NCBI RefSeq assembly: GCF_000234665.1
Contig: NC_018336.1
Location: 1,219,069-1,283,068, forward strand
DNA: 64,000 nt
Source: Leishmania mexicana MHOM/GT/2001/U1103
Lineage: Eukaryota > Euglenozoa > Kinetoplastea > Trypanosomatida > Trypanosomatidae
Reading direction: 5' to 3'
A program made the position numbers and the translations under genes. This document shows, piece by piece, positions 1-64,000 of the stretch (positions are counted from its first letter, which is position 1; each line of letters begins with the position of its first letter). The notes beneath the pieces were generated by a model. The model had not been told where the DNA came from and made no database searches. It was given only the letters and a program-made list of their open reading frames with translations.

Positions 1-1389
1 ACGGCCAGCAGGGGGGGCGCACGTTTCTTCTCCCAGTTTTCCACACTTAACTGAGGGAGGACGTCAGCCAAACAAAAAACCCGCATTGCGCATCCCTGCC
101 GCTGGTGGCCGATTGAATGGGAAAGCCAAGCCGAGACGATGGCAGCGTACATTTTGTCCTTCAGCAGTGGCGGTTGTGCTTCGTACAGGCGCGCAAGCGG
201 AGAGGGCAAGAAAATGCATTTTGTTTTGTCATGCTCGCTTTTTCATTTCGCAGCGTAGACAAAATCCGCTGGTGCAGAGTAGACACTCGCACAGAACGGG
301 CTCTCGCAGCCGAGAAACGGCGTGGCGGGCGCGCATCTTATTGTGCAGAATATGTACACCCCCCCCTTTCAGCTTTACAGGCTCGAAGGAAAAGGTGGCG
401 ATGCTCATGACACGTTCGCGTTCTTCCTGCCTCTCGTCATTTTACATCTCTGCACTCAACTCTCTCTCTCTATCCTTTGCATACCCCACGTCTTCTTTCC
501 CGCCGCCTTATTCACTTGTGGTGGCGGTTTTCTTGCTTTTTTTTTCGCAGTGACAGTGCTTGGCTCCATCCAGGTTTTTCCCTGCCGCCTGCATGCTCAC
601 GGCCGCTATCCTCCCTCCTCCTCACTACGCATCTTCTTCTTTCACCGTTCGGGCGCCTGAACCCTCTTTCCATTCTCCCCTTTCACTTCCATCGTTTTAT
701 CACCCCCCCCTCCTCCCCACCGCACTCCATCCCACCCCTCGCGTCCACGCTCAGATTTTTACTTTGCGTACCGAGGCAGCATCCGGTGGTGAAGAAGAAG
801 CACCTCAAACGCAAGCAAGGGAAGGGCTGGCTCGGTTTTCTCGCTGTGCGTGGCGTTGCCCATCACATTCCCCTATTTCACGTTTCTCTTCCGTTTTTTC
901 TCTGAGCCTCTTCCGTGTCCATTCCCTTCCTTCTTTCGCACCCACTCAGTGGGCATATACCCTCCACCCTCCCCCCTCTCTCTGCTACGGTGGCTCTCTG
1001 CACCGCTGCACCCACCTTTACTGCTATCTTCTGTTGCTTCACCTCCGGCGTTTCTCTTGTCGTTTGCTTCACGCTGGCTTTTCGGTCTCGTTCGCCGTCT
1101 TGGTTCCCTCACGCAACCCCCACTGTCCCTTCATTGAGTTCGATTTTGGGCAGGTCACTGTTGCTGTTCTGCTCTATCTGTCGTGCACTAGAACAGTGCC
1201 GCAGGGTCGCCGTTTTTCACACACACACACACACACACGCATACATACAGACATACAGGACTGCTACGACTTGTGTCATCTTTGGCAGTCGCTCTGTGTA
1301 CGGTGTCGCACCACTATCGCGCCCCCTTCCGTTTTCCTGTTTCCCTCGTTAGCTCGGCACCTCGTCACCCGAACACTTAGCGGCTCACC
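1..1389. other. 5' spacer and 5' UTR region of gene 1
   Basis: No convincing gene is visible here. The stretch is strongly pyrimidine-rich on the + strand, with many CT runs between 430 and 1130 and a (CA)n microsatellite near 1218-1238. Open frames in it are rich in Ser, Pro, Leu, Phe and Cys and simply reflect the CT bias. The region probably holds the 3' flank of an upstream gene outside the window and the splice-acceptor zone of gene 1. Confidence 0.7.
1322..1352 (+). promoter_or_regulatory. candidate trans-splice acceptor of gene 1
   Basis: A pyrimidine tract of about 28 bases ends in an AG at 1351-1352, 37 bases before the ATG. This is the expected form of a trypanosomatid spliced-leader acceptor. 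Earlier AGs near 1190 and 1287 are alternatives that would give a longer 5' UTR. Confidence 0.35.
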
Positions 1390-4300
1390 ATGCCCTCCTG
1401 GACTGCAGCGAAGCCAGTTCCAAACTGGCCGGTAGAGCAGGAGACGCAGGCGTCTGGCGTGACGAAGCCTGCTGGCGCTTCGCCGGCACCAGAGGCCAGA
1501 AAGATCTCCGCAAACGGCAACGCTTTCGTCTCCGCTGCTCCAGCCAATGCTGGCGCCAAGCCAGCCATCGCTTACCGTGCTTTCCCAGGAAGCGGTGGCG
1601 TCAGGGGGCCTGCAGTTAACATCATACCTGGTCTGCGGCCCCCGCAGCTGCAGCAGCCAAAGGGTAACGCCATGATGATGGACAGTGGCTACGGCAACTC
1701 GATGTACCGCCCCAGCAACATGAGAGGCTATGCCAGCATGTGCGACTTTGGCGGCATGAGCTCGACGCAGCCACCGGGCTTCATGTACGGTAATCGGAAT
1801 GGTATGGCCAGCGGCTCCGGCTCCATGGGTGGGGGCCAGGACGGCATGGGTGGCTACGGCTCTATGGCTGGCGGCGTTTCGATTTACGGTGGGATGGGTT
1901 GCAAATCGATGGTCTCCTTGTACGGGATGGGTGGTTCGATGAACTGGATGTACGGCATGGGCGGCAACCCAATAGGCTCCCTATACGGCATGGACGGTCC
2001 GGTGGGCTTCATGTATGGCATGGGGTGCCCGACGGGTTCCATGTACGGCATGGGCGGCATGGGCTACATGATGGCCCGCTCCATGAGCTTCTCCTCCTAC
2101 GGTGGCCAAAGCATCTACGGCTCGATAGGCGGCAACTCGCTCATGAAGATTGGTGACAGCGCTTACAGCATTGGCGGCATGTGGAGTACGGAGCCGGGCT
2201 CCCAGGTGCGTCGGCACCCCGACTGCGACATGCCAACTGTGGCAAAGGCTCTGCAGGACGACGATGAGACGCGCAGGTGCCTGGTTCCCACTACGGCAAC
2301 AATGCAGAGGGGTGCGGACAACCAGCTGCCCATGAAAGGTGCTGCTACTGCCGCGACCAACGGCGCCAAGGCCGCAGAAGAGTACGAGAAGGTGGCGAGC
2401 GGCGACAAGTCGAAGTTGGAGGGGGACGACCACGTGGACGAGAGAGTGAAACAGGAGACTAAGTCGCGGGCGAGGTCCTCGCCGCCGGCCGTCCTCAACA
2501 GCGAAGTCTCCGCTGCAAAAGCCAACGAGGACAAGGACGGGGTCACCTTCCGCAACGGTATCCGTGGCATCGTTATTGTCGAGAACGCCAAGAGCACAAC
2601 GGTGATGGTGGAGAGGGCGGAAACGGGCTATAAGGTGTCCCTAAAACTGGCGTCTGGCGAGCCAGCAGAATGCAAGGTGAGCGAGGTGATGGAGGGCGCC
2701 GACGCGGACATGAGCAAATCCGCCGTACTGAACACTGTTTCGACACACCTGCTCAGCGGCCACAATGTCGCCTTGATCGCCGTCGACAGAGAAGAGAAAA
2801 TGTCGGCAGCCGTAGAGAATGCCATCGTCACATTCTACGCGGGATCGCTTGGGAAGCTGGTGGGAGACCACGAGTGGAGGGCAACCTTCTCCGCGGCAGC
2901 GATTTCGGGTGCGACCAACTACCGCGACCTGCAGGACGACAAGGCGACGGCGGCCCTGCCGAAGGCCATCGCGCTCGGCTCCAACCCCATCTGCGGCGCC
3001 TGCATCATGGACCTCAAGAAGGTGATGATGAAGGACGTAGAGACGGTGGCAGTGCACGTGAAGGGTGTGCTTGCGAAAAAGACGCACCCGCGGGAGACCG
3101 TGCTCATGCAGGCCATCTTGCGCATCCGCATGGAGAAGGACTTGTTCATCTGCTCCATGAACGCCTACGTCGTGCGCGACAGCGAGACAGCGGAGGCCTT
3201 GGCGATCCTCGACGACCGCCGCGTGCCAGTTCCAGTGCTGCGCCCCGCCATTGGCGGGTCGACGTGCACGACCGCCGTCATGTTCCTCTCCGGCGCTGCC
3301 CCGGCGGCGGCGGAGGCAGAAGCGATGCGCATCATGGGCACCCTGTGTGCGAAGGAGAGCTCGCCGCCTCGCAGCGGTAATGTGCAGTGCTTCATCGAGT
3401 ACGCGGACGAGCAGATCAAGAAGATCGGGGAGATGGAAAATCTCAGCAGCGCTGAGAAAGACCGCTGCGCGCGCATGGTGAAGAGGATGCGGACAATGGC
3501 GAGCGATGCAAGGGAGCTGATCGGCAACATGGAGATGGAGCCAAGCGTGTACCCTATTCATAGCAAGAGCAGCGCCCCCAGCGTGGCCGCACTGGCAGCA
3601 GCTGACAAGGAGAGCAATGCCAAAGAGGCCGCTGCGCTGACCGAAGCCGCCAAGACGGGCGACATCGCCGCAAACAGGAAGCCGAAGCAGGCGGCCGTCC
3701 CCGACGGCAAGGCGCCGACTGCGGAGAAGCATGCACTGCACTCGAAGGCAGACGCTGCGACGCCGGCGGCACCAGCGAGCCCCTTCAACTCAATCCACCG
3801 TCTAGCGTACCTGCAAGACGCCATTGCGCCGTCTATCGGAAAGGTGGTGCAGGTGATCGTGGACGGCGGGATGAAAGCGTATGACGTGGACGAGTGCATT
3901 GAACGCCCTGCCGGCGCAAATGTGCACGCCGTGGGAGAGTCCAACGAACTGAGGCGCATGGCGGCCTTGGTAGCCGCCGGCTTCAACGTCGCCCTGCTCG
4001 GCGCGGAGTTCACGGAGCCGACGCGACCGGGTGCGCAGATGACGTGGCAGTATGTGAGACTCTTGCTCACGTTGGTGCTCAAGTCTGCCGAGCCGGAGAC
4101 GGCAACGGAGGCGACGCTGCACATGTCCGTGGTGCACGAGCGCGAGGTCCTGGCGGACCTGGGCTCCGGCGACACAGCACGACATTCCCTGGTGGTGGCC
4201 ATGTCGCCCCTCTTTGGGCCTGTGGTGCAAGGCAGCACCGGGGTAAAGGCCAGCACGCCAGAGGAGTTGGAGGAGGTGATGAGCAAGACACTCGCCAACG

Positions 4301-6174
4301 CCAAGCCGGCGCTGAAGGATGGCGCCATGATTGTGATGACAGCGGTGGTGCGACAGAACCGCCACGACGATGTGATGGTGGGCTCCGTCTTCGCCGTCTC
4401 GTCGGCGGACCTGCGCCCGTACAAGAGCATTCTTGAGCACAACCCGAGTTACTGTCGAACTCTCTTTTCTTACGCCCTCGGTGGCCCGTCGTCTACTGGC
4501 GTTCTCATCACAGCCTCCCGCAAGATGAATGCGCCGGAGCTGGCGAACGCGTTCAGCATGCAGCGCAACGTGGCTCACGTTGGAGTGCCGGCCTCGCGCA
4601 GAGGGAGCGTGAGGGAGTTTATCCAGTATGCACGCGGCTCGCTGGAGCGGCAAAAGAAGAAAGTGGCCGCGGAGACGGAGCCGGCAGAGAAGGAGGCGGC
4701 GGAGAAGAGTCTATGTCGCCTCGCGGAGAGCCTGCGCGACCACGAGGAGCTGTTGGCCAACCCGAAGACTGCTGAGGTCAAAGCCTACCCACCCGAGTCT
4801 GTTGCAGGAGTTGCGTTGTCGCCGACGGCAAGGGAGTGCCCGGGCCGCGCGGCGACACCGCCGGAGTTGCAACAGTTTCTGGAGCGTGGCGCCGAGCTCC
4901 AGCGTGAGGAGGCACAGAAGGGCACCGCGAGGGTGACCCCAGATGCGGATCGAGCACCACAGCCACAAGAGGCCAAGTCCGAAAAGCTGCAATCACTGCA
5001 AGCGCATCAGACGGAGGAGCCAAAACTGCAGAAAGAAGAGTTGCGGAAGCCGCAGCCCGCCGAGGAGCAGCAGACACCACAGCAAGGGAACGCATTCAAG
5101 GAGGAGCCGCAGGAAGCCGTGCAGGACGACAACACACAGGCGGTGCAGATCCTGGCCGTCATCACAGAGGACATTTGCAGTGGCTTGCAGGTGAAAGAGG
5201 GGTGGTCAGTAGAGAGCAGCGGCGAGCAGCTCATCGTCACGGATGTCCAGGGGCCGCACAGCTTCCTGGTGGACGAGGTGGTAGTGCGGCAGAACCGCGG
5301 CTCACCCATCGACTCGACAGTGCTCGAGGAGTTGCGCCACCGTTTTTTGCAGGGCAACAATGTAGCCCTCCTCACCACTGAGGCTCGCGGCTCTATGGCG
5401 AGCCTGGAGATGGTGGACCGCACGGTGCGCCGCATTCTGGGCAAGATGCCGCCGTCCAACTCGCTCTTTATGTCGCTCTGTGCACTGAAGGAGAAGGAGA
5501 ACGCCGTGCTCGACACGCTCACCGACGGCGGTGAGTTCCAGACCGTTGAATTGAACGCGTCGCCCCTGTTCGGCCCGTCGATGGCCGGCGCCAACTTCGT
5601 AAAGGTTAGCATGGTGGAACAGTTCTCAAAGCTGATGGGCGGTGGCCTTCGCAAGTGCGGCCAGAGTCGCGCGTGCGTCGTACTGCAGCTCGTGCAGGTG
5701 GAAATTAGGGAGGAGCAGCAGGACGTCAACGTGTCCTCGCTTCTCGCTCTCATGTGCCCTGGCGACACCTCCATCTACCGCCACGCGCTGGACCAGCCAG
5801 TCAGGGAGCACGGGCTGCTCTCCCTGGTCTTCAGCGGTTCCTGTTACACGGTCTTCGCCGTTGGCCTGACGAGGCAGCCGATCGACGAGGGCTGCCTGAT
5901 TCTCCCGCGCCTCGGGCAGGCCTTCAAGGGCTCGGTGCGTAACTTCAAGCCACGCGGTGGCAGTGTGAAGCGTTTCATTGAGCACACCAACAGAGTCGTC
6001 GCGTATATGCAGCAGAACTGTGAGCGCACCACCTCCGACGAGGAGAAGGCGAAGATGCAGGGGTACATCGACGCGGTGAAGTTTATACTGGAGCAGTCCG
6101 AGGCCTACCTGGCGGACCCCGTTAACAAGATGCCGCCGAGCTTCCCCGACGTGCGCGAGCGCCGTAAGCGCTAG
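1390..6174 (+). CDS. gene 1: SMYG-repeat protein with three pseudo-kinesin domains
   Basis: Protein of 1594 aa; the start is the first in-frame ATG after the acceptor tract. Residues 1-95 are Ala/Pro-rich. Residues about 98-261 are a Gly/Met/Tyr/Ser repeat block (motif GSMYGMGG and variants). Residues 262-380 are a charged linker. Three divergent kinesin-motor-like domains follow: A at about 383-722 (P-loop position 'GHNVALIAVDREEK'), B at about 801-1134 ('GFNVALLGAEFTEP') and C at about 1250-1594 ('GNNVALLTTEARGS'). B and C keep 'SPLFGP'; A has 'SNPICG' instead. Each ends in a neck-like segment such as 'PPRSGNVQCFIEYA'. None has a Walker A GKT/S, an SSRSH or a DLAGSE motif, so ATPase activity is unlikely. 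The linker between B and C is Gln/Glu-rich. Paralogous to genes 2, 4, 5, 6, 7 and 8. The kinesin link is my inference from motif order. Cellular role is unknown; a cytoskeletal scaffold is plausible. Confidence 0.93.
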   Translation: MPSWTAAKPVPNWPVEQETQASGVTKPAGASPAPEARKISANGNAFVSAAPANAGAKPAIAYRAFPGSGGVRGPAVNIIPGLRPPQLQQPKGNAMMMDSGYGNSMYRPSNMRGYASMCDFGGMSSTQPPGFMYGNRNGMASGSGSMGGGQDGMGGYGSMAGGVSIYGGMGCKSMVSLYGMGGSMNWMYGMGGNPIGSLYGMDGPVGFMYGMGCPTGSMYGMGGMGYMMARSMSFSSYGGQSIYGSIGGNSLMKIGDSAYSIGGMWSTEPGSQVRRHPDCDMPTVAKALQDDDETRRCLVPTTATMQRGADNQLPMKGAATAATNGAKAAEEYEKVASGDKSKLEGDDHVDERVKQETKSRARSSPPAVLNSEVSAAKANEDKDGVTFRNGIRGIVIVENAKSTTVMVERAETGYKVSLKLASGEPAECKVSEVMEGADADMSKSAVLNTVSTHLLSGHNVALIAVDREEKMSAAVENAIVTFYAGSLGKLVGDHEWRATFSAAAISGATNYRDLQDDKATAALPKAIALGSNPICGACIMDLKKVMMKDVETVAVHVKGVLAKKTHPRETVLMQAILRIRMEKDLFICSMNAYVVRDSETAEALAILDDRRVPVPVLRPAIGGSTCTTAVMFLSGAAPAAAEAEAMRIMGTLCAKESSPPRSGNVQCFIEYADEQIKKIGEMENLSSAEKDRCARMVKRMRTMASDARELIGNMEMEPSVYPIHSKSSAPSVAALAAADKESNAKEAAALTEAAKTGDIAANRKPKQAAVPDGKAPTAEKHALHSKADAATPAAPASPFNSIHRLAYLQDAIAPSIGKVVQVIVDGGMKAYDVDECIERPAGANVHAVGESNELRRMAALVAAGFNVALLGAEFTEPTRPGAQMTWQYVRLLLTLVLKSAEPETATEATLHMSVVHEREVLADLGSGDTARHSLVVAMSPLFGPVVQGSTGVKASTPEELEEVMSKTLANAKPALKDGAMIVMTAVVRQNRHDDVMVGSVFAVSSADLRPYKSILEHNPSYCRTLFSYALGGPSSTGVLITASRKMNAPELANAFSMQRNVAHVGVPASRRGSVREFIQYARGSLERQKKKVAAETEPAEKEAAEKSLCRLAESLRDHEELLANPKTAEVKAYPPESVAGVALSPTARECPGRAATPPELQQFLERGAELQREEAQKGTARVTPDADRAPQPQEAKSEKLQSLQAHQTEEPKLQKEELRKPQPAEEQQTPQQGNAFKEEPQEAVQDDNTQAVQILAVITEDICSGLQVKEGWSVESSGEQLIVTDVQGPHSFLVDEVVVRQNRGSPIDSTVLEELRHRFLQGNNVALLTTEARGSMASLEMVDRTVRRILGKMPPSNSLFMSLCALKEKENAVLDTLTDGGEFQTVELNASPLFGPSMAGANFVKVSMVEQFSKLMGGGLRKCGQSRACVVLQLVQVEIREEQQDVNVSSLLALMCPGDTSIYRHALDQPVREHGLLSLVFSGSCYTVFAVGLTRQPIDEGCLILPRLGQAFKGSVRNFKPRGGSVKRFIEHTNRVVAYMQQNCERTTSDEEKAKMQGYIDAVKFILEQSEAYLADPVNKMPPSFPDVRERRKR
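1690..2175 (+). repeat. SMYG repeat block of gene 1
   Basis: In-frame imperfect repeats encode Gly/Met/Tyr/Ser units such as 'GNPIGSLYGMDG' and 'GCPTGSMYGMGGMG'. The DNA unit core is tccatgtacggcatgggc. The block is more degenerate than in genes 4 and 6. The part at 1801-1876 is almost identical to gene 6. Confidence 0.85.
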
Positions 6175-8340
6175 GGCACTTTCCTCGGTCAGTGCCGGCT
6201 TTGCGTCTGGCCGTGTATATGTTGATGAACGGTGATTTATGTTTGTCTTCTTGTGTCTGTCTGTCCTGTTCCTCTTGCAGCAAGTCAGCCTCCGACGTTT
6301 ATGCCAGTCATCACTGTAGCCATTCTCTCTTCCTCGTTGTTGGAGAGGTTTGGGCGCTCTCTCGTTTCACGGAGCTGTGCGCCCGTGATGCCGCCTGCCT
6401 CTGTTGTGGATTTCCGACGACGGGGAGGAAGGAGAAAGGGGCGCCACAGCGAGAGGGACAGAAAAATGCTCTTGGAGATTATTTCTCTGCCTTTCGCCCT
6501 TATGTCCATGGACGCAAGCGAGGGCGGAGGGGATGGAGATGGATGCGTGCCCGATGGCGTGATGGACAGGAAATGAAACGTAGGCGGCGCAGCGTGAGTG
6601 CTGTTCGTTTTTCTTTGTACGAGTGCGTAAGGGGAGAGGGGGGGGAGGGGTGTATTGGGAGGGGAGAGAGAGGACAAGTGTTTTCTTTCTCTCCGTGCCT
6701 TTCTTCTCCCTGCACGCCCCGCCACACACGCACACTTCTGAAGCCCTGGACCAACTTCTTTGGCGTTTCTTTCTCTTTACTCTCTTGTGTAGTGTATGGG
6801 TGCACCAAAGGCCTTGTAGCCGCTCGTTGCGTGGATACGCACATGTCCCCATCTTCGTCATCTCCCTTTCCGTCTCGTGCCACTCGCTGCTCCCCATTGT
6901 CTTCCCCCTGCAACACTCGTCCTGCTCTCCTCCTCCCGCATCCGCGCGTGTCTTTCCTTGTCTCGCTGTCCTAGGCACTGCGGCCTAGCATGTGTATCGC
7001 TTATGGTGATCTGGAACCTGCACTGCAGGATTGGGAACGAGGGAGGCGAGGCAGGGTGAAAGAGGGAGAGAGGGGGGGGGGTGCCGTCTCGCACCCTGCT
7101 TCCCTGTTCGTCTCATGCAGTGTGAGGTGTTGCCATCAACATAGTCGATCTGTTCGCCTCTTGTTTCTTTGCTGAGGTTCTTCTCACTTGCGTCACCGTG
7201 GCATTCGCGTAGGCGATGGTGAAGGGCACGCTTCTGCGTGCGTGCGAGTACATGTGTGTGTGGATGTCGTGCACCCCTTTCTGAGGTGCTTATACACCTC
7301 TATGTGTGTGTATCTCTATGTGCATGTGCATATCTACAGATGGCGTTTTCATGTTGTGTCTGCGTATTTCTTCTCTGCGTTTTTTTCCTTTTTGTGTGTG
7401 TGTGTGTTTGCCGGTGCTGGTGCCCTGCCCTGCCCTGCCCCCCCCCCCCGCATCTCCATGATGACTGTTATTCTTTTCATATGTTCGTTCTTTTCCCATC
7501 CCTTGCTCTGCGTTTTGTCCGCTCCTCCTCTCCGTCCATGTCTTAGTCTCCCTCTCCCCATGTTTTTGCGCATGCGCGTGTGCGTGGGTGACATGGCGCT
7601 GCGGCACTGCAATACAGCAGCACTGTGTAAAAGAAGGAAAAGGCGACAACAAAAAATGCTAATAAAACGAGAGAGAAGTGACGCTGGATGTGGGGACTGG
7701 AAATGGATCCTCTCCTATGTGGTGAAGCAGGCCAGCGATGCGCCTTCAATCTTGAAAAAATGAGAAGTAACAGAGGTTCAGTGTGTGTGTGTGTGGACGG
7801 CAGGTGTATGGAGATGATGCTAGTGGGAGGAGGGGGGGGGGAGCAGGGGGCGAGTGGCGGGTATTGGCACATTTTCCTGTATAACACGACCTCCTCTCCT
7901 CTCTTCCGTGCCCTGTCGGTCTCTTCAAGCGCCCGTTTTTTCTTATATTGCCTCGGACGGAGACGGTACTCCGCACCGATGCCGCCTCTTGTTTCGTTCC
8001 CTTCTTGAGCTCTTTCTTCTTGTCTCGCATTTAGTACCGCTACTCCCTGCGCGCTCGTCGCCACCTTCCACAAAGTACCAAAAATTTCTCTGCCTCCACC
8101 CTTATTCTGGTGTGATCGACGGCGGTGGGAAAGGACTGGCGATGCAGTGGCGCGAAACACGGGTGGCCGACACCTCCATCGTTCTTTTGTTTACGTCTTT
8201 CTGTGAATTTTGTTACCACGGAAAACATGCGCACAAGTCATGTGTCACCTCCTTCCCTCTTGCTGTGCGTGAGTATCTCTAAGCTCGTGCGCGTCGCTCT
8301 TTCTGTGCTGATTTATAATGATTAATATCCTCCCCTCTCG
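6175..8340. other. 3' flank of gene 1, no gene seen
   Basis: Non-coding, T/C- and TG-rich sequence. It includes a TG run near 7393-7407, a CCCTG pentamer array running into poly-C at about 7422-7450, and a second TG run near 7780-7794. The open frames are low-complexity Cys/Phe/Leu/Ser/Val readings of CT and GT runs. It is most likely the 3' UTR of gene 1. Confidence 0.7.
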
Positions 8341-8912
8341 CCCCTGATGACCGGAGACACATCAGCGTGGTATCTCATGAACCAGAACCTCACTCTCTGT
8401 GGGAGGAAGCCAGGCAGCCCGCCCTATCCCCCTCCCCACGCCGCACCACCTCTGGTGGTGACAAGGTCATGCACCAACGACGTAGGGTGGGCGAAGCGAT
8501 CTATGGCTGCTGATGTCGGCGGTCAGGTCCTGGATGAGGCTGCGGTGGAGACACCTGCCATAGTGAACACGTCTGTGCCATCGAAACGATGGGCAGAGTG
8601 TCCGCGTGACGCGAACGCATCCCATCCGGTCCTCTCACTCCCTACTGGTGGTAGGCAGCCTGGGTGCTAACCCGATGTGGAGGCACCAGGTGGCGACGGG
8701 CATGATGGGGAAGTGGCTGTGAGGCGACCTACAAAGTGTCGGATCGGTAGATTTTGATCCAAGGACCGTGATCTGATGGCTGAGTTGGCATCATTGCTGT
8801 ACCACGCGTCTTTCGCTGCTCTGCACCACGTGATGGAGCCTGTGCCTGGGTGGGGTAGAGTGGGGCTCAGATTATGTCCTATGGCAGAGAATGAACGCGG
8901 TGAAAGGAAAAG
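8341..8912 (+). mobile_element. SIDER-type short degenerate retroposon
   Basis: A block of about 570 bp that is compositionally unlike its CT-rich surroundings. It opens with cccctgatgaccggagacac, which I recognise as the 5' signature of Leishmania SIDER elements (degenerate non-autonomous relatives of ingi/DIRE retroposons). It ends in an A-rich stretch near 8901-8912 (gaaaggaaaag), as a retroposed 3' tail would. No coding capacity is evident and I see no clear target-site duplication. It lies in sense orientation in the probable 3' UTR of gene 1. SIDER2 copies in such positions are known to lower mRNA stability, so it may regulate gene 1. Subfamily is not assigned. Confidence 0.8.
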
Positions 8913-10830
8913 ATTCTCCTCTATTCTTTGTTCTCTTTTGCCATGTCACGATTCGCTGTGTGTGTGTGTGTGTTGGCTATTCCTGTCCCTCTTTCTCTTC
9001 GCACTCCTGTCTCTGTCCGTGTTTGCACACGACATTACGATGTGCTTTACGTTACTTTAACAGTTTCGCGCTGTTTCCTATCACACGTATGTGCGTCTTC
9101 TTCAGCACCAGCATTTTGTCCCCACCCCACCCCCTCTGTTTGCCTCCCTCTTTGTATGCCTCATCACCTCCCTCTCCATCACTTCGCCTTTGCCCTTTGC
9201 CTGGTTGTGTTTGGTGATGTCCTTTTCGCCGCTATGGTGGACTGCGGTGCGGCTGGAAGTATGAGAGGTCTGTGTGTGTGTTTATCTCACCTTTTACGTT
9301 GGTGATGTCTTCTTGCTAACGTATGTTTCCACCTCCACCCCCCTGCTTGCGTGTCGGTGCATTCCCCCCTCGCTCACTCGTATACGCGTATGTGACAGCT
9401 GTCGTGTCTTTCTTCCTCTTTCTGTCCCTTCTCCGCTTGCTCATTTTTGCTCTGTTGACGTGGCTATTCGACGCCTCCGTGGCCTATCATGCCTATCGTG
9501 CCTCTCCGTCTCTCCCTTCCCCCCTCTCTCTCCGCGTGTGTGTGTGTGCGTGTAATTTTTTTTGTGTGTGTGCCACTGCATTTTTTTTTCGTGTTTCAGC
9601 TGCGAGCATGTGCGCGGTGCGGTTGGCGCTGTTATCCGCTTCCCTATGTGAATTGTTGTTCTCTCTTCTTGTCTTTCGTGTGGAAGAGCATTACCCGTAC
9701 CAGACATCGACAGCGATGCGAAGAAGAGTGCCGGTACCAACGCACAACTTGCCAGTATGATCGCTCACGATCTCTGCGCGCAGAGAGGATTCACACGAGA
9801 CGTGCAAGGAGAGGGAGGGGATGGGCAGAATACGGTCTGTTGGGAGGGGGGGATGCTGTATGTGCGCGCGCTGGGGCGAGGATGCAGGTGTAAGGAGAGA
9901 TGAAGCATGGAAAGAATGCCTTTGCATGTCCGTTTCTCTTTGTCTCTTTTGCCCTCTGTCCTTGCCCTCTCCTCTGCCTCAGTGCCGCGCCTGTTCCTCT
10001 CCTAGCCTCCTCCACTAGCGGGGCACGCACGCACGCACAGCACAGCACAGGCTCAGCTATGTCGCGCAGGGAGGGCGCGTTCTCTGCCCTTTCCATATGA
10101 GCAACAACAAAAGGAACACAGCCCCGCTGCAGCGAAATGGCCTGATGGCTGAGTATTCTTTCGTTCTTACTCTACTGTTTTTCTCCTGGAGCGCGCATTT
10201 GAACTCGCAGAGGTATGACGCGTCCATGACCGGTGCGCGATGGCTCACCTCCTTCCACCCCATCCCACTGCCGGCTCTCTTTTCCGCCTCCCTTCTCTCT
10301 CTCTTGCTGCGTCGACACCTATCAACACGTCCTTGCGTCTCTTGGCCACTCTGTGCTGCTCGTGCTTCTCTCTCCCCTCGCGCTCTGCGTGTCTCTACAT
10401 CTCCCACGGATGACATAGAGCTTTTGCCAGTTTTTCTTTGCTTCGTTCTCTTCTCCGCGCACGCGCATCTCTCCTCCTCCTCCTTCTCCTTCACTATTCG
10501 TCACTGAGAGCGTGCGCGTGTGGGTGTGCCGTGTATGCGTTCTACCGCCGCTCCTTCGCGAGTACACCGAAGAGGTCCTCCGCTAAAACCCAACCGACTC
10601 ACATCCACTCATAAATACCTAATCACACCCCAGAGCTGAGAAGGCAGGAGTCCGGCATCGTAGAGGAACACCCTTACACACTACCCCCCCCCCCCAACAC
10701 GCCGATATCCCCGCGCGCCTCGACGGGCATCGCACATAGTACGCGTACATCAAGAAACTTCTTGCTCAACGGGCACCGGCGCGCATCTTTTCCCCTCAGA
10801 TAGTTTTACTGGGCCGTTACGTTCTCTAGG
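8913..10830. other. spacer between the SIDER element and gene 2
   Basis: No gene is seen. TG microsatellites occur near 8958-8974 and 9536-9552, with CT-rich runs throughout and a short GCAC/AGCAC array near 10023-10048. The last 300 bases (10510-10830) lose the CT bias and are A/C-rich, consistent with a 5' UTR of gene 2. Confidence 0.65.
10466..10508 (+). promoter_or_regulatory. candidate trans-splice acceptor of gene 2
   Basis: A strong CT tract (ctcctcctcctccttctcct core) is followed by the first AG at 10507-10508. This would give a 5' UTR of about 322 bases. A shorter tract with AG at 10798-10799 is a weaker alternative. Confidence 0.35.
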
Positions 10831-13800
10831 ATGCTACCCACCCCAGTGCAAGCAAAGCATGACGTGAATGCGGCCACGCCTCAGGCGACATTGGTGACGG
10901 CAGGAGCCCCGGCTAGTGTGGCCTCCAATCCGTCTCCCCGCCCTTCAGCGAATGGCAGGCACGCTGCCACGCAGTCTGTCCATACTCGCCCGACAAACGG
11001 CACTGCGCTTCCGGCGATTGCCCCGTCAACGCAGCGCGCGACATCACAGCCGGCCGGGTTCGTTGCGAAGGCGGCGCCGCCGATACCGAAGGCGGACCCA
11101 TCGTTCGTGCCCAAAAAGCCTATCTCTTCTTTCAGTCCAGGCACCTTGGCACGCAGGCAGGTGCCCGGCTCCGGCTACGGAATAGGCTCGGCTATGGGGA
11201 GCTTCGGTGGTGGCGCGATGGTGCCGACGGGCGTCGGCGGTGCACCCAACCCAGCTTATGGGGCATTGTTTATGCAGCCGCTCGGCGGCAGCAGCATGTA
11301 CGGCGGTGGCTCCATGTTCGATGGACTCCCTCCCGGTGCCGCCGACGGCTTCATGTACGGCGGGCAAAACCCAACCATGATGTACAGCTCCGGCTATGGC
11401 ACTTCCACAATGGACCCCTTGGGTGGTCCGATGGGCAGCATGTACGGCATGGGTAGCCTGATGGAGTCCATGGGTGGTGGCAGCTACGGAGTGAGTGGCT
11501 ACAGCGCAGGCGGCTTCGGTGGTAGTCTCTACGGCGGCTCTCTGCTCGGCAACACCGGTAGTCTCTACAGCACAGGGGGCTCCCTCTATGGCAGCAGCGA
11601 CCCAAGGGCAGTGATAGGCAGCATGTACGGCAGTTTTATGGGCTCCATGCTTGGCGGTTTCGGCTCCATCTACCATGTCGACGGTCCCCACACGAGCCTT
11701 GGTGTCGTGCGCACGCAGTCTATTCCAGGCTTCTCCTACACGTTCGGGTCGAACCTGGGCACTACCGCGTACCGCCCCAGCTTCTACGTCGACGCGGCGG
11801 CTTCGCGTAGCGGCAGCATGCGGGATAACACTTTTCGCATCTCCACCTCGATGAAGGCTAGCGAGCACGAGGCGGGGCCGAAGGCGAAGGCCGAGGAGAC
11901 GGCCCGGCAGCACGGCTCCACCGGCGTTGACAAGGATGGGAGAACCATGGAGGAGAAACCCGAGGGCGACACGCCAGGCTCCGCTGCCGTGGAGGCGGCG
12001 AAGCCGGAGTCAATCATGAAGAAACACACGTCAGCGACAGAAGCGCCAAAGCCGCTGACGACGGCGCGCCAGCAGGGCAGCGGCGACGCAGCCGATCAGG
12101 CGGCGATGCTCTCTAGCGATTTTCGTATCCACAACGTGGCTGTGCTGCAGCAGGCCGGCGCCAGAAGTGCGACTGTGACGAAGAAAGACGAAGCATGCGT
12201 GATGAAGGGCAGGTCGTACGCGATGGACGAGGTGGTGGAGTACAAGCCGGCGAGCACGAACGCCGCCGTCGAGTCGCGTCATCTGAACGACCTCATCGAG
12301 CACGTGCTCGCAGGCCACAACAGTGCGATCCTCGTCGCCGACGACGGCAAGGCAGTAGGCGCCGCCAAGGCGGCTGTGGAGACGACCATGACGAAGCTGA
12401 TAGAGGAACTCAGGAAGCCGGCACGCAACAGCTACGCGGGCCTGTCGATGACCATGTGCTGCTTGCCAAGCAACAAGACGGTGTGCGATCTCCTCGTTCA
12501 CGATGCAATGGCGACGCCATTGAAGACGGGCAACTCACCGCTTTTTGGGCCCGCCGTCATGGGTCTCAAGTCGGAGCCCATCGAGAGCGGTGGCCACTTC
12601 GCGGAGCTGTACGACACCGCACTGAGGCGCGGCGATCAGAAGTCGATGGTGGTGTGCACGGTGGTCGTGTTGCAGATGCGGCCGCCCTCGTGCGAAGGCA
12701 AGGGAGAGGTGCTCCTGTCCTCTGTCTTCATCGGCGTCAGCCGCACCGGCCCAAAGGCGTTCCACGACATCATCGACAAGCTTCCTGCCTCTACGCACGA
12801 GATCTTCAGCTACGCGATTGATGGTCCTACAGTGTGCGTGCACGTCGTGTCGGTAAGCCAAGACACGACAGACGCGAAGGTGCTGGAGGAGGCGGCGAAA
12901 GTCGGAGCTGTCCAGAATAGCCCAGTACGCAGCGGCAACGTGCGCCGCTTTATCGACCTCACAGAAAGCCAACTGAAGAGCATGCTGAAGCGCCGCGATG
13001 CGAGCACCGGCTCCGAGAAGGCGGAGCTCGACAACCACGTGAGGCGGCTGAGCGCAGTGCTAAAGGACGCGAAGAGTCTCCTGTCCAACCCCCAGAACAC
13101 GGTACCGCACGTCTACCAAACTGAGGTAGGGTCGAGCATTGAGACGGCGTTGGGAGAGCCGAAGACCCGTGCCGCGCCAGAAGCTGCGGCTGCGGGGGAG
13201 GTGAAGGACAAGCTGACTGCGGCTGCCGACTACAAGCCGCGCAGCACCAACATCGCAGCTCTTGTATTCGCGGATGTGGCTGAGGCGCGCGCGTACTCGG
13301 TAAAGGACACCACCGTGACGGCCAGTGGCCGGCCTTTCTCGGTGGATGAGGTGGTGATGCGCGACGCGGTGAAGTCGACGTCCACAGAGATCAAGACGAC
13401 TGGCCGGGTTCTGAGCTCGTTTCTGAAAGGGTACAACGGGGCCGTCATCGTGGCGGATAGCACGGCGGTGGCTTCTAACGGGATGGAATCGCCGACAATG
13501 AGTTTCCTCTTCACGGCCGTCGCCGGTGCCTTCGAGAAGAGAGGCTGCAAGGGGGTGCGCGTCTCCATCGCGCTCTTACGGGAGTCCGGTTTGGCGTGCG
13601 ACTTGAGCGACACCGCCGCAGGGCTGAAACCGATCGAGGTGTCATCGTCTCCGCTGTTTGGTCCGATCCTGCAAAACGCTGCGCTGCACCGCATTCGCGC
13701 GCAGGAGGATCTGCGGAAGTTAGTAGACAAGGCGCGGGAGCAGGTGAAGCCGCTGTGGAACGCGCAGAGTGCGGTGCACATCACAGTGCTGCATTGCTTC

Positions 13801-16620
13801 GCGGAGGGTGACGATGTGCACGTGTCGTCGCTGCTCTTCTCTTTCTCATCGTCCACGTGCAAACTGTACGAGCAGCTGCTGCGGCAGCAGAGCCACAGCA
13901 TGCACGACTTGTTTCGCTACGCCTTTGGCGGTGCCGCCACGACGGTGTTCATCGTCTCAGTGGGCAAGGAGGACCAGGTAACTGATGTCGTGGCGTCCCT
14001 CGGCACACAGCACTCGGCGAGTGTCGTGCGCAACCGCTCGCCACGGCAGGGCAGCATCAGGAACTTTATCGCATACACAAAGGCCTCGCTCGACAAGCGC
14101 CGTGAGCGGCTGGCGACTCTTTCGGACGACTCGACAGAGAAGGCGGCCATGATCAAGGTCATGGCTCCGATGGAGCGCATGCTGAGCGACCACGAGAAGG
14201 TAATGGCGGACCCTGCCAGCAACTTCCCGCAGGCTTACCTCCCAGAGAACGGCGGCAACAAAGAGACCAACAGCGAGGCACCGGCTGCGGCCGGCGCGGC
14301 GAGGCAGGAAGGCGATCGGTGTCTGACTGGCAACGGGAACCGCGATTTGGCGCGCGTCCAGCAGCCGCGGCAGTCACCTCAGATGCCGGCCGCCGGCACC
14401 ACTCCTCGCCCACAGCCAGAGGAGCCGATCGCCGGCTTCACGGAGCCGCGCGTGGTGGCCTTCGTGGGGCGCGACGTGGCGGAGGATGCGAAGCAGCTTT
14501 CTCTCGGCAGCAAAGACTACACGCTTGATGAGCTGGTGAACCGCATGAGGTGCTCCCGCGGCACCACCACGGGGCTGTCGGTCAAGATAGCTGAGATCGA
14601 GTCGCGCTTTGCTGCGGTGCACAATTGCTCCCTCATCTCCGCCAGCTCGGTGACGGATGCCCTCTCGACCGAAGAGCCGGTGTGGATGTACTTCCAAAAG
14701 TGCCTCAACAACGCCCTCGCCACTGGCAAGCCTGGCGAAGAGATGTGTGTCGACCTCTCCTTCGCGGTCGTGTCGGCAGACGAGCTTTTGACGGACCTGC
14801 TGTCGGATGACACGACGGCGGAGACTAAGCAGCTCGAGATTGTGTCGTCACCTATCTACGGCCCACGCATCCACAATACCCGCTCGGTCGCGGTGCGCAG
14901 CGCGGACGAGGTGGCAAAGTTGATGGAAACGGTTCACCTTCGCGCAGAGAGTCACCTCGGCGCGATCCGCACCGGCGACCTGATGGTGGTCGGCACGGCG
15001 CTGTTGCGCCGCCGGACGAACGAGGGCGATGTCCTCGTGGCGTCGCTGATGGGTACGCTCACAGGACCGTCGGTGAAGGCGTACAAAGAGGCAACGGAGA
15101 AGGCGCCAGTGGCGCGGCGCGCGCTGCTGAGTAGCGCCTATGGCGGTCCCAGCGCCACCGTCACATTACTGAATATCGGCGCTGAGGATGAGTCGGCGCA
15201 GGGCATGTTGTCCACTGCCATTGCGATTAGCAAAAACCAGCGCAACCTCGTCAGCCGCTCCGGTGGCGTCCAGGCATTTGTGCGATTCACCGAGGGCACC
15301 ATGAAGCGCGAGCAGGCACGCGCTGCGGCTGCGTCGGGGGAAACGAAGGAGCTGCACCTGCAAAAGATGAATCGCCTGCAGCCCGTCATTGAGGACCACA
15401 AGAAGCTGTTGCAAGACTTCACGGCTCCCATCCCTGCTTACCCGCTCACAAGAACAAGCAGCAGCGACACCCCAAAGGCGGAGAAGAAGGGTGCCGCGGT
15501 CCCCGGCATGTCGCCTGCCAGCGCCGCCATCTCCAGTGGGTCGAGGAAGACACCGCAGTCTACCAAGGTTCCGACACCGGGCAGCGCCACCAAGAAGGAG
15601 CCGGTGGGGCCCAACCGCATCCAGACTGTCGTCGTTGTCACGCCGAATCGAAAGACACCATCCTCGACGACCGTGGTGCCGGTGAGGCGGGCAGACGAGA
15701 CGCACATTACGATACAGATCGCTGACGAGCAGCGCACCGTCGAGTGCGATGAGGCGGTGAATCGCCTCGACCACTCCTCCGCCGTGCGCTCCGACAAGCT
15801 GAGCGCCGTGGCCCAGCATTTCGTCGGCGGCTTTAACACCGCCATCCTCTGCTGTGACGTAGGAGGGTCCAGTGCTGGGCCTACCGCCTGCGCCAAGACG
15901 GTGCACCACGCTATCGAGGCGAAGCCGGAGAACTCGGAGCTCTACATGTCCATCACCGCCGTCAAGGATGACAGAAACGCCAAGGACCTGCTAGCGCCGA
16001 GCGGCAGCAGGTGCTACACCCCTTTGAAGGTGAGCAACTCCCTCATCTTCGGCCCGTGGGTTCACGGAGCGACCATGGCGCGCCTTGCCAGCGTAGCCCA
16101 GTTTGACGATGCCTTCAGCGCCGCGTACGCGGAGGCCGCAAAGGACGGGGCCGTGTGTGTTGTGAGTCTCGTCCTAAAGACAATAGAGAAGAAGGACGTC
16201 ATTGTGAACAGTTTGTTCATGTATCTGAGCACGCAACTCAACGCGCATGCGGCGGCGGTGAACGCGCCGCTCAAGACCGATCGCAGGCTTTATCAGTACG
16301 CCGTGCACGGCAGCTGCTTCAGTGTCGGCCTCCTTGGCCTACCGGACAAGGTAGACAAAGAGGGGATCGCGGAATGTCTTGAAGTGTATGCGAGGATGCG
16401 AACTATCGAGAACCGCCCCATGCGCAGTGGCAGCGTGCGGCGTTTTCTCGCCTACTCTATCAAGGCCGCGGTAGACGTGAAGTCCCGCGCGGAGCGCGTC
16501 ACGGACGAGCTGCAGCGCGCGATGTACAAGCAGCGACTCGCTTCGCTGGAGAAGATGGTCGACGACGCGCGTGCGCTGATCGAGTCGCCAGAGGGTCGCA
16601 TCCCCAACACGTACATGTAA
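10831..16620 (+). CDS. gene 2: SMYG-repeat protein with four pseudo-kinesin domains
   Basis: Protein of 1929 aa, the largest of the family. It has an Ala/Pro/Ser-rich N-terminus (1-110), a Gly/Ser/Tyr/Met repeat block (about 112-287) and a charged Lys/Glu/Ala linker to about 425. Four motor-like domains follow: A at about 430-764 ('GHNSAILVADDGKA'), B1 at about 804-1137 ('GYNGAVIVADSTAV', where GYNG is the usual kinesin residue string before the P-loop), B2 at about 1204-1539 ('VHNCSLISASSVTD') and C at about 1595-1929 ('GFNTAILCCDVGGS'). The 'SPLFGP' segment is present as SPLFGP, SPLFGP, SPIYGP and NSLIFGP. The kinesin-like final helix shows as 'LFRYAFGGAATTVF' in B1. No catalytic P-loop or switch motif is seen in any copy. 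The layout equals gene 1 and gene 4 plus one extra B domain. Function is unknown; a microtubule-binding scaffold is inferred. Confidence 0.93.
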   Translation: MLPTPVQAKHDVNAATPQATLVTAGAPASVASNPSPRPSANGRHAATQSVHTRPTNGTALPAIAPSTQRATSQPAGFVAKAAPPIPKADPSFVPKKPISSFSPGTLARRQVPGSGYGIGSAMGSFGGGAMVPTGVGGAPNPAYGALFMQPLGGSSMYGGGSMFDGLPPGAADGFMYGGQNPTMMYSSGYGTSTMDPLGGPMGSMYGMGSLMESMGGGSYGVSGYSAGGFGGSLYGGSLLGNTGSLYSTGGSLYGSSDPRAVIGSMYGSFMGSMLGGFGSIYHVDGPHTSLGVVRTQSIPGFSYTFGSNLGTTAYRPSFYVDAAASRSGSMRDNTFRISTSMKASEHEAGPKAKAEETARQHGSTGVDKDGRTMEEKPEGDTPGSAAVEAAKPESIMKKHTSATEAPKPLTTARQQGSGDAADQAAMLSSDFRIHNVAVLQQAGARSATVTKKDEACVMKGRSYAMDEVVEYKPASTNAAVESRHLNDLIEHVLAGHNSAILVADDGKAVGAAKAAVETTMTKLIEELRKPARNSYAGLSMTMCCLPSNKTVCDLLVHDAMATPLKTGNSPLFGPAVMGLKSEPIESGGHFAELYDTALRRGDQKSMVVCTVVVLQMRPPSCEGKGEVLLSSVFIGVSRTGPKAFHDIIDKLPASTHEIFSYAIDGPTVCVHVVSVSQDTTDAKVLEEAAKVGAVQNSPVRSGNVRRFIDLTESQLKSMLKRRDASTGSEKAELDNHVRRLSAVLKDAKSLLSNPQNTVPHVYQTEVGSSIETALGEPKTRAAPEAAAAGEVKDKLTAAADYKPRSTNIAALVFADVAEARAYSVKDTTVTASGRPFSVDEVVMRDAVKSTSTEIKTTGRVLSSFLKGYNGAVIVADSTAVASNGMESPTMSFLFTAVAGAFEKRGCKGVRVSIALLRESGLACDLSDTAAGLKPIEVSSSPLFGPILQNAALHRIRAQEDLRKLVDKAREQVKPLWNAQSAVHITVLHCFAEGDDVHVSSLLFSFSSSTCKLYEQLLRQQSHSMHDLFRYAFGGAATTVFIVSVGKEDQVTDVVASLGTQHSASVVRNRSPRQGSIRNFIAYTKASLDKRRERLATLSDDSTEKAAMIKVMAPMERMLSDHEKVMADPASNFPQAYLPENGGNKETNSEAPAAAGAARQEGDRCLTGNGNRDLARVQQPRQSPQMPAAGTTPRPQPEEPIAGFTEPRVVAFVGRDVAEDAKQLSLGSKDYTLDELVNRMRCSRGTTTGLSVKIAEIESRFAAVHNCSLISASSVTDALSTEEPVWMYFQKCLNNALATGKPGEEMCVDLSFAVVSADELLTDLLSDDTTAETKQLEIVSSPIYGPRIHNTRSVAVRSADEVAKLMETVHLRAESHLGAIRTGDLMVVGTALLRRRTNEGDVLVASLMGTLTGPSVKAYKEATEKAPVARRALLSSAYGGPSATVTLLNIGAEDESAQGMLSTAIAISKNQRNLVSRSGGVQAFVRFTEGTMKREQARAAAASGETKELHLQKMNRLQPVIEDHKKLLQDFTAPIPAYPLTRTSSSDTPKAEKKGAAVPGMSPASAAISSGSRKTPQSTKVPTPGSATKKEPVGPNRIQTVVVVTPNRKTPSSTTVVPVRRADETHITIQIADEQRTVECDEAVNRLDHSSAVRSDKLSAVAQHFVGGFNTAILCCDVGGSSAGPTACAKTVHHAIEAKPENSELYMSITAVKDDRNAKDLLAPSGSRCYTPLKVSNSLIFGPWVHGATMARLASVAQFDDAFSAAYAEAAKDGAVCVVSLVLKTIEKKDVIVNSLFMYLSTQLNAHAAAVNAPLKTDRRLYQYAVHGSCFSVGLLGLPDKVDKEGIAECLEVYARMRTIENRPMRSGSVRRFLAYSIKAAVDVKSRAERVTDELQRAMYKQRLASLEKMVDDARALIESPEGRIPNTYM
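11164..11690 (+). repeat. SMYG repeat block of gene 2
   Basis: Imperfect Gly/Ser/Met/Tyr units such as 'MGSMYGMGSLMESMGG' and 'GGSLYGGSLLGNTGSLY'. It is the most diverged of the repeat blocks, with SLYG replacing SMYG in its second half. Confidence 0.8.
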
Positions 16621-18357
16621 CCTAAACCTCCTCCCCGCCGACACGGAAAAGGGAAGGAACATTCGTACATAGCATTGCGCGGACAAAGCTCGGAAAACAA
16701 GGCAAAAAAGCGAAAGGCAGGCGGCAACGGTAGAAAGGTGAATGCGCACACAGGTGGACATGAGTGGCCTGAGAATCCTGTTGCGCCTCATCGCTCTGTC
16801 TTCGCTTTTTCTCCTCCTGTTTTTTCCCTCGTGCTCTAGCGGGCTTATCTTCTGTTTTGTGCCTCTACGCCTTTTTCATCTTCCCAGGTGAACACTGTCT
16901 CTCTCCCCTTGACGTACGTCTGCGCCTCCTTTCACCGGGGTTGTTGTTTTTGGGAAGTGGATGTTGATGAGTTGCGATGATCCCCGTTGTTGCGTTCGAG
17001 CGGGTGGGCTTTAGTAATTTTTTTGTTTTTGTGGGTGGGTGGGTAGGAGGGAGAGGCTCTCTCGTTTCTACCTCGTCGCCGTTTTTCTTTCCGTTCAGCT
17101 CTTTGGTTCCATCCGTGTGCTCTGTGCACTGACCTCGGCGCCAGCCATGCTCTCAGCGGGTTTACAGGAGTCTCTCCTGGTTTACGTGCACACCGCCTGT
17201 GTGATGACGAGTACAACATCTCGCTCACCTCTTTCTTTTTTTTCACCAGATCTTTTTGTGTGTGGATTTATCTGTCTGTATGTGCACATATTTATTTATC
17301 TGCTTTCGATAACGTCTGTCTGGTGCTTCCGTTGTTGCTGCGATTTTGGGCGCTGTCAATGTTTCAGACGTCGCACCACTGCCCCCCCCCCATCCATCAC
17401 CTCTCGGACCCTGGTGAGCCCCCCATCTTGTTCTGTTTCTCGTTTGCTCCTGCGTTGGCATGTTTTCGTTGTGTTCATGTATCCATCGACGCCGCTGCTC
17501 CTGCCCCCCCAGACACACAAGTGCTCTTGTTATTCGTGTGTGTACACTTTTCTGCCAAAGTGTCGACGTCATCGCTTACTTTGCCTCTGTGTCGCTCTTC
17601 TTTCTCTCTTGTGCCTGTATGTGTGTGTGCTTGAGGATATCTTTGTTGTTGCTCTTCCCACTCTCCTCTTGGGCGTGCATGAGTAGACTCGATTTTTTTT
17701 GTGTAGGGGAGGGGGATGGAGGAGGGAGGGGCGCGTTTTTATGCGCGTGCGCGGAACCTACCGACTCTCTCTCCGTCCTCGAGCCCATTCTACCCAAGGA
17801 TACGTGCACGTATATGTGTGTATGGTGCATCTGTGCCTTTCTCTCCCTATCCCGTTTCGGTTTCTCGTGTTTTCTGTGTTGAGCCCTGAGTAAAGAGGGC
17901 CGTGAGGCGGGCACAAAGGTGTGTGTGACGAGGGAGAGGAGGGGTAGGGGTGGGGTGGTGATACGATACGGTTTTCATTTAGCGTCTCTGCAGGCACACC
18001 ACGTAACGGGATGGGTAGCGGATGGCGCACTCGGCTTCCCATCACCGCTTTGGCGTTGCACGAGGGGGTGACGGAGATAGCGACCGGGGGCAGTAGCAAC
18101 ACAAGAGCGAAAGCGAGGGCGTCGGCGAGGAGTGAGACGTGCGTGCGTGGGTGCATGGGTGTGTGTGTCTGTCGGGGGAGGAGCGTCCGCATCGTTTTTT
18201 AATTTATTTACTCCTGCCTTGTATATTGCTTCTCTCTGTCCCCTGCCCTCCTCTCTGCTACAGGTGAGGCGTTAAAAGCGCCGTTGCGGGTGATTATGAC
18301 TCATTTCTCGCTCATGTGTGTCTGACACGGTGCCATGCCTGCGCGAGCAGGCACACA

Positions 18358-18381
18358 CACATATATACATATATATATGTG
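18358..18381. repeat. TA-rich stem-loop
   Basis: Inverted repeat with 10-bp arms (cacatatata / tatatatgtg) around a 4-base loop, in the 3' flank of gene 2. Similar CA-TA-TG hairpins recur in other spacers of this window. Confidence 0.6.
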
Positions 18382-21300
18382 AATACCGTTTTTTCCCTTT
18401 TTTGTTCCGTGTGTGCTTTGTGTTTTGTGCCGCTGTGGCCTCTCTCTCTCTGCGTACATTTTTTTCTCGTTTTCTTGTTGCCATCCTCTCCTCTACTCGT
18501 CTGCTTCTGGACTTTTTTCACCGCCGTTGCCAGTTACTCGGAGCGAGGCGGGAGGAGGGAAGAATGTAGGGGATGGAGGGGAGGGGCATAGCTCGTTGTT
18601 TCGTTGTGTCTGTGTGTGCGTGTCTTGTTGGTCTGTATCTGTACGACCCCCTGCTCGAGGATGGAAGCGAGTCTCTTTTCAGGTCTCCCCGTTGCTCCAT
18701 GTGAGTGACTCTGACTGTTTCTCGTTACTGACTTTCTGGATAGTTCTGCCTCTCTCTTGCCTTGTGAGGTTTCAGATCCAGAGCGGATGGCGAGAGGAGG
18801 CCTGAGGGAGGGGAAGGGAAGGCATTCAGTGCGGATCAATGCACCCAGGTACCCACACAAAGGCGCACACACGGAAAGAGAAAGCGGGGGAGAGGACTGA
18901 AACAAAAGATGTGCATGCTACAGGGAAGGAAACATACAGATGAGAGCGGATTGCCCGTTCGCCTACCCTACCCTTTTCCTTCCCAGTGCAGAAGGAGCGG
19001 GAGGTGCACTCATCCTGCTGGCGTGCCGTCCTGCTCTGACTTTATCTGTGCATATTCTTTTCCAAAGGTTTCTGTGCCTTAGATGTTTTTCGTTTTTTTT
19101 TCACTAGAGATGGAGTTGATGGCGCGCTGCTGACGCTTTTTCGGTGATATCGGCCTTTTTTTTCATCCTCAATTGTACGCTTTCATTGTTTGATTCTGTC
19201 TCAGATACTTCTGTCGGTGTGAGAGCGTGTGCATAGGCGAGTGCATTGTTTCTTGACGCTCGCCCTCCTCCTCGGCACCTCGCCCCGTCCTCGGCTATCC
19301 CCAATGCTCGTCTTGCGTTGTCCTCCCCCTCTCTCTCTCCCCAAATGCGTGGACTGCGTTGCTTGTTCTTTTACTTCTGTTTGTGTCTCATGTGCCACAG
19401 TAGATTTTCTTATGGCTTTTCGTTTTTATTTTTTATTCACTCCCTCTCTTTTTTAGGTCTGTGATAGCCTGCTCACTGCCCCGCTGTCGCTGATGTCGAT
19501 GGCTTGTGTCTCTGCGTCTGTATGTGGTCATCGTTTCTTTCGTTGATGCTCCCTTCTTTTCACCCCTTCGTCTTGCTCTCTGTTTTGCATTTTTTCGTCG
19601 GCCTCGTTCTGGTTGTCTTCTTCCGAGCCGGCCGGCCTATGACAGGTGAAACGCTTGCTTCACTTGCGCATCCCCTCCTCCCTCTCTCCCTCCCTCCCTC
19701 CCTCCTATACGCACGTGCTTTAACAACGCAACGAGATACACGCACAGAGTCGTCTACAGACCGGTGTGTGTGTGTGTGTCTGTGTGCTCTGTTTTCCTTT
19801 GCAGTTGATGTGGTTGCTCGGCGATGGAGCCGATCCCCTCCTCCTTTTCATCATCTTTCTCATTGCCGTCTCTGCGCCGTATCTCTCTTGCGTTCTTGTC
19901 TTTGCACCTTGCTGTCTTCTTCGTGTGCGTGTGCGTGCGTGTGTATGTGTAGTGACTTGCGACTGTATGCTGTTCCTCTTCTTGTTTTCCTGTCTTCGTT
20001 TCTTCGATATCCCCATCCCCCTTCGTGCTCTTTATACATTCTTTTACTTTTGGAGCCTCCAAATGCACGCGACGGTGCTGAGTCGTCGGGTGCGCATGCG
20101 GCGTGTGTACGTGCGAGCGAAACACAACGCGTGCAGGGGTTGCGTATGCATGGGACTCCTTCACCCCTTCCCCCCACCCCCACCCCCACCCCCTGCTCTC
20201 ATTACCTATTTTAAACGAAAAAAAAGCATATTTTCTCCATTTCTCCCTTTGGGTCATCTCACTCGCCTTCGCTCTTTCTTACTACGCGGCAACGCTCACT
20301 CACTCTCTGTCTCTCTGTTTCGTTGTCCTCCATCAGCATCGCTTTTTTCTCGTGCTTTTCCCTATGAGTCTTGGGCGCACTGTCACGTGCTTTCCTTGCT
20401 GTTGTTGTTGTTGTTGGGGGGAGGCGGTGCCGTTGTATGTATGCGCATTCGGTTCCGCCCGTGAAGAGGTGTGCTTTGTTATGTGTAAAAAGTGAGACTT
20501 GGTTTCCGCTCATTTCTTTTCTGTCGCCTCCGTCTGCGTCTTTCTGCGTGTTCTCGTTCCTCTCCAGCTGTTGTGGTTCACGCGCCTTTTTCAAGATGTG
20601 TTTGTGTGTGTGTGCGCGTGTGTGCATCCGCGTCCGAGCATGGCGGTGATGTGAATAGAGGTGTTTCTTCGTCTCTCTTCTCGACGTCAGTGCGGCCAGA
20701 CTCACTCGCGCACACCATCGCCCACACTCATACCCGGGTACCCACATCATCTCAGCACTTGTTTCTGTTTCTTGTTTCGCTCTCGTGTGGATGCCTTTGC
20801 GTGTATTTTCCTTTTCATTGCTTGTGTGTATCCCTCTCACTCTTCTCTCCGTTTCTGCATACCGTTGTCGTAGACTTGGATGATGGAAATCAAGCAACGA
20901 AGTCGACGATAAACATGTAAAACAAGACAAGGAAGCTGCAGTGCATGCTGGTGACGGCAGCGAACCTCCAAGACGGATGAACCGGAGGACACACCACCTA
21001 CGCTCCATCTCTTGTTGCAACGGCGGACTACATCCCTGGAGACTAAAAGGATGAAGAGGTGGTGGGTGGGCGGTGAAGCTCCACAAGACTCTTGTCAACG
21101 TTTGGAGAGACACGCGTGCGCTGTCGAGGCGAGCTTTCAAACGTAACGCCGTATGCTTCTGTGTGCGGATCCCTTCCCCTTTTCCTCGCGCTTCAACGGC
21201 GGGTTGCAGCTGGAGGTTGAGACCCACAGCATGCTCTGAGGGTCGGCCTACTGGTCTCCTGCTCCCGTTGTTGGCCAGCTGGAGTATCATTTCATGCTGG

Positions 21301-21984
21301 TGGGCTCCTATGAAGGTACGAGTTGCAAGCCTACTCACTATCCTTGGATGCTTACCATCTCTCTCACTCCTCTCCTTCCCTTTTCCTTTCCTTCTCTCTT
21401 GCCATCGCCCAGTCTATCCTGCCTTTTGCGGCGTTCGCTTTCTGATTTGGCATGCCGCATTCCCTTTTCCATCCCATCCTCTTGCCCCATCTTCATTAGT
21501 TGACGCGCTGCTAACGAGATAGCAGCACGGTATTGACGCCATCTATCCATCCAGTATCTCTTCTCCTTGTGCACAAATACCCGATTCCACTCGTTTCACG
21601 CCCCCCACCCCAACGTTCCCGCCCTGTCAACCCTCTCCTCACCTCCTACGTCTCTCTCTCCTGATTGCGTGCCTTCAGAGCCCGTCTGTATTGTTGTTTT
21701 CGTAGTGCGTGTGTGCGCGTGTACTGTTGCTTTCCTTCATTTCCTTACGCGGACTGCCTTCTTTCTCCTCCACAGCCTCTTCGCACGTGCGTGTGGGTGA
21801 GATCGCGGTTGCATAAATATCACTCTACTTCCCTGTGTGTGTGTACACCAGCTCCCCTTCTCCCCTTCCTTCTCCCTTCTGCGACCCCGTGTGTGTATGC
21901 GTGTGTGTGTGCGCCACACCTCATCGTTATTGGGCTGCCCTTCTCTCCTCTCCTCGTGTTTTTGTCTTCCGACTTGCGTGTGCC

Positions 21985-22050
21985 CCTTCCTCTCCTCTTC
22001 CTACATCTTCGTCTGCTTCCGGTTTCGCTGGAGTCTTCCTGACTCCCCAG
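21985..22050 (+). promoter_or_regulatory. candidate trans-splice acceptor of gene 3
   Basis: A CT tract at 21983-22031 is followed by AG at 22032-22033, then a CAG ending at 22050. Either would give a 5' UTR of 120-140 bases before the ATG at 22173. Confidence 0.4.
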
Positions 22051-22172
22051 CACGCACATACACGCCTACCGCTCGCGAAGGCACGCAAAACAGAAGCTGC
22101 ATCAAAGTTTGCTTGCCGAGTTCACAGATACTGACACGGACACGGACACAGACACACAGTCACTCTCCAGCC

Positions 22173-23111
22173 ATGAGCTACGGCGGGTACGATCAAGGCT
22201 ATGGCGGCAATCAGGGCTACGCCGGCGGCTTTGGCTGCAACATGCAAGACTACACTTACCAGCAGCAGCAGACGATGCCGTATCAAGCGCATGGCGGCTA
22301 CAACCCCTATGGGCAGCTTGATGTATACCCTCCGCAGCAGATGAGTGGCGTGGCCAACAATGCTTATGGAGCTTACCAATACAATGGCTACACACAACCG
22401 TCTGGGGACGATGCTCACTCGACGGCGCTGAAGTCGTCGAAAAGCTTCACGGGTCCCTCGGCTGACGTGGAGCGCAAACAGAGCAGCGTGACACGCAGCC
22501 GCTCCATTGCCTCACGTAGCAGCAAAAGCGGTGGCACGGGCATGGCCCGTCACGGAAGCATCTTCTTCGGAACCCGCGAGCGGGACACCCAGGTGGCCAT
22601 CAGCACTCGCGGCGGCATGAGCGTGCGCGGCCTTGACGAGGAGGAATCCGAGGAGTTAAAACAGTTCTACGGAGATATGGCGTGCCGTAGCGAGGAGCGG
22701 CGCATGGACGGGCTGAAGGCCGTGCGGAGCTACCGTGGTGACATCGAGGAGGGAGAAGACGTCGGCAAGCCGCGCCGTGTGACAAACCGCCGCAACGTGG
22801 ACGGCCGTTCGGCGACTGGCTATGGTGGTATCAACTTCAAGCGCAAAGCAGCCATGCGCAATGGTGAGCAATGGGGCGAGGTGGAGATCCGCAGCAAATC
22901 GAATGGCAACGGTGGCCGCTCGCGTAGCGTGGAGAAGCCCTTCGTGCAGCAGCCGATTGCGGGGCCGAGCATGTACATGACACCCGTTGTGCTCGATGAA
23001 GCGCCGGTGGTGCCGCAGATATACAATCGGGAGGATGTCCACTCTTATGGCAACATCAGTGACTCATTTTCGGAGGCGGACGAGGCTGCACCGAGAGATT
23101 TCGAGTACTGA
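22173..23111 (+). CDS. gene 3: Tyr/Gly/Gln-rich protein of unknown function
   Basis: Protein of 312 aa. The frame is open further upstream, but the ATG at 22173 is chosen because the protein changes abruptly there from CT-derived low complexity to 'MSYGGYDQGYGGNQGYAGGF', and it follows the splice tract by about 120 bases. Residues 1-78 are rich in Tyr, Gly, Gln and Asn and resemble a prion-like or condensate-forming domain. Residues about 85-150 are Ser/Arg/Lys-rich ('SVTRSRSIASRSSKSGG') and could be phosphorylated. The rest is charged, and residues about 190-260 are notably Arg-rich. No enzyme motif, transmembrane segment or pseudo-kinesin domain is present. It interrupts the paralogous family on the same strand and looks unrelated to it. 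It may be an RNA- or cytoskeleton-associated protein; I do not recognise a named family. Confidence 0.85.
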   Translation: MSYGGYDQGYGGNQGYAGGFGCNMQDYTYQQQQTMPYQAHGGYNPYGQLDVYPPQQMSGVANNAYGAYQYNGYTQPSGDDAHSTALKSSKSFTGPSADVERKQSSVTRSRSIASRSSKSGGTGMARHGSIFFGTRERDTQVAISTRGGMSVRGLDEEESEELKQFYGDMACRSEERRMDGLKAVRSYRGDIEEGEDVGKPRRVTNRRNVDGRSATGYGGINFKRKAAMRNGEQWGEVEIRSKSNGNGGRSRSVEKPFVQQPIAGPSMYMTPVVLDEAPVVPQIYNREDVHSYGNISDSFSEADEAAPRDFEY

Positions 23112-26100
23112 GCAAACAACGAAGGCAAGCCGGAGCTGAGGAAGACACGCGGAGGACACAATAAAGGCCGAGGAGAGAAACTAGTACTAGGGGACTCGCC
23201 GACGCCTCGAGGAATATGAGGAGAGAAGAGAACACGCCTAGACCGTCAAAGACACACGTGCACACATGGGGGAGGGGGACTTGGCGTCATCGTTGAGGTC
23301 CTTCACTCGTAGCTGTGCGTGAATGCTAGTGTGTGGGTGTTGCTGATGGCCTGTTTCACTCTTTCGCTTTCTTCGACCCTTGTTTCTGCTTCGTTTTTTT
23401 TATGTGTGTGTGTGTTCTTTGCGTTCATCTCTGCTCCTTTCATATTGCTTGACAACATTTTTTTCCCCCTTTCCTCATTGTGTATACTGTATCACCCCTT
23501 CTTGTTGGTTGTTTGTCGACTTTCCATGGCTGATTCTTACCTCACTCCGCCCTCCTCGGCGCACCCCCACCTCTTCCCGCCTCCTCCTTCCCTTTCCTCT
23601 GCGTCTTCGCTCACCCTCTGTCTCCCTTTCTCTGCATTGTTTCCATTTCTGTTCTCAGCTCTCTTCTCTCTCTGGTTTCTCTGTCCACCGCCGCCCCCCT
23701 CCCCCTCTGTCTCTCGTCGCTGTCGTCGCGTTCTTTTTTATCTGCGCTCTTCACCAATCCATTATTCTCTTTGTGCCCTTTTTCCTTGTTACCCCTCCCA
23801 TCCTGTTCTTTCTTTCTCTTGCTGTGCGATCTGTGCGTGCTGCTTTCCTGTTGACTCTCTTCCTCCGCCCACGTTTTTGTCTGTGCCCACTTTGCTGGGG
23901 TGGCAGGCGTTGCTGCGGGCTCCCTCGCCTGCTGCCTTTTCTTTCTTGCCGTTCGTGGGGCTGCTACCCTACTGCCTACCCCCCAATCCCCGAACCTAAC
24001 CTCCGTCTTCCTCTCTGCATTCCGACTGTCTTTGTAGGCCGCATATGTGCACTTTTGTTGCCTGTTTTGTGTATTCATGGGGGACGTGCTCCTGTATGTG
24101 TTTAAGTGTCCGACTTTTACGAGCGCGCGTATCTTGCCCTACCTAGGCGCATGTGTGTCTCTTGTGCCACTGCTTCCGTGTGCGTCTGTCTCCTCCCCTC
24201 CTCCCCTCCGACTCCTCTCCCTTACGTGCTTGTGTCGCTCAGGCTTTTCCCCCTTTTCCCTTTTTGCGCCAGTGCTGCATTCTTCTCCCTTGGCTCCCTT
24301 TTGGTTGCCTTTTCCGCACATGCTTGGTAGAACACACACACACACCGACACACATGCCCATTCTCTTATGAACATAAACCGGAAGGTGGACCTGCTTGCA
24401 TCGACAGCCAGGTGGACACGTACAAACACATGCACACGCACACGTACACACACGAGGAAGACGGTGCACAGTCGACGTGCGCGCACGCCTGGTCGCTAAT
24501 GGCTAGAGCGAATAGCGAAGGAAAGAGAAGTGCGACAAAGAGCGGATGAAAAGCAAAAGACAGATGCGTCTCCATGGGTCCCGCTACTCCTCTGCTCCAT
24601 TCGATTTTTTTTCTTTTTTGAAGTGTCCGACGTGTGTGTTCTGCATTTTTTAATGCTTTCTTCTTTCTTTTTCGATTCTCGCTTGTGTGTGGCTGTTTGT
24701 TGTGCTCCTGTACCTCTTCTCTGTGTGTGTGTGTCTTTCTTTTTCTTTCTTCCCTCTCTTCTTACTCTGCTCGCTCTGCGTGTTGTGGCGCTCTTTTACG
24801 TCGGGCCCCGATCCTCTTCGACAGTCGCCCTGCATGGCCCCACCCTTCTTCCCATCCCCCTCTGTTGCGCAACTCCGGTCTTTGGCTCTCTGTTTCTATT
24901 GTTTTGCTCCACGGATTCTTCTCGTGCCTACCCCCTTTTCCCACTGCGCACTGTGCGTACGCAAAGCAGGTCGACAGACAAACGTCGAGAGGAAGTAGGC
25001 CGAGACACACCCACCCCCGCGATCGTGGTGGGTCTGGGTGTTACGAGTCAGCCCTTTGCGCGTGTTTTTTTTCTTTGTGGGTAAGAGGGGCTAACCCCAC
25101 CCTCTACCCCTTCTCTCCCGTCTCTCTTTATTTTCTCCCACCTTTTTTTTCGTTCTCCTTTGATGTTGTCCCCTGTTTCGCGGGCGCACAGCCCTCACAC
25201 ACTATCGAAGGGGCTGGCCAATGGAGAGGAGGGAGGGGGGATTGGGGAGGGGACGAAAAGGCCGAGAGGCGCTGAGCGCCTATACGCTGCAAAGGATCAG
25301 CGAAAGTGTTTGCATGGGCGCACGGGGCACCGCGAGGAAGGAGCGAGGAGAAAGAAAAGTGACGCGGCATAGTCAGAGGGGCACCTGCGCTTAACTTAGA
25401 GAAACACCAACAGCGCACAGCGAGAAGCAAGACGGTGGATGTGGAACGAGCGCGAAGAACTCGTGAAAAGGCAAAGGCGCTTTGAAAAGCGTTCCAGAAG
25501 AGTAAGAAAAAGCCAAACCAACACATGCGGTAATGGTTTCTGCCCCCCTCGAAGATGCACTTGCTTGCGCACCACCTCCCCACCCCTGCCCGTCCCCCTC
25601 CCCTCCTCCTGCGCAAAGGAGATGACACCTCTCTTTTCTATATCCGCTTGCGGGTACGCTGGTCTTGAATTTGGCGTTTTCTTTTGTCTTGTGTTCGACA
25701 TGTTCTCTATTTTTTTTTCGGGGGGGGGGAGGGGGTTTGTTTTGAGTGTGCTGTTGGCAGTCGTGTTGTGGTGGTGTTGATGGTGACGGGTGAGGAAAAT
25801 CCTTTGGGAAGTCCCTATACGGGCTGCCCTTCTCCGGCTTCTTCTCCCCCCACCTCGCAGCCTCCTCCCTCTCACCAAGCGGAGCCTTGCTGCTATTAGT
25901 GGTGTCAGAGCCGCTGTCGTGTCTTTTTTTTCTGGTTTCTGTGTACTCTCTTTCTATACGGCACATCGTCGTTGTGCATGACCTTCTGCTCTGTTTTTTT
26001 TTCTCTATCTTTCTCTCTCGCTTTCTGTGTGTGTGCGTGGCTGCGCCATCCTTGCCGCGCTATCCTCTCCTCTCTCCACTCTTCTTTGGTGGCTGTCCTG

Positions 26101-28483
26101 ATTGTACTTCTTTGTTGCTCGCCGTTCCCTGGATGGGAGCGAGGAGGTGCGCCCTTCCTCTCTCTCCGTGTTCGCATCCCTGTCTGCAGGACAGGGCGAA
26201 GGGTTTGTGTCTGTGTGAAAAACAAAAATAAGAGATGCGCGGCGGTCGGTGGTGGGCTGACAGCGGCGATGGCGGTTTTCAACTTTTCCTTTTTCTGTTC
26301 TCTTCATGTCTATTCCCCCCCCCAAGCCTCACCACTTTTTTTTTTCGTCGGTTCTTCACTCGTCCAGAGCTTCATCTCCATGTGCATGTACATGAATGTT
26401 TTCGTTTGCCTTTTTGTGTGTCTAAATATGCCTCGCTGTGGGCGTGTTGGCGTGTTGCGCTCTGTCTGACGTGTCTTTTGGTTTCTTTCCTTGACTCTCT
26501 GATCTCTTTTCTACTCCTTTCGATTTCCCTTCCCCTATGCGGGTGCGTGCACCATATCTTGAAGGTGCGGTGCAATGCAGCGAAGGGGAGAACAGGAAAA
26601 AGATTCACCTCCTCGACGATCCGCTCAGGAGATGCTGGGCCGAGAGTAGCGAAATCTGCAGCTGAAACGAAAGAAGAAAAAAGGAACTCGCGCTGGACGT
26701 CTTCTGAGCCTCGATGGTGCGGAAGCGTGCCCGATCTGTGCGGCAGAGTTATTGCCTGTAGGGTAGCGAGCCTGTGTGGTGCTTTCCGCCGTGGTCTTTT
26801 CGGGGTATTACATGTCGGACGAAGACACGCACCATCAGGCGTCGTTCTTGCAGGGCAAGGGACATGCCGCAGGAGGGAAGGACACAAAGACCGGAGACTT
26901 GGCTATACTCTCTCAACTCTGCCCCTCCCTCACCCCTTCTTATCTTTTCAGACGGCCCACCTCGCACCGCGCCTCCGTGGCGAAGATGATTAGGCTTCGT
27001 TCGACTCTCTCTCCCTTGCCTGTGGCCTCTCTCCACTGTTGCTTCACCTCCGTCTGCTTTCATCGCCCTCTAATGCATCAACGGTGCTGCGTATTCTTCT
27101 CTGAAAGCGCTCTTGATTTTTTTCACCCTGGGACATATACATATATATTTGCATCTCCTAGGTCAGACGCTAACTCATATCCACGTGTGCCAACCAACGT
27201 CTCCCGTTTCAACGGGCATCCTTGCTGTTGTTTGGAATCCTGCAAGCATTACTCAGCAGCTCAGCACGGATTTCGAGTTGTGCTGACAGTAAGAACGCGT
27301 ATGCTCGTAGGGTTTGTACACGCGTGAGAGACGCGATTCGATTAAAAGCCGTGTCGTAACACCACCTTACCCGCAGCTCCGAAACTCTCTCTGGCCGCCG
27401 CCACCGCTCTAGTGTTACTCTCATCATGCCATACCTCGTGCAGTCCACCCGTTGTGCAGCTACTTCAGCAGAAACGTTCTCGCGCTAATCCCTCGCCCCC
27501 TTCCCCCTCTCTCCCAAACAAAAAACGAAAAGGTGACGCTCTAGTCCCTTTTTTCTTCTTTCTCTCGTACCGCTCATCCTTACCTTAACTGGGCGCAGTT
27601 CATCACCTATCCACCCTGCTTTCTCTTCAGCGAGACATCGCCAAGCTTCTGCACAAACCGGCCTTGAGCGGGCCTCTCTTCCCCCTCCCGAGAACATGCA
27701 CCGGTAGCTGACCGTTGGATGGACATGTTTTTCTTTGTGGGTTATTGCAGCATTCTTCGTTTTCCCTCCTCTTTCCGTGTTCTCTCGTCTACTCGCCTCA
27801 TGAGTCCTCCATCCTTATCCGCTCCCTCACCTTTTCCCTCTTCCTCCCGCGTGGCACGTGACATGTGCCATCATTAAATTCATCGCTGCAGCGAAGGACA
27901 AAGCGGGTGTGCTTGCTTGCAAGGAGCGAAAAGGGACGAAAAAAAAAGAAACATGCTGGAAAGCACAGGAGCACAAGAGGACGGCTGGATATTGTGACAG
28001 CGCACGGAAGAGACCGCGAAACACGTGGGAGCCGACAATGGCGCAGCACTCTCTCTCTTGTAACCGAAGGCTGTCTCTCTGACTAGTCGCCCTTAACGTC
28101 CCTTGTGACAATGAACGCTCGCACAAGGTATTCATGCCATGCTTACCCGCACCAGCGCACGACCGCACCACTTTCTAGCCCTTCGCTTTTGTAAGCATGT
28201 ATGGCGGCTTTAGAAGCGGGAGAACACTTGGTGCTAGTCTCCTCATGTGAAGTTTATTTTGTCACTTTTCTTGTGAGCTCCGAGCTGCACCAATCTGCCG
28301 TTGCCCGTTTGCTCGATCTCGTGCATCTGAGTCTGTGAGGGTGTGTGCTCGTGCTTGTGCGCGTGTGAGCATGCCTACTGCCTGAGTCGTGTTTCTACGC
28401 TGGCGGGTCGTGTGTTCTCTATCGTTTTTCTCTCCACCTCTCCCGAGGTGGCCCTTCTTTTTTTTTCTTTGCACGAGTGTGGT

Positions 28484-28520
28484 ACACACATATACATATA
28501 TACACATGTATGCATGTGTG
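28484..28520. repeat. CA-TA-TG stem-loop
   Basis: Imperfect palindrome with cacacat and atgtgtg arms around a TA-rich centre, in the spacer before gene 4. Confidence 0.5.
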
Positions 28521-29435
28521 TGGTGGCCCCTTCGTTTTATCTCTCTCTGTCGTTTCTATGCACAGCGACGTGTCTGTCTGTCTGCGCGCTTATGTGTGAG
28601 TACTTTGACCCCATTTCATGTGGCCAGCTAGGGAGAAAAGGCCATTGGCTTCGGTGTCCCTATGCATGGGAGCGGTGCCCCCCCCCCCCCCACTACCACC
28701 ACGGTCACCGTCTGCGTGCCTGAGTTTGAAGTAAAAAAAACAGGAGATGTATTATTAGACGGCGACGGGAGGCGAGACGCCCGCACGCGCACACACGTTC
28801 AATGGATCACCGCACTCTCCTGTCGACTCCTTGGCAGGCATGTGGCCGACCCCTTTTGTAGGAGCGACACTGTTGCTCATGTTGCGATTGAAGTGCCCGC
28901 ATAGCTCGTGCTTTGTAGCCTCTCTGTCTCTTTGACCCCTCCTCCGCCCTCTGCCCTCTTCTGTATCCCGGGCCACATCTTTCGAACGCTTCTCCTCCTC
29001 CGCTTCCCATTCACACACACACACACACACACATACAGCAGCCACCGCACGGATAGCACCACTCAATTTGGGGTTTCAAGACTCTCTGCTTCTCTCTCCC
29101 GCCCTTTCCCATATTCCGATAGTGTTGTTTGTTTGCTTGTCTTCTGTGTATGTTTCCATCCTCGCGTACTTCGTCTCTTCTCTGTTTCGCCTGCGCAGGC
29201 GTTCCCCTCTCCCTCTCTTCCTCTCTCACAAGTCGTGGGGTTTCGTGTGTGACTGTGAGCGGGTCTGCACGTACGCTGTGCCTCCGTCTCCTTCGCCCAC
29301 CCTTTTACCGGTGTGGCCACTGCAGTGGTTCATTGTTAGCTTCCATCTTCGCCCATCTTTCTTGTGCGCTGATACTCCGCAAGCTCGGTCATTTGTTTCT
29401 GTCTTTTTGTGCCCGCTGTTGTGCCCTCCCCCCGT

Positions 29436-29465
29436 ACCTCTTCCTCCTCTGCTGCGTCTCCGTAG
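29436..29465 (+). promoter_or_regulatory. candidate trans-splice acceptor of gene 4
   Basis: A CT-rich tract (acctcttcctcctctgctgc core) is followed by the first AG at 29464-29465. This gives a 5' UTR of about 136 bases. Confidence 0.4.
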
Positions 29466-29601
29466 TGCGGTGCTTGCGCTCCTTGTCCTCGTCAGTGAGA
29501 GTGGTCGTGTATTCGCACCCCGCATCGGCCTCGTGCGGGGACTTTTGTGAGTTCCTCAAACCCGTGTGTGCTTCGTTGCGTGATACAGCTCAATACTCAA
29601 G

Positions 29602-32600
29602 ATGGCCTCCGGCACAAAGAAAAGGGAGAAGGCCGGTCACCGCCGCTCCTCGTTGTCCAACTCTGGAGACAAAAAGCCTTTGTCAGTGCCTTCGTCCTTG
29701 CCGCGGAGGCCGTCGGCGAGGGTATCTGCTTCAGCGTCCAAGCCAGCCGCCCCTTTCGCGGCTCTGCAAAGCGATGCCAAGCGCGCAGGAACCAGCGCTG
29801 CCCCTGTGCCATCGTCGGCGGTTCCTACGACCGCACAAGTCAGCTTCCCCGACACGTCTCCTGTCAGCGGTGCACGCAGTGTGCCCGCTCCTGCTGTGGC
29901 TCCGACAACAGCCAATGCGGCGCCGGACTCGCAGAACGGTATGGTCGCCGACGGCTATGGCTGGATGGGGCCCGCCGGCTACGACTCTATAGGTGCAAAC
30001 GGGACAGGTACCATGGAACGCAATGGATTTGGGTCCATGGGCCCTGGCGGTTATGTCATGGGCGACGGCAGGCAGATCTACCTGGGGGGATACGGCTCAA
30101 TGGGTCCGGGTGGCTACGACAGCATGAATGGCAGTGTGTCCGGCAACTACGGCTTCATAGGCGGTGGTGAAAACGTCAACCCAATGGGCTCCATGTATTG
30201 CATGGGCGGCAACCCAATGGGCTCTTGGTACGGCATGGGCGGCAACTCGATGGGTTCCATGTACGGCATGGGCGGAATGGGCTCCATGTACGGCATGTGT
30301 GGCAATCCGATGGGCTCCATGTACGGCATGGGCGGAATGGGCTCCATGTACGGCATGTGTGGCAATCCGATGGGCTCTATGTACGGCATGGGTTCCATGT
30401 ACGGCTTGAGTTGCTACAACGGCATGGGTCTGGGCAGCAACGGAGCCTCCATGTACGGCATCGGCCGCACCAACAGCCGCTCGAGCTTCCGCAGCACCGG
30501 CGGCTACGTCGGCGGAGCCTTCGGCAGCCTCTGGCGTGCACCGTCAGGCTACACCTCGCGTCCTAAGCAGGACATCAGCATCCCGCCGCCGTCCTCGTCC
30601 CTTCGAGAGGAGATGCCGGAGGGAAACGGTGACACAGGAGGCACGTCGAAGGACTCAGGCGCGAAGGCCGCTGCGCGCGGCGAGGCGACTCTCGGTGCGG
30701 AGGAGGGCAAGACGCCTGCCGTGGAGGGCACGGAGGCCGACAAGAAGGACGCGGACGCAAAGGATGCGGAGAAGGGCCGCGGCCGTACCGTGCCGACGGC
30801 GATGGCGTCTTCGCACCGTCTTACGAAGCAGGTGAACGACAATGTGCACGTCATCGCCGTGGTGCCGAAGGAGTCGATGCTGAACCGCACCGACAAGTCC
30901 GTGACTGTAGGCACGACCACGTACCAGATGGACGAGGTGGCGGTGGCCCCGGTGAGTGTAGAGAAGTCGGACTTGCTGAGGGATATCGTGGAGCAGACGC
31001 ACTGCGGGCACAACGTGTCCATGCTGGCTCTCTGCGGCTCTCAGCCGTACACGGCGTGTACTGACCCTATCACTGCCGTTGTCAAGCGCATGATGGAGTC
31101 GTTCGCGGAGGACAAGGCGCAGGTGACGCAGGTGAAGGCGTCGGCCGTGTCGTTCGTCGAGACTGGCAACATCATCGACCTCCTCGAGGCGAACGCGAAG
31201 CCGACGAAGCCGGAGATGGGCTCGAACCCGATCTACGGCCCGTGTGTGATGAACGCGTCAGAGAAAGACATCAAGTTGGCGGCCGAGGCTACCGATATTG
31301 TCACCAGCACTGCCGCGAAGGCGGCGAAAGAGGGTCTCGTCGTCATCACGTACAAGATCAAGCAGATCCGCCCTGTCACCACGATCGGCGCTGCGCCAGC
31401 GAAAGATGTGTATGTCTCGTCCATGTTAGTCGCCATGGTGGACGATGCCGGCATGCAGAGTCTGAAGGTAGCCGAGAAGCACGCCACAACTGAACCCGCG
31501 CTCATCTTCACCAACGCGATTGGCGGCGCCAGCCGCACCGTGGCCATTGTGCAGGTGCCGGAGAAAGATGCTGAAAAGCTGGTCGGTGGCGCCGCTGCCC
31601 ACTCCCAGCACCTGCGCGAAATCAAGAACACACCGACACGCAGTGGCAACATAAAGCGCTTTATCGACTACACCGAGCGTGCAGCGGCGGCCAACACGAA
31701 GGCGTCCCCGGAGACCACAGCGAAGATAGACCGTATGCTCAAGGACGCGAAGGAGCTGCTGGCCAGGCCTGAGCAGACGCCGCTGATGGCGTACAACCTC
31801 TTTGGTAGCAACGCGTCCACGAGCCCGCCGGAGCCGGTGCCCCAAAGCGGCGAGGGTGCAGCGAAAAAGGCTGATGCGCCGGCAGCACCCGCTGCGGAGA
31901 AGCCCGCCGAAACGATCGCAGAGGCGTCTGACGCCACGCCGACCGTTACGCCAGAGTCAGAGAAGCAGGTGCGTCTTGTCGTATGCGTCGACGGCACGGC
32001 GACAATTCCGGCAGAGCGGGTGAGGGCGGATGAGGTGGTGGTCCGAGCCCATCCGGACGAAGTGCCCGAGTCAGATACGCTAAAGACGCTGCGCGCCGTT
32101 TTCGGTAACGGCCGCAACGTGGCCTTGCTCTCGGCAGAGACGCAGTCGAGTATTCCGCTCAAAGACCAGTACACATGGAAGAGCGTTGCAGACATCCTCA
32201 CAAAGGCGTTTGAGTCGCCACCGGTGCAGGCGAAGGACACGTGTATTGAGCTCTTCATGTCCGTTGTGCGCAAGCGCCAGGTGCTCTGTGATCTCATGGC
32301 GAACGGCGCGGGGTCGGCGGGGCCCAAGCCCCTTGGCACGGCGTCGTCGCCGCTCTTTGGTCCGGTCCTTGTCGACACGACCCACAAGACACTGCGGCAG
32401 GCTTCAGACGTGAAGCCGGCACTCGAGCAGGCGCTGCAAGCCGCTCCGGGCCACCTCACGGAGCCTGACTCCATGATTGTCATGACGGCGGTGCTGAAGC
32501 AACTGCAAGCGAACGACGATGTGGCCGTGGCGTCCTTCATGGCTGCTTCCGGGCCGTCGGCGGCCGGCATTAGCGGCGCGATGTCGAAGAACCCGGATTA

Positions 32601-34029
32601 CTCTCGCTCTCTCCTGTCCTACGCGATCGGCGGCCCGTGCGTCACGTCACTGCTCGTGTGCGTAGGCAGTGACGAGTCGAATGAGGCGGCCAAGAGAAGC
32701 CTGACCGACATGCATGCTCTGACCAAGCAGCCGAACCACACCAGCCGTGATGGCAGTGTAATGGCGTTCATTGACTACGCCAAGAAGGGCCTCGAGACGA
32801 ATAGGCTGAAGCTGGAGATGGCCCAAGGGGAGGAGCGTGATCGGCTCACGGCGGTCTTGAAGCGGCTGCAGATCATGCACGACGACTATGACCACCTTCT
32901 CAAGTGTCGTGGGGAGAGCATGCCGGCTTACTACATGGGCGACAAGCGCGCCAGCCCGGCACCGCACATGAACGGCGGCAAGCCGGAAGACGCTACTGAT
33001 GCGACTGCCTCAGCGCACGAGACGCCACAGAAGGATGTGGGCGTGAAGACGTCGGCGCCAATCCGAGTTTCTGCGGTTATCATGGACGGTGACGACGATG
33101 CCAGCGGCGCGGCTAACAAGACGCCGCTGGAAGTGACGGACAAGGAGCTGATTATCAATGAACAGCGCTACACCCCGACGGAGGTGGTACAGGTGAAGGG
33201 CGGGTCGATCCGGTCCGCCATGATGGATGAGGTGCACAAGATCGTGCTCGACGGCTACAATGCCGCCATACTGACGAGCGACGTCGGGGGCAGCACGGTG
33301 GGCATCTCGCTGGCGGTCAAGACTATCACTGCGATTTTGCGCGGCCTACCGAAAGACAGCGAGGCATTCTGGTCGGTGACCGTGTCGAAAGACAACAAGG
33401 TGAAGGACATGCTGGCCGATAACTCTCCCTACTACGATCTCCACCTCGCCACCTCACCCCTCTTTGGCAACGTGCCGTACGGCGCGAATATTGTGCCCTT
33501 CACAGAGGCGCAGGTGGAGACGATTGTGCGAGAGGTGCGCAACGAGGTGCGCGAAAAAGGTGGCGTAGGTTACATCGCCGCCGTTCTGCGCATCGTACAG
33601 TCGGACGGCGATGTCTGCGTGCCGTCCTTCCTTGTTGCCATCGCGGGGGAAAGCATCGAGGAGTACGAAAAGGTCCTCGCGACGCGCAGCAGCTCGGCAC
33701 TGCTCAGCACTGCCATTGGTGGCCCGTGCAACAGCATCTACGTGGCTGGCATCCGCGGCAAATCTGGCGAGGTGGCGCAGCCAGTGCTTGAACTGGCCGC
33801 GAAGATGATGCGTGTGCGTAATGGTCCCCTCCGCAGCTGCAGCCTGAATCGCTTCATCACCCAAACGGAGCTGGCGGTGGCGGCGATGCAGCGCAAGATT
33901 GAAGCCAGTGGCGGGGCACCGAACCCACAGTTGCTGTCACAGGTTGGCCGCATTGGGACGATGCTCAAGGATGCGCAGAACATGCTGAAATCGCCAGGTG
34001 GTAGCGCGCCGGCCGTCTACAAGCGTTAA
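29602..34029 (+). CDS. gene 4: SMYG-repeat protein with three pseudo-kinesin domains
   Basis: Protein of 1475 aa starting 'MASGTKKREKAGHRR'. Residues 1-110 are Ser/Ala/Pro-rich. The Gly/Met/Tyr repeat block spans about 113-287, with its regular core at 194-270. A Lys/Asp/Ala-rich charged linker reaches about 410. Three motor-like domains follow: A at about 412-733 ('GHNVSMLALCGSQP'), B at about 788-1112 ('GRNVALLSAETQSS') and C at about 1152-1475 ('GYNAAILTSDVGGS'). The kinesin-like last helix is clear in A ('NAIGGASRTVAIVQV') and B ('LLSYAIGGPCVTSLLVCV'). A neck-like segment follows ('TPTRSGNIKRFIDYTE' in A). The nucleotide-binding P-loop is absent. C shares 'SDVGGS' with the last domain of gene 2. 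It has the same A-B-C order as gene 1, so the two are probable whole-gene duplicates. Function unknown; cytoskeletal scaffold inferred. Confidence 0.93.
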   Translation: MASGTKKREKAGHRRSSLSNSGDKKPLSVPSSLPRRPSARVSASASKPAAPFAALQSDAKRAGTSAAPVPSSAVPTTAQVSFPDTSPVSGARSVPAPAVAPTTANAAPDSQNGMVADGYGWMGPAGYDSIGANGTGTMERNGFGSMGPGGYVMGDGRQIYLGGYGSMGPGGYDSMNGSVSGNYGFIGGGENVNPMGSMYCMGGNPMGSWYGMGGNSMGSMYGMGGMGSMYGMCGNPMGSMYGMGGMGSMYGMCGNPMGSMYGMGSMYGLSCYNGMGLGSNGASMYGIGRTNSRSSFRSTGGYVGGAFGSLWRAPSGYTSRPKQDISIPPPSSSLREEMPEGNGDTGGTSKDSGAKAAARGEATLGAEEGKTPAVEGTEADKKDADAKDAEKGRGRTVPTAMASSHRLTKQVNDNVHVIAVVPKESMLNRTDKSVTVGTTTYQMDEVAVAPVSVEKSDLLRDIVEQTHCGHNVSMLALCGSQPYTACTDPITAVVKRMMESFAEDKAQVTQVKASAVSFVETGNIIDLLEANAKPTKPEMGSNPIYGPCVMNASEKDIKLAAEATDIVTSTAAKAAKEGLVVITYKIKQIRPVTTIGAAPAKDVYVSSMLVAMVDDAGMQSLKVAEKHATTEPALIFTNAIGGASRTVAIVQVPEKDAEKLVGGAAAHSQHLREIKNTPTRSGNIKRFIDYTERAAAANTKASPETTAKIDRMLKDAKELLARPEQTPLMAYNLFGSNASTSPPEPVPQSGEGAAKKADAPAAPAAEKPAETIAEASDATPTVTPESEKQVRLVVCVDGTATIPAERVRADEVVVRAHPDEVPESDTLKTLRAVFGNGRNVALLSAETQSSIPLKDQYTWKSVADILTKAFESPPVQAKDTCIELFMSVVRKRQVLCDLMANGAGSAGPKPLGTASSPLFGPVLVDTTHKTLRQASDVKPALEQALQAAPGHLTEPDSMIVMTAVLKQLQANDDVAVASFMAASGPSAAGISGAMSKNPDYSRSLLSYAIGGPCVTSLLVCVGSDESNEAAKRSLTDMHALTKQPNHTSRDGSVMAFIDYAKKGLETNRLKLEMAQGEERDRLTAVLKRLQIMHDDYDHLLKCRGESMPAYYMGDKRASPAPHMNGGKPEDATDATASAHETPQKDVGVKTSAPIRVSAVIMDGDDDASGAANKTPLEVTDKELIINEQRYTPTEVVQVKGGSIRSAMMDEVHKIVLDGYNAAILTSDVGGSTVGISLAVKTITAILRGLPKDSEAFWSVTVSKDNKVKDMLADNSPYYDLHLATSPLFGNVPYGANIVPFTEAQVETIVREVRNEVREKGGVGYIAAVLRIVQSDGDVCVPSFLVAIAGESIEEYEKVLATRSSSALLSTAIGGPCNSIYVAGIRGKSGEVAQPVLELAAKMMRVRNGPLRSCSLNRFITQTELAVAAMQRKIEASGGAPNPQLLSQVGRIGTMLKDAQNMLKSPGGSAPAVYKR
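30181..30410 (+). repeat. SMYG repeat core of gene 4
   Basis: Highly regular in-frame repeats. The 60-bp units 30241-30300 and 30301-30360 differ at only three positions and encode the same 20-residue pattern (GSMYGMGGMGSMYGMCGNPM in phase), except Asn-Ser versus Asn-Pro. A third partial copy begins at 30361. Confidence 0.93.
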
Positions 34030-36680
34030 CCGGGATCGCATATCCGGTGATCCACACATCATTTTTTTTTTCTTGTCGCCCCTCCCTCCTTGCAGCGCTC
34101 GCAGGTGTCTTCGGGCTGCGCCCTCTGCCTCTTTCCCATGTACCGGAGGTGCCGTGTCTGTGATTCGTTTCGTGTTTTCGCGTGCCGGAGTGGCTCTCTC
34201 TCTTTTCCCCTGCGCCTGTGTACATGTGTGTGTGTGCTGAAAAAGGGTTCACCGCCTTTTTTCTTTTTCTTCTCTGCCATATGTCTCTCTTCTGGGTGTC
34301 TGTTCATTTTTCTCCCTCTCTATGCATAAGTTCCCACTCGCACCCGCCCTACTCGGACGTCTTTCCTTTTGCTCCGTTGTATTCGCTGTTGTATGTGCCC
34401 ATTCGACACCGTCGTCGTTCCTCTCCTTTTTTGTCTGCCCTTTCTGTGATTAGACTTGGTTACATTCCTTTTGCCGGGTAGAAACGGAACCCCGTCTCTC
34501 GTGCTGTGGGCCTGTGGCTCGATGTGTATTGATGCATTCCGTAGGCTGTTTCTGTCCTTTTTCATTTTTTGTTGTTGTTGTTCAGTGGCCCTCCCTTCTT
34601 CTTTCTCTAGCAGTTCTCACTCTCCTCTTTCGCATGAGGCGATATTCTCCCATCCAATGTCTTTCACCCCTCCCCTCCCCCACCTCGTCCAGCATTTCTT
34701 TCTCTCCGTCTCCCGTCCTTCTTCGCAATGTGAAAATCGAACACCGACATTAGCTCGCACCCCCGCTTTGACTGAATAACACAACAAGAGCAGAAAAGGT
34801 GCGCATAGGCACCGCAGAAACGCGAGTTGCCCGAGCCTGCGCGCATGTGTCCGAAAAAGAGGGCGCATGAAAGGCAAGGCAAAACGGGAGATGGAGGATG
34901 GGCTGTGGGGGGAGGGAGGCGGAAAGAGATTCCATAGTAGAACCAATGTGCATTCCCCGTTATATGTGCGAAGCCTTTCTTCCTTTACTCCTTATGTGTT
35001 TGTGGGCGCTCTTTATCTGATGTTGGCCGATTCTGTTTTTCTTTTTATTCGATGTGCTTATGTCTGTGAATGTCACTCCCTTCCAAGCCCCCCCTCTCCC
35101 TGTCGGTGGTGGGCCTCAACTGTGTCGTGCCGTGTCTGACTATTCGTTGAGATCTCTATGTGCTTTTCTATCTGCTTGTGTGCGCACCCTCTGTGCCCAT
35201 TTCTTTTTCGACATGTGCGATAAAAGTTTGAGTGACGTTGCACTTGGTTTGCGGCTCTTTTTTTTCAGGGTTCTCTTCTGTTCAAACCGGTACGCGAGTA
35301 CAGGGCACCTCATCATTGTTCCACACGGTCACCTCCCCCTTTTTTTCTGTTTGCGGGGTGGGGGTGTCCTAAAGTTGATCGGCTTTCATATACATGCTCT
35401 CGTTTTTCCTTCTCCCTTTTTTGTTGTTGTCTCGGCAATGAAGGGGAGCTCTCGTACGGTCGACTTTTTCTTTTCGACGAGCGACTCCTACACCTGTGGA
35501 GGCACTGGCTGATTTTCCTTTCCTTCTCTGAGGCATTTCGTTTAGGCTCGTAGGATTCATTGCTTGTGCGCAGTATACACGTAGCAGGCGTTTGTCTCGC
35601 GTGACTATTACGCATCTGTCATTGAGCCATCAATGCACGTGCTTTGCGAACCTCTGCCTCAAGAGATTTCCTCTCCACCGCCTCCTACGGCCGGACTAGG
35701 CGAGGTCCGATTTTCGGAGGGGGTGAGAGCGACTTGTTGCCCATGTCGTAAGTGGCCATGTATAGGCCTAAACAGGCAAATATTATGAATATCGTACACT
35801 TTTTTTTCTTCCTGCGTGTGTGTGGGTGTGCGTGTCTGCTTTACGCAGGCCACCTTCGACAACTTTGGTACAAGAAAAAACGAGAAAAGACACAAAAAGG
35901 ACGAAGGCACCATCGCTAGTCCCACCCCGCGCGTATCGTGGGTAAGCCAACTGTGTCGCATGAATTGGCCTGTCGGTGGTATATATATATTTTTTCTGCC
36001 CTCCTCATTCGCATCCCCTTAACCACGCCCCCTTCCTCTTCACCCCGGCTTCGACATGGTGCCCTGACCAGACATCATGGCGAGTTTAGGCGGACCAGCG
36101 GATCGAATGAGACGGAGCGCGTCAGTCTATCCATGCGTCTCTCTGTGTGTTTGAGCGGTGTATTGTACGTGCATCAACAGAGGAAAGGGAGATTGCTTCC
36201 CCCGCGGCTACGAGCTGGGCTTAACTGGTGTTTTCATATGACCCTTGTTTGTCGCCTCCATGTCGGGAAGAGGCCAGGTAAGTGGTGTAGAAGGAGGCGG
36301 GGGGGCGGGGCGAGACTGCGGAGATAGAACCTCTACCCTTCTGTCTGTAGCCTCTTCTGTTCTCGCCGTCCCCTTGCGACTTTTCTTCCGCAGATGACTT
36401 TGGTTTGTCTCACTGTCCCTGCCTTCTCTTTCTCCTACGTTCACAATCACCTTCTTTTCCGCGCCCCCTCCCCGCCAAAACGCGCACGTAATTGGTACAG
36501 CACTGGCATTTCCTCTCATGTATAGTTATATAAACATACACCTCCTCAGTGCGCTTCATTCTCCCGCTGTCTGTCTCTCTCGCTCTCTCCCCGTCGCCTT
36601 CCTCTCCACACACGCGCACAGCGCAGCACATTTTCTCGCTAACGCGTTCCCTACTCCCCTTCGCCTCTCTTGTCGCAGTC
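34030..36680. other. 2.7-kb spacer between genes 4 and 5
   Basis: No gene is seen. It is CT/TG-rich, with a GTT run near 34570-34582 and a pure (AT)5 run at 35981-35990. A purine-rich patch lies at 34780-34940. It holds the probable 3' UTR of gene 4 and, at the end, the splice-acceptor zone of gene 5. Confidence 0.65.
36560..36621 (+). promoter_or_regulatory. candidate trans-splice acceptor of gene 5
   Basis: A long CT tract with a ctgtctgtctctctcgctct core is followed by AG at 36620-36621. This gives a 5' UTR of about 59 bases before the ATG at 36681 and supports that start. Confidence 0.45.
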
Positions 36681-39023
36681 ATGAGCGCCATTGTTCCCCC
36701 TCCGCCGTCGGGCTCCATTCTGCAGAAGCAGAGCAGCTTTTCGCGACCGAAGGCGAACAGTGCCGCCGCCATCACATCCGGAACCGAGACTCACGGCGCA
36801 GGCGGTGCGCCTGCTGCCAATGGCCAATCAACAGTACCGAGTGCTGCCGCTCAGAAGCCAGCCATGACGCTGCACCGCCCCGACCCCGCTGGCGCCCCCC
36901 TGGCTGCCGCCCCACTTGCTGGCGGTCCCCCCGCTGTATTCCCGGGGCCTCCGGCTGGCGCACCAAAAAAGCAGCCTGGCGTTGCGCCCGTCGGTTACCC
37001 TAATCAGCCCGCGGCGCCGCCGGGCATGTGGGGGCCCAAAGGTCAAATTGCCCCCGGTTCTCTGGGCATGACTCCTGCGCCGGGAGTGAGGCACGTTGCA
37101 CCCCCTCCGGCTGTTCCGCCGGCGACTTCTCCGGCCGCTGCCGCGCAGCCACCCCAGCCGCCCAGCATGGCTCGCCACAACAGTATGAACGGCAAGGCCT
37201 ACGGCTCCATGGGTGGCGGTTTTGGCTCTATGGGGGCGGGCCAGATGGCTGGGTCTGCCTACGGCGTCATGGGTGCCCCATACGGCTCCATGGGCGCCGG
37301 CTACGGTAGCATGAACGGGAACGTGAATGGCGGCGGCAGCGCGTACGGCGCCATGGGCGGCCAGGGGGCCAGCCTCTATGGATCCATGGGCGGGGAGAAC
37401 AACATGGGCTCGTTGGCGGGGAGCCAAATGGGATCGATGTACGGCATGGACGGCCCTGGCTCCATGATAGGCGGCTCCATGATGATGCCGATGAGCTCCA
37501 TGTACGGCATGGGAGGCCCGGTGGGCTCGATGTACGGCATGGGCGGAATGAGCACGATGGGTATCGCGGCGCAGTGGGGCAGCCTTGCCAACATGAGCAT
37601 GGGCGGCCACGGCAGCCAGGTGAAGCGCAGTAGGATCTCGAGCGGCTACGGCGGCTTCGTGCCCGAGGCAACTCGCGTGGACATTGACAAGCTGTGCCCG
37701 GAAATCGGCACCTTCGAGAATGCCAAGGACCTGCCACGCAGCGGCAAGCGCGGCGGCAACCACCTGTACAGCCGTGGCAAGCACGAAAAGCCGGTGGCGA
37801 CGGGCAACTCTACCGTGACAGCCTTGACTATCCGTCGCAAGTCCGACGTCAAGTTGGGCAGCGGCGCAGCCAGTGCCAGCAACGGTGCGACCACTCACTC
37901 GGAGGCCAAGGTGAGCCGCGGGGCGTCGCGTGCGTTACCGTCTACGGCGACTGGTGGCAACGGGGCCGCCAGCAAGCTGCGCGCGAAGGTGCCATCGAAC
38001 TACAACGTGCACTCGCTCATTCTGGTTGAGAAGGCCACCGGCGCCGATGTGACCACTGTGAAGGACCCCAGTACTGTCGTCTTCGAGAAGGACGGCAGGA
38101 AGGAGACGTTCGAGGTGGACGAGGCCCTGTCGCTCGCCTCGGCGAAGGACGACGTTGACTCGGTGCTTCTTTCGGAGCTGCGCGGCAACTGGTTCAATGG
38201 TCACAACTCGGCACTTATGCTGTGCGCCGGTAAGGGCAGGGTCGAGGCAACGCAGGACGTGGCGCGCCAGTTTCTGCGCAAGTGCGTGGAGCGCCTGGAG
38301 AAGAACGAGACGGACATGGCTGTCAAGTTCGACATCACGATGACGATGGTGTCGCTCCGCTGTGCCGACCAGTGCTGCGACCTCCTCAAACCTGGCGCCG
38401 CGTACGAGAAGGTGATGATGGGCTCGTCGCCCGTGTACGGCCCATGCCTACTGGAGCTGGAGACGAAGGTGCACAAGACAGCGAGCGAGTGCGTCAGCTC
38501 CTTCGACGCCGGACTGAAGAACGCCAAGGAGGAGAAAGAGATCGTTGCCGCTTTCTTCGTTCTCAAGACGATCAAGAAGACGGGTTCAGAGGAGGAGGTT
38601 CACTTGTCCTCCCTGTGCATCGCACTCTGTGGCGAGACGGTGGCGCACAAGACAGATATTCGCGACAAGGCTGCGTCGTCGCCGCACCGCCTTTTTCGCT
38701 ACGCCGTCGATGGCGCCTGCGTCACCGTAAGCGGCCTGTGCATTACCTCGAAGGATGTGGACGCCCGCGAAGGTCTCGAGGTGGAGCGCAAGATGCGCGA
38801 GGTGAAGAACCAGCCGCCGCGCAGCGGTAACGTGAAGCGCTTCGTGGACTACACGTACAAGGAGATCATGCGCCAGAAGGAGAAGTTGGAATCCGCGACC
38901 GGGTCGGAAAAGAAGACGTGTGAGGCGCAGATTGAACGGATGGAAGAGATGGTCAAGGACGCTAAGGAGCTCCTCACGTCGCCCGAGAAAACGCAGCCGA
39001 AGGGCTACTCCATGGGCCGCTAA
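36681..39023 (+). CDS. gene 5: SMYG-repeat protein with one pseudo-kinesin domain
   Basis: Protein of 780 aa. The frame is open back to a GTG at 36549, but GTG is not a usual nuclear start in this group and that stretch is translated CT tract, so the first ATG at 36681 ('MSAIVPPPPSGS') is used. Residues 1-165 are Pro/Ala/Gly-rich. Residues about 169-299 are the Gly/Met/Tyr/Ser repeat block. A basic linker spans about 300-440. A single motor-like domain fills about 441-780. Its landmarks are 'FEVDEAL', then 'WFNGHNSALMLCAGKG' at the P-loop position, 'FDITMTMVSLRCADQCCDLL' at the kinesin SYLEIYNE..DLL position, 'SSPVYGPCLL', 'LFRYAVDGACVTVSGLC' and 'PPRSGNVKRFVDYT'. A helical tail ends in 'KDAKELLTSPEKTQPKGY'. 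Catalytic motifs are absent. Closest in design to gene 6. Confidence 0.93.
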   Translation: MSAIVPPPPSGSILQKQSSFSRPKANSAAAITSGTETHGAGGAPAANGQSTVPSAAAQKPAMTLHRPDPAGAPLAAAPLAGGPPAVFPGPPAGAPKKQPGVAPVGYPNQPAAPPGMWGPKGQIAPGSLGMTPAPGVRHVAPPPAVPPATSPAAAAQPPQPPSMARHNSMNGKAYGSMGGGFGSMGAGQMAGSAYGVMGAPYGSMGAGYGSMNGNVNGGGSAYGAMGGQGASLYGSMGGENNMGSLAGSQMGSMYGMDGPGSMIGGSMMMPMSSMYGMGGPVGSMYGMGGMSTMGIAAQWGSLANMSMGGHGSQVKRSRISSGYGGFVPEATRVDIDKLCPEIGTFENAKDLPRSGKRGGNHLYSRGKHEKPVATGNSTVTALTIRRKSDVKLGSGAASASNGATTHSEAKVSRGASRALPSTATGGNGAASKLRAKVPSNYNVHSLILVEKATGADVTTVKDPSTVVFEKDGRKETFEVDEALSLASAKDDVDSVLLSELRGNWFNGHNSALMLCAGKGRVEATQDVARQFLRKCVERLEKNETDMAVKFDITMTMVSLRCADQCCDLLKPGAAYEKVMMGSSPVYGPCLLELETKVHKTASECVSSFDAGLKNAKEEKEIVAAFFVLKTIKKTGSEEEVHLSSLCIALCGETVAHKTDIRDKAASSPHRLFRYAVDGACVTVSGLCITSKDVDAREGLEVERKMREVKNQPPRSGNVKRFVDYTYKEIMRQKEKLESATGSEKKTCEAQIERMEEMVKDAKELLTSPEKTQPKGYSMGR
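37186..37575 (+). repeat. SMYG repeat block of gene 5
   Basis: Imperfect units 'GSMGGGFGSMGAGQMAG', 'GSMYGMDGPGSMIGG' and 'MSSMYGMGGPVGSMYGMGGM'. It is less regular than in genes 4 and 6. Confidence 0.85.
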
Positions 39024-40589
39024 AGCGCTTCCAAGCGACGAGAAGCTGGCGCGGCGACGTCGTGAATACATCACCCCCTTCCTTCCCGGGTGCCCCTGCG
39101 CCCTTTTGCTGTTTTTTCCATTCCGTCCTCCCGGTGCGTGCGTGCGTGTGCGCAGTGGCGCAGAGGGATGGTGGGGAACGCCCCGGCTGGAGGCTGACCA
39201 AGGCATGCGCACATCCGCGGCAAATGATGTATCGCCTCCTCTTGGCGTTGGTTCATTTATTCCCGCCTGCTCCCTTCTTTTCCTGGCATAACAAAACATC
39301 GTCCGTGTCATGCGTCTCTCTCTCTTTCTCGCTTCATTGTCATCGTTGGCATCGTGATGGTGGGCACGAGCCTCACATGTAGGCGTGGATGTCCTCGTTG
39401 TAGTTGTCTGTGTATGTTGTTCTTGCGTGACCGACGCACCCACACTTTGTATGGGAAGCCATTTTTTTTTCGTTGCGGCCCTTCCTTCTTCGATTCGGTT
39501 GGTCGTATGTGCACAGTCCTCTCCATGGGCCCCTCCCTTTCTTGCCCACTACTTTACTCATTTTCACCTTCATTGTGTCTCTCACGTCTGTTGTGCGTTG
39601 GCTTGTTGTCGTCGTGTATCTCGTTGAGCTTTCCCGTTCCTCCTCTGATGAGCGCTCCGCCCCACTCTTCCCCTCTCACTAGTCCCACGGCGTTGCCGAA
39701 CTTCCACCCTACGCACCTTCGTTTGGTGTGTTGCACCGCAAACCTTGAGGTCTTCTCTCGTGTTCTCCTCTCGCATTTGCCAGCGCCGCACCCCGAACAA
39801 CAAAAAACAAGATGCAGTGATAACGAGGCATGCATGTGGGAGGACAGGGACAAGCAAAACGAAAAAAAAGGTTAGGAAAGTGAGAGGAGTGAGAAAGAGT
39901 GCTGATGTGTTTGCACACGTGGTGGCGAACCGTGTATTTGTGGAGCCCACATTCATCTCCCCCTCCCTCCTCCCTCCCCTCCCTAAGCACACAGACAGAC
40001 ACGTTTTTTTCGGTTTCTTTCACGTCCAAGTATTTACTCTCTGTTCACGGTATGTGTTAGGTAATGCGCGACTGTGTTGATGTGTGAGGACTCTCTTGCG
40101 CGTTCTTTTTTTTCGTTGTTGTTGAACATCATTATATCGTTTTTCGTCCTTTACTTACTTTGTTTTTTTTCTCCCACCTCCACCTTGCATGCTCGTGAGC
40201 CCGCACGTGTGCGTGTGTGTGTGTGGAAGAGGCATGTCCGGTACAGCCTATTCATCTCTAAGGTCCTTTTCATCCTCCTTTCCTCTCCTACCACTCCACA
40301 TACTTAGCCGCCCATGAACATGCGATGAGGAAAAAAAAATTAGCAAGGAAACTCAAGGGGTGAGGCGCGGAGACGCTGAGTTATCCCCTTCCTCTCTATC
40401 TCGCAGCATTGTTCTTCCCTTCGCTTGTGAATTATTCTCTTGCTGCCATTCCCACTGTGCGCATGTGTATCTGAGGTGGCATTGTCCCTTCACCTTTCCC
40501 CTTTTCGGCGTCTCTTCCTTTTCCGTTTGTATTACTCTCGACTCGTGAGAGAGATCTTCTACCAATGAGCACCCCAGCACGCCCCCCTT

Positions 40590-40905
40590 CCCCACCACCG
40601 GCACGACAGGCGTGACCGCCACCCGCCCTCGAGGAGGACCGTAGACGCGGCCCGCTTGTATGGTGGCGTGCGGCCCCGCCGAGTGTGTTTGGCGCCGGTC
40701 GCGCCGCACGCACAGGAGGAGCAGGCGATGAAGGGGCGGGGCGAGCGTGCGGGACGCATGGCGCGATTCGATGGGCGGAGGTGTCGTCCTAGGGGAGGGG
40801 TATTTGTCGCCAGTGCGACAGAGCTAGGTGAACTGTGGCTGCATGCCGATGCTTGTCGACATGCTCGTGTTGGGGCTGACACACGCCAAGAATAAAAAGA
40901 ATGGC
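40590..40905 (+). mobile_element. possible degenerate retroposon remnant
   Basis: A GC-rich, high-complexity block of about 300 bp lies inside CT-rich spacer and ends in an A-rich tail (aagaataaaaagaatgg, about 40889-40905). The look is that of a decayed SIDER-like insertion lacking its 5' signature. I cannot place it in a family by eye. It could also be ordinary 3' UTR. Confidence 0.3.
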
Positions 40906-42448
40906 GCTACTGTTGTCTTTTATATTATTATTATTCGTTCTTGTCATTCGGATGTCCTCAGCTTCTTCTATTTCAATGTTGTGTTGCGCTGCGTTCTTTT
41001 TTTTCCTTTTGCGTATGTCCATGTGTACTTCCTGTGCTCTTGTCTCTCTTTTGTTGTTTCGTCGAGGTATTGGTGTGGGGGTGCGGACATGTCCGCTTGG
41101 GGGGCGAACGTCTCTGTGAATATTCGCCTCTCCTCCCCTTTCCATCTTTTTTTCATAAATTCGTTTTTCGTTTTCCTCTTTAGCTGCTGCCTGCTTCAAC
41201 ACCTCTACTCTTCCGTCTCTCTCGCTTTTGCTCTCTTAGTTCTCCCTGCATCTTCTTGAGTTTCTCTGTTTTCGTGTCTCTCACGTCAGGCCGAGACGTC
41301 CGTCAATGGCTATACCGGTTCTTGCGGGGAAAAGCGATGACAACGCTTATTGCATCTCGCGGCAGCCGCTGACGGCGTCTCTGTGGGTGGGGTGTCCGTG
41401 CGCGTGCATGTGATATGTCCGCCTGCTCCTTTTGTATTTCTCTCGCTTCTCTCGTCTACTGTATTCACTTTTTCCTTCTTCTCGAATCTCTTGGTATGCA
41501 TACGCCTCAATGCATATGTGCGTGTCTTGGAGTCTTTATGTATGCTCACGAGCCAGAACTGATATTGCTGAATATTCTGCGCATTTCCGTGCCTTCTCTC
41601 AAGATGCGCGTATGTGTGTGTGGTTACATGGTGTTACCATGGGTACCTCCTCCTTTTATATTTTGTTTTCTTGCTGATAATCTTTATGTGTCTCCTGTTC
41701 CGCTTCATTCCCGTCAGTTTTGCTTCTTTGGGTGGTGGTGGGTTGACTTTATTCTCTTCACGTTCCAGTACGCTCTCTTCCTCCCCTCTCCTGGCCATGC
41801 GCACCCCTTGTCTGTTTCCATGCCGACGTGTGCGTATGTGGGGCTGTGCGTTTTGTTTGCCTTATGGCTTCAGGCTCGATTTTCTCTTCATCGCTGCCTT
41901 ACATTTCTTTGTATGTGTTGTGCTTTGAGATGTCTCGATGATGTTTCATTGCGTGTGCTGAGTTGCTGAGAAATGCCATCCATGAAGAAAAAAAGACACC
42001 GAGGGACACAAGAGTCGCCTGACCCCCCCCCCCATCCCGCCACCGTCTCTTCGCCTTTCCACCATCACGGCAAAGAGACAAAACAGCATCGGCCACCGCG
42101 AAATCAAAAAGAAATGGTGGGCTCCGGGTGGACCTCCCTCCCTCCCCCCCGCCACATACTTTCTCTCCACATGCGCAGACGGTGATTGACTGCCGTCTCC
42201 TCTCTCTCTCTCCGTCCAGCCTCCCTCCCTTGTGACGATGGGGAAGAGCCCTTCGACGTGAGGGATATGGAAGCGTGCGATGGAAAAGAGGGGGAGCACA
42301 ACAAGTTTGCGTCCACGCACGTGTACTGCTAACATTGCACCCCGTCCCCCCTACTTGTCCTGCATGGAGGCATGCAACGGCTCTCTCTCCTTGTGTTTCT
42401 ACTCTCCCCTTTATCCTCTCCTCCACTCTCTCTCCACGATGGCATCTG

Positions 42449-42478
42449 CATATATATGTATATATATACATATATATG
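42449..42478. repeat. perfect 30-bp TA-rich palindrome
   Basis: Three 10-base blocks, each self-complementary (catatatatg, tatatatata, catatatatg), form a perfect 30-base palindrome that could fold into a hairpin in the 3' UTR of gene 5 or in DNA. Confidence 0.85.
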
Positions 42479-42900
42479 TGCGTCATTCCCAGTGTGCTCT
42501 CTCATGTTGTCTACCCCTGAAAACACCAGCAAGCAAACATCCCTCACCACCTGCCCCACCCCGCCCTCCTTCATCCTCTAGTCGCGTTTTTTCTTGTTCT
42601 CCTATTCCGTTGTGCGTGGATCGCACCCACGCAGGCCTCGCCCACCGCCCCCTTCGCGGTGCAGCGTATCAAAGGACATCCTGCCTCCTCCCCTCCTGCA
42701 CACGTGAGCGGATTCACCTCTTCATCGTTCTCTTTTGTTTTTCTTTCGTGTCGCTGTTGTGAGCTGCATCTCTACCCCCTCCCCCCTCTCGACGGTTGTC
42801 ATTTTCCGGCTCGTCACTGCCGTGCCCCCTCCCTTTTTTTTCTTCGCTGGGCTTTGTTGTCACGGGCAAGCCAACCTGTGAACCGTTCCCTCGCTTGATT

Positions 42901-42938
42901 ATCTTTCTCTGTGCGTCTCCGCTGTCATCATCTTTTAG
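42901..42938 (+). promoter_or_regulatory. candidate trans-splice acceptor of gene 6
   Basis: A pyrimidine-rich tract ends in tcatcttttag with AG at 42937-42938. This gives a 5' UTR of about 169 bases. Confidence 0.4.
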
Positions 42939-43107
42939 GCATATCGTTTGCGTTCCACACACGGGGTCAAGCTGATCTACTTCCCCCCTCCCCACGACCA
43001 CGCTTGCATGCCAACGCACCGGCAGCAGGTGTAGCGACACACTACATCGTAGAACACTTCCCCCTCCTATCCGCGCTCGACAGATTGGCGTTTCTACATC
43101 AAGAACC

Positions 43108-45543
43108 ATGAGCCACACCAAGGCATCCAGCTCTACCAGCAAGAGCAAGTCCTCTTCCAGCAAGCATCCGCCGAGCGGCGGCTCAGACCGCCACAAATCG
43201 AGCAGCAAGCACTCGGATCGCGCATCGTCGTCGTCTGGCAGGCATCACCAGTCGTCATCGTCCTCTGGCAAACACCGCTCCTCGGGCCGGTCCTCGGCGG
43301 AGCAAAAACTCTCCGCCTCTTCGAAGCCGGTCGCGCCAGCGCCGACGGAGGCCTCGTCGACGACCGCTGTCTCACGCCCCGCCGGTGCGGCTCCAAAGCC
43401 CGGGTCTGCCGTGACACCAAGCAGTCCTTCAAAGCCCACCACCTCTAATGCGATGGCAGCCGGCACGGCGCTGTCTTCGCTTCACACGCTCTCCAGCGTT
43501 CCTGCGAACGGTGCCCCTGGTACCACGCCAAGCTCTGCCACCAGGTCGAACGGTTTCGCACAAGGTGGTGTTCCGCCAAATATCCAGCCCATCGGAGGGT
43601 CTATGAGGGAAGCCTCGAACGGCATGTATGGGTTGGGTGCCGCGAGCGGCTACGGCGGCACGGGCGGTGCTCGGAATGGCGTGGACGGCTTTGGCTTCAT
43701 GGGGCCCGGCTGCATGAGCAACTATGGCAGTATGGGCGTCAACCAGAACGGTATGGCCAGCGGCTTCGGCTCCATGGGTGGGGGCCAGGACTGCATGGGT
43801 GGCTACGGCTCTATGGCTGGCGGCGGTCCAGACGGCATGAGTGGCATGGTCGGTCCGATGGGTTCCATGTACGGCATGGGCGGCAACCCGATGGGCTCCA
43901 TGTACGGCATGGGCGGTTCGATGGGCTCCATGCTGGGTCCGATGGGGTCGATGTACGGCATGGGCGGCAACCCGATGGGCTCCATGTACGGCATGGGCGG
44001 CATGGGCTCCATGTACGGCATGGGCGGCATGGGCGGCATGGGCTCCATGTACGGCATGGGAGGAATGGGCTCCATGTACGGCATGGGTTTTGGCAGCATG
44101 TACGGCGGCAGCTACCACAGCTTGGTGGATGCGGGGTCTCGCTGTGCTAGCTTCCTCAACAGGAACGACCTGATTCGTGCCGATGTGAAGCCTCTGAACA
44201 GCGACAAAAACGGCGGCTTTGGCGAGAAGGATGCTAAGAGTGCTGACAACAAGAAGGATGGGGACAAAAAGAACAGCAAGGGCCGCGAAGTCAAGCTCGA
44301 GGAGGCCAAGGGCGACGCCAGGGACCCCAAGGCGGCGAAGAGGGAGGTGGCTGACAAGAGGGAGGTGACTGACAAGAGGGAGGTGACTGACAAGAAGGAG
44401 GTGACTGACAAGAAGCCGTCCGTGGAGGCGAAGCCTGCGGACACCAAGGACACCAAGGAATCCGACAAAAAGGAGGTAAAGGACAAGAGCGGAGAGAAGA
44501 AGGACAGCGAGGCGCCAGTGGCCAAGACTGACGGTCCCCTGAAGTTCAGCGGCACCAAGATCCGCAGTCTCGCGCTTGTCTGCAAGTCTGGCAAGGAGGC
44601 GAAGGTGACCGTGAAGGGCAGGGACACCGTTGTCATGGAGGACAGGGAGACGAAGCTCGACGAGGCCATTCTCATCGAGGGCCCGAAGAAGCCAGTGGAA
44701 GCAGCTGCGCTATCGGAGGTGCGCAATCAGTGGGTGGTGGGCCACAACGCCACCATCATGATCGGCAGCGACGCAACGCGACGCACGCAGGCGGTGGATT
44801 TCATGTGTGAGTACCTGTCCACGTGCACGGGCAAGTTGGCCGCCAGCGGTGAGTACTTCAACATCTACGTCACGATGACGGCGCTCGAGGGCTCGGATAA
44901 GGGCCGCGACCTGCTGAAGGACGACGCCGCCATTGGGAAGCTTGCGCTCGCGTCGTCTCCGGTGTACGGTCCGGCGCTGAACAACATGACGACGAAGGAG
45001 GTGAACACGAAGGAGGCGATGGAGGCGGTGCTCAAGGAGGGCATGAGGCGCGCCAAGGAGGGTGAGATAGTCTGCAGCTACCTAGTTCTGAAGCAGTGCC
45101 GCAAGAGCAGCGCCGGTCTGATGGTGTACCTTTCCTCCCTGAACGTCACGTTCGTTGGCCCGAACGTGGAGCATCTCATCGGCCTCAAGGCCAAGAAGCC
45201 GGAGGAGCCGTGCCGCCTCTACCGCTACTCCGTCGGCGGCGGCAGCCATACCATGTGTGTCGGTTTCGTCAGCGACGACGAGGCCTCTGCGGCCAAGGTC
45301 TTCGATGCGCTCAGGGAAATGCGCGAGGTTGAGAACACCGAGCCTCGCAGCGGCAACGTGAAGCGCTTTATCGAGTACACAAAGAAGGAGATCCCGAGGT
45401 GCAGGGAAAAGATCTCCTCGGCGACGGAGGAGGGCAAGAAGGCAGACTACGAGACGATGCTGAAGCGGATGGCGATGATGCTCAAGGACGCTGAGGACAT
45501 CGAGAAGGACCCGAAGGCGGCCGCCCCGAGGGCGTACGTGTAA
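43108..45543 (+). CDS. gene 6: SHRK-rich, SMYG-repeat protein with one pseudo-kinesin domain
   Basis: Protein of 811 aa. Residues 1-75 are Ser/His/Lys/Arg-rich ('SKSKSSSSKHPPSGGSDRH'), a composition otherwise found here only in the C-terminal tail of gene 8. Residues 76-164 are Ser/Ala/Pro-rich. Residues about 165-336 are the Gly/Met/Tyr/Ser repeat block, the most regular in the family together with gene 4. Residues 360-480 form a highly charged Lys/Glu/Asp linker with four 'REVTDK'-type hexapeptides (about 412-436). The single motor-like domain spans about 485-811, with 'WVVGHNATIMIGSDAT' at the P-loop position, 'FNIYVTMTALEGSDKGRDLL', 'SSPVYGPALN', 'LYRYSVGGGSHTMCVGFV' and 'EPRSGNVKRFIEYTKKE'. 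Catalytic motifs are missing. The domain is closest to gene 5 (shared W..GHN). Confidence 0.93.
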   Translation: MSHTKASSSTSKSKSSSSKHPPSGGSDRHKSSSKHSDRASSSSGRHHQSSSSSGKHRSSGRSSAEQKLSASSKPVAPAPTEASSTTAVSRPAGAAPKPGSAVTPSSPSKPTTSNAMAAGTALSSLHTLSSVPANGAPGTTPSSATRSNGFAQGGVPPNIQPIGGSMREASNGMYGLGAASGYGGTGGARNGVDGFGFMGPGCMSNYGSMGVNQNGMASGFGSMGGGQDCMGGYGSMAGGGPDGMSGMVGPMGSMYGMGGNPMGSMYGMGGSMGSMLGPMGSMYGMGGNPMGSMYGMGGMGSMYGMGGMGGMGSMYGMGGMGSMYGMGFGSMYGGSYHSLVDAGSRCASFLNRNDLIRADVKPLNSDKNGGFGEKDAKSADNKKDGDKKNSKGREVKLEEAKGDARDPKAAKREVADKREVTDKREVTDKKEVTDKKPSVEAKPADTKDTKESDKKEVKDKSGEKKDSEAPVAKTDGPLKFSGTKIRSLALVCKSGKEAKVTVKGRDTVVMEDRETKLDEAILIEGPKKPVEAAALSEVRNQWVVGHNATIMIGSDATRRTQAVDFMCEYLSTCTGKLAASGEYFNIYVTMTALEGSDKGRDLLKDDAAIGKLALASSPVYGPALNNMTTKEVNTKEAMEAVLKEGMRRAKEGEIVCSYLVLKQCRKSSAGLMVYLSSLNVTFVGPNVEHLIGLKAKKPEEPCRLYRYSVGGGSHTMCVGFVSDDEASAAKVFDALREMREVENTEPRSGNVKRFIEYTKKEIPRCREKISSATEEGKKADYETMLKRMAMMLKDAEDIEKDPKAAAPRAYV
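43600..44112 (+). repeat. SMYG repeat block of gene 6
   Basis: Ten or so tandem copies of a Gly-Ser-Met-Tyr-Gly-Met-Gly unit, some spaced by Gly-Asn-Pro-Met and some by Gly-Met. The core is 43850-44110. The DNA core tccatgtacggcatgggcgg recurs exactly several times. The segment 43750-43825 is almost identical to gene 1. Confidence 0.93.
44341..44415 (+). repeat. 18-bp tandem repeat in gene 6
   Basis: Four copies of agggaggtgactgacaag (first copy gtggct, last copies aagg) encode 'REVADKREVTDKREVTDK' and 'KEVTDKK'. It forms a charged, probably helical spacer. Confidence 0.9.
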
Positions 45544-48500
45544 AGACGCCAATAGGGGAACGAAGAAAAAAGCGCCACCAAAAGGAGATGAGAACATTCG
45601 ATGCGCGAATGCCAAATGCGAAACGGACGGGCGTGAGAGTTGAAGAACGTTGCACGTGCCTCGACACCTTTTTCTTTATTATTGCCCATACTCTTGTGCG
45701 CATTCGACGGTGCATGATGTGCAGATCTGTGTGTGTGTGTGCCTCAGTAGCGCGTGTGAGCTGTTCCTACTCGTGAGCCAGGTTTGGCCGCACTTTCTTG
45801 TTTCTTTGTGTCTCTATAACCCGGTTCTGTTTGTATGTGTTTCGCTTTGCGCGCCTTTCTCCTCCAGGCTTTCCTTTTCACGGGCCGCGGCCAGCATGTG
45901 TCTTCGCCAAAGTCACGTGACGTTCGCCGTTTCCTCTCTCTGGGCGTCGTTGCCGTGCATTTTCGATGTGTGTAGTGTGGGTTGACCTGAACAAACTGAA
46001 GAGGGTCGCCGGTCGTGAAAGGGGCTCTGAAGGGGAAGACAGAGGGTCGCTCAAAATCCACCAAGCAGTTGTGGAGCACGTCGGATAATGAGCTAGAGCC
46101 AAGAAAAAAACATCCTACGCTTATTGTATTTCACAAAGATGGGGTAGATGTGGAGTCACCCACACCGCAGTAGGTTACCTTGGATGTGTCGATGTCGGGG
46201 CCTCTCTATCACCGCAGCAGTGTTTTTGCTGTCCCGCTCCCGTCGTTGTTCTTCCGCATTCCGCCCACTCCCTCTCCCATCACCACATCTATCGGTCCTG
46301 TTTCTTTCTGTTCTTCTCCGCGTTGATCTCCGTGTGCCTCCCTACTTCTTATGTGTTGGCTCTTCTGTTTGTGGTTCCCCCCTCCTCAAGGTTATGCCAC
46401 GCTCTCTGTCTGTCTCTCTCTGTGTCTCTGTGCGTGTGCTCGTTTCCCTTACTGTTGCGGTGACGGATGCTGAATGCCGGTGTTTCGTCTAGCACACACG
46501 GGTGTCTACATCTACACGCACGTACCTGTAGCCGTGTTGATGTATATATTTCCTTCTCCCTGTCCCCTCCTCCCTCCCTCTCTGTGTGCGCTTCATCTTC
46601 CATTCCCTTTTTGTTTTGTAAGCGCTTTTGTTGTCATGAATCTCCCTTTGCGTGCCGGATGGGTTCTGAACCCTACTGTCGAGTATACACGGCGCGCTCT
46701 CGCCTCCGTGTGCGTGGGCTTGTGATGCAGCCGTCACCCCGGGCACTGTTTTACCGCCCCTCAAAGTCCTCTTTTTGGCATCGCCATGGCGCGCGCACAA
46801 CCACAGACAAAAACGTACATACCCTCCCTTCCTTTTCTGTCGGCACCCGGTTACGTGTTGTGAGTCCCTCCATCGTTTATTTCTCTCTCGCGTGGTCTTG
46901 TTTCCCATCACTTTGATCTCTCTTCCTCTTTGCACTTATTATGCTTCTGTTTTCTATGCGCGCCGATCACTCTAGTGATGGCCATCGCAGCCCTTCAGTT
47001 GTTGACATGTGTCCACATGGCGCTCATCCTTGTCTCGCTCGTGACCGCGCGCTCTCTTTGTCGTATTTTTTCCCCCTTCCTTCTGTCCTTTCCTTTCTGC
47101 CCGGACAGATTGTTGTGCATATTCATGGCAGAAATTGGTGACCAGGATGCACTCCCCTCCGCCCAACAGTCACACTCAGCACAAAAAAAAACAGACCCGC
47201 CCGAGTGTGCACACGAGCAGGCGAGCCCTGTCATGCAAGGGAGCTTACACTTGGGCAGACCCATGTGTGCGTGCGCGCGATGTGTGTGATGTGAGTAGAC
47301 ATGTCCTTTCTTCTCTTTCTCTCCGAGCTCCCCCCTTCCCCTTTGTTGAGCGTGATGGCGTTGGTCGCTATTTTTTCCTTTTTTGTTGTTTGCCGCCTAT
47401 CTTGTGCTGTTCTCTCTCCCTCTTGATCATATTTACTGTTGTTCGTCAGCGCCTTTCACTCACCTGTGCGATCCCTCTCCTTTTCCCTTGTTTTTTTGTG
47501 CTGTGGGCCTCGCGGTCTCGTGCAGTGCGCGTTCATGGGTGCGCATCTGCGCCGGTGAACGAGTTCAGGGAGATGCGCAAGACGTTGGACAGAACCTGTG
47601 AACACCCCTTTTGCCTCATTTCCACTATTGCTTTCTCTGTGCATGAGTGTCATCCAGCTCCGCCACTGGGTTTCATTTGTGAGCACATCAGATTTTCCCA
47701 TCCTACGCGCAGTCACATCTCACACACACACACGGACGTCAACAACACCATCACTCCACCTCTTCTCAAGCCGGTCTTGCAGGGACACGCATTCGTTGTC
47801 TATGAATTCACGTTGTGCATGTTTTTCGGCATATGTGCATATAAGATTTCCCTCATGCGATACGTAACCATCTCGTATGTGCCTCCTAACTCACCCTAAG
47901 TTGCAGTGCCTCTCTCTCTTCCACACACACGCTCGCTGCCCTCGCCCCTTTTCTGGTGACGGCCTCTTTTCCCTCCCCTCTTCCCCAACAAAAGTTGCCG
48001 TTCCAACGCCTTCCATTCTGGTCTTGCCGCACTGTTTCTCATACCTGCTCACCACCATCATACAGGTGTGGAGGGAGGCAATCATGTAGAACCACCACTA
48101 TACCGCAACAGGAAGAGCACATCACTCGGATATACGCAAGTGCCTCTTCTGCTATGTGAACATTTTATTTTTCTATATTCTGTGTGTGTCTCCCTCTTTT
48201 ACGTGACGTGCGCGTGCGCGTGTAGGGGCAGTTTTGCCTCTGCATCTCGCGCTCTTTCTCTTGGCCCCGTCTTCCTGCGCCGCCGTTATGTACTTCATTG
48301 TTTTCCCATGTTCTCCTTTGGCGTTTCACCATTACCTTTTGTTTTGTGCCCAGAGAGGGCGGGTGGGAGGGCACATCAGCGGCGAGAAGGGAATCATGAC
48401 ACACCTGCTTGTTTATTTGTGTGTCTCATGGGAGGATATGGCAAGCAGGTCATGTAGACTCGCACACAGATGTGTGCGCATCACCATGCATTACGTTCAT

Positions 48501-48664
48501 CTTTCTTTTTTTTTCTTTATTACGTGCTTGTCGACTTCGTGTGCCTCTCGCTTTCTTCTGGACATATTCTTCTCCGTTCTTCTTGTGCTTCTACCCGCCG
48601 TATATATTTCTTCCATCGGGTCTGATCTCTGTGCGCGCCTGTGTGTTGGAAGGGGAGGTACACA

Positions 48665-48705
48665 CACACATACATGTATATATATATATGTACGTGGTAT
48701 GTGTG
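48665..48705. repeat. CA-TA-TG stem-loop
   Basis: 9-bp arms cacacatac and gtatgtgtg enclose an alternating TA run. It has the same form as the hairpins at 18358 and 28484. Confidence 0.55.
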
Positions 48706-51700
48706 CATGCGTTTATTCATTCCTTTTGTTTTCGTTTTGTTGTTGCTGTACGGTGCGATCACTGCGCTCGTGCAAGCCTGTTTCCGTTTTCACCCTGCAG
48801 GCATCACCAAGAGCAAGGCAAGAAAGGTAAGCAAGGAGAAGATGAGGCAAGTGGCAAGCAAAGCAAAACCTCGAAGAGACCAGGCCAGGAGGAATAGGAA
48901 GGGATGCGATGGAGGGAGGCTGATGGAGAAGGGGAGACGCAGAAGGATTTCAACTGTAAAGAGGAAAAGGGTGAAAAAAGAAACAAGAAAAACGAAGAGG
49001 GGGGGGGGGGAACGGGGGCTTTATGCAAGAGTGGTTTCTCTGCCGACGAGACCGCAGACATACATGTGTACCTGTCTCAGACAGCCATGGGAAAAGGGGA
49101 AGCAGAGAGATCCAAATAGGCACGAGCTCCCCTTTTGCCATCCCTCCCTCTGCCCCCTTCCACCTCCTTTTTCCCTCCCCTTTATTTGATTTCTGCGTTC
49201 GTCGCTCTCTCCGCTTCGTTAGCATCTTTTTTTTTCGTTTCTGTTTTGCTGTTGCTCGATGTACGTGCTTATTTACATTACGTGCGCGAGGAGGGTGGGT
49301 GGGGGGGGCGACAGGCCCGTACACACACCAAAAGGAAGATGAACGCTACTCGCATTCTTCTTCGTCTTCGCTCCTCCTCGTTTTGCGTGTTGTATGCACC
49401 GCCTACACGTCTGTGTCTGAGGTTGTGTCCATGTGCTCATGTTTTTATCGATGCTCGTGTTTCTGTTTGTCTTTTCTTTCCTCCTGTGCATGCGTGTGTC
49501 GATGAGGGTCAGATACGTATTCTTTCCCCCTTTTTTCTTCCGGTTGGCTTCGCATTGCTTTCTTCGTTGTCTATTTGGTTTGTCTGTCAGGCACGCACGT
49601 ATGTACGTGTGCGTGTGTGTGCATGTTCATGCGTGTCTGTCCATGGGGAAGGGGAGACAAGTTTTATACCCGAAAGGAATAAAACATCACGAGAACGGAA
49701 GAAATAAAAAAGAGTCCTGAGACACACACATTAAAAGAAAGTGAAGCAGGCTGGGTATCGGGAGAGGAGGGGAGGGGGAAGGAGGGGGGAGGGATTACAG
49801 CATGCGCCTGGCACCACATCATTGCAGTGCTTTGGAGAAGCCGCATCCCTCTCATGGGGGCCTCGTATATCGACTCTTGCGGCTGCTTGTCTGCCTCTCA
49901 CTTCGATCGCCACAGCCGGCGCGGTTCACCTCCCGGTCGCTTCCTCAGATGGAAGATGAGATGGCGTGACAGTTTTTACCTTCCGTCTCTGCCTGTCTCC
50001 ATCCCAAGCCCTGATTTTTCATCTGGTACATGTCGCAGGGAGAGCATCATCATCTCCCGAGGTGTACACGGTGCATTTCTTCGTCGTGAACCTGCCAGTT
50101 CTCTAAGGATGTCCCTCTTCCACCACGTCTTTTGTTCACTCTACTCCTGTTTCTGGCATTTATCCACCTCATACATCGTCATCTCTTCCTCTTTCTCTCC
50201 TGCTACACTCCACACCTTCACCACAACTCTACGCGGTCCGCTCACTCACACATGCGCGTACCCCACTCCACTCCTCTTTCTCTCTCTCGCAACCTTCTCG
50301 TCGCTGCTGCTGATCACCGTTGCGTCTGCCTTGCCCCGAAGTGAGCGAGAAAACCGGTGAGTCTCGGCAAAACGGCACAAGATCGGACGATGTGTGCGCG
50401 TTCCCCCACACGCACACGCAACATACCTCATTTCGTTCCTCTACCCTTCACCTCCTCCCAGTGCCCTCTCCCAGTTTATTGATTGCGCGCCATTCATAAG
50501 CACGAGCTCGTGAGGACATCTTTACCTCACCGGAAGTTATCGGGCGACGCAAAGTAGCAATAGTCCCTCGTGTGGTCTGCTAGTGGAATCTGGCAGCTGC
50601 CGTCGTCCTGGCTGAGGTCGTTTCACTACTCTCACCGTCGCTGTGTCTCTTTCTGCATGTTCGTCTTTTCGGAGTTTGCACCCCTCCTCGCTTGTTCGAC
50701 TTTGGTATTTTTTTTTTCGTTTACCGTCTGTTGTTTTCACTGCCGCTTCATCGCAGTGCGGGTACGCTGTTGTTTTTTTTTTGTGTTTCTCTGTCTGTCT
50801 GTCTGTGTGTGTGTGTTGGTGTTGGTGCCTCCCTCTTGTTCGTGCTCGTTTCTTTTTTTTTGCGGCTTCGTATCTGACGTGGTCGCTTTTCCCCCATATT
50901 GTCCATCCGTCCAGCGTGCCCTCTCGCTTTGTTTTCCCCCTTTTCTTTTGCCTGTCCGGCTTCTTTTCTCCGTGTCCATTTGTGCCACAATTCGGTCTCT
51001 TCAATTTTTCGAGGCTCTCATTTCTTTTTTTTTTTGCTTTGTCTGCGTGGGTGTGTGTGTGTGCATCTCCCTTCCTCTCTCTCTCTATCGCTAATCCTCT
51101 CTTGAGTCGCTTCCCCATCCTTTAGTCTCACGCGATTACGCGCGCACACACGAAATTGCGTTCTGCCTCATTGGCGCCTCTCATCCGTTTCTGTTTCTTC
51201 TTTCCCTCTTTCCCCCGCCCTGTGATCCCCAGCGTTTGCGCTGCCTGGCTTTTGCATTGCATGTGCACCCCCTCCATCTCGCTCTCCCCCTCGCTGTTAA
51301 CTCATCGTTTTCTCCCCCGTTGTCTTGCTGTCGACGTCTGCCTCTCCTCTTCTCTGCCCCTTTCCATTAGATTTTGCACCCTTGCCGGTGCCCCTCTCCG
51401 TTGTAGCTTCTGGATATCTCACGTGCCCCCCCCACGGACTGTCCATCGCGTGGCGCGTTTTTGTTGTCATTTCTTCCCTTTCGTCGGTTTCGTTTTCCTT
51501 TGGTCGTGCATACAAACACAGAGACGCAACGATATACATTTCGATTGCGTGTGACATTTACTGTCGTACTCCCCCGTTTTTCAGGCCTTCGTGCCCTCCC
51601 GGCTGATACCTCTCGAAATTATATTCCCACGCTAAGTGTGCTGCCCGTGTGTTGTTTTTCTTTGCGCTTTCGGCTTCTCTGTTGATCACTCATAGTGCGG

Positions 51701-52471
51701 CTTTCATACATACATATATACATATGCTTTTTTGTGGAGTTCGGTACACCCGCACTCCCCCTCCCCACTGCTGTGCTGTGTGCTGTGGCATACGAGTGTG
51801 TGTCATCTAAATCGTTGCCCCCATCCTTTTTTTTTCAAACCTTTTTGTTGCTTCTCCGCCTTCTCGATTTCATTTTTTTTTTGCTGCTGCTGTTGCTGCT
51901 GCACTTGCCTCGCACAGCGCAGTTTTTTCCGCGTCCACAACCACCGAACCCGTTTTGCTCTGATTTTCCTTCTAACTGCGTTTTGTAGTTGTTCGCCTGC
52001 ATCGCTTTTCTATTATTTGGCGGTCGTTGTTCCTTTTTCAGAAAAGAAAACAAAAAGTATCGACACTTCATGGTTGCTGTCTTTTGACGTACCGGCTTGC
52101 GGTGCTTGCTGTGTGTGTGTGTGTGTGCTTGTGTGCAAGTGCTACTGCCGTCTCTTGTGCTCGGCTTTCCCCGTTTGCACGCGTCTTTCATCTCTCTGTT
52201 AATATATATATATATATGTAGATATAGATATTTGTTTTTATCGAGACACTGCTTCGTGTCGAGAGGCAGGGGCTGGAAGCACGGCGCTTTCCCCTTTTGT
52301 TTGTGTGTGTCTTCATCTCCGCACTTTTTCCTTCGCTTCGGGTGTGCAGCCCACCGTGGCGTTGCGTGTGCGTATTGTCAGTATCTCTCCGTGTGCCGGA
52401 GTGCGTGTGACTTTCATGGATTTATCTCTCTCCGAGCGCGTGTTTCTGAGGGCCATATTCGTTCAACTTTC

Positions 52472-52504
52472 GACTTTCTTTTTTTTTTATGTTTACGTTC
52501 TCAG
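52472..52504 (+). promoter_or_regulatory. candidate trans-splice acceptor of gene 7
   Basis: A T-rich pyrimidine tract (gactttctttttttttt) is followed by tacgttctcag with AG at 52503-52504. This gives a 5' UTR of about 139 bases. Confidence 0.45.
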
Positions 52505-52643
52505 GGCTCACTTTGCCGTGCGTTGGTACGACCGCGGCTTCGACTTTTTCTCGCCACATATCCCTTTTCACCATCCCTCTCCCCTTGTTGTCCACGTGGG
52601 CCGCATGCCCAGCGTTTCCACCGCGGAGGATAGCGGGCACTGA

Positions 52644-55600
52644 ATGGCAACGGCGACGCCTCCGCGGAGTGCAGGCACAACGCCGCCTCTGCAGCACAAT
52701 AATGGCAAGGTGTCGTCGTGGCCAGAGAAGACGCTGGTGGAGGCACCAGAGTGTTTTGCAAATGGGCAGTATTTTGATGTGCCGTGTACTCTGGGTAGCG
52801 AGGATAGCGATGCCCGCTCTAACAGCGCCGTAAGCATCTGCAGCGGCGATAAATCCGGGGAACGGTGGTGCCGTGCACAGAGCAATCGTAGGTGGAAAGC
52901 ATCGACGAGTAGCGATACGGGGACACGCGACGAGGGCGCCGCATACCCAGCAGCCGTCTCCTCCATGTCTTCTTACTACTTCAGCGGACACAACATGCTG
53001 ACGGGGGCCACCCATGAGCGCGCGGTGGAGCAGGGGCTCATGGAAAATCGCAATGGCATGAACGCGTGTCGGTCGTTCAGTAGCCAAGCGAGCGAGCGAA
53101 CTGGCGACACGGCGGAGCAGTCTTCTCGGCCGTTCGGTTTACTGGGAGCCGCTTCACCATCTGTGGTGCAACCGGTGACGAGGATGGCGCGGGTCCGTGC
53201 AGCAGCGGTGGCGGCCTCTTCGCGAGCAATGTCGTCGACCGAGCTCGATGACCCCTATCACGTTCTCTTCATGCCAACTGCGGCAACCCTGTACTCAAGC
53301 TCGCGCGCCGGAAGCGACCGAGACAGCGTCGACGGTGAAAGCCGTTTCACTGCGCGGGCATCACAGCAAGACATGTACTGCATGAACACGTCAATCCTTA
53401 CGATGTCTACAGACGCGCCTGCCAGTCTCTCTACGCGTCAGCAGCGGGACGGCGCCGCTCCACGTGGTGGGTCCGCTTCCGTCACCTCGTCCTGTAATCG
53501 GGTGTATGTGCCAGGGATCTTGGAGTACGGGGAGTGGATGTTGACGGCGCGGCCAGCGACGATGGAAACTCTCTGTGGGCATTCGACCGGCGCTAAGGCG
53601 CTCGCCACCGACCATGAGCGTCGCTCTGCTCGGTTTCCGAGCCCCGCTGCCATTGACGCCAGAGTGGAGCCGTTGATTCAGTCCTCGCCGACCACGGCGG
53701 TCTGTTTTCCACGCACGGCACCCCCCACGACAGTGTCGGATGAACTTCAAGCAGGCCCAGTTGTGACCGCTAAGGCGCACAGTGTCCCCTCTGCCCGAGG
53801 TTCGCAGCTGTCACGCGGCGCTGCCGATAGCGAGGCGTCCCCGGAGACGAAGGATCGGCCGCCAGTGTCGGTGTACAAGAGCACTGCCGCGATAGCACCA
53901 CCGCCACCGCTGAGCACCTCCGCCATCCCCGGCGTGTGTATCACCATGACGGACTTCACGGCTGACGTGAAGAGCCCGGCAAGGGGTGTCGTGAATTACA
54001 GCACCGCTGTCGACGCCGCTGTCTGCCAACCGGTCGAGTCGCAGTCGCACCGCTGCTCCACTGGTTTCGCGAAGGCGATCGCCGCAGGACATCGTCGCCG
54101 CGTCTCGGACTGCGGGGCACCGTTTTTTGAAGCCTCATTGTCGTTGCTGGCAGCACGCAATGTTCTCCAGCACCAGCAGCCGTGCCCCTCTTACGCCAAC
54201 GACGCCACGAATTCTGGAGAGAGCAAAATGCACACGGTTCCCCCTGTCATCTCGAATGGCTTCCTGGGCGGACACGGATCGGCCTTCATGACAACAGCAT
54301 CTGTGAGCACGTCTTCCGCGGCCCTGGTACCCGATCACGCCCCTCTCCTGGCCTCCGGTGTGCATCCTATTCGCAAGGGCGTCGGTGCACCGTCGTGCGT
54401 ACCCTCTTCTGTCGCCTCCACTGCTTCCACAGCGACGCCGCGACTGTTGTCACCTCAAGCCTTAGCGACCGCAGGGCAGCCTACTTCGACGGCGTGGGCC
54501 GCGCAACCGCCAGACGTGTCGCGTCGGGCTGGAAGCCACAGCCCAGCTACCACAGTGGGCGGCGCAACCTCCAGTACCGCCAGCACGCTCTCTGGTGACC
54601 TCATCCCGAGCTCCTCTCCGAAGAGCGCCTGTGCACAATCCGGCGCCTTGAAGCCACCCTCTATTGGCCCCCAGCCGCTTTCCAACTCTAATGGCGACAC
54701 CTTGCTGATTCTCAGCGGCGGGGTGAGGAAGTCGACCCACCCATCGCAGACAGCACTCGCGGCTCGTGAGACGAGCGTGTCCGCTGCCGGTGGGCAGAGC
54801 AGGTCCGACGCGCATGTCGCAACTTCAAAACTCACCGCCGCGACACCGACTGCCTCGGCTTCCACGATATCCACCCCTGCGATGAGTACCCTCGCCTCCT
54901 CACGCGGCCTCTCCGACGAAGGGGGCGCCTCCCACGCTACCGAAGACACGTTTTGCCCCGCCTCCCAAACAAACAAGCGCGCCCCGCACCAACTACCGAA
55001 GCAGCGTCCGCTGAGCTCGCGCGTGGACGGCCAGACGTTGAGGCCGGTCATTCCCGCGACAATCACCCTTTCTTCACCGCATGGGACAGCGTGGAAGGCG
55101 ACACGGCCGCAAGAGGAGGCGCACGTCGACGGGGCTGCTGCATCCCGGGACAGCAGAAAGGACGCGGTTTGTCCCACTCGCTCCCCATGTGACTGGCGAC
55201 GGCGCATGGGCTTCAAGCAAAACAGGGAGATTGTTTTACCTGACTCCAAGTCGCTGCGGGCGTCCATGTCGCCGCTGCTTGAGTTTCGCAGCCTGACCAT
55301 GCGCGAACAAGGCAAGGAGATGATGCCGTCGACTGAGGAAGTATCCACACACCTCGTGACGCGCTGGAATGCGGTGTGCGTGCTGGTCGTCGTCGACGAG
55401 GACGCGGTGCGGAAGCCGTGCCTCGTCGTGAGTGGGCTCAGCGTGCGTGTGTACGAGGAGGACAAGTCAGTGACGCTGGCGAATAGCAGAATGGCTCATG
55501 GCATGATGCGAGTACTGAAGAGGCGCGGTGGTGCGACTCATTCTCGTTTTTTGTGCAGTGCCAGCTACGACGGCGACGAGGACTCAGACGACAGTGACGC

Positions 55601-57245
55601 CTTGGCGGTTGGTATTCGCGGCGGCGTTGGCTTGAGCAATCGCGCCACGAGCAGCGGCGGCGGCGGGCTGCCGTCCAACCTGAAGTCCTATGTTTTGCTA
55701 CCAGATAAGAAGGTGCGCCGGAGCCAATCTGGCGTGGGTGATTCGGCCGACCCCTGCACTGTGGAGTTTGACAACTACTTGCACAAGTTTGATGTAGACG
55801 AGACTCTCAGCCGCCTCGCTGGCAGGAAGGACTGTCACTCCGTGACGCTGGACCAGCTGGTGCAGACGTGGGTGACGGGGCATAACACCTGCCTCCTGCT
55901 AGGCAACGGCAACGGCCGCAGCACGCAGTCCCTTGACGTGGTTGTGGGGGCGGTGGAGAGCGCCATGAGCGTACTGCGCGAGCGACTCACTGACCCGGCC
56001 AGCCGTGTCGAGCTGCACATTTCCATGGGCGAAGTCTCTGATGACAACGACAACGGTGGCACGATGGTGCTAGACCTGCTGACATCCTCCTCGGACAACG
56101 ACGATGACGACAGCGACGACGACGAGCAGGATAATGGCGCGAGGTGGCGGCGCAAGGAGGCACCGCGGGCCTCACAGAAGAGCGGCGCAACCCGCCCCCC
56201 AGTGCAGCTGGCGCGCAGTCCGCTCCTTGGCACCTTTGTGAAGGGGCTCCGCTCCGTGAAAATCGACGACGCCACCACCGCCACAGACGCCATTGGCCGC
56301 GCCTTGACGCTGGGGTTTATGCGGCGCAACATGTCTACCCATTCTTCCCGGAACAACAGCATGTCGACTCTGTCCAGTCTCAGCAGCGCCGCGCTGAACA
56401 AGGTATGCATCAGCTTCGCTACCCTGGGTCTGAAAACTATTTGCCGAGGTGCAGACATGCGCAGCGCGCGGCTGAGCGCACGCGAGAGCGCAACGAGCAA
56501 GAAGAAGTTTGGCGGTCAGGAGCGGCACAGTCACTCCGTGGAGTACCGTGCGGACGTGCTTGTGTCCTCGCTTCTGCTCGTCTACTTCGGAACCGAGCAC
56601 CATGTGCTCGACACCCTCGTGCAGCACAGCCAGGCGTATCGAACGACAGCGCGCGAGGAGGAGGAAGGCATCGTGCATCCGAACGCACCGTTGCGGGCTG
56701 AGAAACCTGATTTCCATCCCGCTAGCTGGCCGAACGCAGTCGGGTTTCTTCAGTCGCTTCTGTGTGACGCGCTGGGGGGCCGCACCCGCACCATGGTGTG
56801 TCTCTGCTTGTCTGAGTACGACTCGCGCGCCACACTCTGGCTGCGAGCGGTGAGCCGGGCGAGACGCATCATCAATGTGACACCGAACTGCGGCAACATG
56901 CGCAACTACCTGCTCTACCTCCTGGAGCAGTACGACAACCTGGCAGCACTGCAAAGTCGTCGAAAGCAGGATGCACGGCTGTTTCTACCGGCGCTGGGCA
57001 CTCAGGCCAATTCTAAGCACCACAAGCGCAGCCGCCTTCCCGTCGTATCTTCCAACAGGGAGTTTGATCAATGGTCGGTCTATTGCATCAAGAAGATGAT
57101 CGCTGAGCTCGACGCGTTCCTTGCCACCTCGACGGGTGACACACCTTTGCTTGAGCGGCTGGAGATTGCGAACGAGATCATTGCAACTACGCAGTCGGAT
57201 TCTCTTTCAAACCCTCCCCTGGCCTTCTTTTCGCGGAACTCCTGA
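52644..57245 (+). CDS. gene 7: divergent single pseudo-kinesin protein with long disordered N-terminus
   Basis: Protein of 1533 aa starting 'MATATPPRSAGTTPPLQ'. Residues 1-900 are Ser/Ala/Thr/Pro-rich and probably disordered; there is no SMYG repeat block. Residues about 907-1438 hold one expanded motor-like domain: 'WNAVCVLVVVDED' (first strand), 'FDVDETL', 'WVTGHNTCLLLGNGNGRS' at the P-loop position (about 1078), 'VELHISMGEVSDD' then 'MVLDLL' (kinesin SYLEIYNE..DLL position), an acidic Asp insertion (about 1146-1166), 'RSPLLGTFVKGL' and 'SLLCDALGGRTRTMVCLCLS' at about 1371, followed by 'RARRIINVTPNCGNMRNYLL'. That last stretch is very close to the kinesin pattern LL.DSLGGN..T.MI...S...RA..I.N. 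The Walker lysine and switch motifs are absent. The C-terminus (1439-1533) is basic then helical. Probably the most kinesin-like anchor of the family. Confidence 0.92.
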   Translation: MATATPPRSAGTTPPLQHNNGKVSSWPEKTLVEAPECFANGQYFDVPCTLGSEDSDARSNSAVSICSGDKSGERWCRAQSNRRWKASTSSDTGTRDEGAAYPAAVSSMSSYYFSGHNMLTGATHERAVEQGLMENRNGMNACRSFSSQASERTGDTAEQSSRPFGLLGAASPSVVQPVTRMARVRAAAVAASSRAMSSTELDDPYHVLFMPTAATLYSSSRAGSDRDSVDGESRFTARASQQDMYCMNTSILTMSTDAPASLSTRQQRDGAAPRGGSASVTSSCNRVYVPGILEYGEWMLTARPATMETLCGHSTGAKALATDHERRSARFPSPAAIDARVEPLIQSSPTTAVCFPRTAPPTTVSDELQAGPVVTAKAHSVPSARGSQLSRGAADSEASPETKDRPPVSVYKSTAAIAPPPPLSTSAIPGVCITMTDFTADVKSPARGVVNYSTAVDAAVCQPVESQSHRCSTGFAKAIAAGHRRRVSDCGAPFFEASLSLLAARNVLQHQQPCPSYANDATNSGESKMHTVPPVISNGFLGGHGSAFMTTASVSTSSAALVPDHAPLLASGVHPIRKGVGAPSCVPSSVASTASTATPRLLSPQALATAGQPTSTAWAAQPPDVSRRAGSHSPATTVGGATSSTASTLSGDLIPSSSPKSACAQSGALKPPSIGPQPLSNSNGDTLLILSGGVRKSTHPSQTALAARETSVSAAGGQSRSDAHVATSKLTAATPTASASTISTPAMSTLASSRGLSDEGGASHATEDTFCPASQTNKRAPHQLPKQRPLSSRVDGQTLRPVIPATITLSSPHGTAWKATRPQEEAHVDGAAASRDSRKDAVCPTRSPCDWRRRMGFKQNREIVLPDSKSLRASMSPLLEFRSLTMREQGKEMMPSTEEVSTHLVTRWNAVCVLVVVDEDAVRKPCLVVSGLSVRVYEEDKSVTLANSRMAHGMMRVLKRRGGATHSRFLCSASYDGDEDSDDSDALAVGIRGGVGLSNRATSSGGGGLPSNLKSYVLLPDKKVRRSQSGVGDSADPCTVEFDNYLHKFDVDETLSRLAGRKDCHSVTLDQLVQTWVTGHNTCLLLGNGNGRSTQSLDVVVGAVESAMSVLRERLTDPASRVELHISMGEVSDDNDNGGTMVLDLLTSSSDNDDDDSDDDEQDNGARWRRKEAPRASQKSGATRPPVQLARSPLLGTFVKGLRSVKIDDATTATDAIGRALTLGFMRRNMSTHSSRNNSMSTLSSLSSAALNKVCISFATLGLKTICRGADMRSARLSARESATSKKKFGGQERHSHSVEYRADVLVSSLLLVYFGTEHHVLDTLVQHSQAYRTTAREEEEGIVHPNAPLRAEKPDFHPASWPNAVGFLQSLLCDALGGRTRTMVCLCLSEYDSRATLWLRAVSRARRIINVTPNCGNMRNYLLYLLEQYDNLAALQSRRKQDARLFLPALGTQANSKHHKRSRLPVVSSNREFDQWSVYCIKKMIAELDAFLATSTGDTPLLERLEIANEIIATTQSDSLSNPPLAFFSRNS

Positions 57246-58594
57246 GTTGAAGGTGCATCACACGACATGGCGTTCGGCGTGTGTGTGCCAGAGTCCGACT
57301 CTGGTGTGAGCGGAAACAGCAACGCCGCGAGCGGGATCAGGAGCACACAAGTGCTTGTGTTCGTGTGTGTGTGTGGTGGTGGGGGGACGGGCGGTATGAC
57401 TGCCTGCTTTGAACTGTGCGTCTGTCTGTGCGAGTGTATCTCGCATAGCGTTTTGATTTGCGTATTGGCTCTCTTGTCTTGTCCGTGTGCTGCTCCCCAT
57501 CCTCCCCGCCCCCTCCCACCGCATCATACACACGACTTGCTCATTTGGTTCCCTCCTCCCCTCCTCGGTACTCCCATCTCCTTTCTGCGTCTCCACGCCT
57601 CGTTCTCTCAAGATGCCCACTGCTAACGGGGACACCGTCTGCCGAACGCTTTCCCGTCTCCTCCTCCCCCTCTTCCTTCCCGTTATCCGTCCACGCCTTC
57701 TGCATTCCGTGCAGACCAAGGAAGAAGATGCAGCGCTGCCGGCGTGCCTTGGCCCCGTGAGTGCGGGCGACCAACTCTCGCTTGCTATCTCGTCGTTGCC
57801 TTTTCCCCTCCTCCCGATGCCTGCATGTGAGTGCGCCGGTGTCCGCGGAAGGAAAAGGTGCCCTTTTGTTCGTGTGCGTCATTGTTGCGCTCGTTTTGTG
57901 TCTCTTCTGTACGCTTCTCTCCGTGCCTGACACTGCGACGTGATCGGTGCGGGGGAGCGGCAGAGAGGGGGAGGGGGCGATCGAGCATTCATGGTCGAGT
58001 GGGCGCGATATCCTTGCTCCACCTGTCAGTGTTACCTCTCGTTTCCATTCGCTTTGAGAAGGGGCCATCAGCGACCTCATGGCCCCGCACTCTTGTCAGG
58101 ATACAGGCGTTGCACGTACGCGTATCGATGCTCTTGTGTAAAAGGCGCGCCCTAATCCTGCTGTCATGGCCTCGGTGTCATATCCTCTCCCTTCCATGCT
58201 CTCTCCTCCTGCTTTGATCTCTTTTGATTCCGCTCGGCTCCTCAGCCGCGCCACTGCGCACGTGAGGGATCGTGCTTCTCCTTGCGCGTGTGTGTATGCT
58301 TCGTGCTCCGTGTGTGGCTCTGTACGTAGATCGGGATCTCTTGCTTTGTTGTGACGTGGGCAACCAGTCGATTGAGGCGAAGCGCCTTGCCGCCGCTCGC
58401 CGGCGTGAATTTATTATTATTATTTTTTTTTTGCGGGGGCTCGATCTCATCCCCCTCTCCTTGTTGTACATGGTGTCTTTGAGACCCTCCATCCCACTCC
58501 TCACCCTCTCCGCTCTTTGTGTTCTGATGCGTGTTTGGCGGAGGGGAAAGCCGGCGAAGAACAACAGACGGTGCGGACTCGCAGCGCCTTGCAT

Positions 58595-58694
58595 NNNNNN
58601 NNNNNNNNNNNNNNNNNNNNNNNNNNNNNNNNNNNNNNNNNNNNNNNNNNNNNNNNNNNNNNNNNNNNNNNNNNNNNNNNNNNNNNNNNNNNNN
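58595..58694. other. assembly gap of 100 Ns
   Basis: Exactly 100 undetermined bases, a conventional placeholder length, so the true gap size is unknown. Sequence, and possibly a repeat or another family member, may be missing here. Confidence 0.99.
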
Positions 58695-59590
58695 AGGAAG
58701 CATATCTGGCGCTCTTACCTCTCCTATCTCGTTTTACTAGCCGCTCCCTCTCTCCCTTTTGTTCGCCTGTTTTCTCTGTCCTTCGCAGTTTTCGGCACAG
58801 GTATTCCTGCTGCGGATCACACACACGCACATAGTGCGCGTTGTTGTCTCACCCGTTGGGCATCAAGAAACAGAGAAAAAGGAACACAGCATACACAAGC
58901 AGGCGCACAAAGGACCCGACTCAAATCGGTGCATCCTCCTCCCCCCTTCTCCTCTCCTCCACAAGGCCTCGCACCCCGGCGTGCATGTAAGCAGTAGGCA
59001 GCAGTACGCTCGCAGAGCGGAGAAAAGAAGCATTCATTTGGCTTGGCTGAGCTCGGATTCTGGTTGAGCGGAAGCCTATTCGGCCATGCGCCTCTGACCC
59101 CTCACCCTTTAAAGTCTCCTCTCTGACGCACCAGCTTATCTGCAAGTATGTGTACGCGTGAGAGGCGCGGCAAGAGGAGCAGCAGTGAAAGCGCTGCCGC
59201 TCAAAGACGGTGCTCTGAGACCCTTTACCCGACTCTCTTGTTTTTCCGTTCGCCTATTCTCTCCGTCTGCTTTGATGCGTCTCGCCATCTTGCGTGTCTT
59301 CCTCTTGCACACGTCGCGCCACTCCCATCCCACCCCACCCCAAGTTACAGTGGCGATCAGCACCGCACCGATCTATTTTGTGTTCCACTTCTCTGCTGCT
59401 GCTGCTGTTGCTGCGACAACACTTTTCCATTTTTCATCGTATAGGATAGCACATATGCTTATCCTTGAACATCCTTCTCACACCCAAGCCGTCACACACA
59501 CACACACACGCACACAGACCATCATCTGTCTCAGCATCCGCTCCCCATCCCCCTTGATCCGCTTTTGATAGCCGATCCTGTGCTGTGCGT

Positions 59591-59621
59591 GCCTCTCTGC
59601 GTTTTTTTTTTGCGTGCACAG
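59591..59621 (+). promoter_or_regulatory. candidate trans-splice acceptor of gene 8
   Basis: A T-rich tract (gcctctctgcgttttttttt) is followed by tgcgtgcacag with AG at 59620-59621. This gives a 97-base 5' UTR before the ATG at 59719, and rules out the GTG at 59614 as the start because it would lie before the splice site. Confidence 0.5.
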
Positions 59622-59718
59622 GAGTCTTTTCGCGTTGCTTCCTTCTTCTGACTCGCCACGTGCACACAATTCACCCCCTGTGCGTGCCTTGCTTGTGTGC
59701 CACAAAGCTGAAGTAGCG

Positions 59719-62700
59719 ATGCAGCAGGTCACCACAACGCCGGCAAGCAACTTTGCACCGGCCAAGAGTTCGGCGACTGCATTCGGTGCGTCAATGGCGG
59801 CGCAGGGTGCGCCAACACCGCTTCCCCTCCAACAGCAGTGTGGGATGGCTGTGCAGGGCCAAGAGGCGGGCCCGGACTCCTCTGGCATGCGAGCTGGGCA
59901 TCCGTCGGCCCATCAGCCGGGACTTGAGCCCATGGAGCAAGCCAACTACGATGCCAACGCAAACAAGGCCACCTACGCGAAGCGCCTGCGCCACGGTGAA
60001 GAGTACAAATCCGCCGCTGTGGACGGGGTGCAGCGCGCGGAAAGGCCTGTACTAGGGGCGGCCGATCCACAGCGGGTGAACAGCAACCTCCCCAGCGATT
60101 GCCCAGCGTTCGCCCGTTCGTTGGGCGATCAGACGCGCTACACCTTCAACGTTGACCGCGGCTCCTTCGCGTGCGACGCGTACCGCAACGACTGTCTCGG
60201 CACCGGCTCCTTTCATGGGGGCATGCCAGGCTCGATGATGATGGGTCGCATGGGTTCCATGTTTGGCATGGGAGGCCCAATGAGGTCCATGTACGGGATG
60301 GGCAGCATGTACGGCATGAACGTGTCCCGCCCAGCCTCGCTGTTCGGGTCTATGTACGGTAGCCAGTATGGGATGGTGCCGATGGAGTCGATGTACAGCT
60401 TGGGGGGCTCCATGAACCGCATCAGATCCATGTACAGCACAGGATCCATGTATGGTATGGGGGTGCCGATGAGGTCCGCAATGGATATGATGGGCTGCCC
60501 GACGGGATCGATGTACGGCATGAACCCTGGAAGCCAGTTTGGTCCGAATGGCTTCAGCAGTGCCTACGGCGATCAATTCCCAAATGGCATGCACGGGTCG
60601 CAGTACAACGGCACCAGCAGCTACGGCATGTTTGGTGTTGGCAGTGGCTACCAAGCGCAGCCCGGCTACGGCCCCACTGGCGTGACTGGCGCCGGCGAGG
60701 CAAGCGGCACCAATAATGCCGGCGCCTTCCCACCGGATCCTGTGGAGCAGCCTGGAGCGTTCTCCAGTAATGCTCCGCTTCGGGTGGTCACGCAGACTTC
60801 CGGTGCTCAGAAGAAGAGTAGCGAGCGCAAGAACGCTGTGGTGGGTCTGCTGGTCATTTCTGCTGACGCGAACCCGGCAAAGACGGTGATGCTGTCGAGC
60901 GACCCGCCAATTGCGATGGGTGCTGATGAGATAGTGCGCACGGGTCCCAGCGCTTCCGCCACCGCCGTCGCGATCACGCGCAGTCCCAACTTCCAAGGTG
61001 TGTACAACAGCGTCAACGCTGGCCACAACACGGCGGTATTGCTCGCGACGGACGGGACAACGGAGTCCCGCTCGATGGCGACGGAGGTGGTGAGGCAGGT
61101 GCTAGCGGAAGCGTTGTCGGAAACGGCAAAGGCGGCTGCCAGCCACGGCTCTCTGGGCTACTACGACGCTAGTGTGTCGGCCTGTGCGCTGCGCAGCGCT
61201 ACGGAGGCGATCGACTGCATCGAGGGGGCTGCTGTCACGAATGTCGAGGTTGGCTCGCATCCGGTGTTTGGAACGGCTTTCATGAACGTTGGCACGGTCA
61301 CGGTGCGCAACATGGCAACGCATATGCCCCAGGTCGACGCGGCGATCACTGCGGCGTGCGGGAGGTCGGATGCCAAGGTGGTTGTCATCGAGGCCGTCGT
61401 GAAGCAGGTGCGACCGTCGCAGAAGGGTAGCAGCCCCACGGATGTGCTGCTATCCTCGATCGTGTTTCTCGTCAGCAACGTGACGATCGAGCAACAGTCA
61501 TACTTCGAGGCTTTCCGTAACGACGCAAACGTGCCACCAGCCCTCATCAAGGGCTGCATTGGCGGGGCGTGTCATACCGTGGCGGTGCTGTGCATGCCGA
61601 ACTGCACCGACCCCTCAGCCGCCAAGGAGGCAGTGGCCTCACTCAACGCAATCCGCCACATCCAGAACTCGACGCCACGCAGTGGCAACCTCGCCCGATT
61701 CATCGCTTTCGCCACAGGAGAGAGCGACAAGATGAGGCAGAAGCCAAAGGTAGATGTAGCAGTGCTGGAGAGTGTGGATGCGATGCTGGCGGACGGCCGC
61801 TCCATGCTCCAGGACCCGCGCAACACCGTGCCGGTGGCATACCCAAGCTCGGCAAAGCGCGCCCTGAGCCGCACGGCGAACACGCCACAGCTCTCGTCGC
61901 GCGACATCAACGCCCACGCCACGGAGAAGGGGCGTGACGCGTCGAACCCGATTCGCGTGGCCGCCATCGCGAGCTCGCAGGCCAGCAAAACGTTTCCACA
62001 GACGTTCAACGTTGGCCCAGATGGCAAGTCCATTGCGGACGCCGCTAGTGGCACCGAAGCATCTGTGCTGGAGGTGGTGACCTGTGCCCCGGAGGACTGG
62101 CGCAGCACGAAGTCGGAACTGGTGAACGAGGTGCAGACTCTGTTCCAGAACGGTAACAACACTGCCATCGTCGGCAGCGTCTCGCCAAACGAGGTGAATA
62201 TGCTGAGCAAGCAGCCACTGTGGATGGCCTACAAGAGCATGGTCTCCTCCCTCCTCAGCGTCGCTCCCCAGAAGTACAAGTTTGCTGAGGTGAGTCTCAG
62301 CATCGCGCTTGTCGGCGGCAACGAGCTGCTCGCGGACCTTTTAGTCGGCATGGATTCGGAAACCCCGACAGCGCAGACCCCGCAGAAGCTCTCCGTGGCG
62401 TATTCACCGCTCTTCGGCCCTACCGTGTACAAGGCCACGACCATCAAGCAGCCCACGGCGCTTCAGCTTGAGTCCACCGTCAACGGTGCCCTCGCCAAGG
62501 TCCCGGCGATTATGCAGCAGCACCCGAGCAAGAAGACGGTGATCATCGCGTCGGCTGTCATGAAGGGTGTCACGGCCACGGATGTGTACACAAGCTCGAT
62601 GCTGGCCGCCAGTGCTCTGGACCCGACGGTGCTCACCGACATCCTCGACAAGAAGCCGGACGTGCCACATGAGCTGTTCGACTACGCGTTTGGCGGCCCG

Positions 62701-63342
62701 TGCTGTACCTTGTTCCTGGCCCACGTCAGCCAGGGTGACACAAGCGTGGGGAAGGTTGTTGAGCTGATAAACCGACTCAATGCGATACAGAACCGCAGCG
62801 TGAGGACGTGCAGCGTGAAGAAGTTCATCGCCTTTGCCGAGGAGAGCCTCAGGAGGGCGGAAATCAAGGTAGCCGCGGCCAAGTCGGAGACAGAGAAGGA
62901 GACCATTCTGCGCAGCAAGAGGAGTATGGAGGTGTTCCACGTCGAGTACAAGACCCTCATCGAGGATCCCGAGCACCACGACCCGAAGACGTACCGCCGC
63001 AGCGGAGGAGGCATCGGCTCCTCGGGCTCCGGGGCCGCCGCCCCCACCACGGCCAGCTCCGGCGCGAGCAAGACGCGCAGCCTTGCGACCCCAGTAACCG
63101 GTGCGGTTTCGGCCGATAAGTCTCGGAGGAACGTCGACGGCGAAGAGAAGAGCAGCGAACGAAACGCGAAGACTGACGACGCCAAGTCGTCTGGCAGCCG
63201 TCATAGTTCTAGCCACAGGAGAGCTTCGGCAGACGGGAAGAAGAGGCACCACTCCAGCAGTCGTCACAGCTCCGGGTCGAGGCGCAGCTCAAAACCCTCT
63301 TCTCACAAGCACCATCACAGATCCTCCAAGGACAAGAAGTAA
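59719..63342 (+). CDS. gene 8: SMYG-repeat protein with two pseudo-kinesin domains and SHRK tail
   Basis: Protein of 1207 aa starting 'MQQVTTTPASNFAPAKSS'. The open frame extends upstream only to a GTG, so this first ATG is used. Residues 1-165 are low-complexity to mildly charged. Residues about 168-311 are a degenerate Gly/Met/Ser/Tyr repeat block. Two motor-like domains follow: A at about 372-710 ('GHNTAVLLATDGTT', 'HPVFGTAF', 'CIGGACHTVAVLCM', 'TPRSGNLARFIAFA') and B at about 743-1094 ('GNNTAIVGSVSPNE', then 'PLWMAYKSM', 'YSPLFGPTVY', 'LFDYAFGGPCCTLFLAHV', 'VRTCSVKKFIAFAEES'). No domain C is present. Instead residues 1095-1207 are a basic Ser/His/Arg/Lys tail ('GKKRHHSSSRHSSGSRRSS') like the N-terminus of gene 6. 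Catalytic kinesin motifs are absent. Such basic tails could bind acidic tubulin tails or nucleic acid; this is inference. Confidence 0.93.
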   Translation: MQQVTTTPASNFAPAKSSATAFGASMAAQGAPTPLPLQQQCGMAVQGQEAGPDSSGMRAGHPSAHQPGLEPMEQANYDANANKATYAKRLRHGEEYKSAAVDGVQRAERPVLGAADPQRVNSNLPSDCPAFARSLGDQTRYTFNVDRGSFACDAYRNDCLGTGSFHGGMPGSMMMGRMGSMFGMGGPMRSMYGMGSMYGMNVSRPASLFGSMYGSQYGMVPMESMYSLGGSMNRIRSMYSTGSMYGMGVPMRSAMDMMGCPTGSMYGMNPGSQFGPNGFSSAYGDQFPNGMHGSQYNGTSSYGMFGVGSGYQAQPGYGPTGVTGAGEASGTNNAGAFPPDPVEQPGAFSSNAPLRVVTQTSGAQKKSSERKNAVVGLLVISADANPAKTVMLSSDPPIAMGADEIVRTGPSASATAVAITRSPNFQGVYNSVNAGHNTAVLLATDGTTESRSMATEVVRQVLAEALSETAKAAASHGSLGYYDASVSACALRSATEAIDCIEGAAVTNVEVGSHPVFGTAFMNVGTVTVRNMATHMPQVDAAITAACGRSDAKVVVIEAVVKQVRPSQKGSSPTDVLLSSIVFLVSNVTIEQQSYFEAFRNDANVPPALIKGCIGGACHTVAVLCMPNCTDPSAAKEAVASLNAIRHIQNSTPRSGNLARFIAFATGESDKMRQKPKVDVAVLESVDAMLADGRSMLQDPRNTVPVAYPSSAKRALSRTANTPQLSSRDINAHATEKGRDASNPIRVAAIASSQASKTFPQTFNVGPDGKSIADAASGTEASVLEVVTCAPEDWRSTKSELVNEVQTLFQNGNNTAIVGSVSPNEVNMLSKQPLWMAYKSMVSSLLSVAPQKYKFAEVSLSIALVGGNELLADLLVGMDSETPTAQTPQKLSVAYSPLFGPTVYKATTIKQPTALQLESTVNGALAKVPAIMQQHPSKKTVIIASAVMKGVTATDVYTSSMLAASALDPTVLTDILDKKPDVPHELFDYAFGGPCCTLFLAHVSQGDTSVGKVVELINRLNAIQNRSVRTCSVKKFIAFAEESLRRAEIKVAAAKSETEKETILRSKRSMEVFHVEYKTLIEDPEHHDPKTYRRSGGGIGSSGSGAAAPTTASSGASKTRSLATPVTGAVSADKSRRNVDGEEKSSERNAKTDDAKSSGSRHSSSHRRASADGKKRHHSSSRHSSGSRRSSKPSSHKHHHRSSKDKK
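60220..60650 (+). repeat. degenerate SMYG repeat block of gene 8
   Basis: Variants such as 'GRMGSMFGMGGPMRSMYGMG', 'GSMYGSQYGMVPMESMYSLG' and 'GCPTGSMYGMNPGSQFG'. The Gly-Cys-Pro-Thr-Gly-Ser-Met-Tyr-Gly-Met unit also occurs in gene 1. Confidence 0.85.
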
Positions 63343-64000
63343 TCATCTGTGGCGCAATGGTGTGTTCATGGAAGCCTCTCTCTCTGTTTGTAGGTAGCAT
63401 GCCGCACAGCAGGCGAGAGGGGTGACCCGCAAGAAGGAAAGGGAAAAGGCGTTTGCACACGGCTGCGGCGACATCTGCACCGCCTTCTCTTCTTCGTCTT
63501 TACCTTCCATTTCATCGTCTACTCCTTCCTTTTCCTTCTCCCCCGCCATTGCTGTTTCGCTTTCCTGCGTGCGTGCGCGGCAGCGGCAGGGAGAGTGTGT
63601 GTGTGGGGGGGGGGGGCGGATCGCTCTTATTTGCAGTCCCTCCCTTCCCCTCGAGCATCCTTTCCTGCGTGTGCCGAAGCTGTGCTCCCCTCCCTCCCTC
63701 TGACAGCGACGCGCATGTACCACAGAAAGCGTTTTTGTTATTCCTATTCGTTTCGATGACTTTCTCTCTCCCCCCTGTCCCCCTCCCTTATCTTCTTCTG
63801 TGAAGGCACAGAACCTCCTCCGCGAAACAGGTCCTGGGCTTTCTCTGCGCGCGTGTGCGAGTCTGTCCACCTCTCGTGTAGGGCGCGCCGCCTTAGGAGA
63901 GGGAGAGCTGCATCTCCCCAATCTCTCGAAAGGAGAGTCTTTCAGTCCTCTTGGTCTCGTTCGTTTTTATAGTGTTTGCACGTGCGCGTCGGGCGGAGGT
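63343..64000. other. 3' flank of gene 8
   Basis: CT-rich non-coding sequence with a GTGT/poly-G run at about 63597-63616. No gene is seen before the window ends. Confidence 0.65.

Follow-up and report, generated by a model that had tools for sequence, protein, structure and literature searches.

The ARND family of Leishmania mexicana, which includes KIAP4 and is encoded mainly on chromosome 32, was described by Owino et al. (PNAS, 20 July 2026; PMC13416946), and thus both the family and its relation to kinesin are already known. According to this account, KIAP4 localises to the adhesion plaque and is required for adhesion, and seven ARND members give a strong signal at the adhered flagellum. 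For some L. mexicana members, the signal there is weak or below detection, and the T. brucei relative POMP22B is mitochondrial, so that plaque scaffolding need not be the role of the entire family. The same source reports no ARND relatives in Bodo saltans. The family is a published part of the grip of Leishmania on the sand fly, to which the paper ascribes importance for transmission. Further literature searching at listing level found no kinesin-derived scaffold family of this kind.

An ARND gene cluster on contig 32

In the window, a stretch of 64,000 nucleotides of L. mexicana DNA, seven + strand genes (g1 to g7) between 1390 and 63342 share one domain, as had been predicted, with exactly fifteen copies that can all be aligned end to end and are distributed at one to four per gene (3, 4, 3, 1, 1, 1, and 2 from g1 to g7). 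The seven genes were taken to form a cluster, which holds for the window, but the true cluster extends past it to ten genes on contig 32. Own-genome searches identified a family of 11 genes, ten of them within ~111 kb of contig 32 and the eleventh on contig 17, and these searches together with the domain profile yielded 23 domains in the 11 genes of the whole genome. As this count and layout are those given in PMC13416946, g1 to g7 are very probably seven of the eleven ARND genes. The LmxM names used below follow the order of the locus tags in that paper and are putative, and g4 is by this reasoning probably KIAP4. A long N-terminal region is found in each of the seven proteins and is rich in Gly, Met, Ser, and Tyr (GMSY) in six of them. 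The domains fall into positional classes A, B, and C:

1390..6174, +: g1, 1594 aa, three kinesin-like (ARND) domains; LmxM.32.2905 by gene order
1684..2133, +: g1 N-terminal region, Gly/Met/Ser/Tyr-rich (69% GMSY)
2557..3636, +: g1 domain 1, class A (domain alignment)
3784..4863, +: g1 domain 2, class B (domain alignment)
5131..6171, +: g1 domain 3, class C (domain alignment)
10831..16620, +: g2, 1929 aa, four domains, Pfam Kinesin above cut-off; LmxM.32.2910 by gene order
11257..11706, +: g2 N-terminal region, 63% GMSY
12121..13200, +: g2 domain 1, class A; best Pfam stretch at residues 443-599
13243..14322, +: g2 domain 2, class B; AlphaFold2 model available
14434..15513, +: g2 domain 3, class B, additional copy (domain alignment)
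15610..16617, +: g2 domain 4, class C (domain alignment)
29602..34029, +: g3, 1475 aa, three domains; LmxM.32.2930 by gene order
30079..30528, +: g3 SMYG-repeat region, 73% GMSY
30838..31917, +: g3 domain 1, class A (domain alignment)
31957..33036, +: g3 domain 2, class B (domain alignment)
33052..34026, +: g3 domain 3, class C (domain alignment)
36681..39023, +: g4, 780 aa, one domain; LmxM.32.2940 = KIAP4 by gene order
37206..37655, +: g4 GMSY-rich region, 69%
38001..39020, +: g4 domain, class A; residues 430-780 modelled
43108..45543, +: g5, 811 aa, one domain; LmxM.32.2960 by gene order
43693..44142, +: g5 SMYG-repeat region, 79% GMSY
44551..45540, +: g5 domain, class A (domain alignment)
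52644..57245, +: g6, 1533 aa, one divergent domain, without SMYG words; LmxM.32.2970 by gene order
55677..57242, +: g6 domain, long insertions, class A label (domain alignment and profile)
59719..63342, +: g7, 1207 aa counted from the ATG, two domains; LmxM.32.2980 by gene order
60205..60654, +: g7 GMSY-rich region, 65%
60829..61908, +: g7 domain 1, class A (domain alignment)
61942..63021, +: g7 domain 2, class B (domain alignment)

The residue numbering of g7 in the domain analyses starts at 59716, one codon ahead of the ATG. The most divergent gene is g6 (52644-57245), with its long insertions, and between g6 and g7 a run of 100 Ns at 58595-58694 marks an assembly gap. Eight long + strand frames of the window were translated; the frame at 21837-23111 had neither a Pfam match nor a match in the own-genome family searches, and Rfam returned nothing at gathering score for the window. 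With simple repeats skipped in the search, the intergenic DNA at 45600-52600 had, besides itself, just 14 short matches of ~30-80 bases in other places.

Kinship of the ARND domains with kinesin

The sequence landmarks named in the original prediction are present, although most of them are not uniform across the copies. Eight positions are invariant when 14 of the 15 domains (all but g6) are aligned: the E of DE, the N of G(H/Y/F)N, the D of DLL, the G of SP(L)FG, one S of the VSS strand, one G of the GG motif, the R of N.P.R, and the F of RFI. The landmarks stand in kinesin order, as had been proposed, and the profile alignment pairs them with FDxV, GxNxTIFAYG, DLL, the post-DLL strand, LLxDSLGG, and IxNKP. 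A profile built from the 15 domains finds each of them again at 265-392 bits, which is circular for those 15, and also recovers members outside the window.

Pfam kinesin (PF00225) exceeds the cut-off in one of the seven genes (g2) and has no match in the other six. Only six of the 15 domains pass the inclusion threshold of an own-genome kinesin HMM, and a PDB sequence search with g2 found nothing with an E of 1 or lower. When the profile of the whole family is compared by hhalign with 28 kinesins, the value is 97.6%, and with 24 of them it is 97.8%, vs. 8.3% and 73.7% for g7 and g1 as single genes. The family-to-kinesin comparison lies far above shuffled and reversed profiles and above myosin, whose score of 16.1 (two myosins only) falls within the shuffle range, so that kinship with myosin was rejected. 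A special tie to the divergent kinesins L048-L051 was likewise rejected, since hhalign with those four reached 2.0%, below the canonical kinesins. The best single sequences among the 28 kinesins lie close together (L002 90.5%, L003 89.1%, L033 83.6%, and L036 80.3%), and therefore no nearest kinesin can be named. A protein search for older relatives (alignment A3) returned its own first row alone among 7993 scored candidates, probably as the list of candidates was taken up by low-complexity words, and says nothing on Bodo or Euglena.

Two of the 15 domains were modelled. For the g4 domain (residues 430-780; pLDDT 93.9, pTM 0.91), kinesins top both PDB comparisons, at identities of 10-17% among the matches listed for one of them, and the model ends in a C-terminal helical hairpin. 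The AlphaFold2 model of g2 domain 2 is of low confidence (pLDDT 66.4) and has a Foldseek kinesin match at E 2.3e-15; its alignment (A4) contained one wrongly aligned paralog row, at 0% identity, and this may have impaired the model. In a viral fold library, four of the seven matches at E up to 0.001 were named kinesins. The models thus predict that the kinesin core fold is kept, confidently for the g4 domain and less so for g2 domain 2. Together with the profile comparison, they bear out the proposed equation of the landmarks with the kinesin fold.

The low identities and the missing Pfam matches in six of seven genes would also fit a convergent P-loop or other alpha/beta fold that is not derived from kinesin. 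Such convergence is extremely improbable given the distance of the profile comparison from all controls and the kinesin order of the motifs, and, at the level of sequence profiles, common ancestry of the ARND domains and kinesin can be regarded as shown.

The ATP site and the microtubule-binding stretch

None of the 23 ARND domains contains the Walker A motif GxxxxGK[ST], SSRSH, or D.AG.E. In kinesin domains of the same genome, which had been found via kinesin profiles, Walker A is present in 28 of 28, switch I in 24, and switch II in 25, with slightly different switch patterns (SSR[SA]H and D[LIV]AG.E) than in the ARND scan. The absence of these motifs indicates that the ATP site (P-loop, switch I, and switch II) has been lost. 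The reading that the domains are still active motors whose nucleotide site is cryptic, for which the kinesin fold of the g4 model and an AGKGR near the P-loop position in g4 might speak, was rejected because of this motif loss in 23 of 23 domains, and PMC13416946 likewise states that Walker A is not conserved in any ARND member. It is thus very unlikely that ARND domains act as motors.

The main tubulin contact of kinesin is formed by L11-alpha4-L12. The stretch from beta7 to GG, which covers this region, comprises 32-35 residues in 20 of the 22 measurable ARND domains (one of the 23 was not measurable) and is full-length, at 65 and 70 residues, in the other two, vs. 63-173 residues in kinesins (median 68; 24 of the 28 had both anchors). 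The hhalign alignment and the g4 model differ in where they place the missing ~30 residues. In addition, the adjoining motif P(F/Y/W)(R/K).S.L(T/A) is absent from all 23 ARND domains. These differences bear on the possibility that the domains are motor-dead yet microtubule-binding, linking the plaque, independently of ATP, to the cytoskeleton of the flagellum or the anterior end. Vik1, which binds microtubules with a kinesin fold that lacks an ATP site (PMC3544905), provides a precedent, and the kinesin core is kept in the ARND model. Still, the shortening of L11-alpha4-L12 in 20 of 22 domains, the motif missing from all 23, and the absence of the word "microtubule" from the main text of PMC13416946 make this reading unlikely.

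Proposed role and comparison with known systems

Most likely, ARND domains are protein-protein modules, and we assign a probability of about 80% to the explanation that such kinesin-derived modules without an ATP site build the adhesion plaque. The kinesin-fold beads and C-terminal helical hairpins may dock on each other and bind partners such as KIAP3, and the low-complexity N-termini may help the proteins to gather. Assembled in this way, the proteins would form the cytoskeletal plaque that holds the flagellum to the lining of the insect gut. A more detailed scenario, to which we give slightly less than even odds, is that kinetoplastids turned a kinesin into a pure building block. An ancestral protein of A-B-C class organisation would have been stripped of its ATP site and, nearly throughout its copies, of the larger part of the segment that chiefly contacts microtubules. 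With a C-terminal helical hairpin and SMYG-rich tails, it would have expanded into a set of proteins that form plaques for cell adhesion and operate without motor activity or microtubules.

As a special form of the scaffold explanation, and compatible with it, the domains might polymerise in a septin-like manner to filaments that shape the flagellar membrane. Septins assemble partly via interfaces around the nucleotide site, and this site is gone in ARND domains. Tandem beads of a single fold could assemble, and the authors of PMC13416946 speculate along these lines for KIAP4. No septin was among the 50 matches listed for the two PDB comparisons of the g4 model, which excludes nothing, and overall we consider filament formation of this kind rather improbable.

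As the ATP site and most of the track contact are apparently lost, future bench work should look for protein-protein binding instead of microtubule or nucleotide binding. Kinesins without an engine and, seemingly, without most of their track contact would represent a clear case of motor-to-scaffold evolution.

Compared to the canonical kinesin motor domain (PF00225), the ARND domain shares the core fold and motif order but lacks the P-loop, switch I, and switch II patterns, has a shortened stretch after beta7, and, in the g4 model, carries the C-terminal helical hairpin. The motor homology domain of Vik1/Cik1 (yeast kinesin-14) also combines a kinesin fold with the lack of an ATP site (PMC3544905). 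However, Vik1 partners an active kinesin and binds microtubules, and ARND domains, often in tandem and mostly with a shortened main tubulin-contact stretch, are set apart by that description. Within the adhesion complex itself, the kinetoplastid calpain-like proteins KIAP2 and KIAP3, without an active peptidase domain, are likewise cases of an expanded inactive enzyme domain (PMC13416946), although theirs is calpain-like and that of ARND kinesin-like.

The closest match is the ARND family as published, with the same 11 genes (ten on chromosome 32 and one on chromosome 17), kinesin as best structural match, and no conserved Walker A motif; our findings contain nothing that contradicts PMC13416946. 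A reading of the raw sequence without tools had reached the same kinesin relation as the structure search of its authors. To this published picture, the present analysis adds the switch losses, the shortened stretch, the count of 23 domains, the positional classes, the SMYG repeats, and the sequence-profile statistics, some of which the supplements of that paper may hold.

Gene and domain content of the array

Seven long plus-strand genes in the window carry fifteen copies of one domain, confirming the fifteen-domain, seven-gene cluster on one strand of the original prediction. These genes belong to ARND, a published family of kinesin-like proteins that extends beyond the window: in the L. mexicana genome itself (32.0 Mb, 545 contigs, with the window at C32:1219069-1283068), three queries combined found ten family genes on contig 32 and one on contig 17. 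The contig 32 members outside the window are two upstream genes (2744 and 2580 aa) and one downstream (1101 aa). Gene 6 was matched only by the gene 4 query. A profile built from the 15 window domains recovered 23 domains in 11 proteins, a count that omits two stretches with E > 0.2, in the upstream family protein u1 and in gene 4; in the same profile search the middle domain of the 2580 aa upstream protein is weak (18.8 bits). Relatives of gene 4 in other Leishmania species are 83-94% identical. An eighth long frame lies within the array:

21837-23111, + strand: frame rich in Gly and Tyr, lying between genes 2 and 3, with an ATG (MSYGGYDQ...) at about 22173

This frame has no Pfam match and was unmatched in the three own-genome family searches; by order, it is perhaps LmxM.32.2920. 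A second low-complexity frame is found past the downstream end of the window (C32:1288420). The 100-base N run that separates genes 6 and 7 (58595-58694; C32:1277663-1277762) is an assembly gap, so sequence may be missing there. In the roughly 25 kb upstream of the array (C32:1170981-1196013), no ATG-started frame of at least 300 aa occurs on either strand, and two copies of a small frame with like starts are present at C32:1176459 and 1177648, the former running into a 100-base N run. The 7 kb at 45600-52600 (genes 5-6) has just short matches of about 30-80 bases elsewhere in the genome, simple repeats skipped, and thus no large dispersed repeat was seen in it.

Kinship to kinesin and loss of motor motifs

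The kinesin relation claimed in the original prediction is supported by profile-profile comparison. Aligned with hhalign, the 15 ARND domains match 28 own-genome kinesins at 97.6% (E 3.6e-12, score 95.6) and the 24 canonical ones among them at 97.8% (E 1.2e-12, score 98.7), these E-values applying to a single comparison and not to a library. Against the same 28 kinesins, the reversed profile scores 14.7 and 100 column shuffles reach a mean of 12.7 and a maximum of 19.8; ARND against two myosins scores 16.1, and canonical kinesin against myosin, as a reference, 29.7. With gene 2 left out the match still stands at 97.5%, and single-gene runs, which covered genes 1, 2, 3 and 7, gave 73.7%, 94.7%, 91.7% and 8.3%, respectively. 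An own-genome kinesin HMM places 6 of the 15 domains inside the inclusion threshold (best E 5.8e-5). Pfam Kinesin is above its cut-off in gene 2 (33.6 vs. 29.3 bits) and unlisted for the other six genes, and a precomputed kinesin match is present in 8 of 13 listed proteins (gene 2 itself is one of the 13).

Walker A, SSRSH, and D.AG.E are each absent from all 23 ARND domains. Among the 28 own-genome kinesins, picked by kinesin profiles, Walker A is found in 28, the switch I pattern (SSR[SA]H) in 24, and the switch II pattern (D[LIV]AG.E) in 25. The kinesin stretch between strand beta7 and the GG motif comprises L11, helix alpha4, and L12, where the motor makes its main contact with tubulin. 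It spans 63-173 residues (median 68) in 24/28 kinesins, the other four being without an anchor, vs. 32-35 residues in 20 of the 22 ARND domains (of 23) in which it is measurable; the exceptions are gene 6 (70 residues) and one upstream domain (65). The anchors, DV.VSS for ARND and L.LVDLAG for kinesin, are self-defined patterns, and the offset may be about one residue. In the predicted gene 4 model, this stretch holds a lone 7-residue helix (226-232) after strand 208-220. The exact site of the lost residues is unsure, because hhalign sets the gap before DV.VSS, unlike the model. The motif P(F/Y/W)(R/K).S.L(T/A) is also missing in 23/23 domains, and the gene 4 model has two long helices (289-309 and 312-337) beyond the last core helix.

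Elsewhere in this genome, three divergent kinesins, L048 (C31:161400-162700), L049 (C30:1273500-1274800), and L050 (C17:109000-110700), keep the P-loop but have neither SSRSH nor DLAG.E, perhaps a second path by which motors decay; they are not near ARND in hhalign.

Domain classes and low-complexity regions

Domains were classed by position as A (first), B (middle), or C (last), giving A for genes 4 and 5, A+B for gene 7, A+B+C for genes 1 and 3, and A+B+B+C for gene 2. When all 23 domains are placed in one tree, each of the three classes occupies one side of a branch, with weak bootstrap values (68, 32, and 64%, 200 trees) and long end branches. The tree requires three class changes, a number that none of 200 shuffles (mean 12.3) got down to, counting the eight outside-window domains as a fourth group; this test is partly circular, because the classes of genes 4, 5, and 6 and of the extra gene 2 copy were set by eye from the alignment. 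On this classing, genes 1-5 and 7 would descend from a three-domain ancestor, which is a lead rather than a result.

Ahead of the first domain, genes 1-5 and 7 encode 150-residue stretches that are 63-79% Gly/Met/Ser/Tyr. SMYG words number 1-8 in each of these genes and one in the downstream gene; they are absent from gene 6, the contig 17 gene, and the two upstream genes. The GSMYGMG DNA pattern has 13 exact matches genome-wide, every one in genes 1, 3, 4, 5, or 7, and the reversed control pattern has none. Relatives from T. melophagium and T. congolense contain related repeats. Gene 5 also contains an 18-base tandem repeat (44338-44413, 4.2 copies) encoding a charged linker (KREVTD).

Relation to the published family

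The family is already published: passages of PMC13416946 (PNAS, 20 July 2026) report 11 ARND proteins in L. mexicana, with kinesin as best Foldseek match and Walker A unconserved. The chromosome 32 tags, compiled from several of its passages, are LmxM.32.2890, 2900, 2905, 2910, 2930, 2940, 2960, 2970, 2980, and 3010, and the eleventh member is LmxM.17.1030. Pairing the ten tags in order with the ten genes would make gene 4 KIAP4 (2940), the adhesion protein required for in vitro adhesion and stomodeal valve colonisation (PMC13416946). The skipped tags agree with frames outside the family that lie between genes 2 and 3 and beyond gene 7; for tag 2950, no convincing frame was found. Seven ARND members are described there with a strong signal in the adhered flagellum. 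In its main text, supplements aside, the words microtubule, switch, motor, tandem, glycine, and low complexity are absent, and a literature search for KIAP4 turned up this paper alone. POMP22B of T. brucei, tabulated together with POMP22-1 in PMC7952579, is ranked among KIAP4 relatives (PMC13416946), and a gene 2 relative in L. guyanensis carries a name after POMP22. Set against this published family, the additions made here are of moderate interest.
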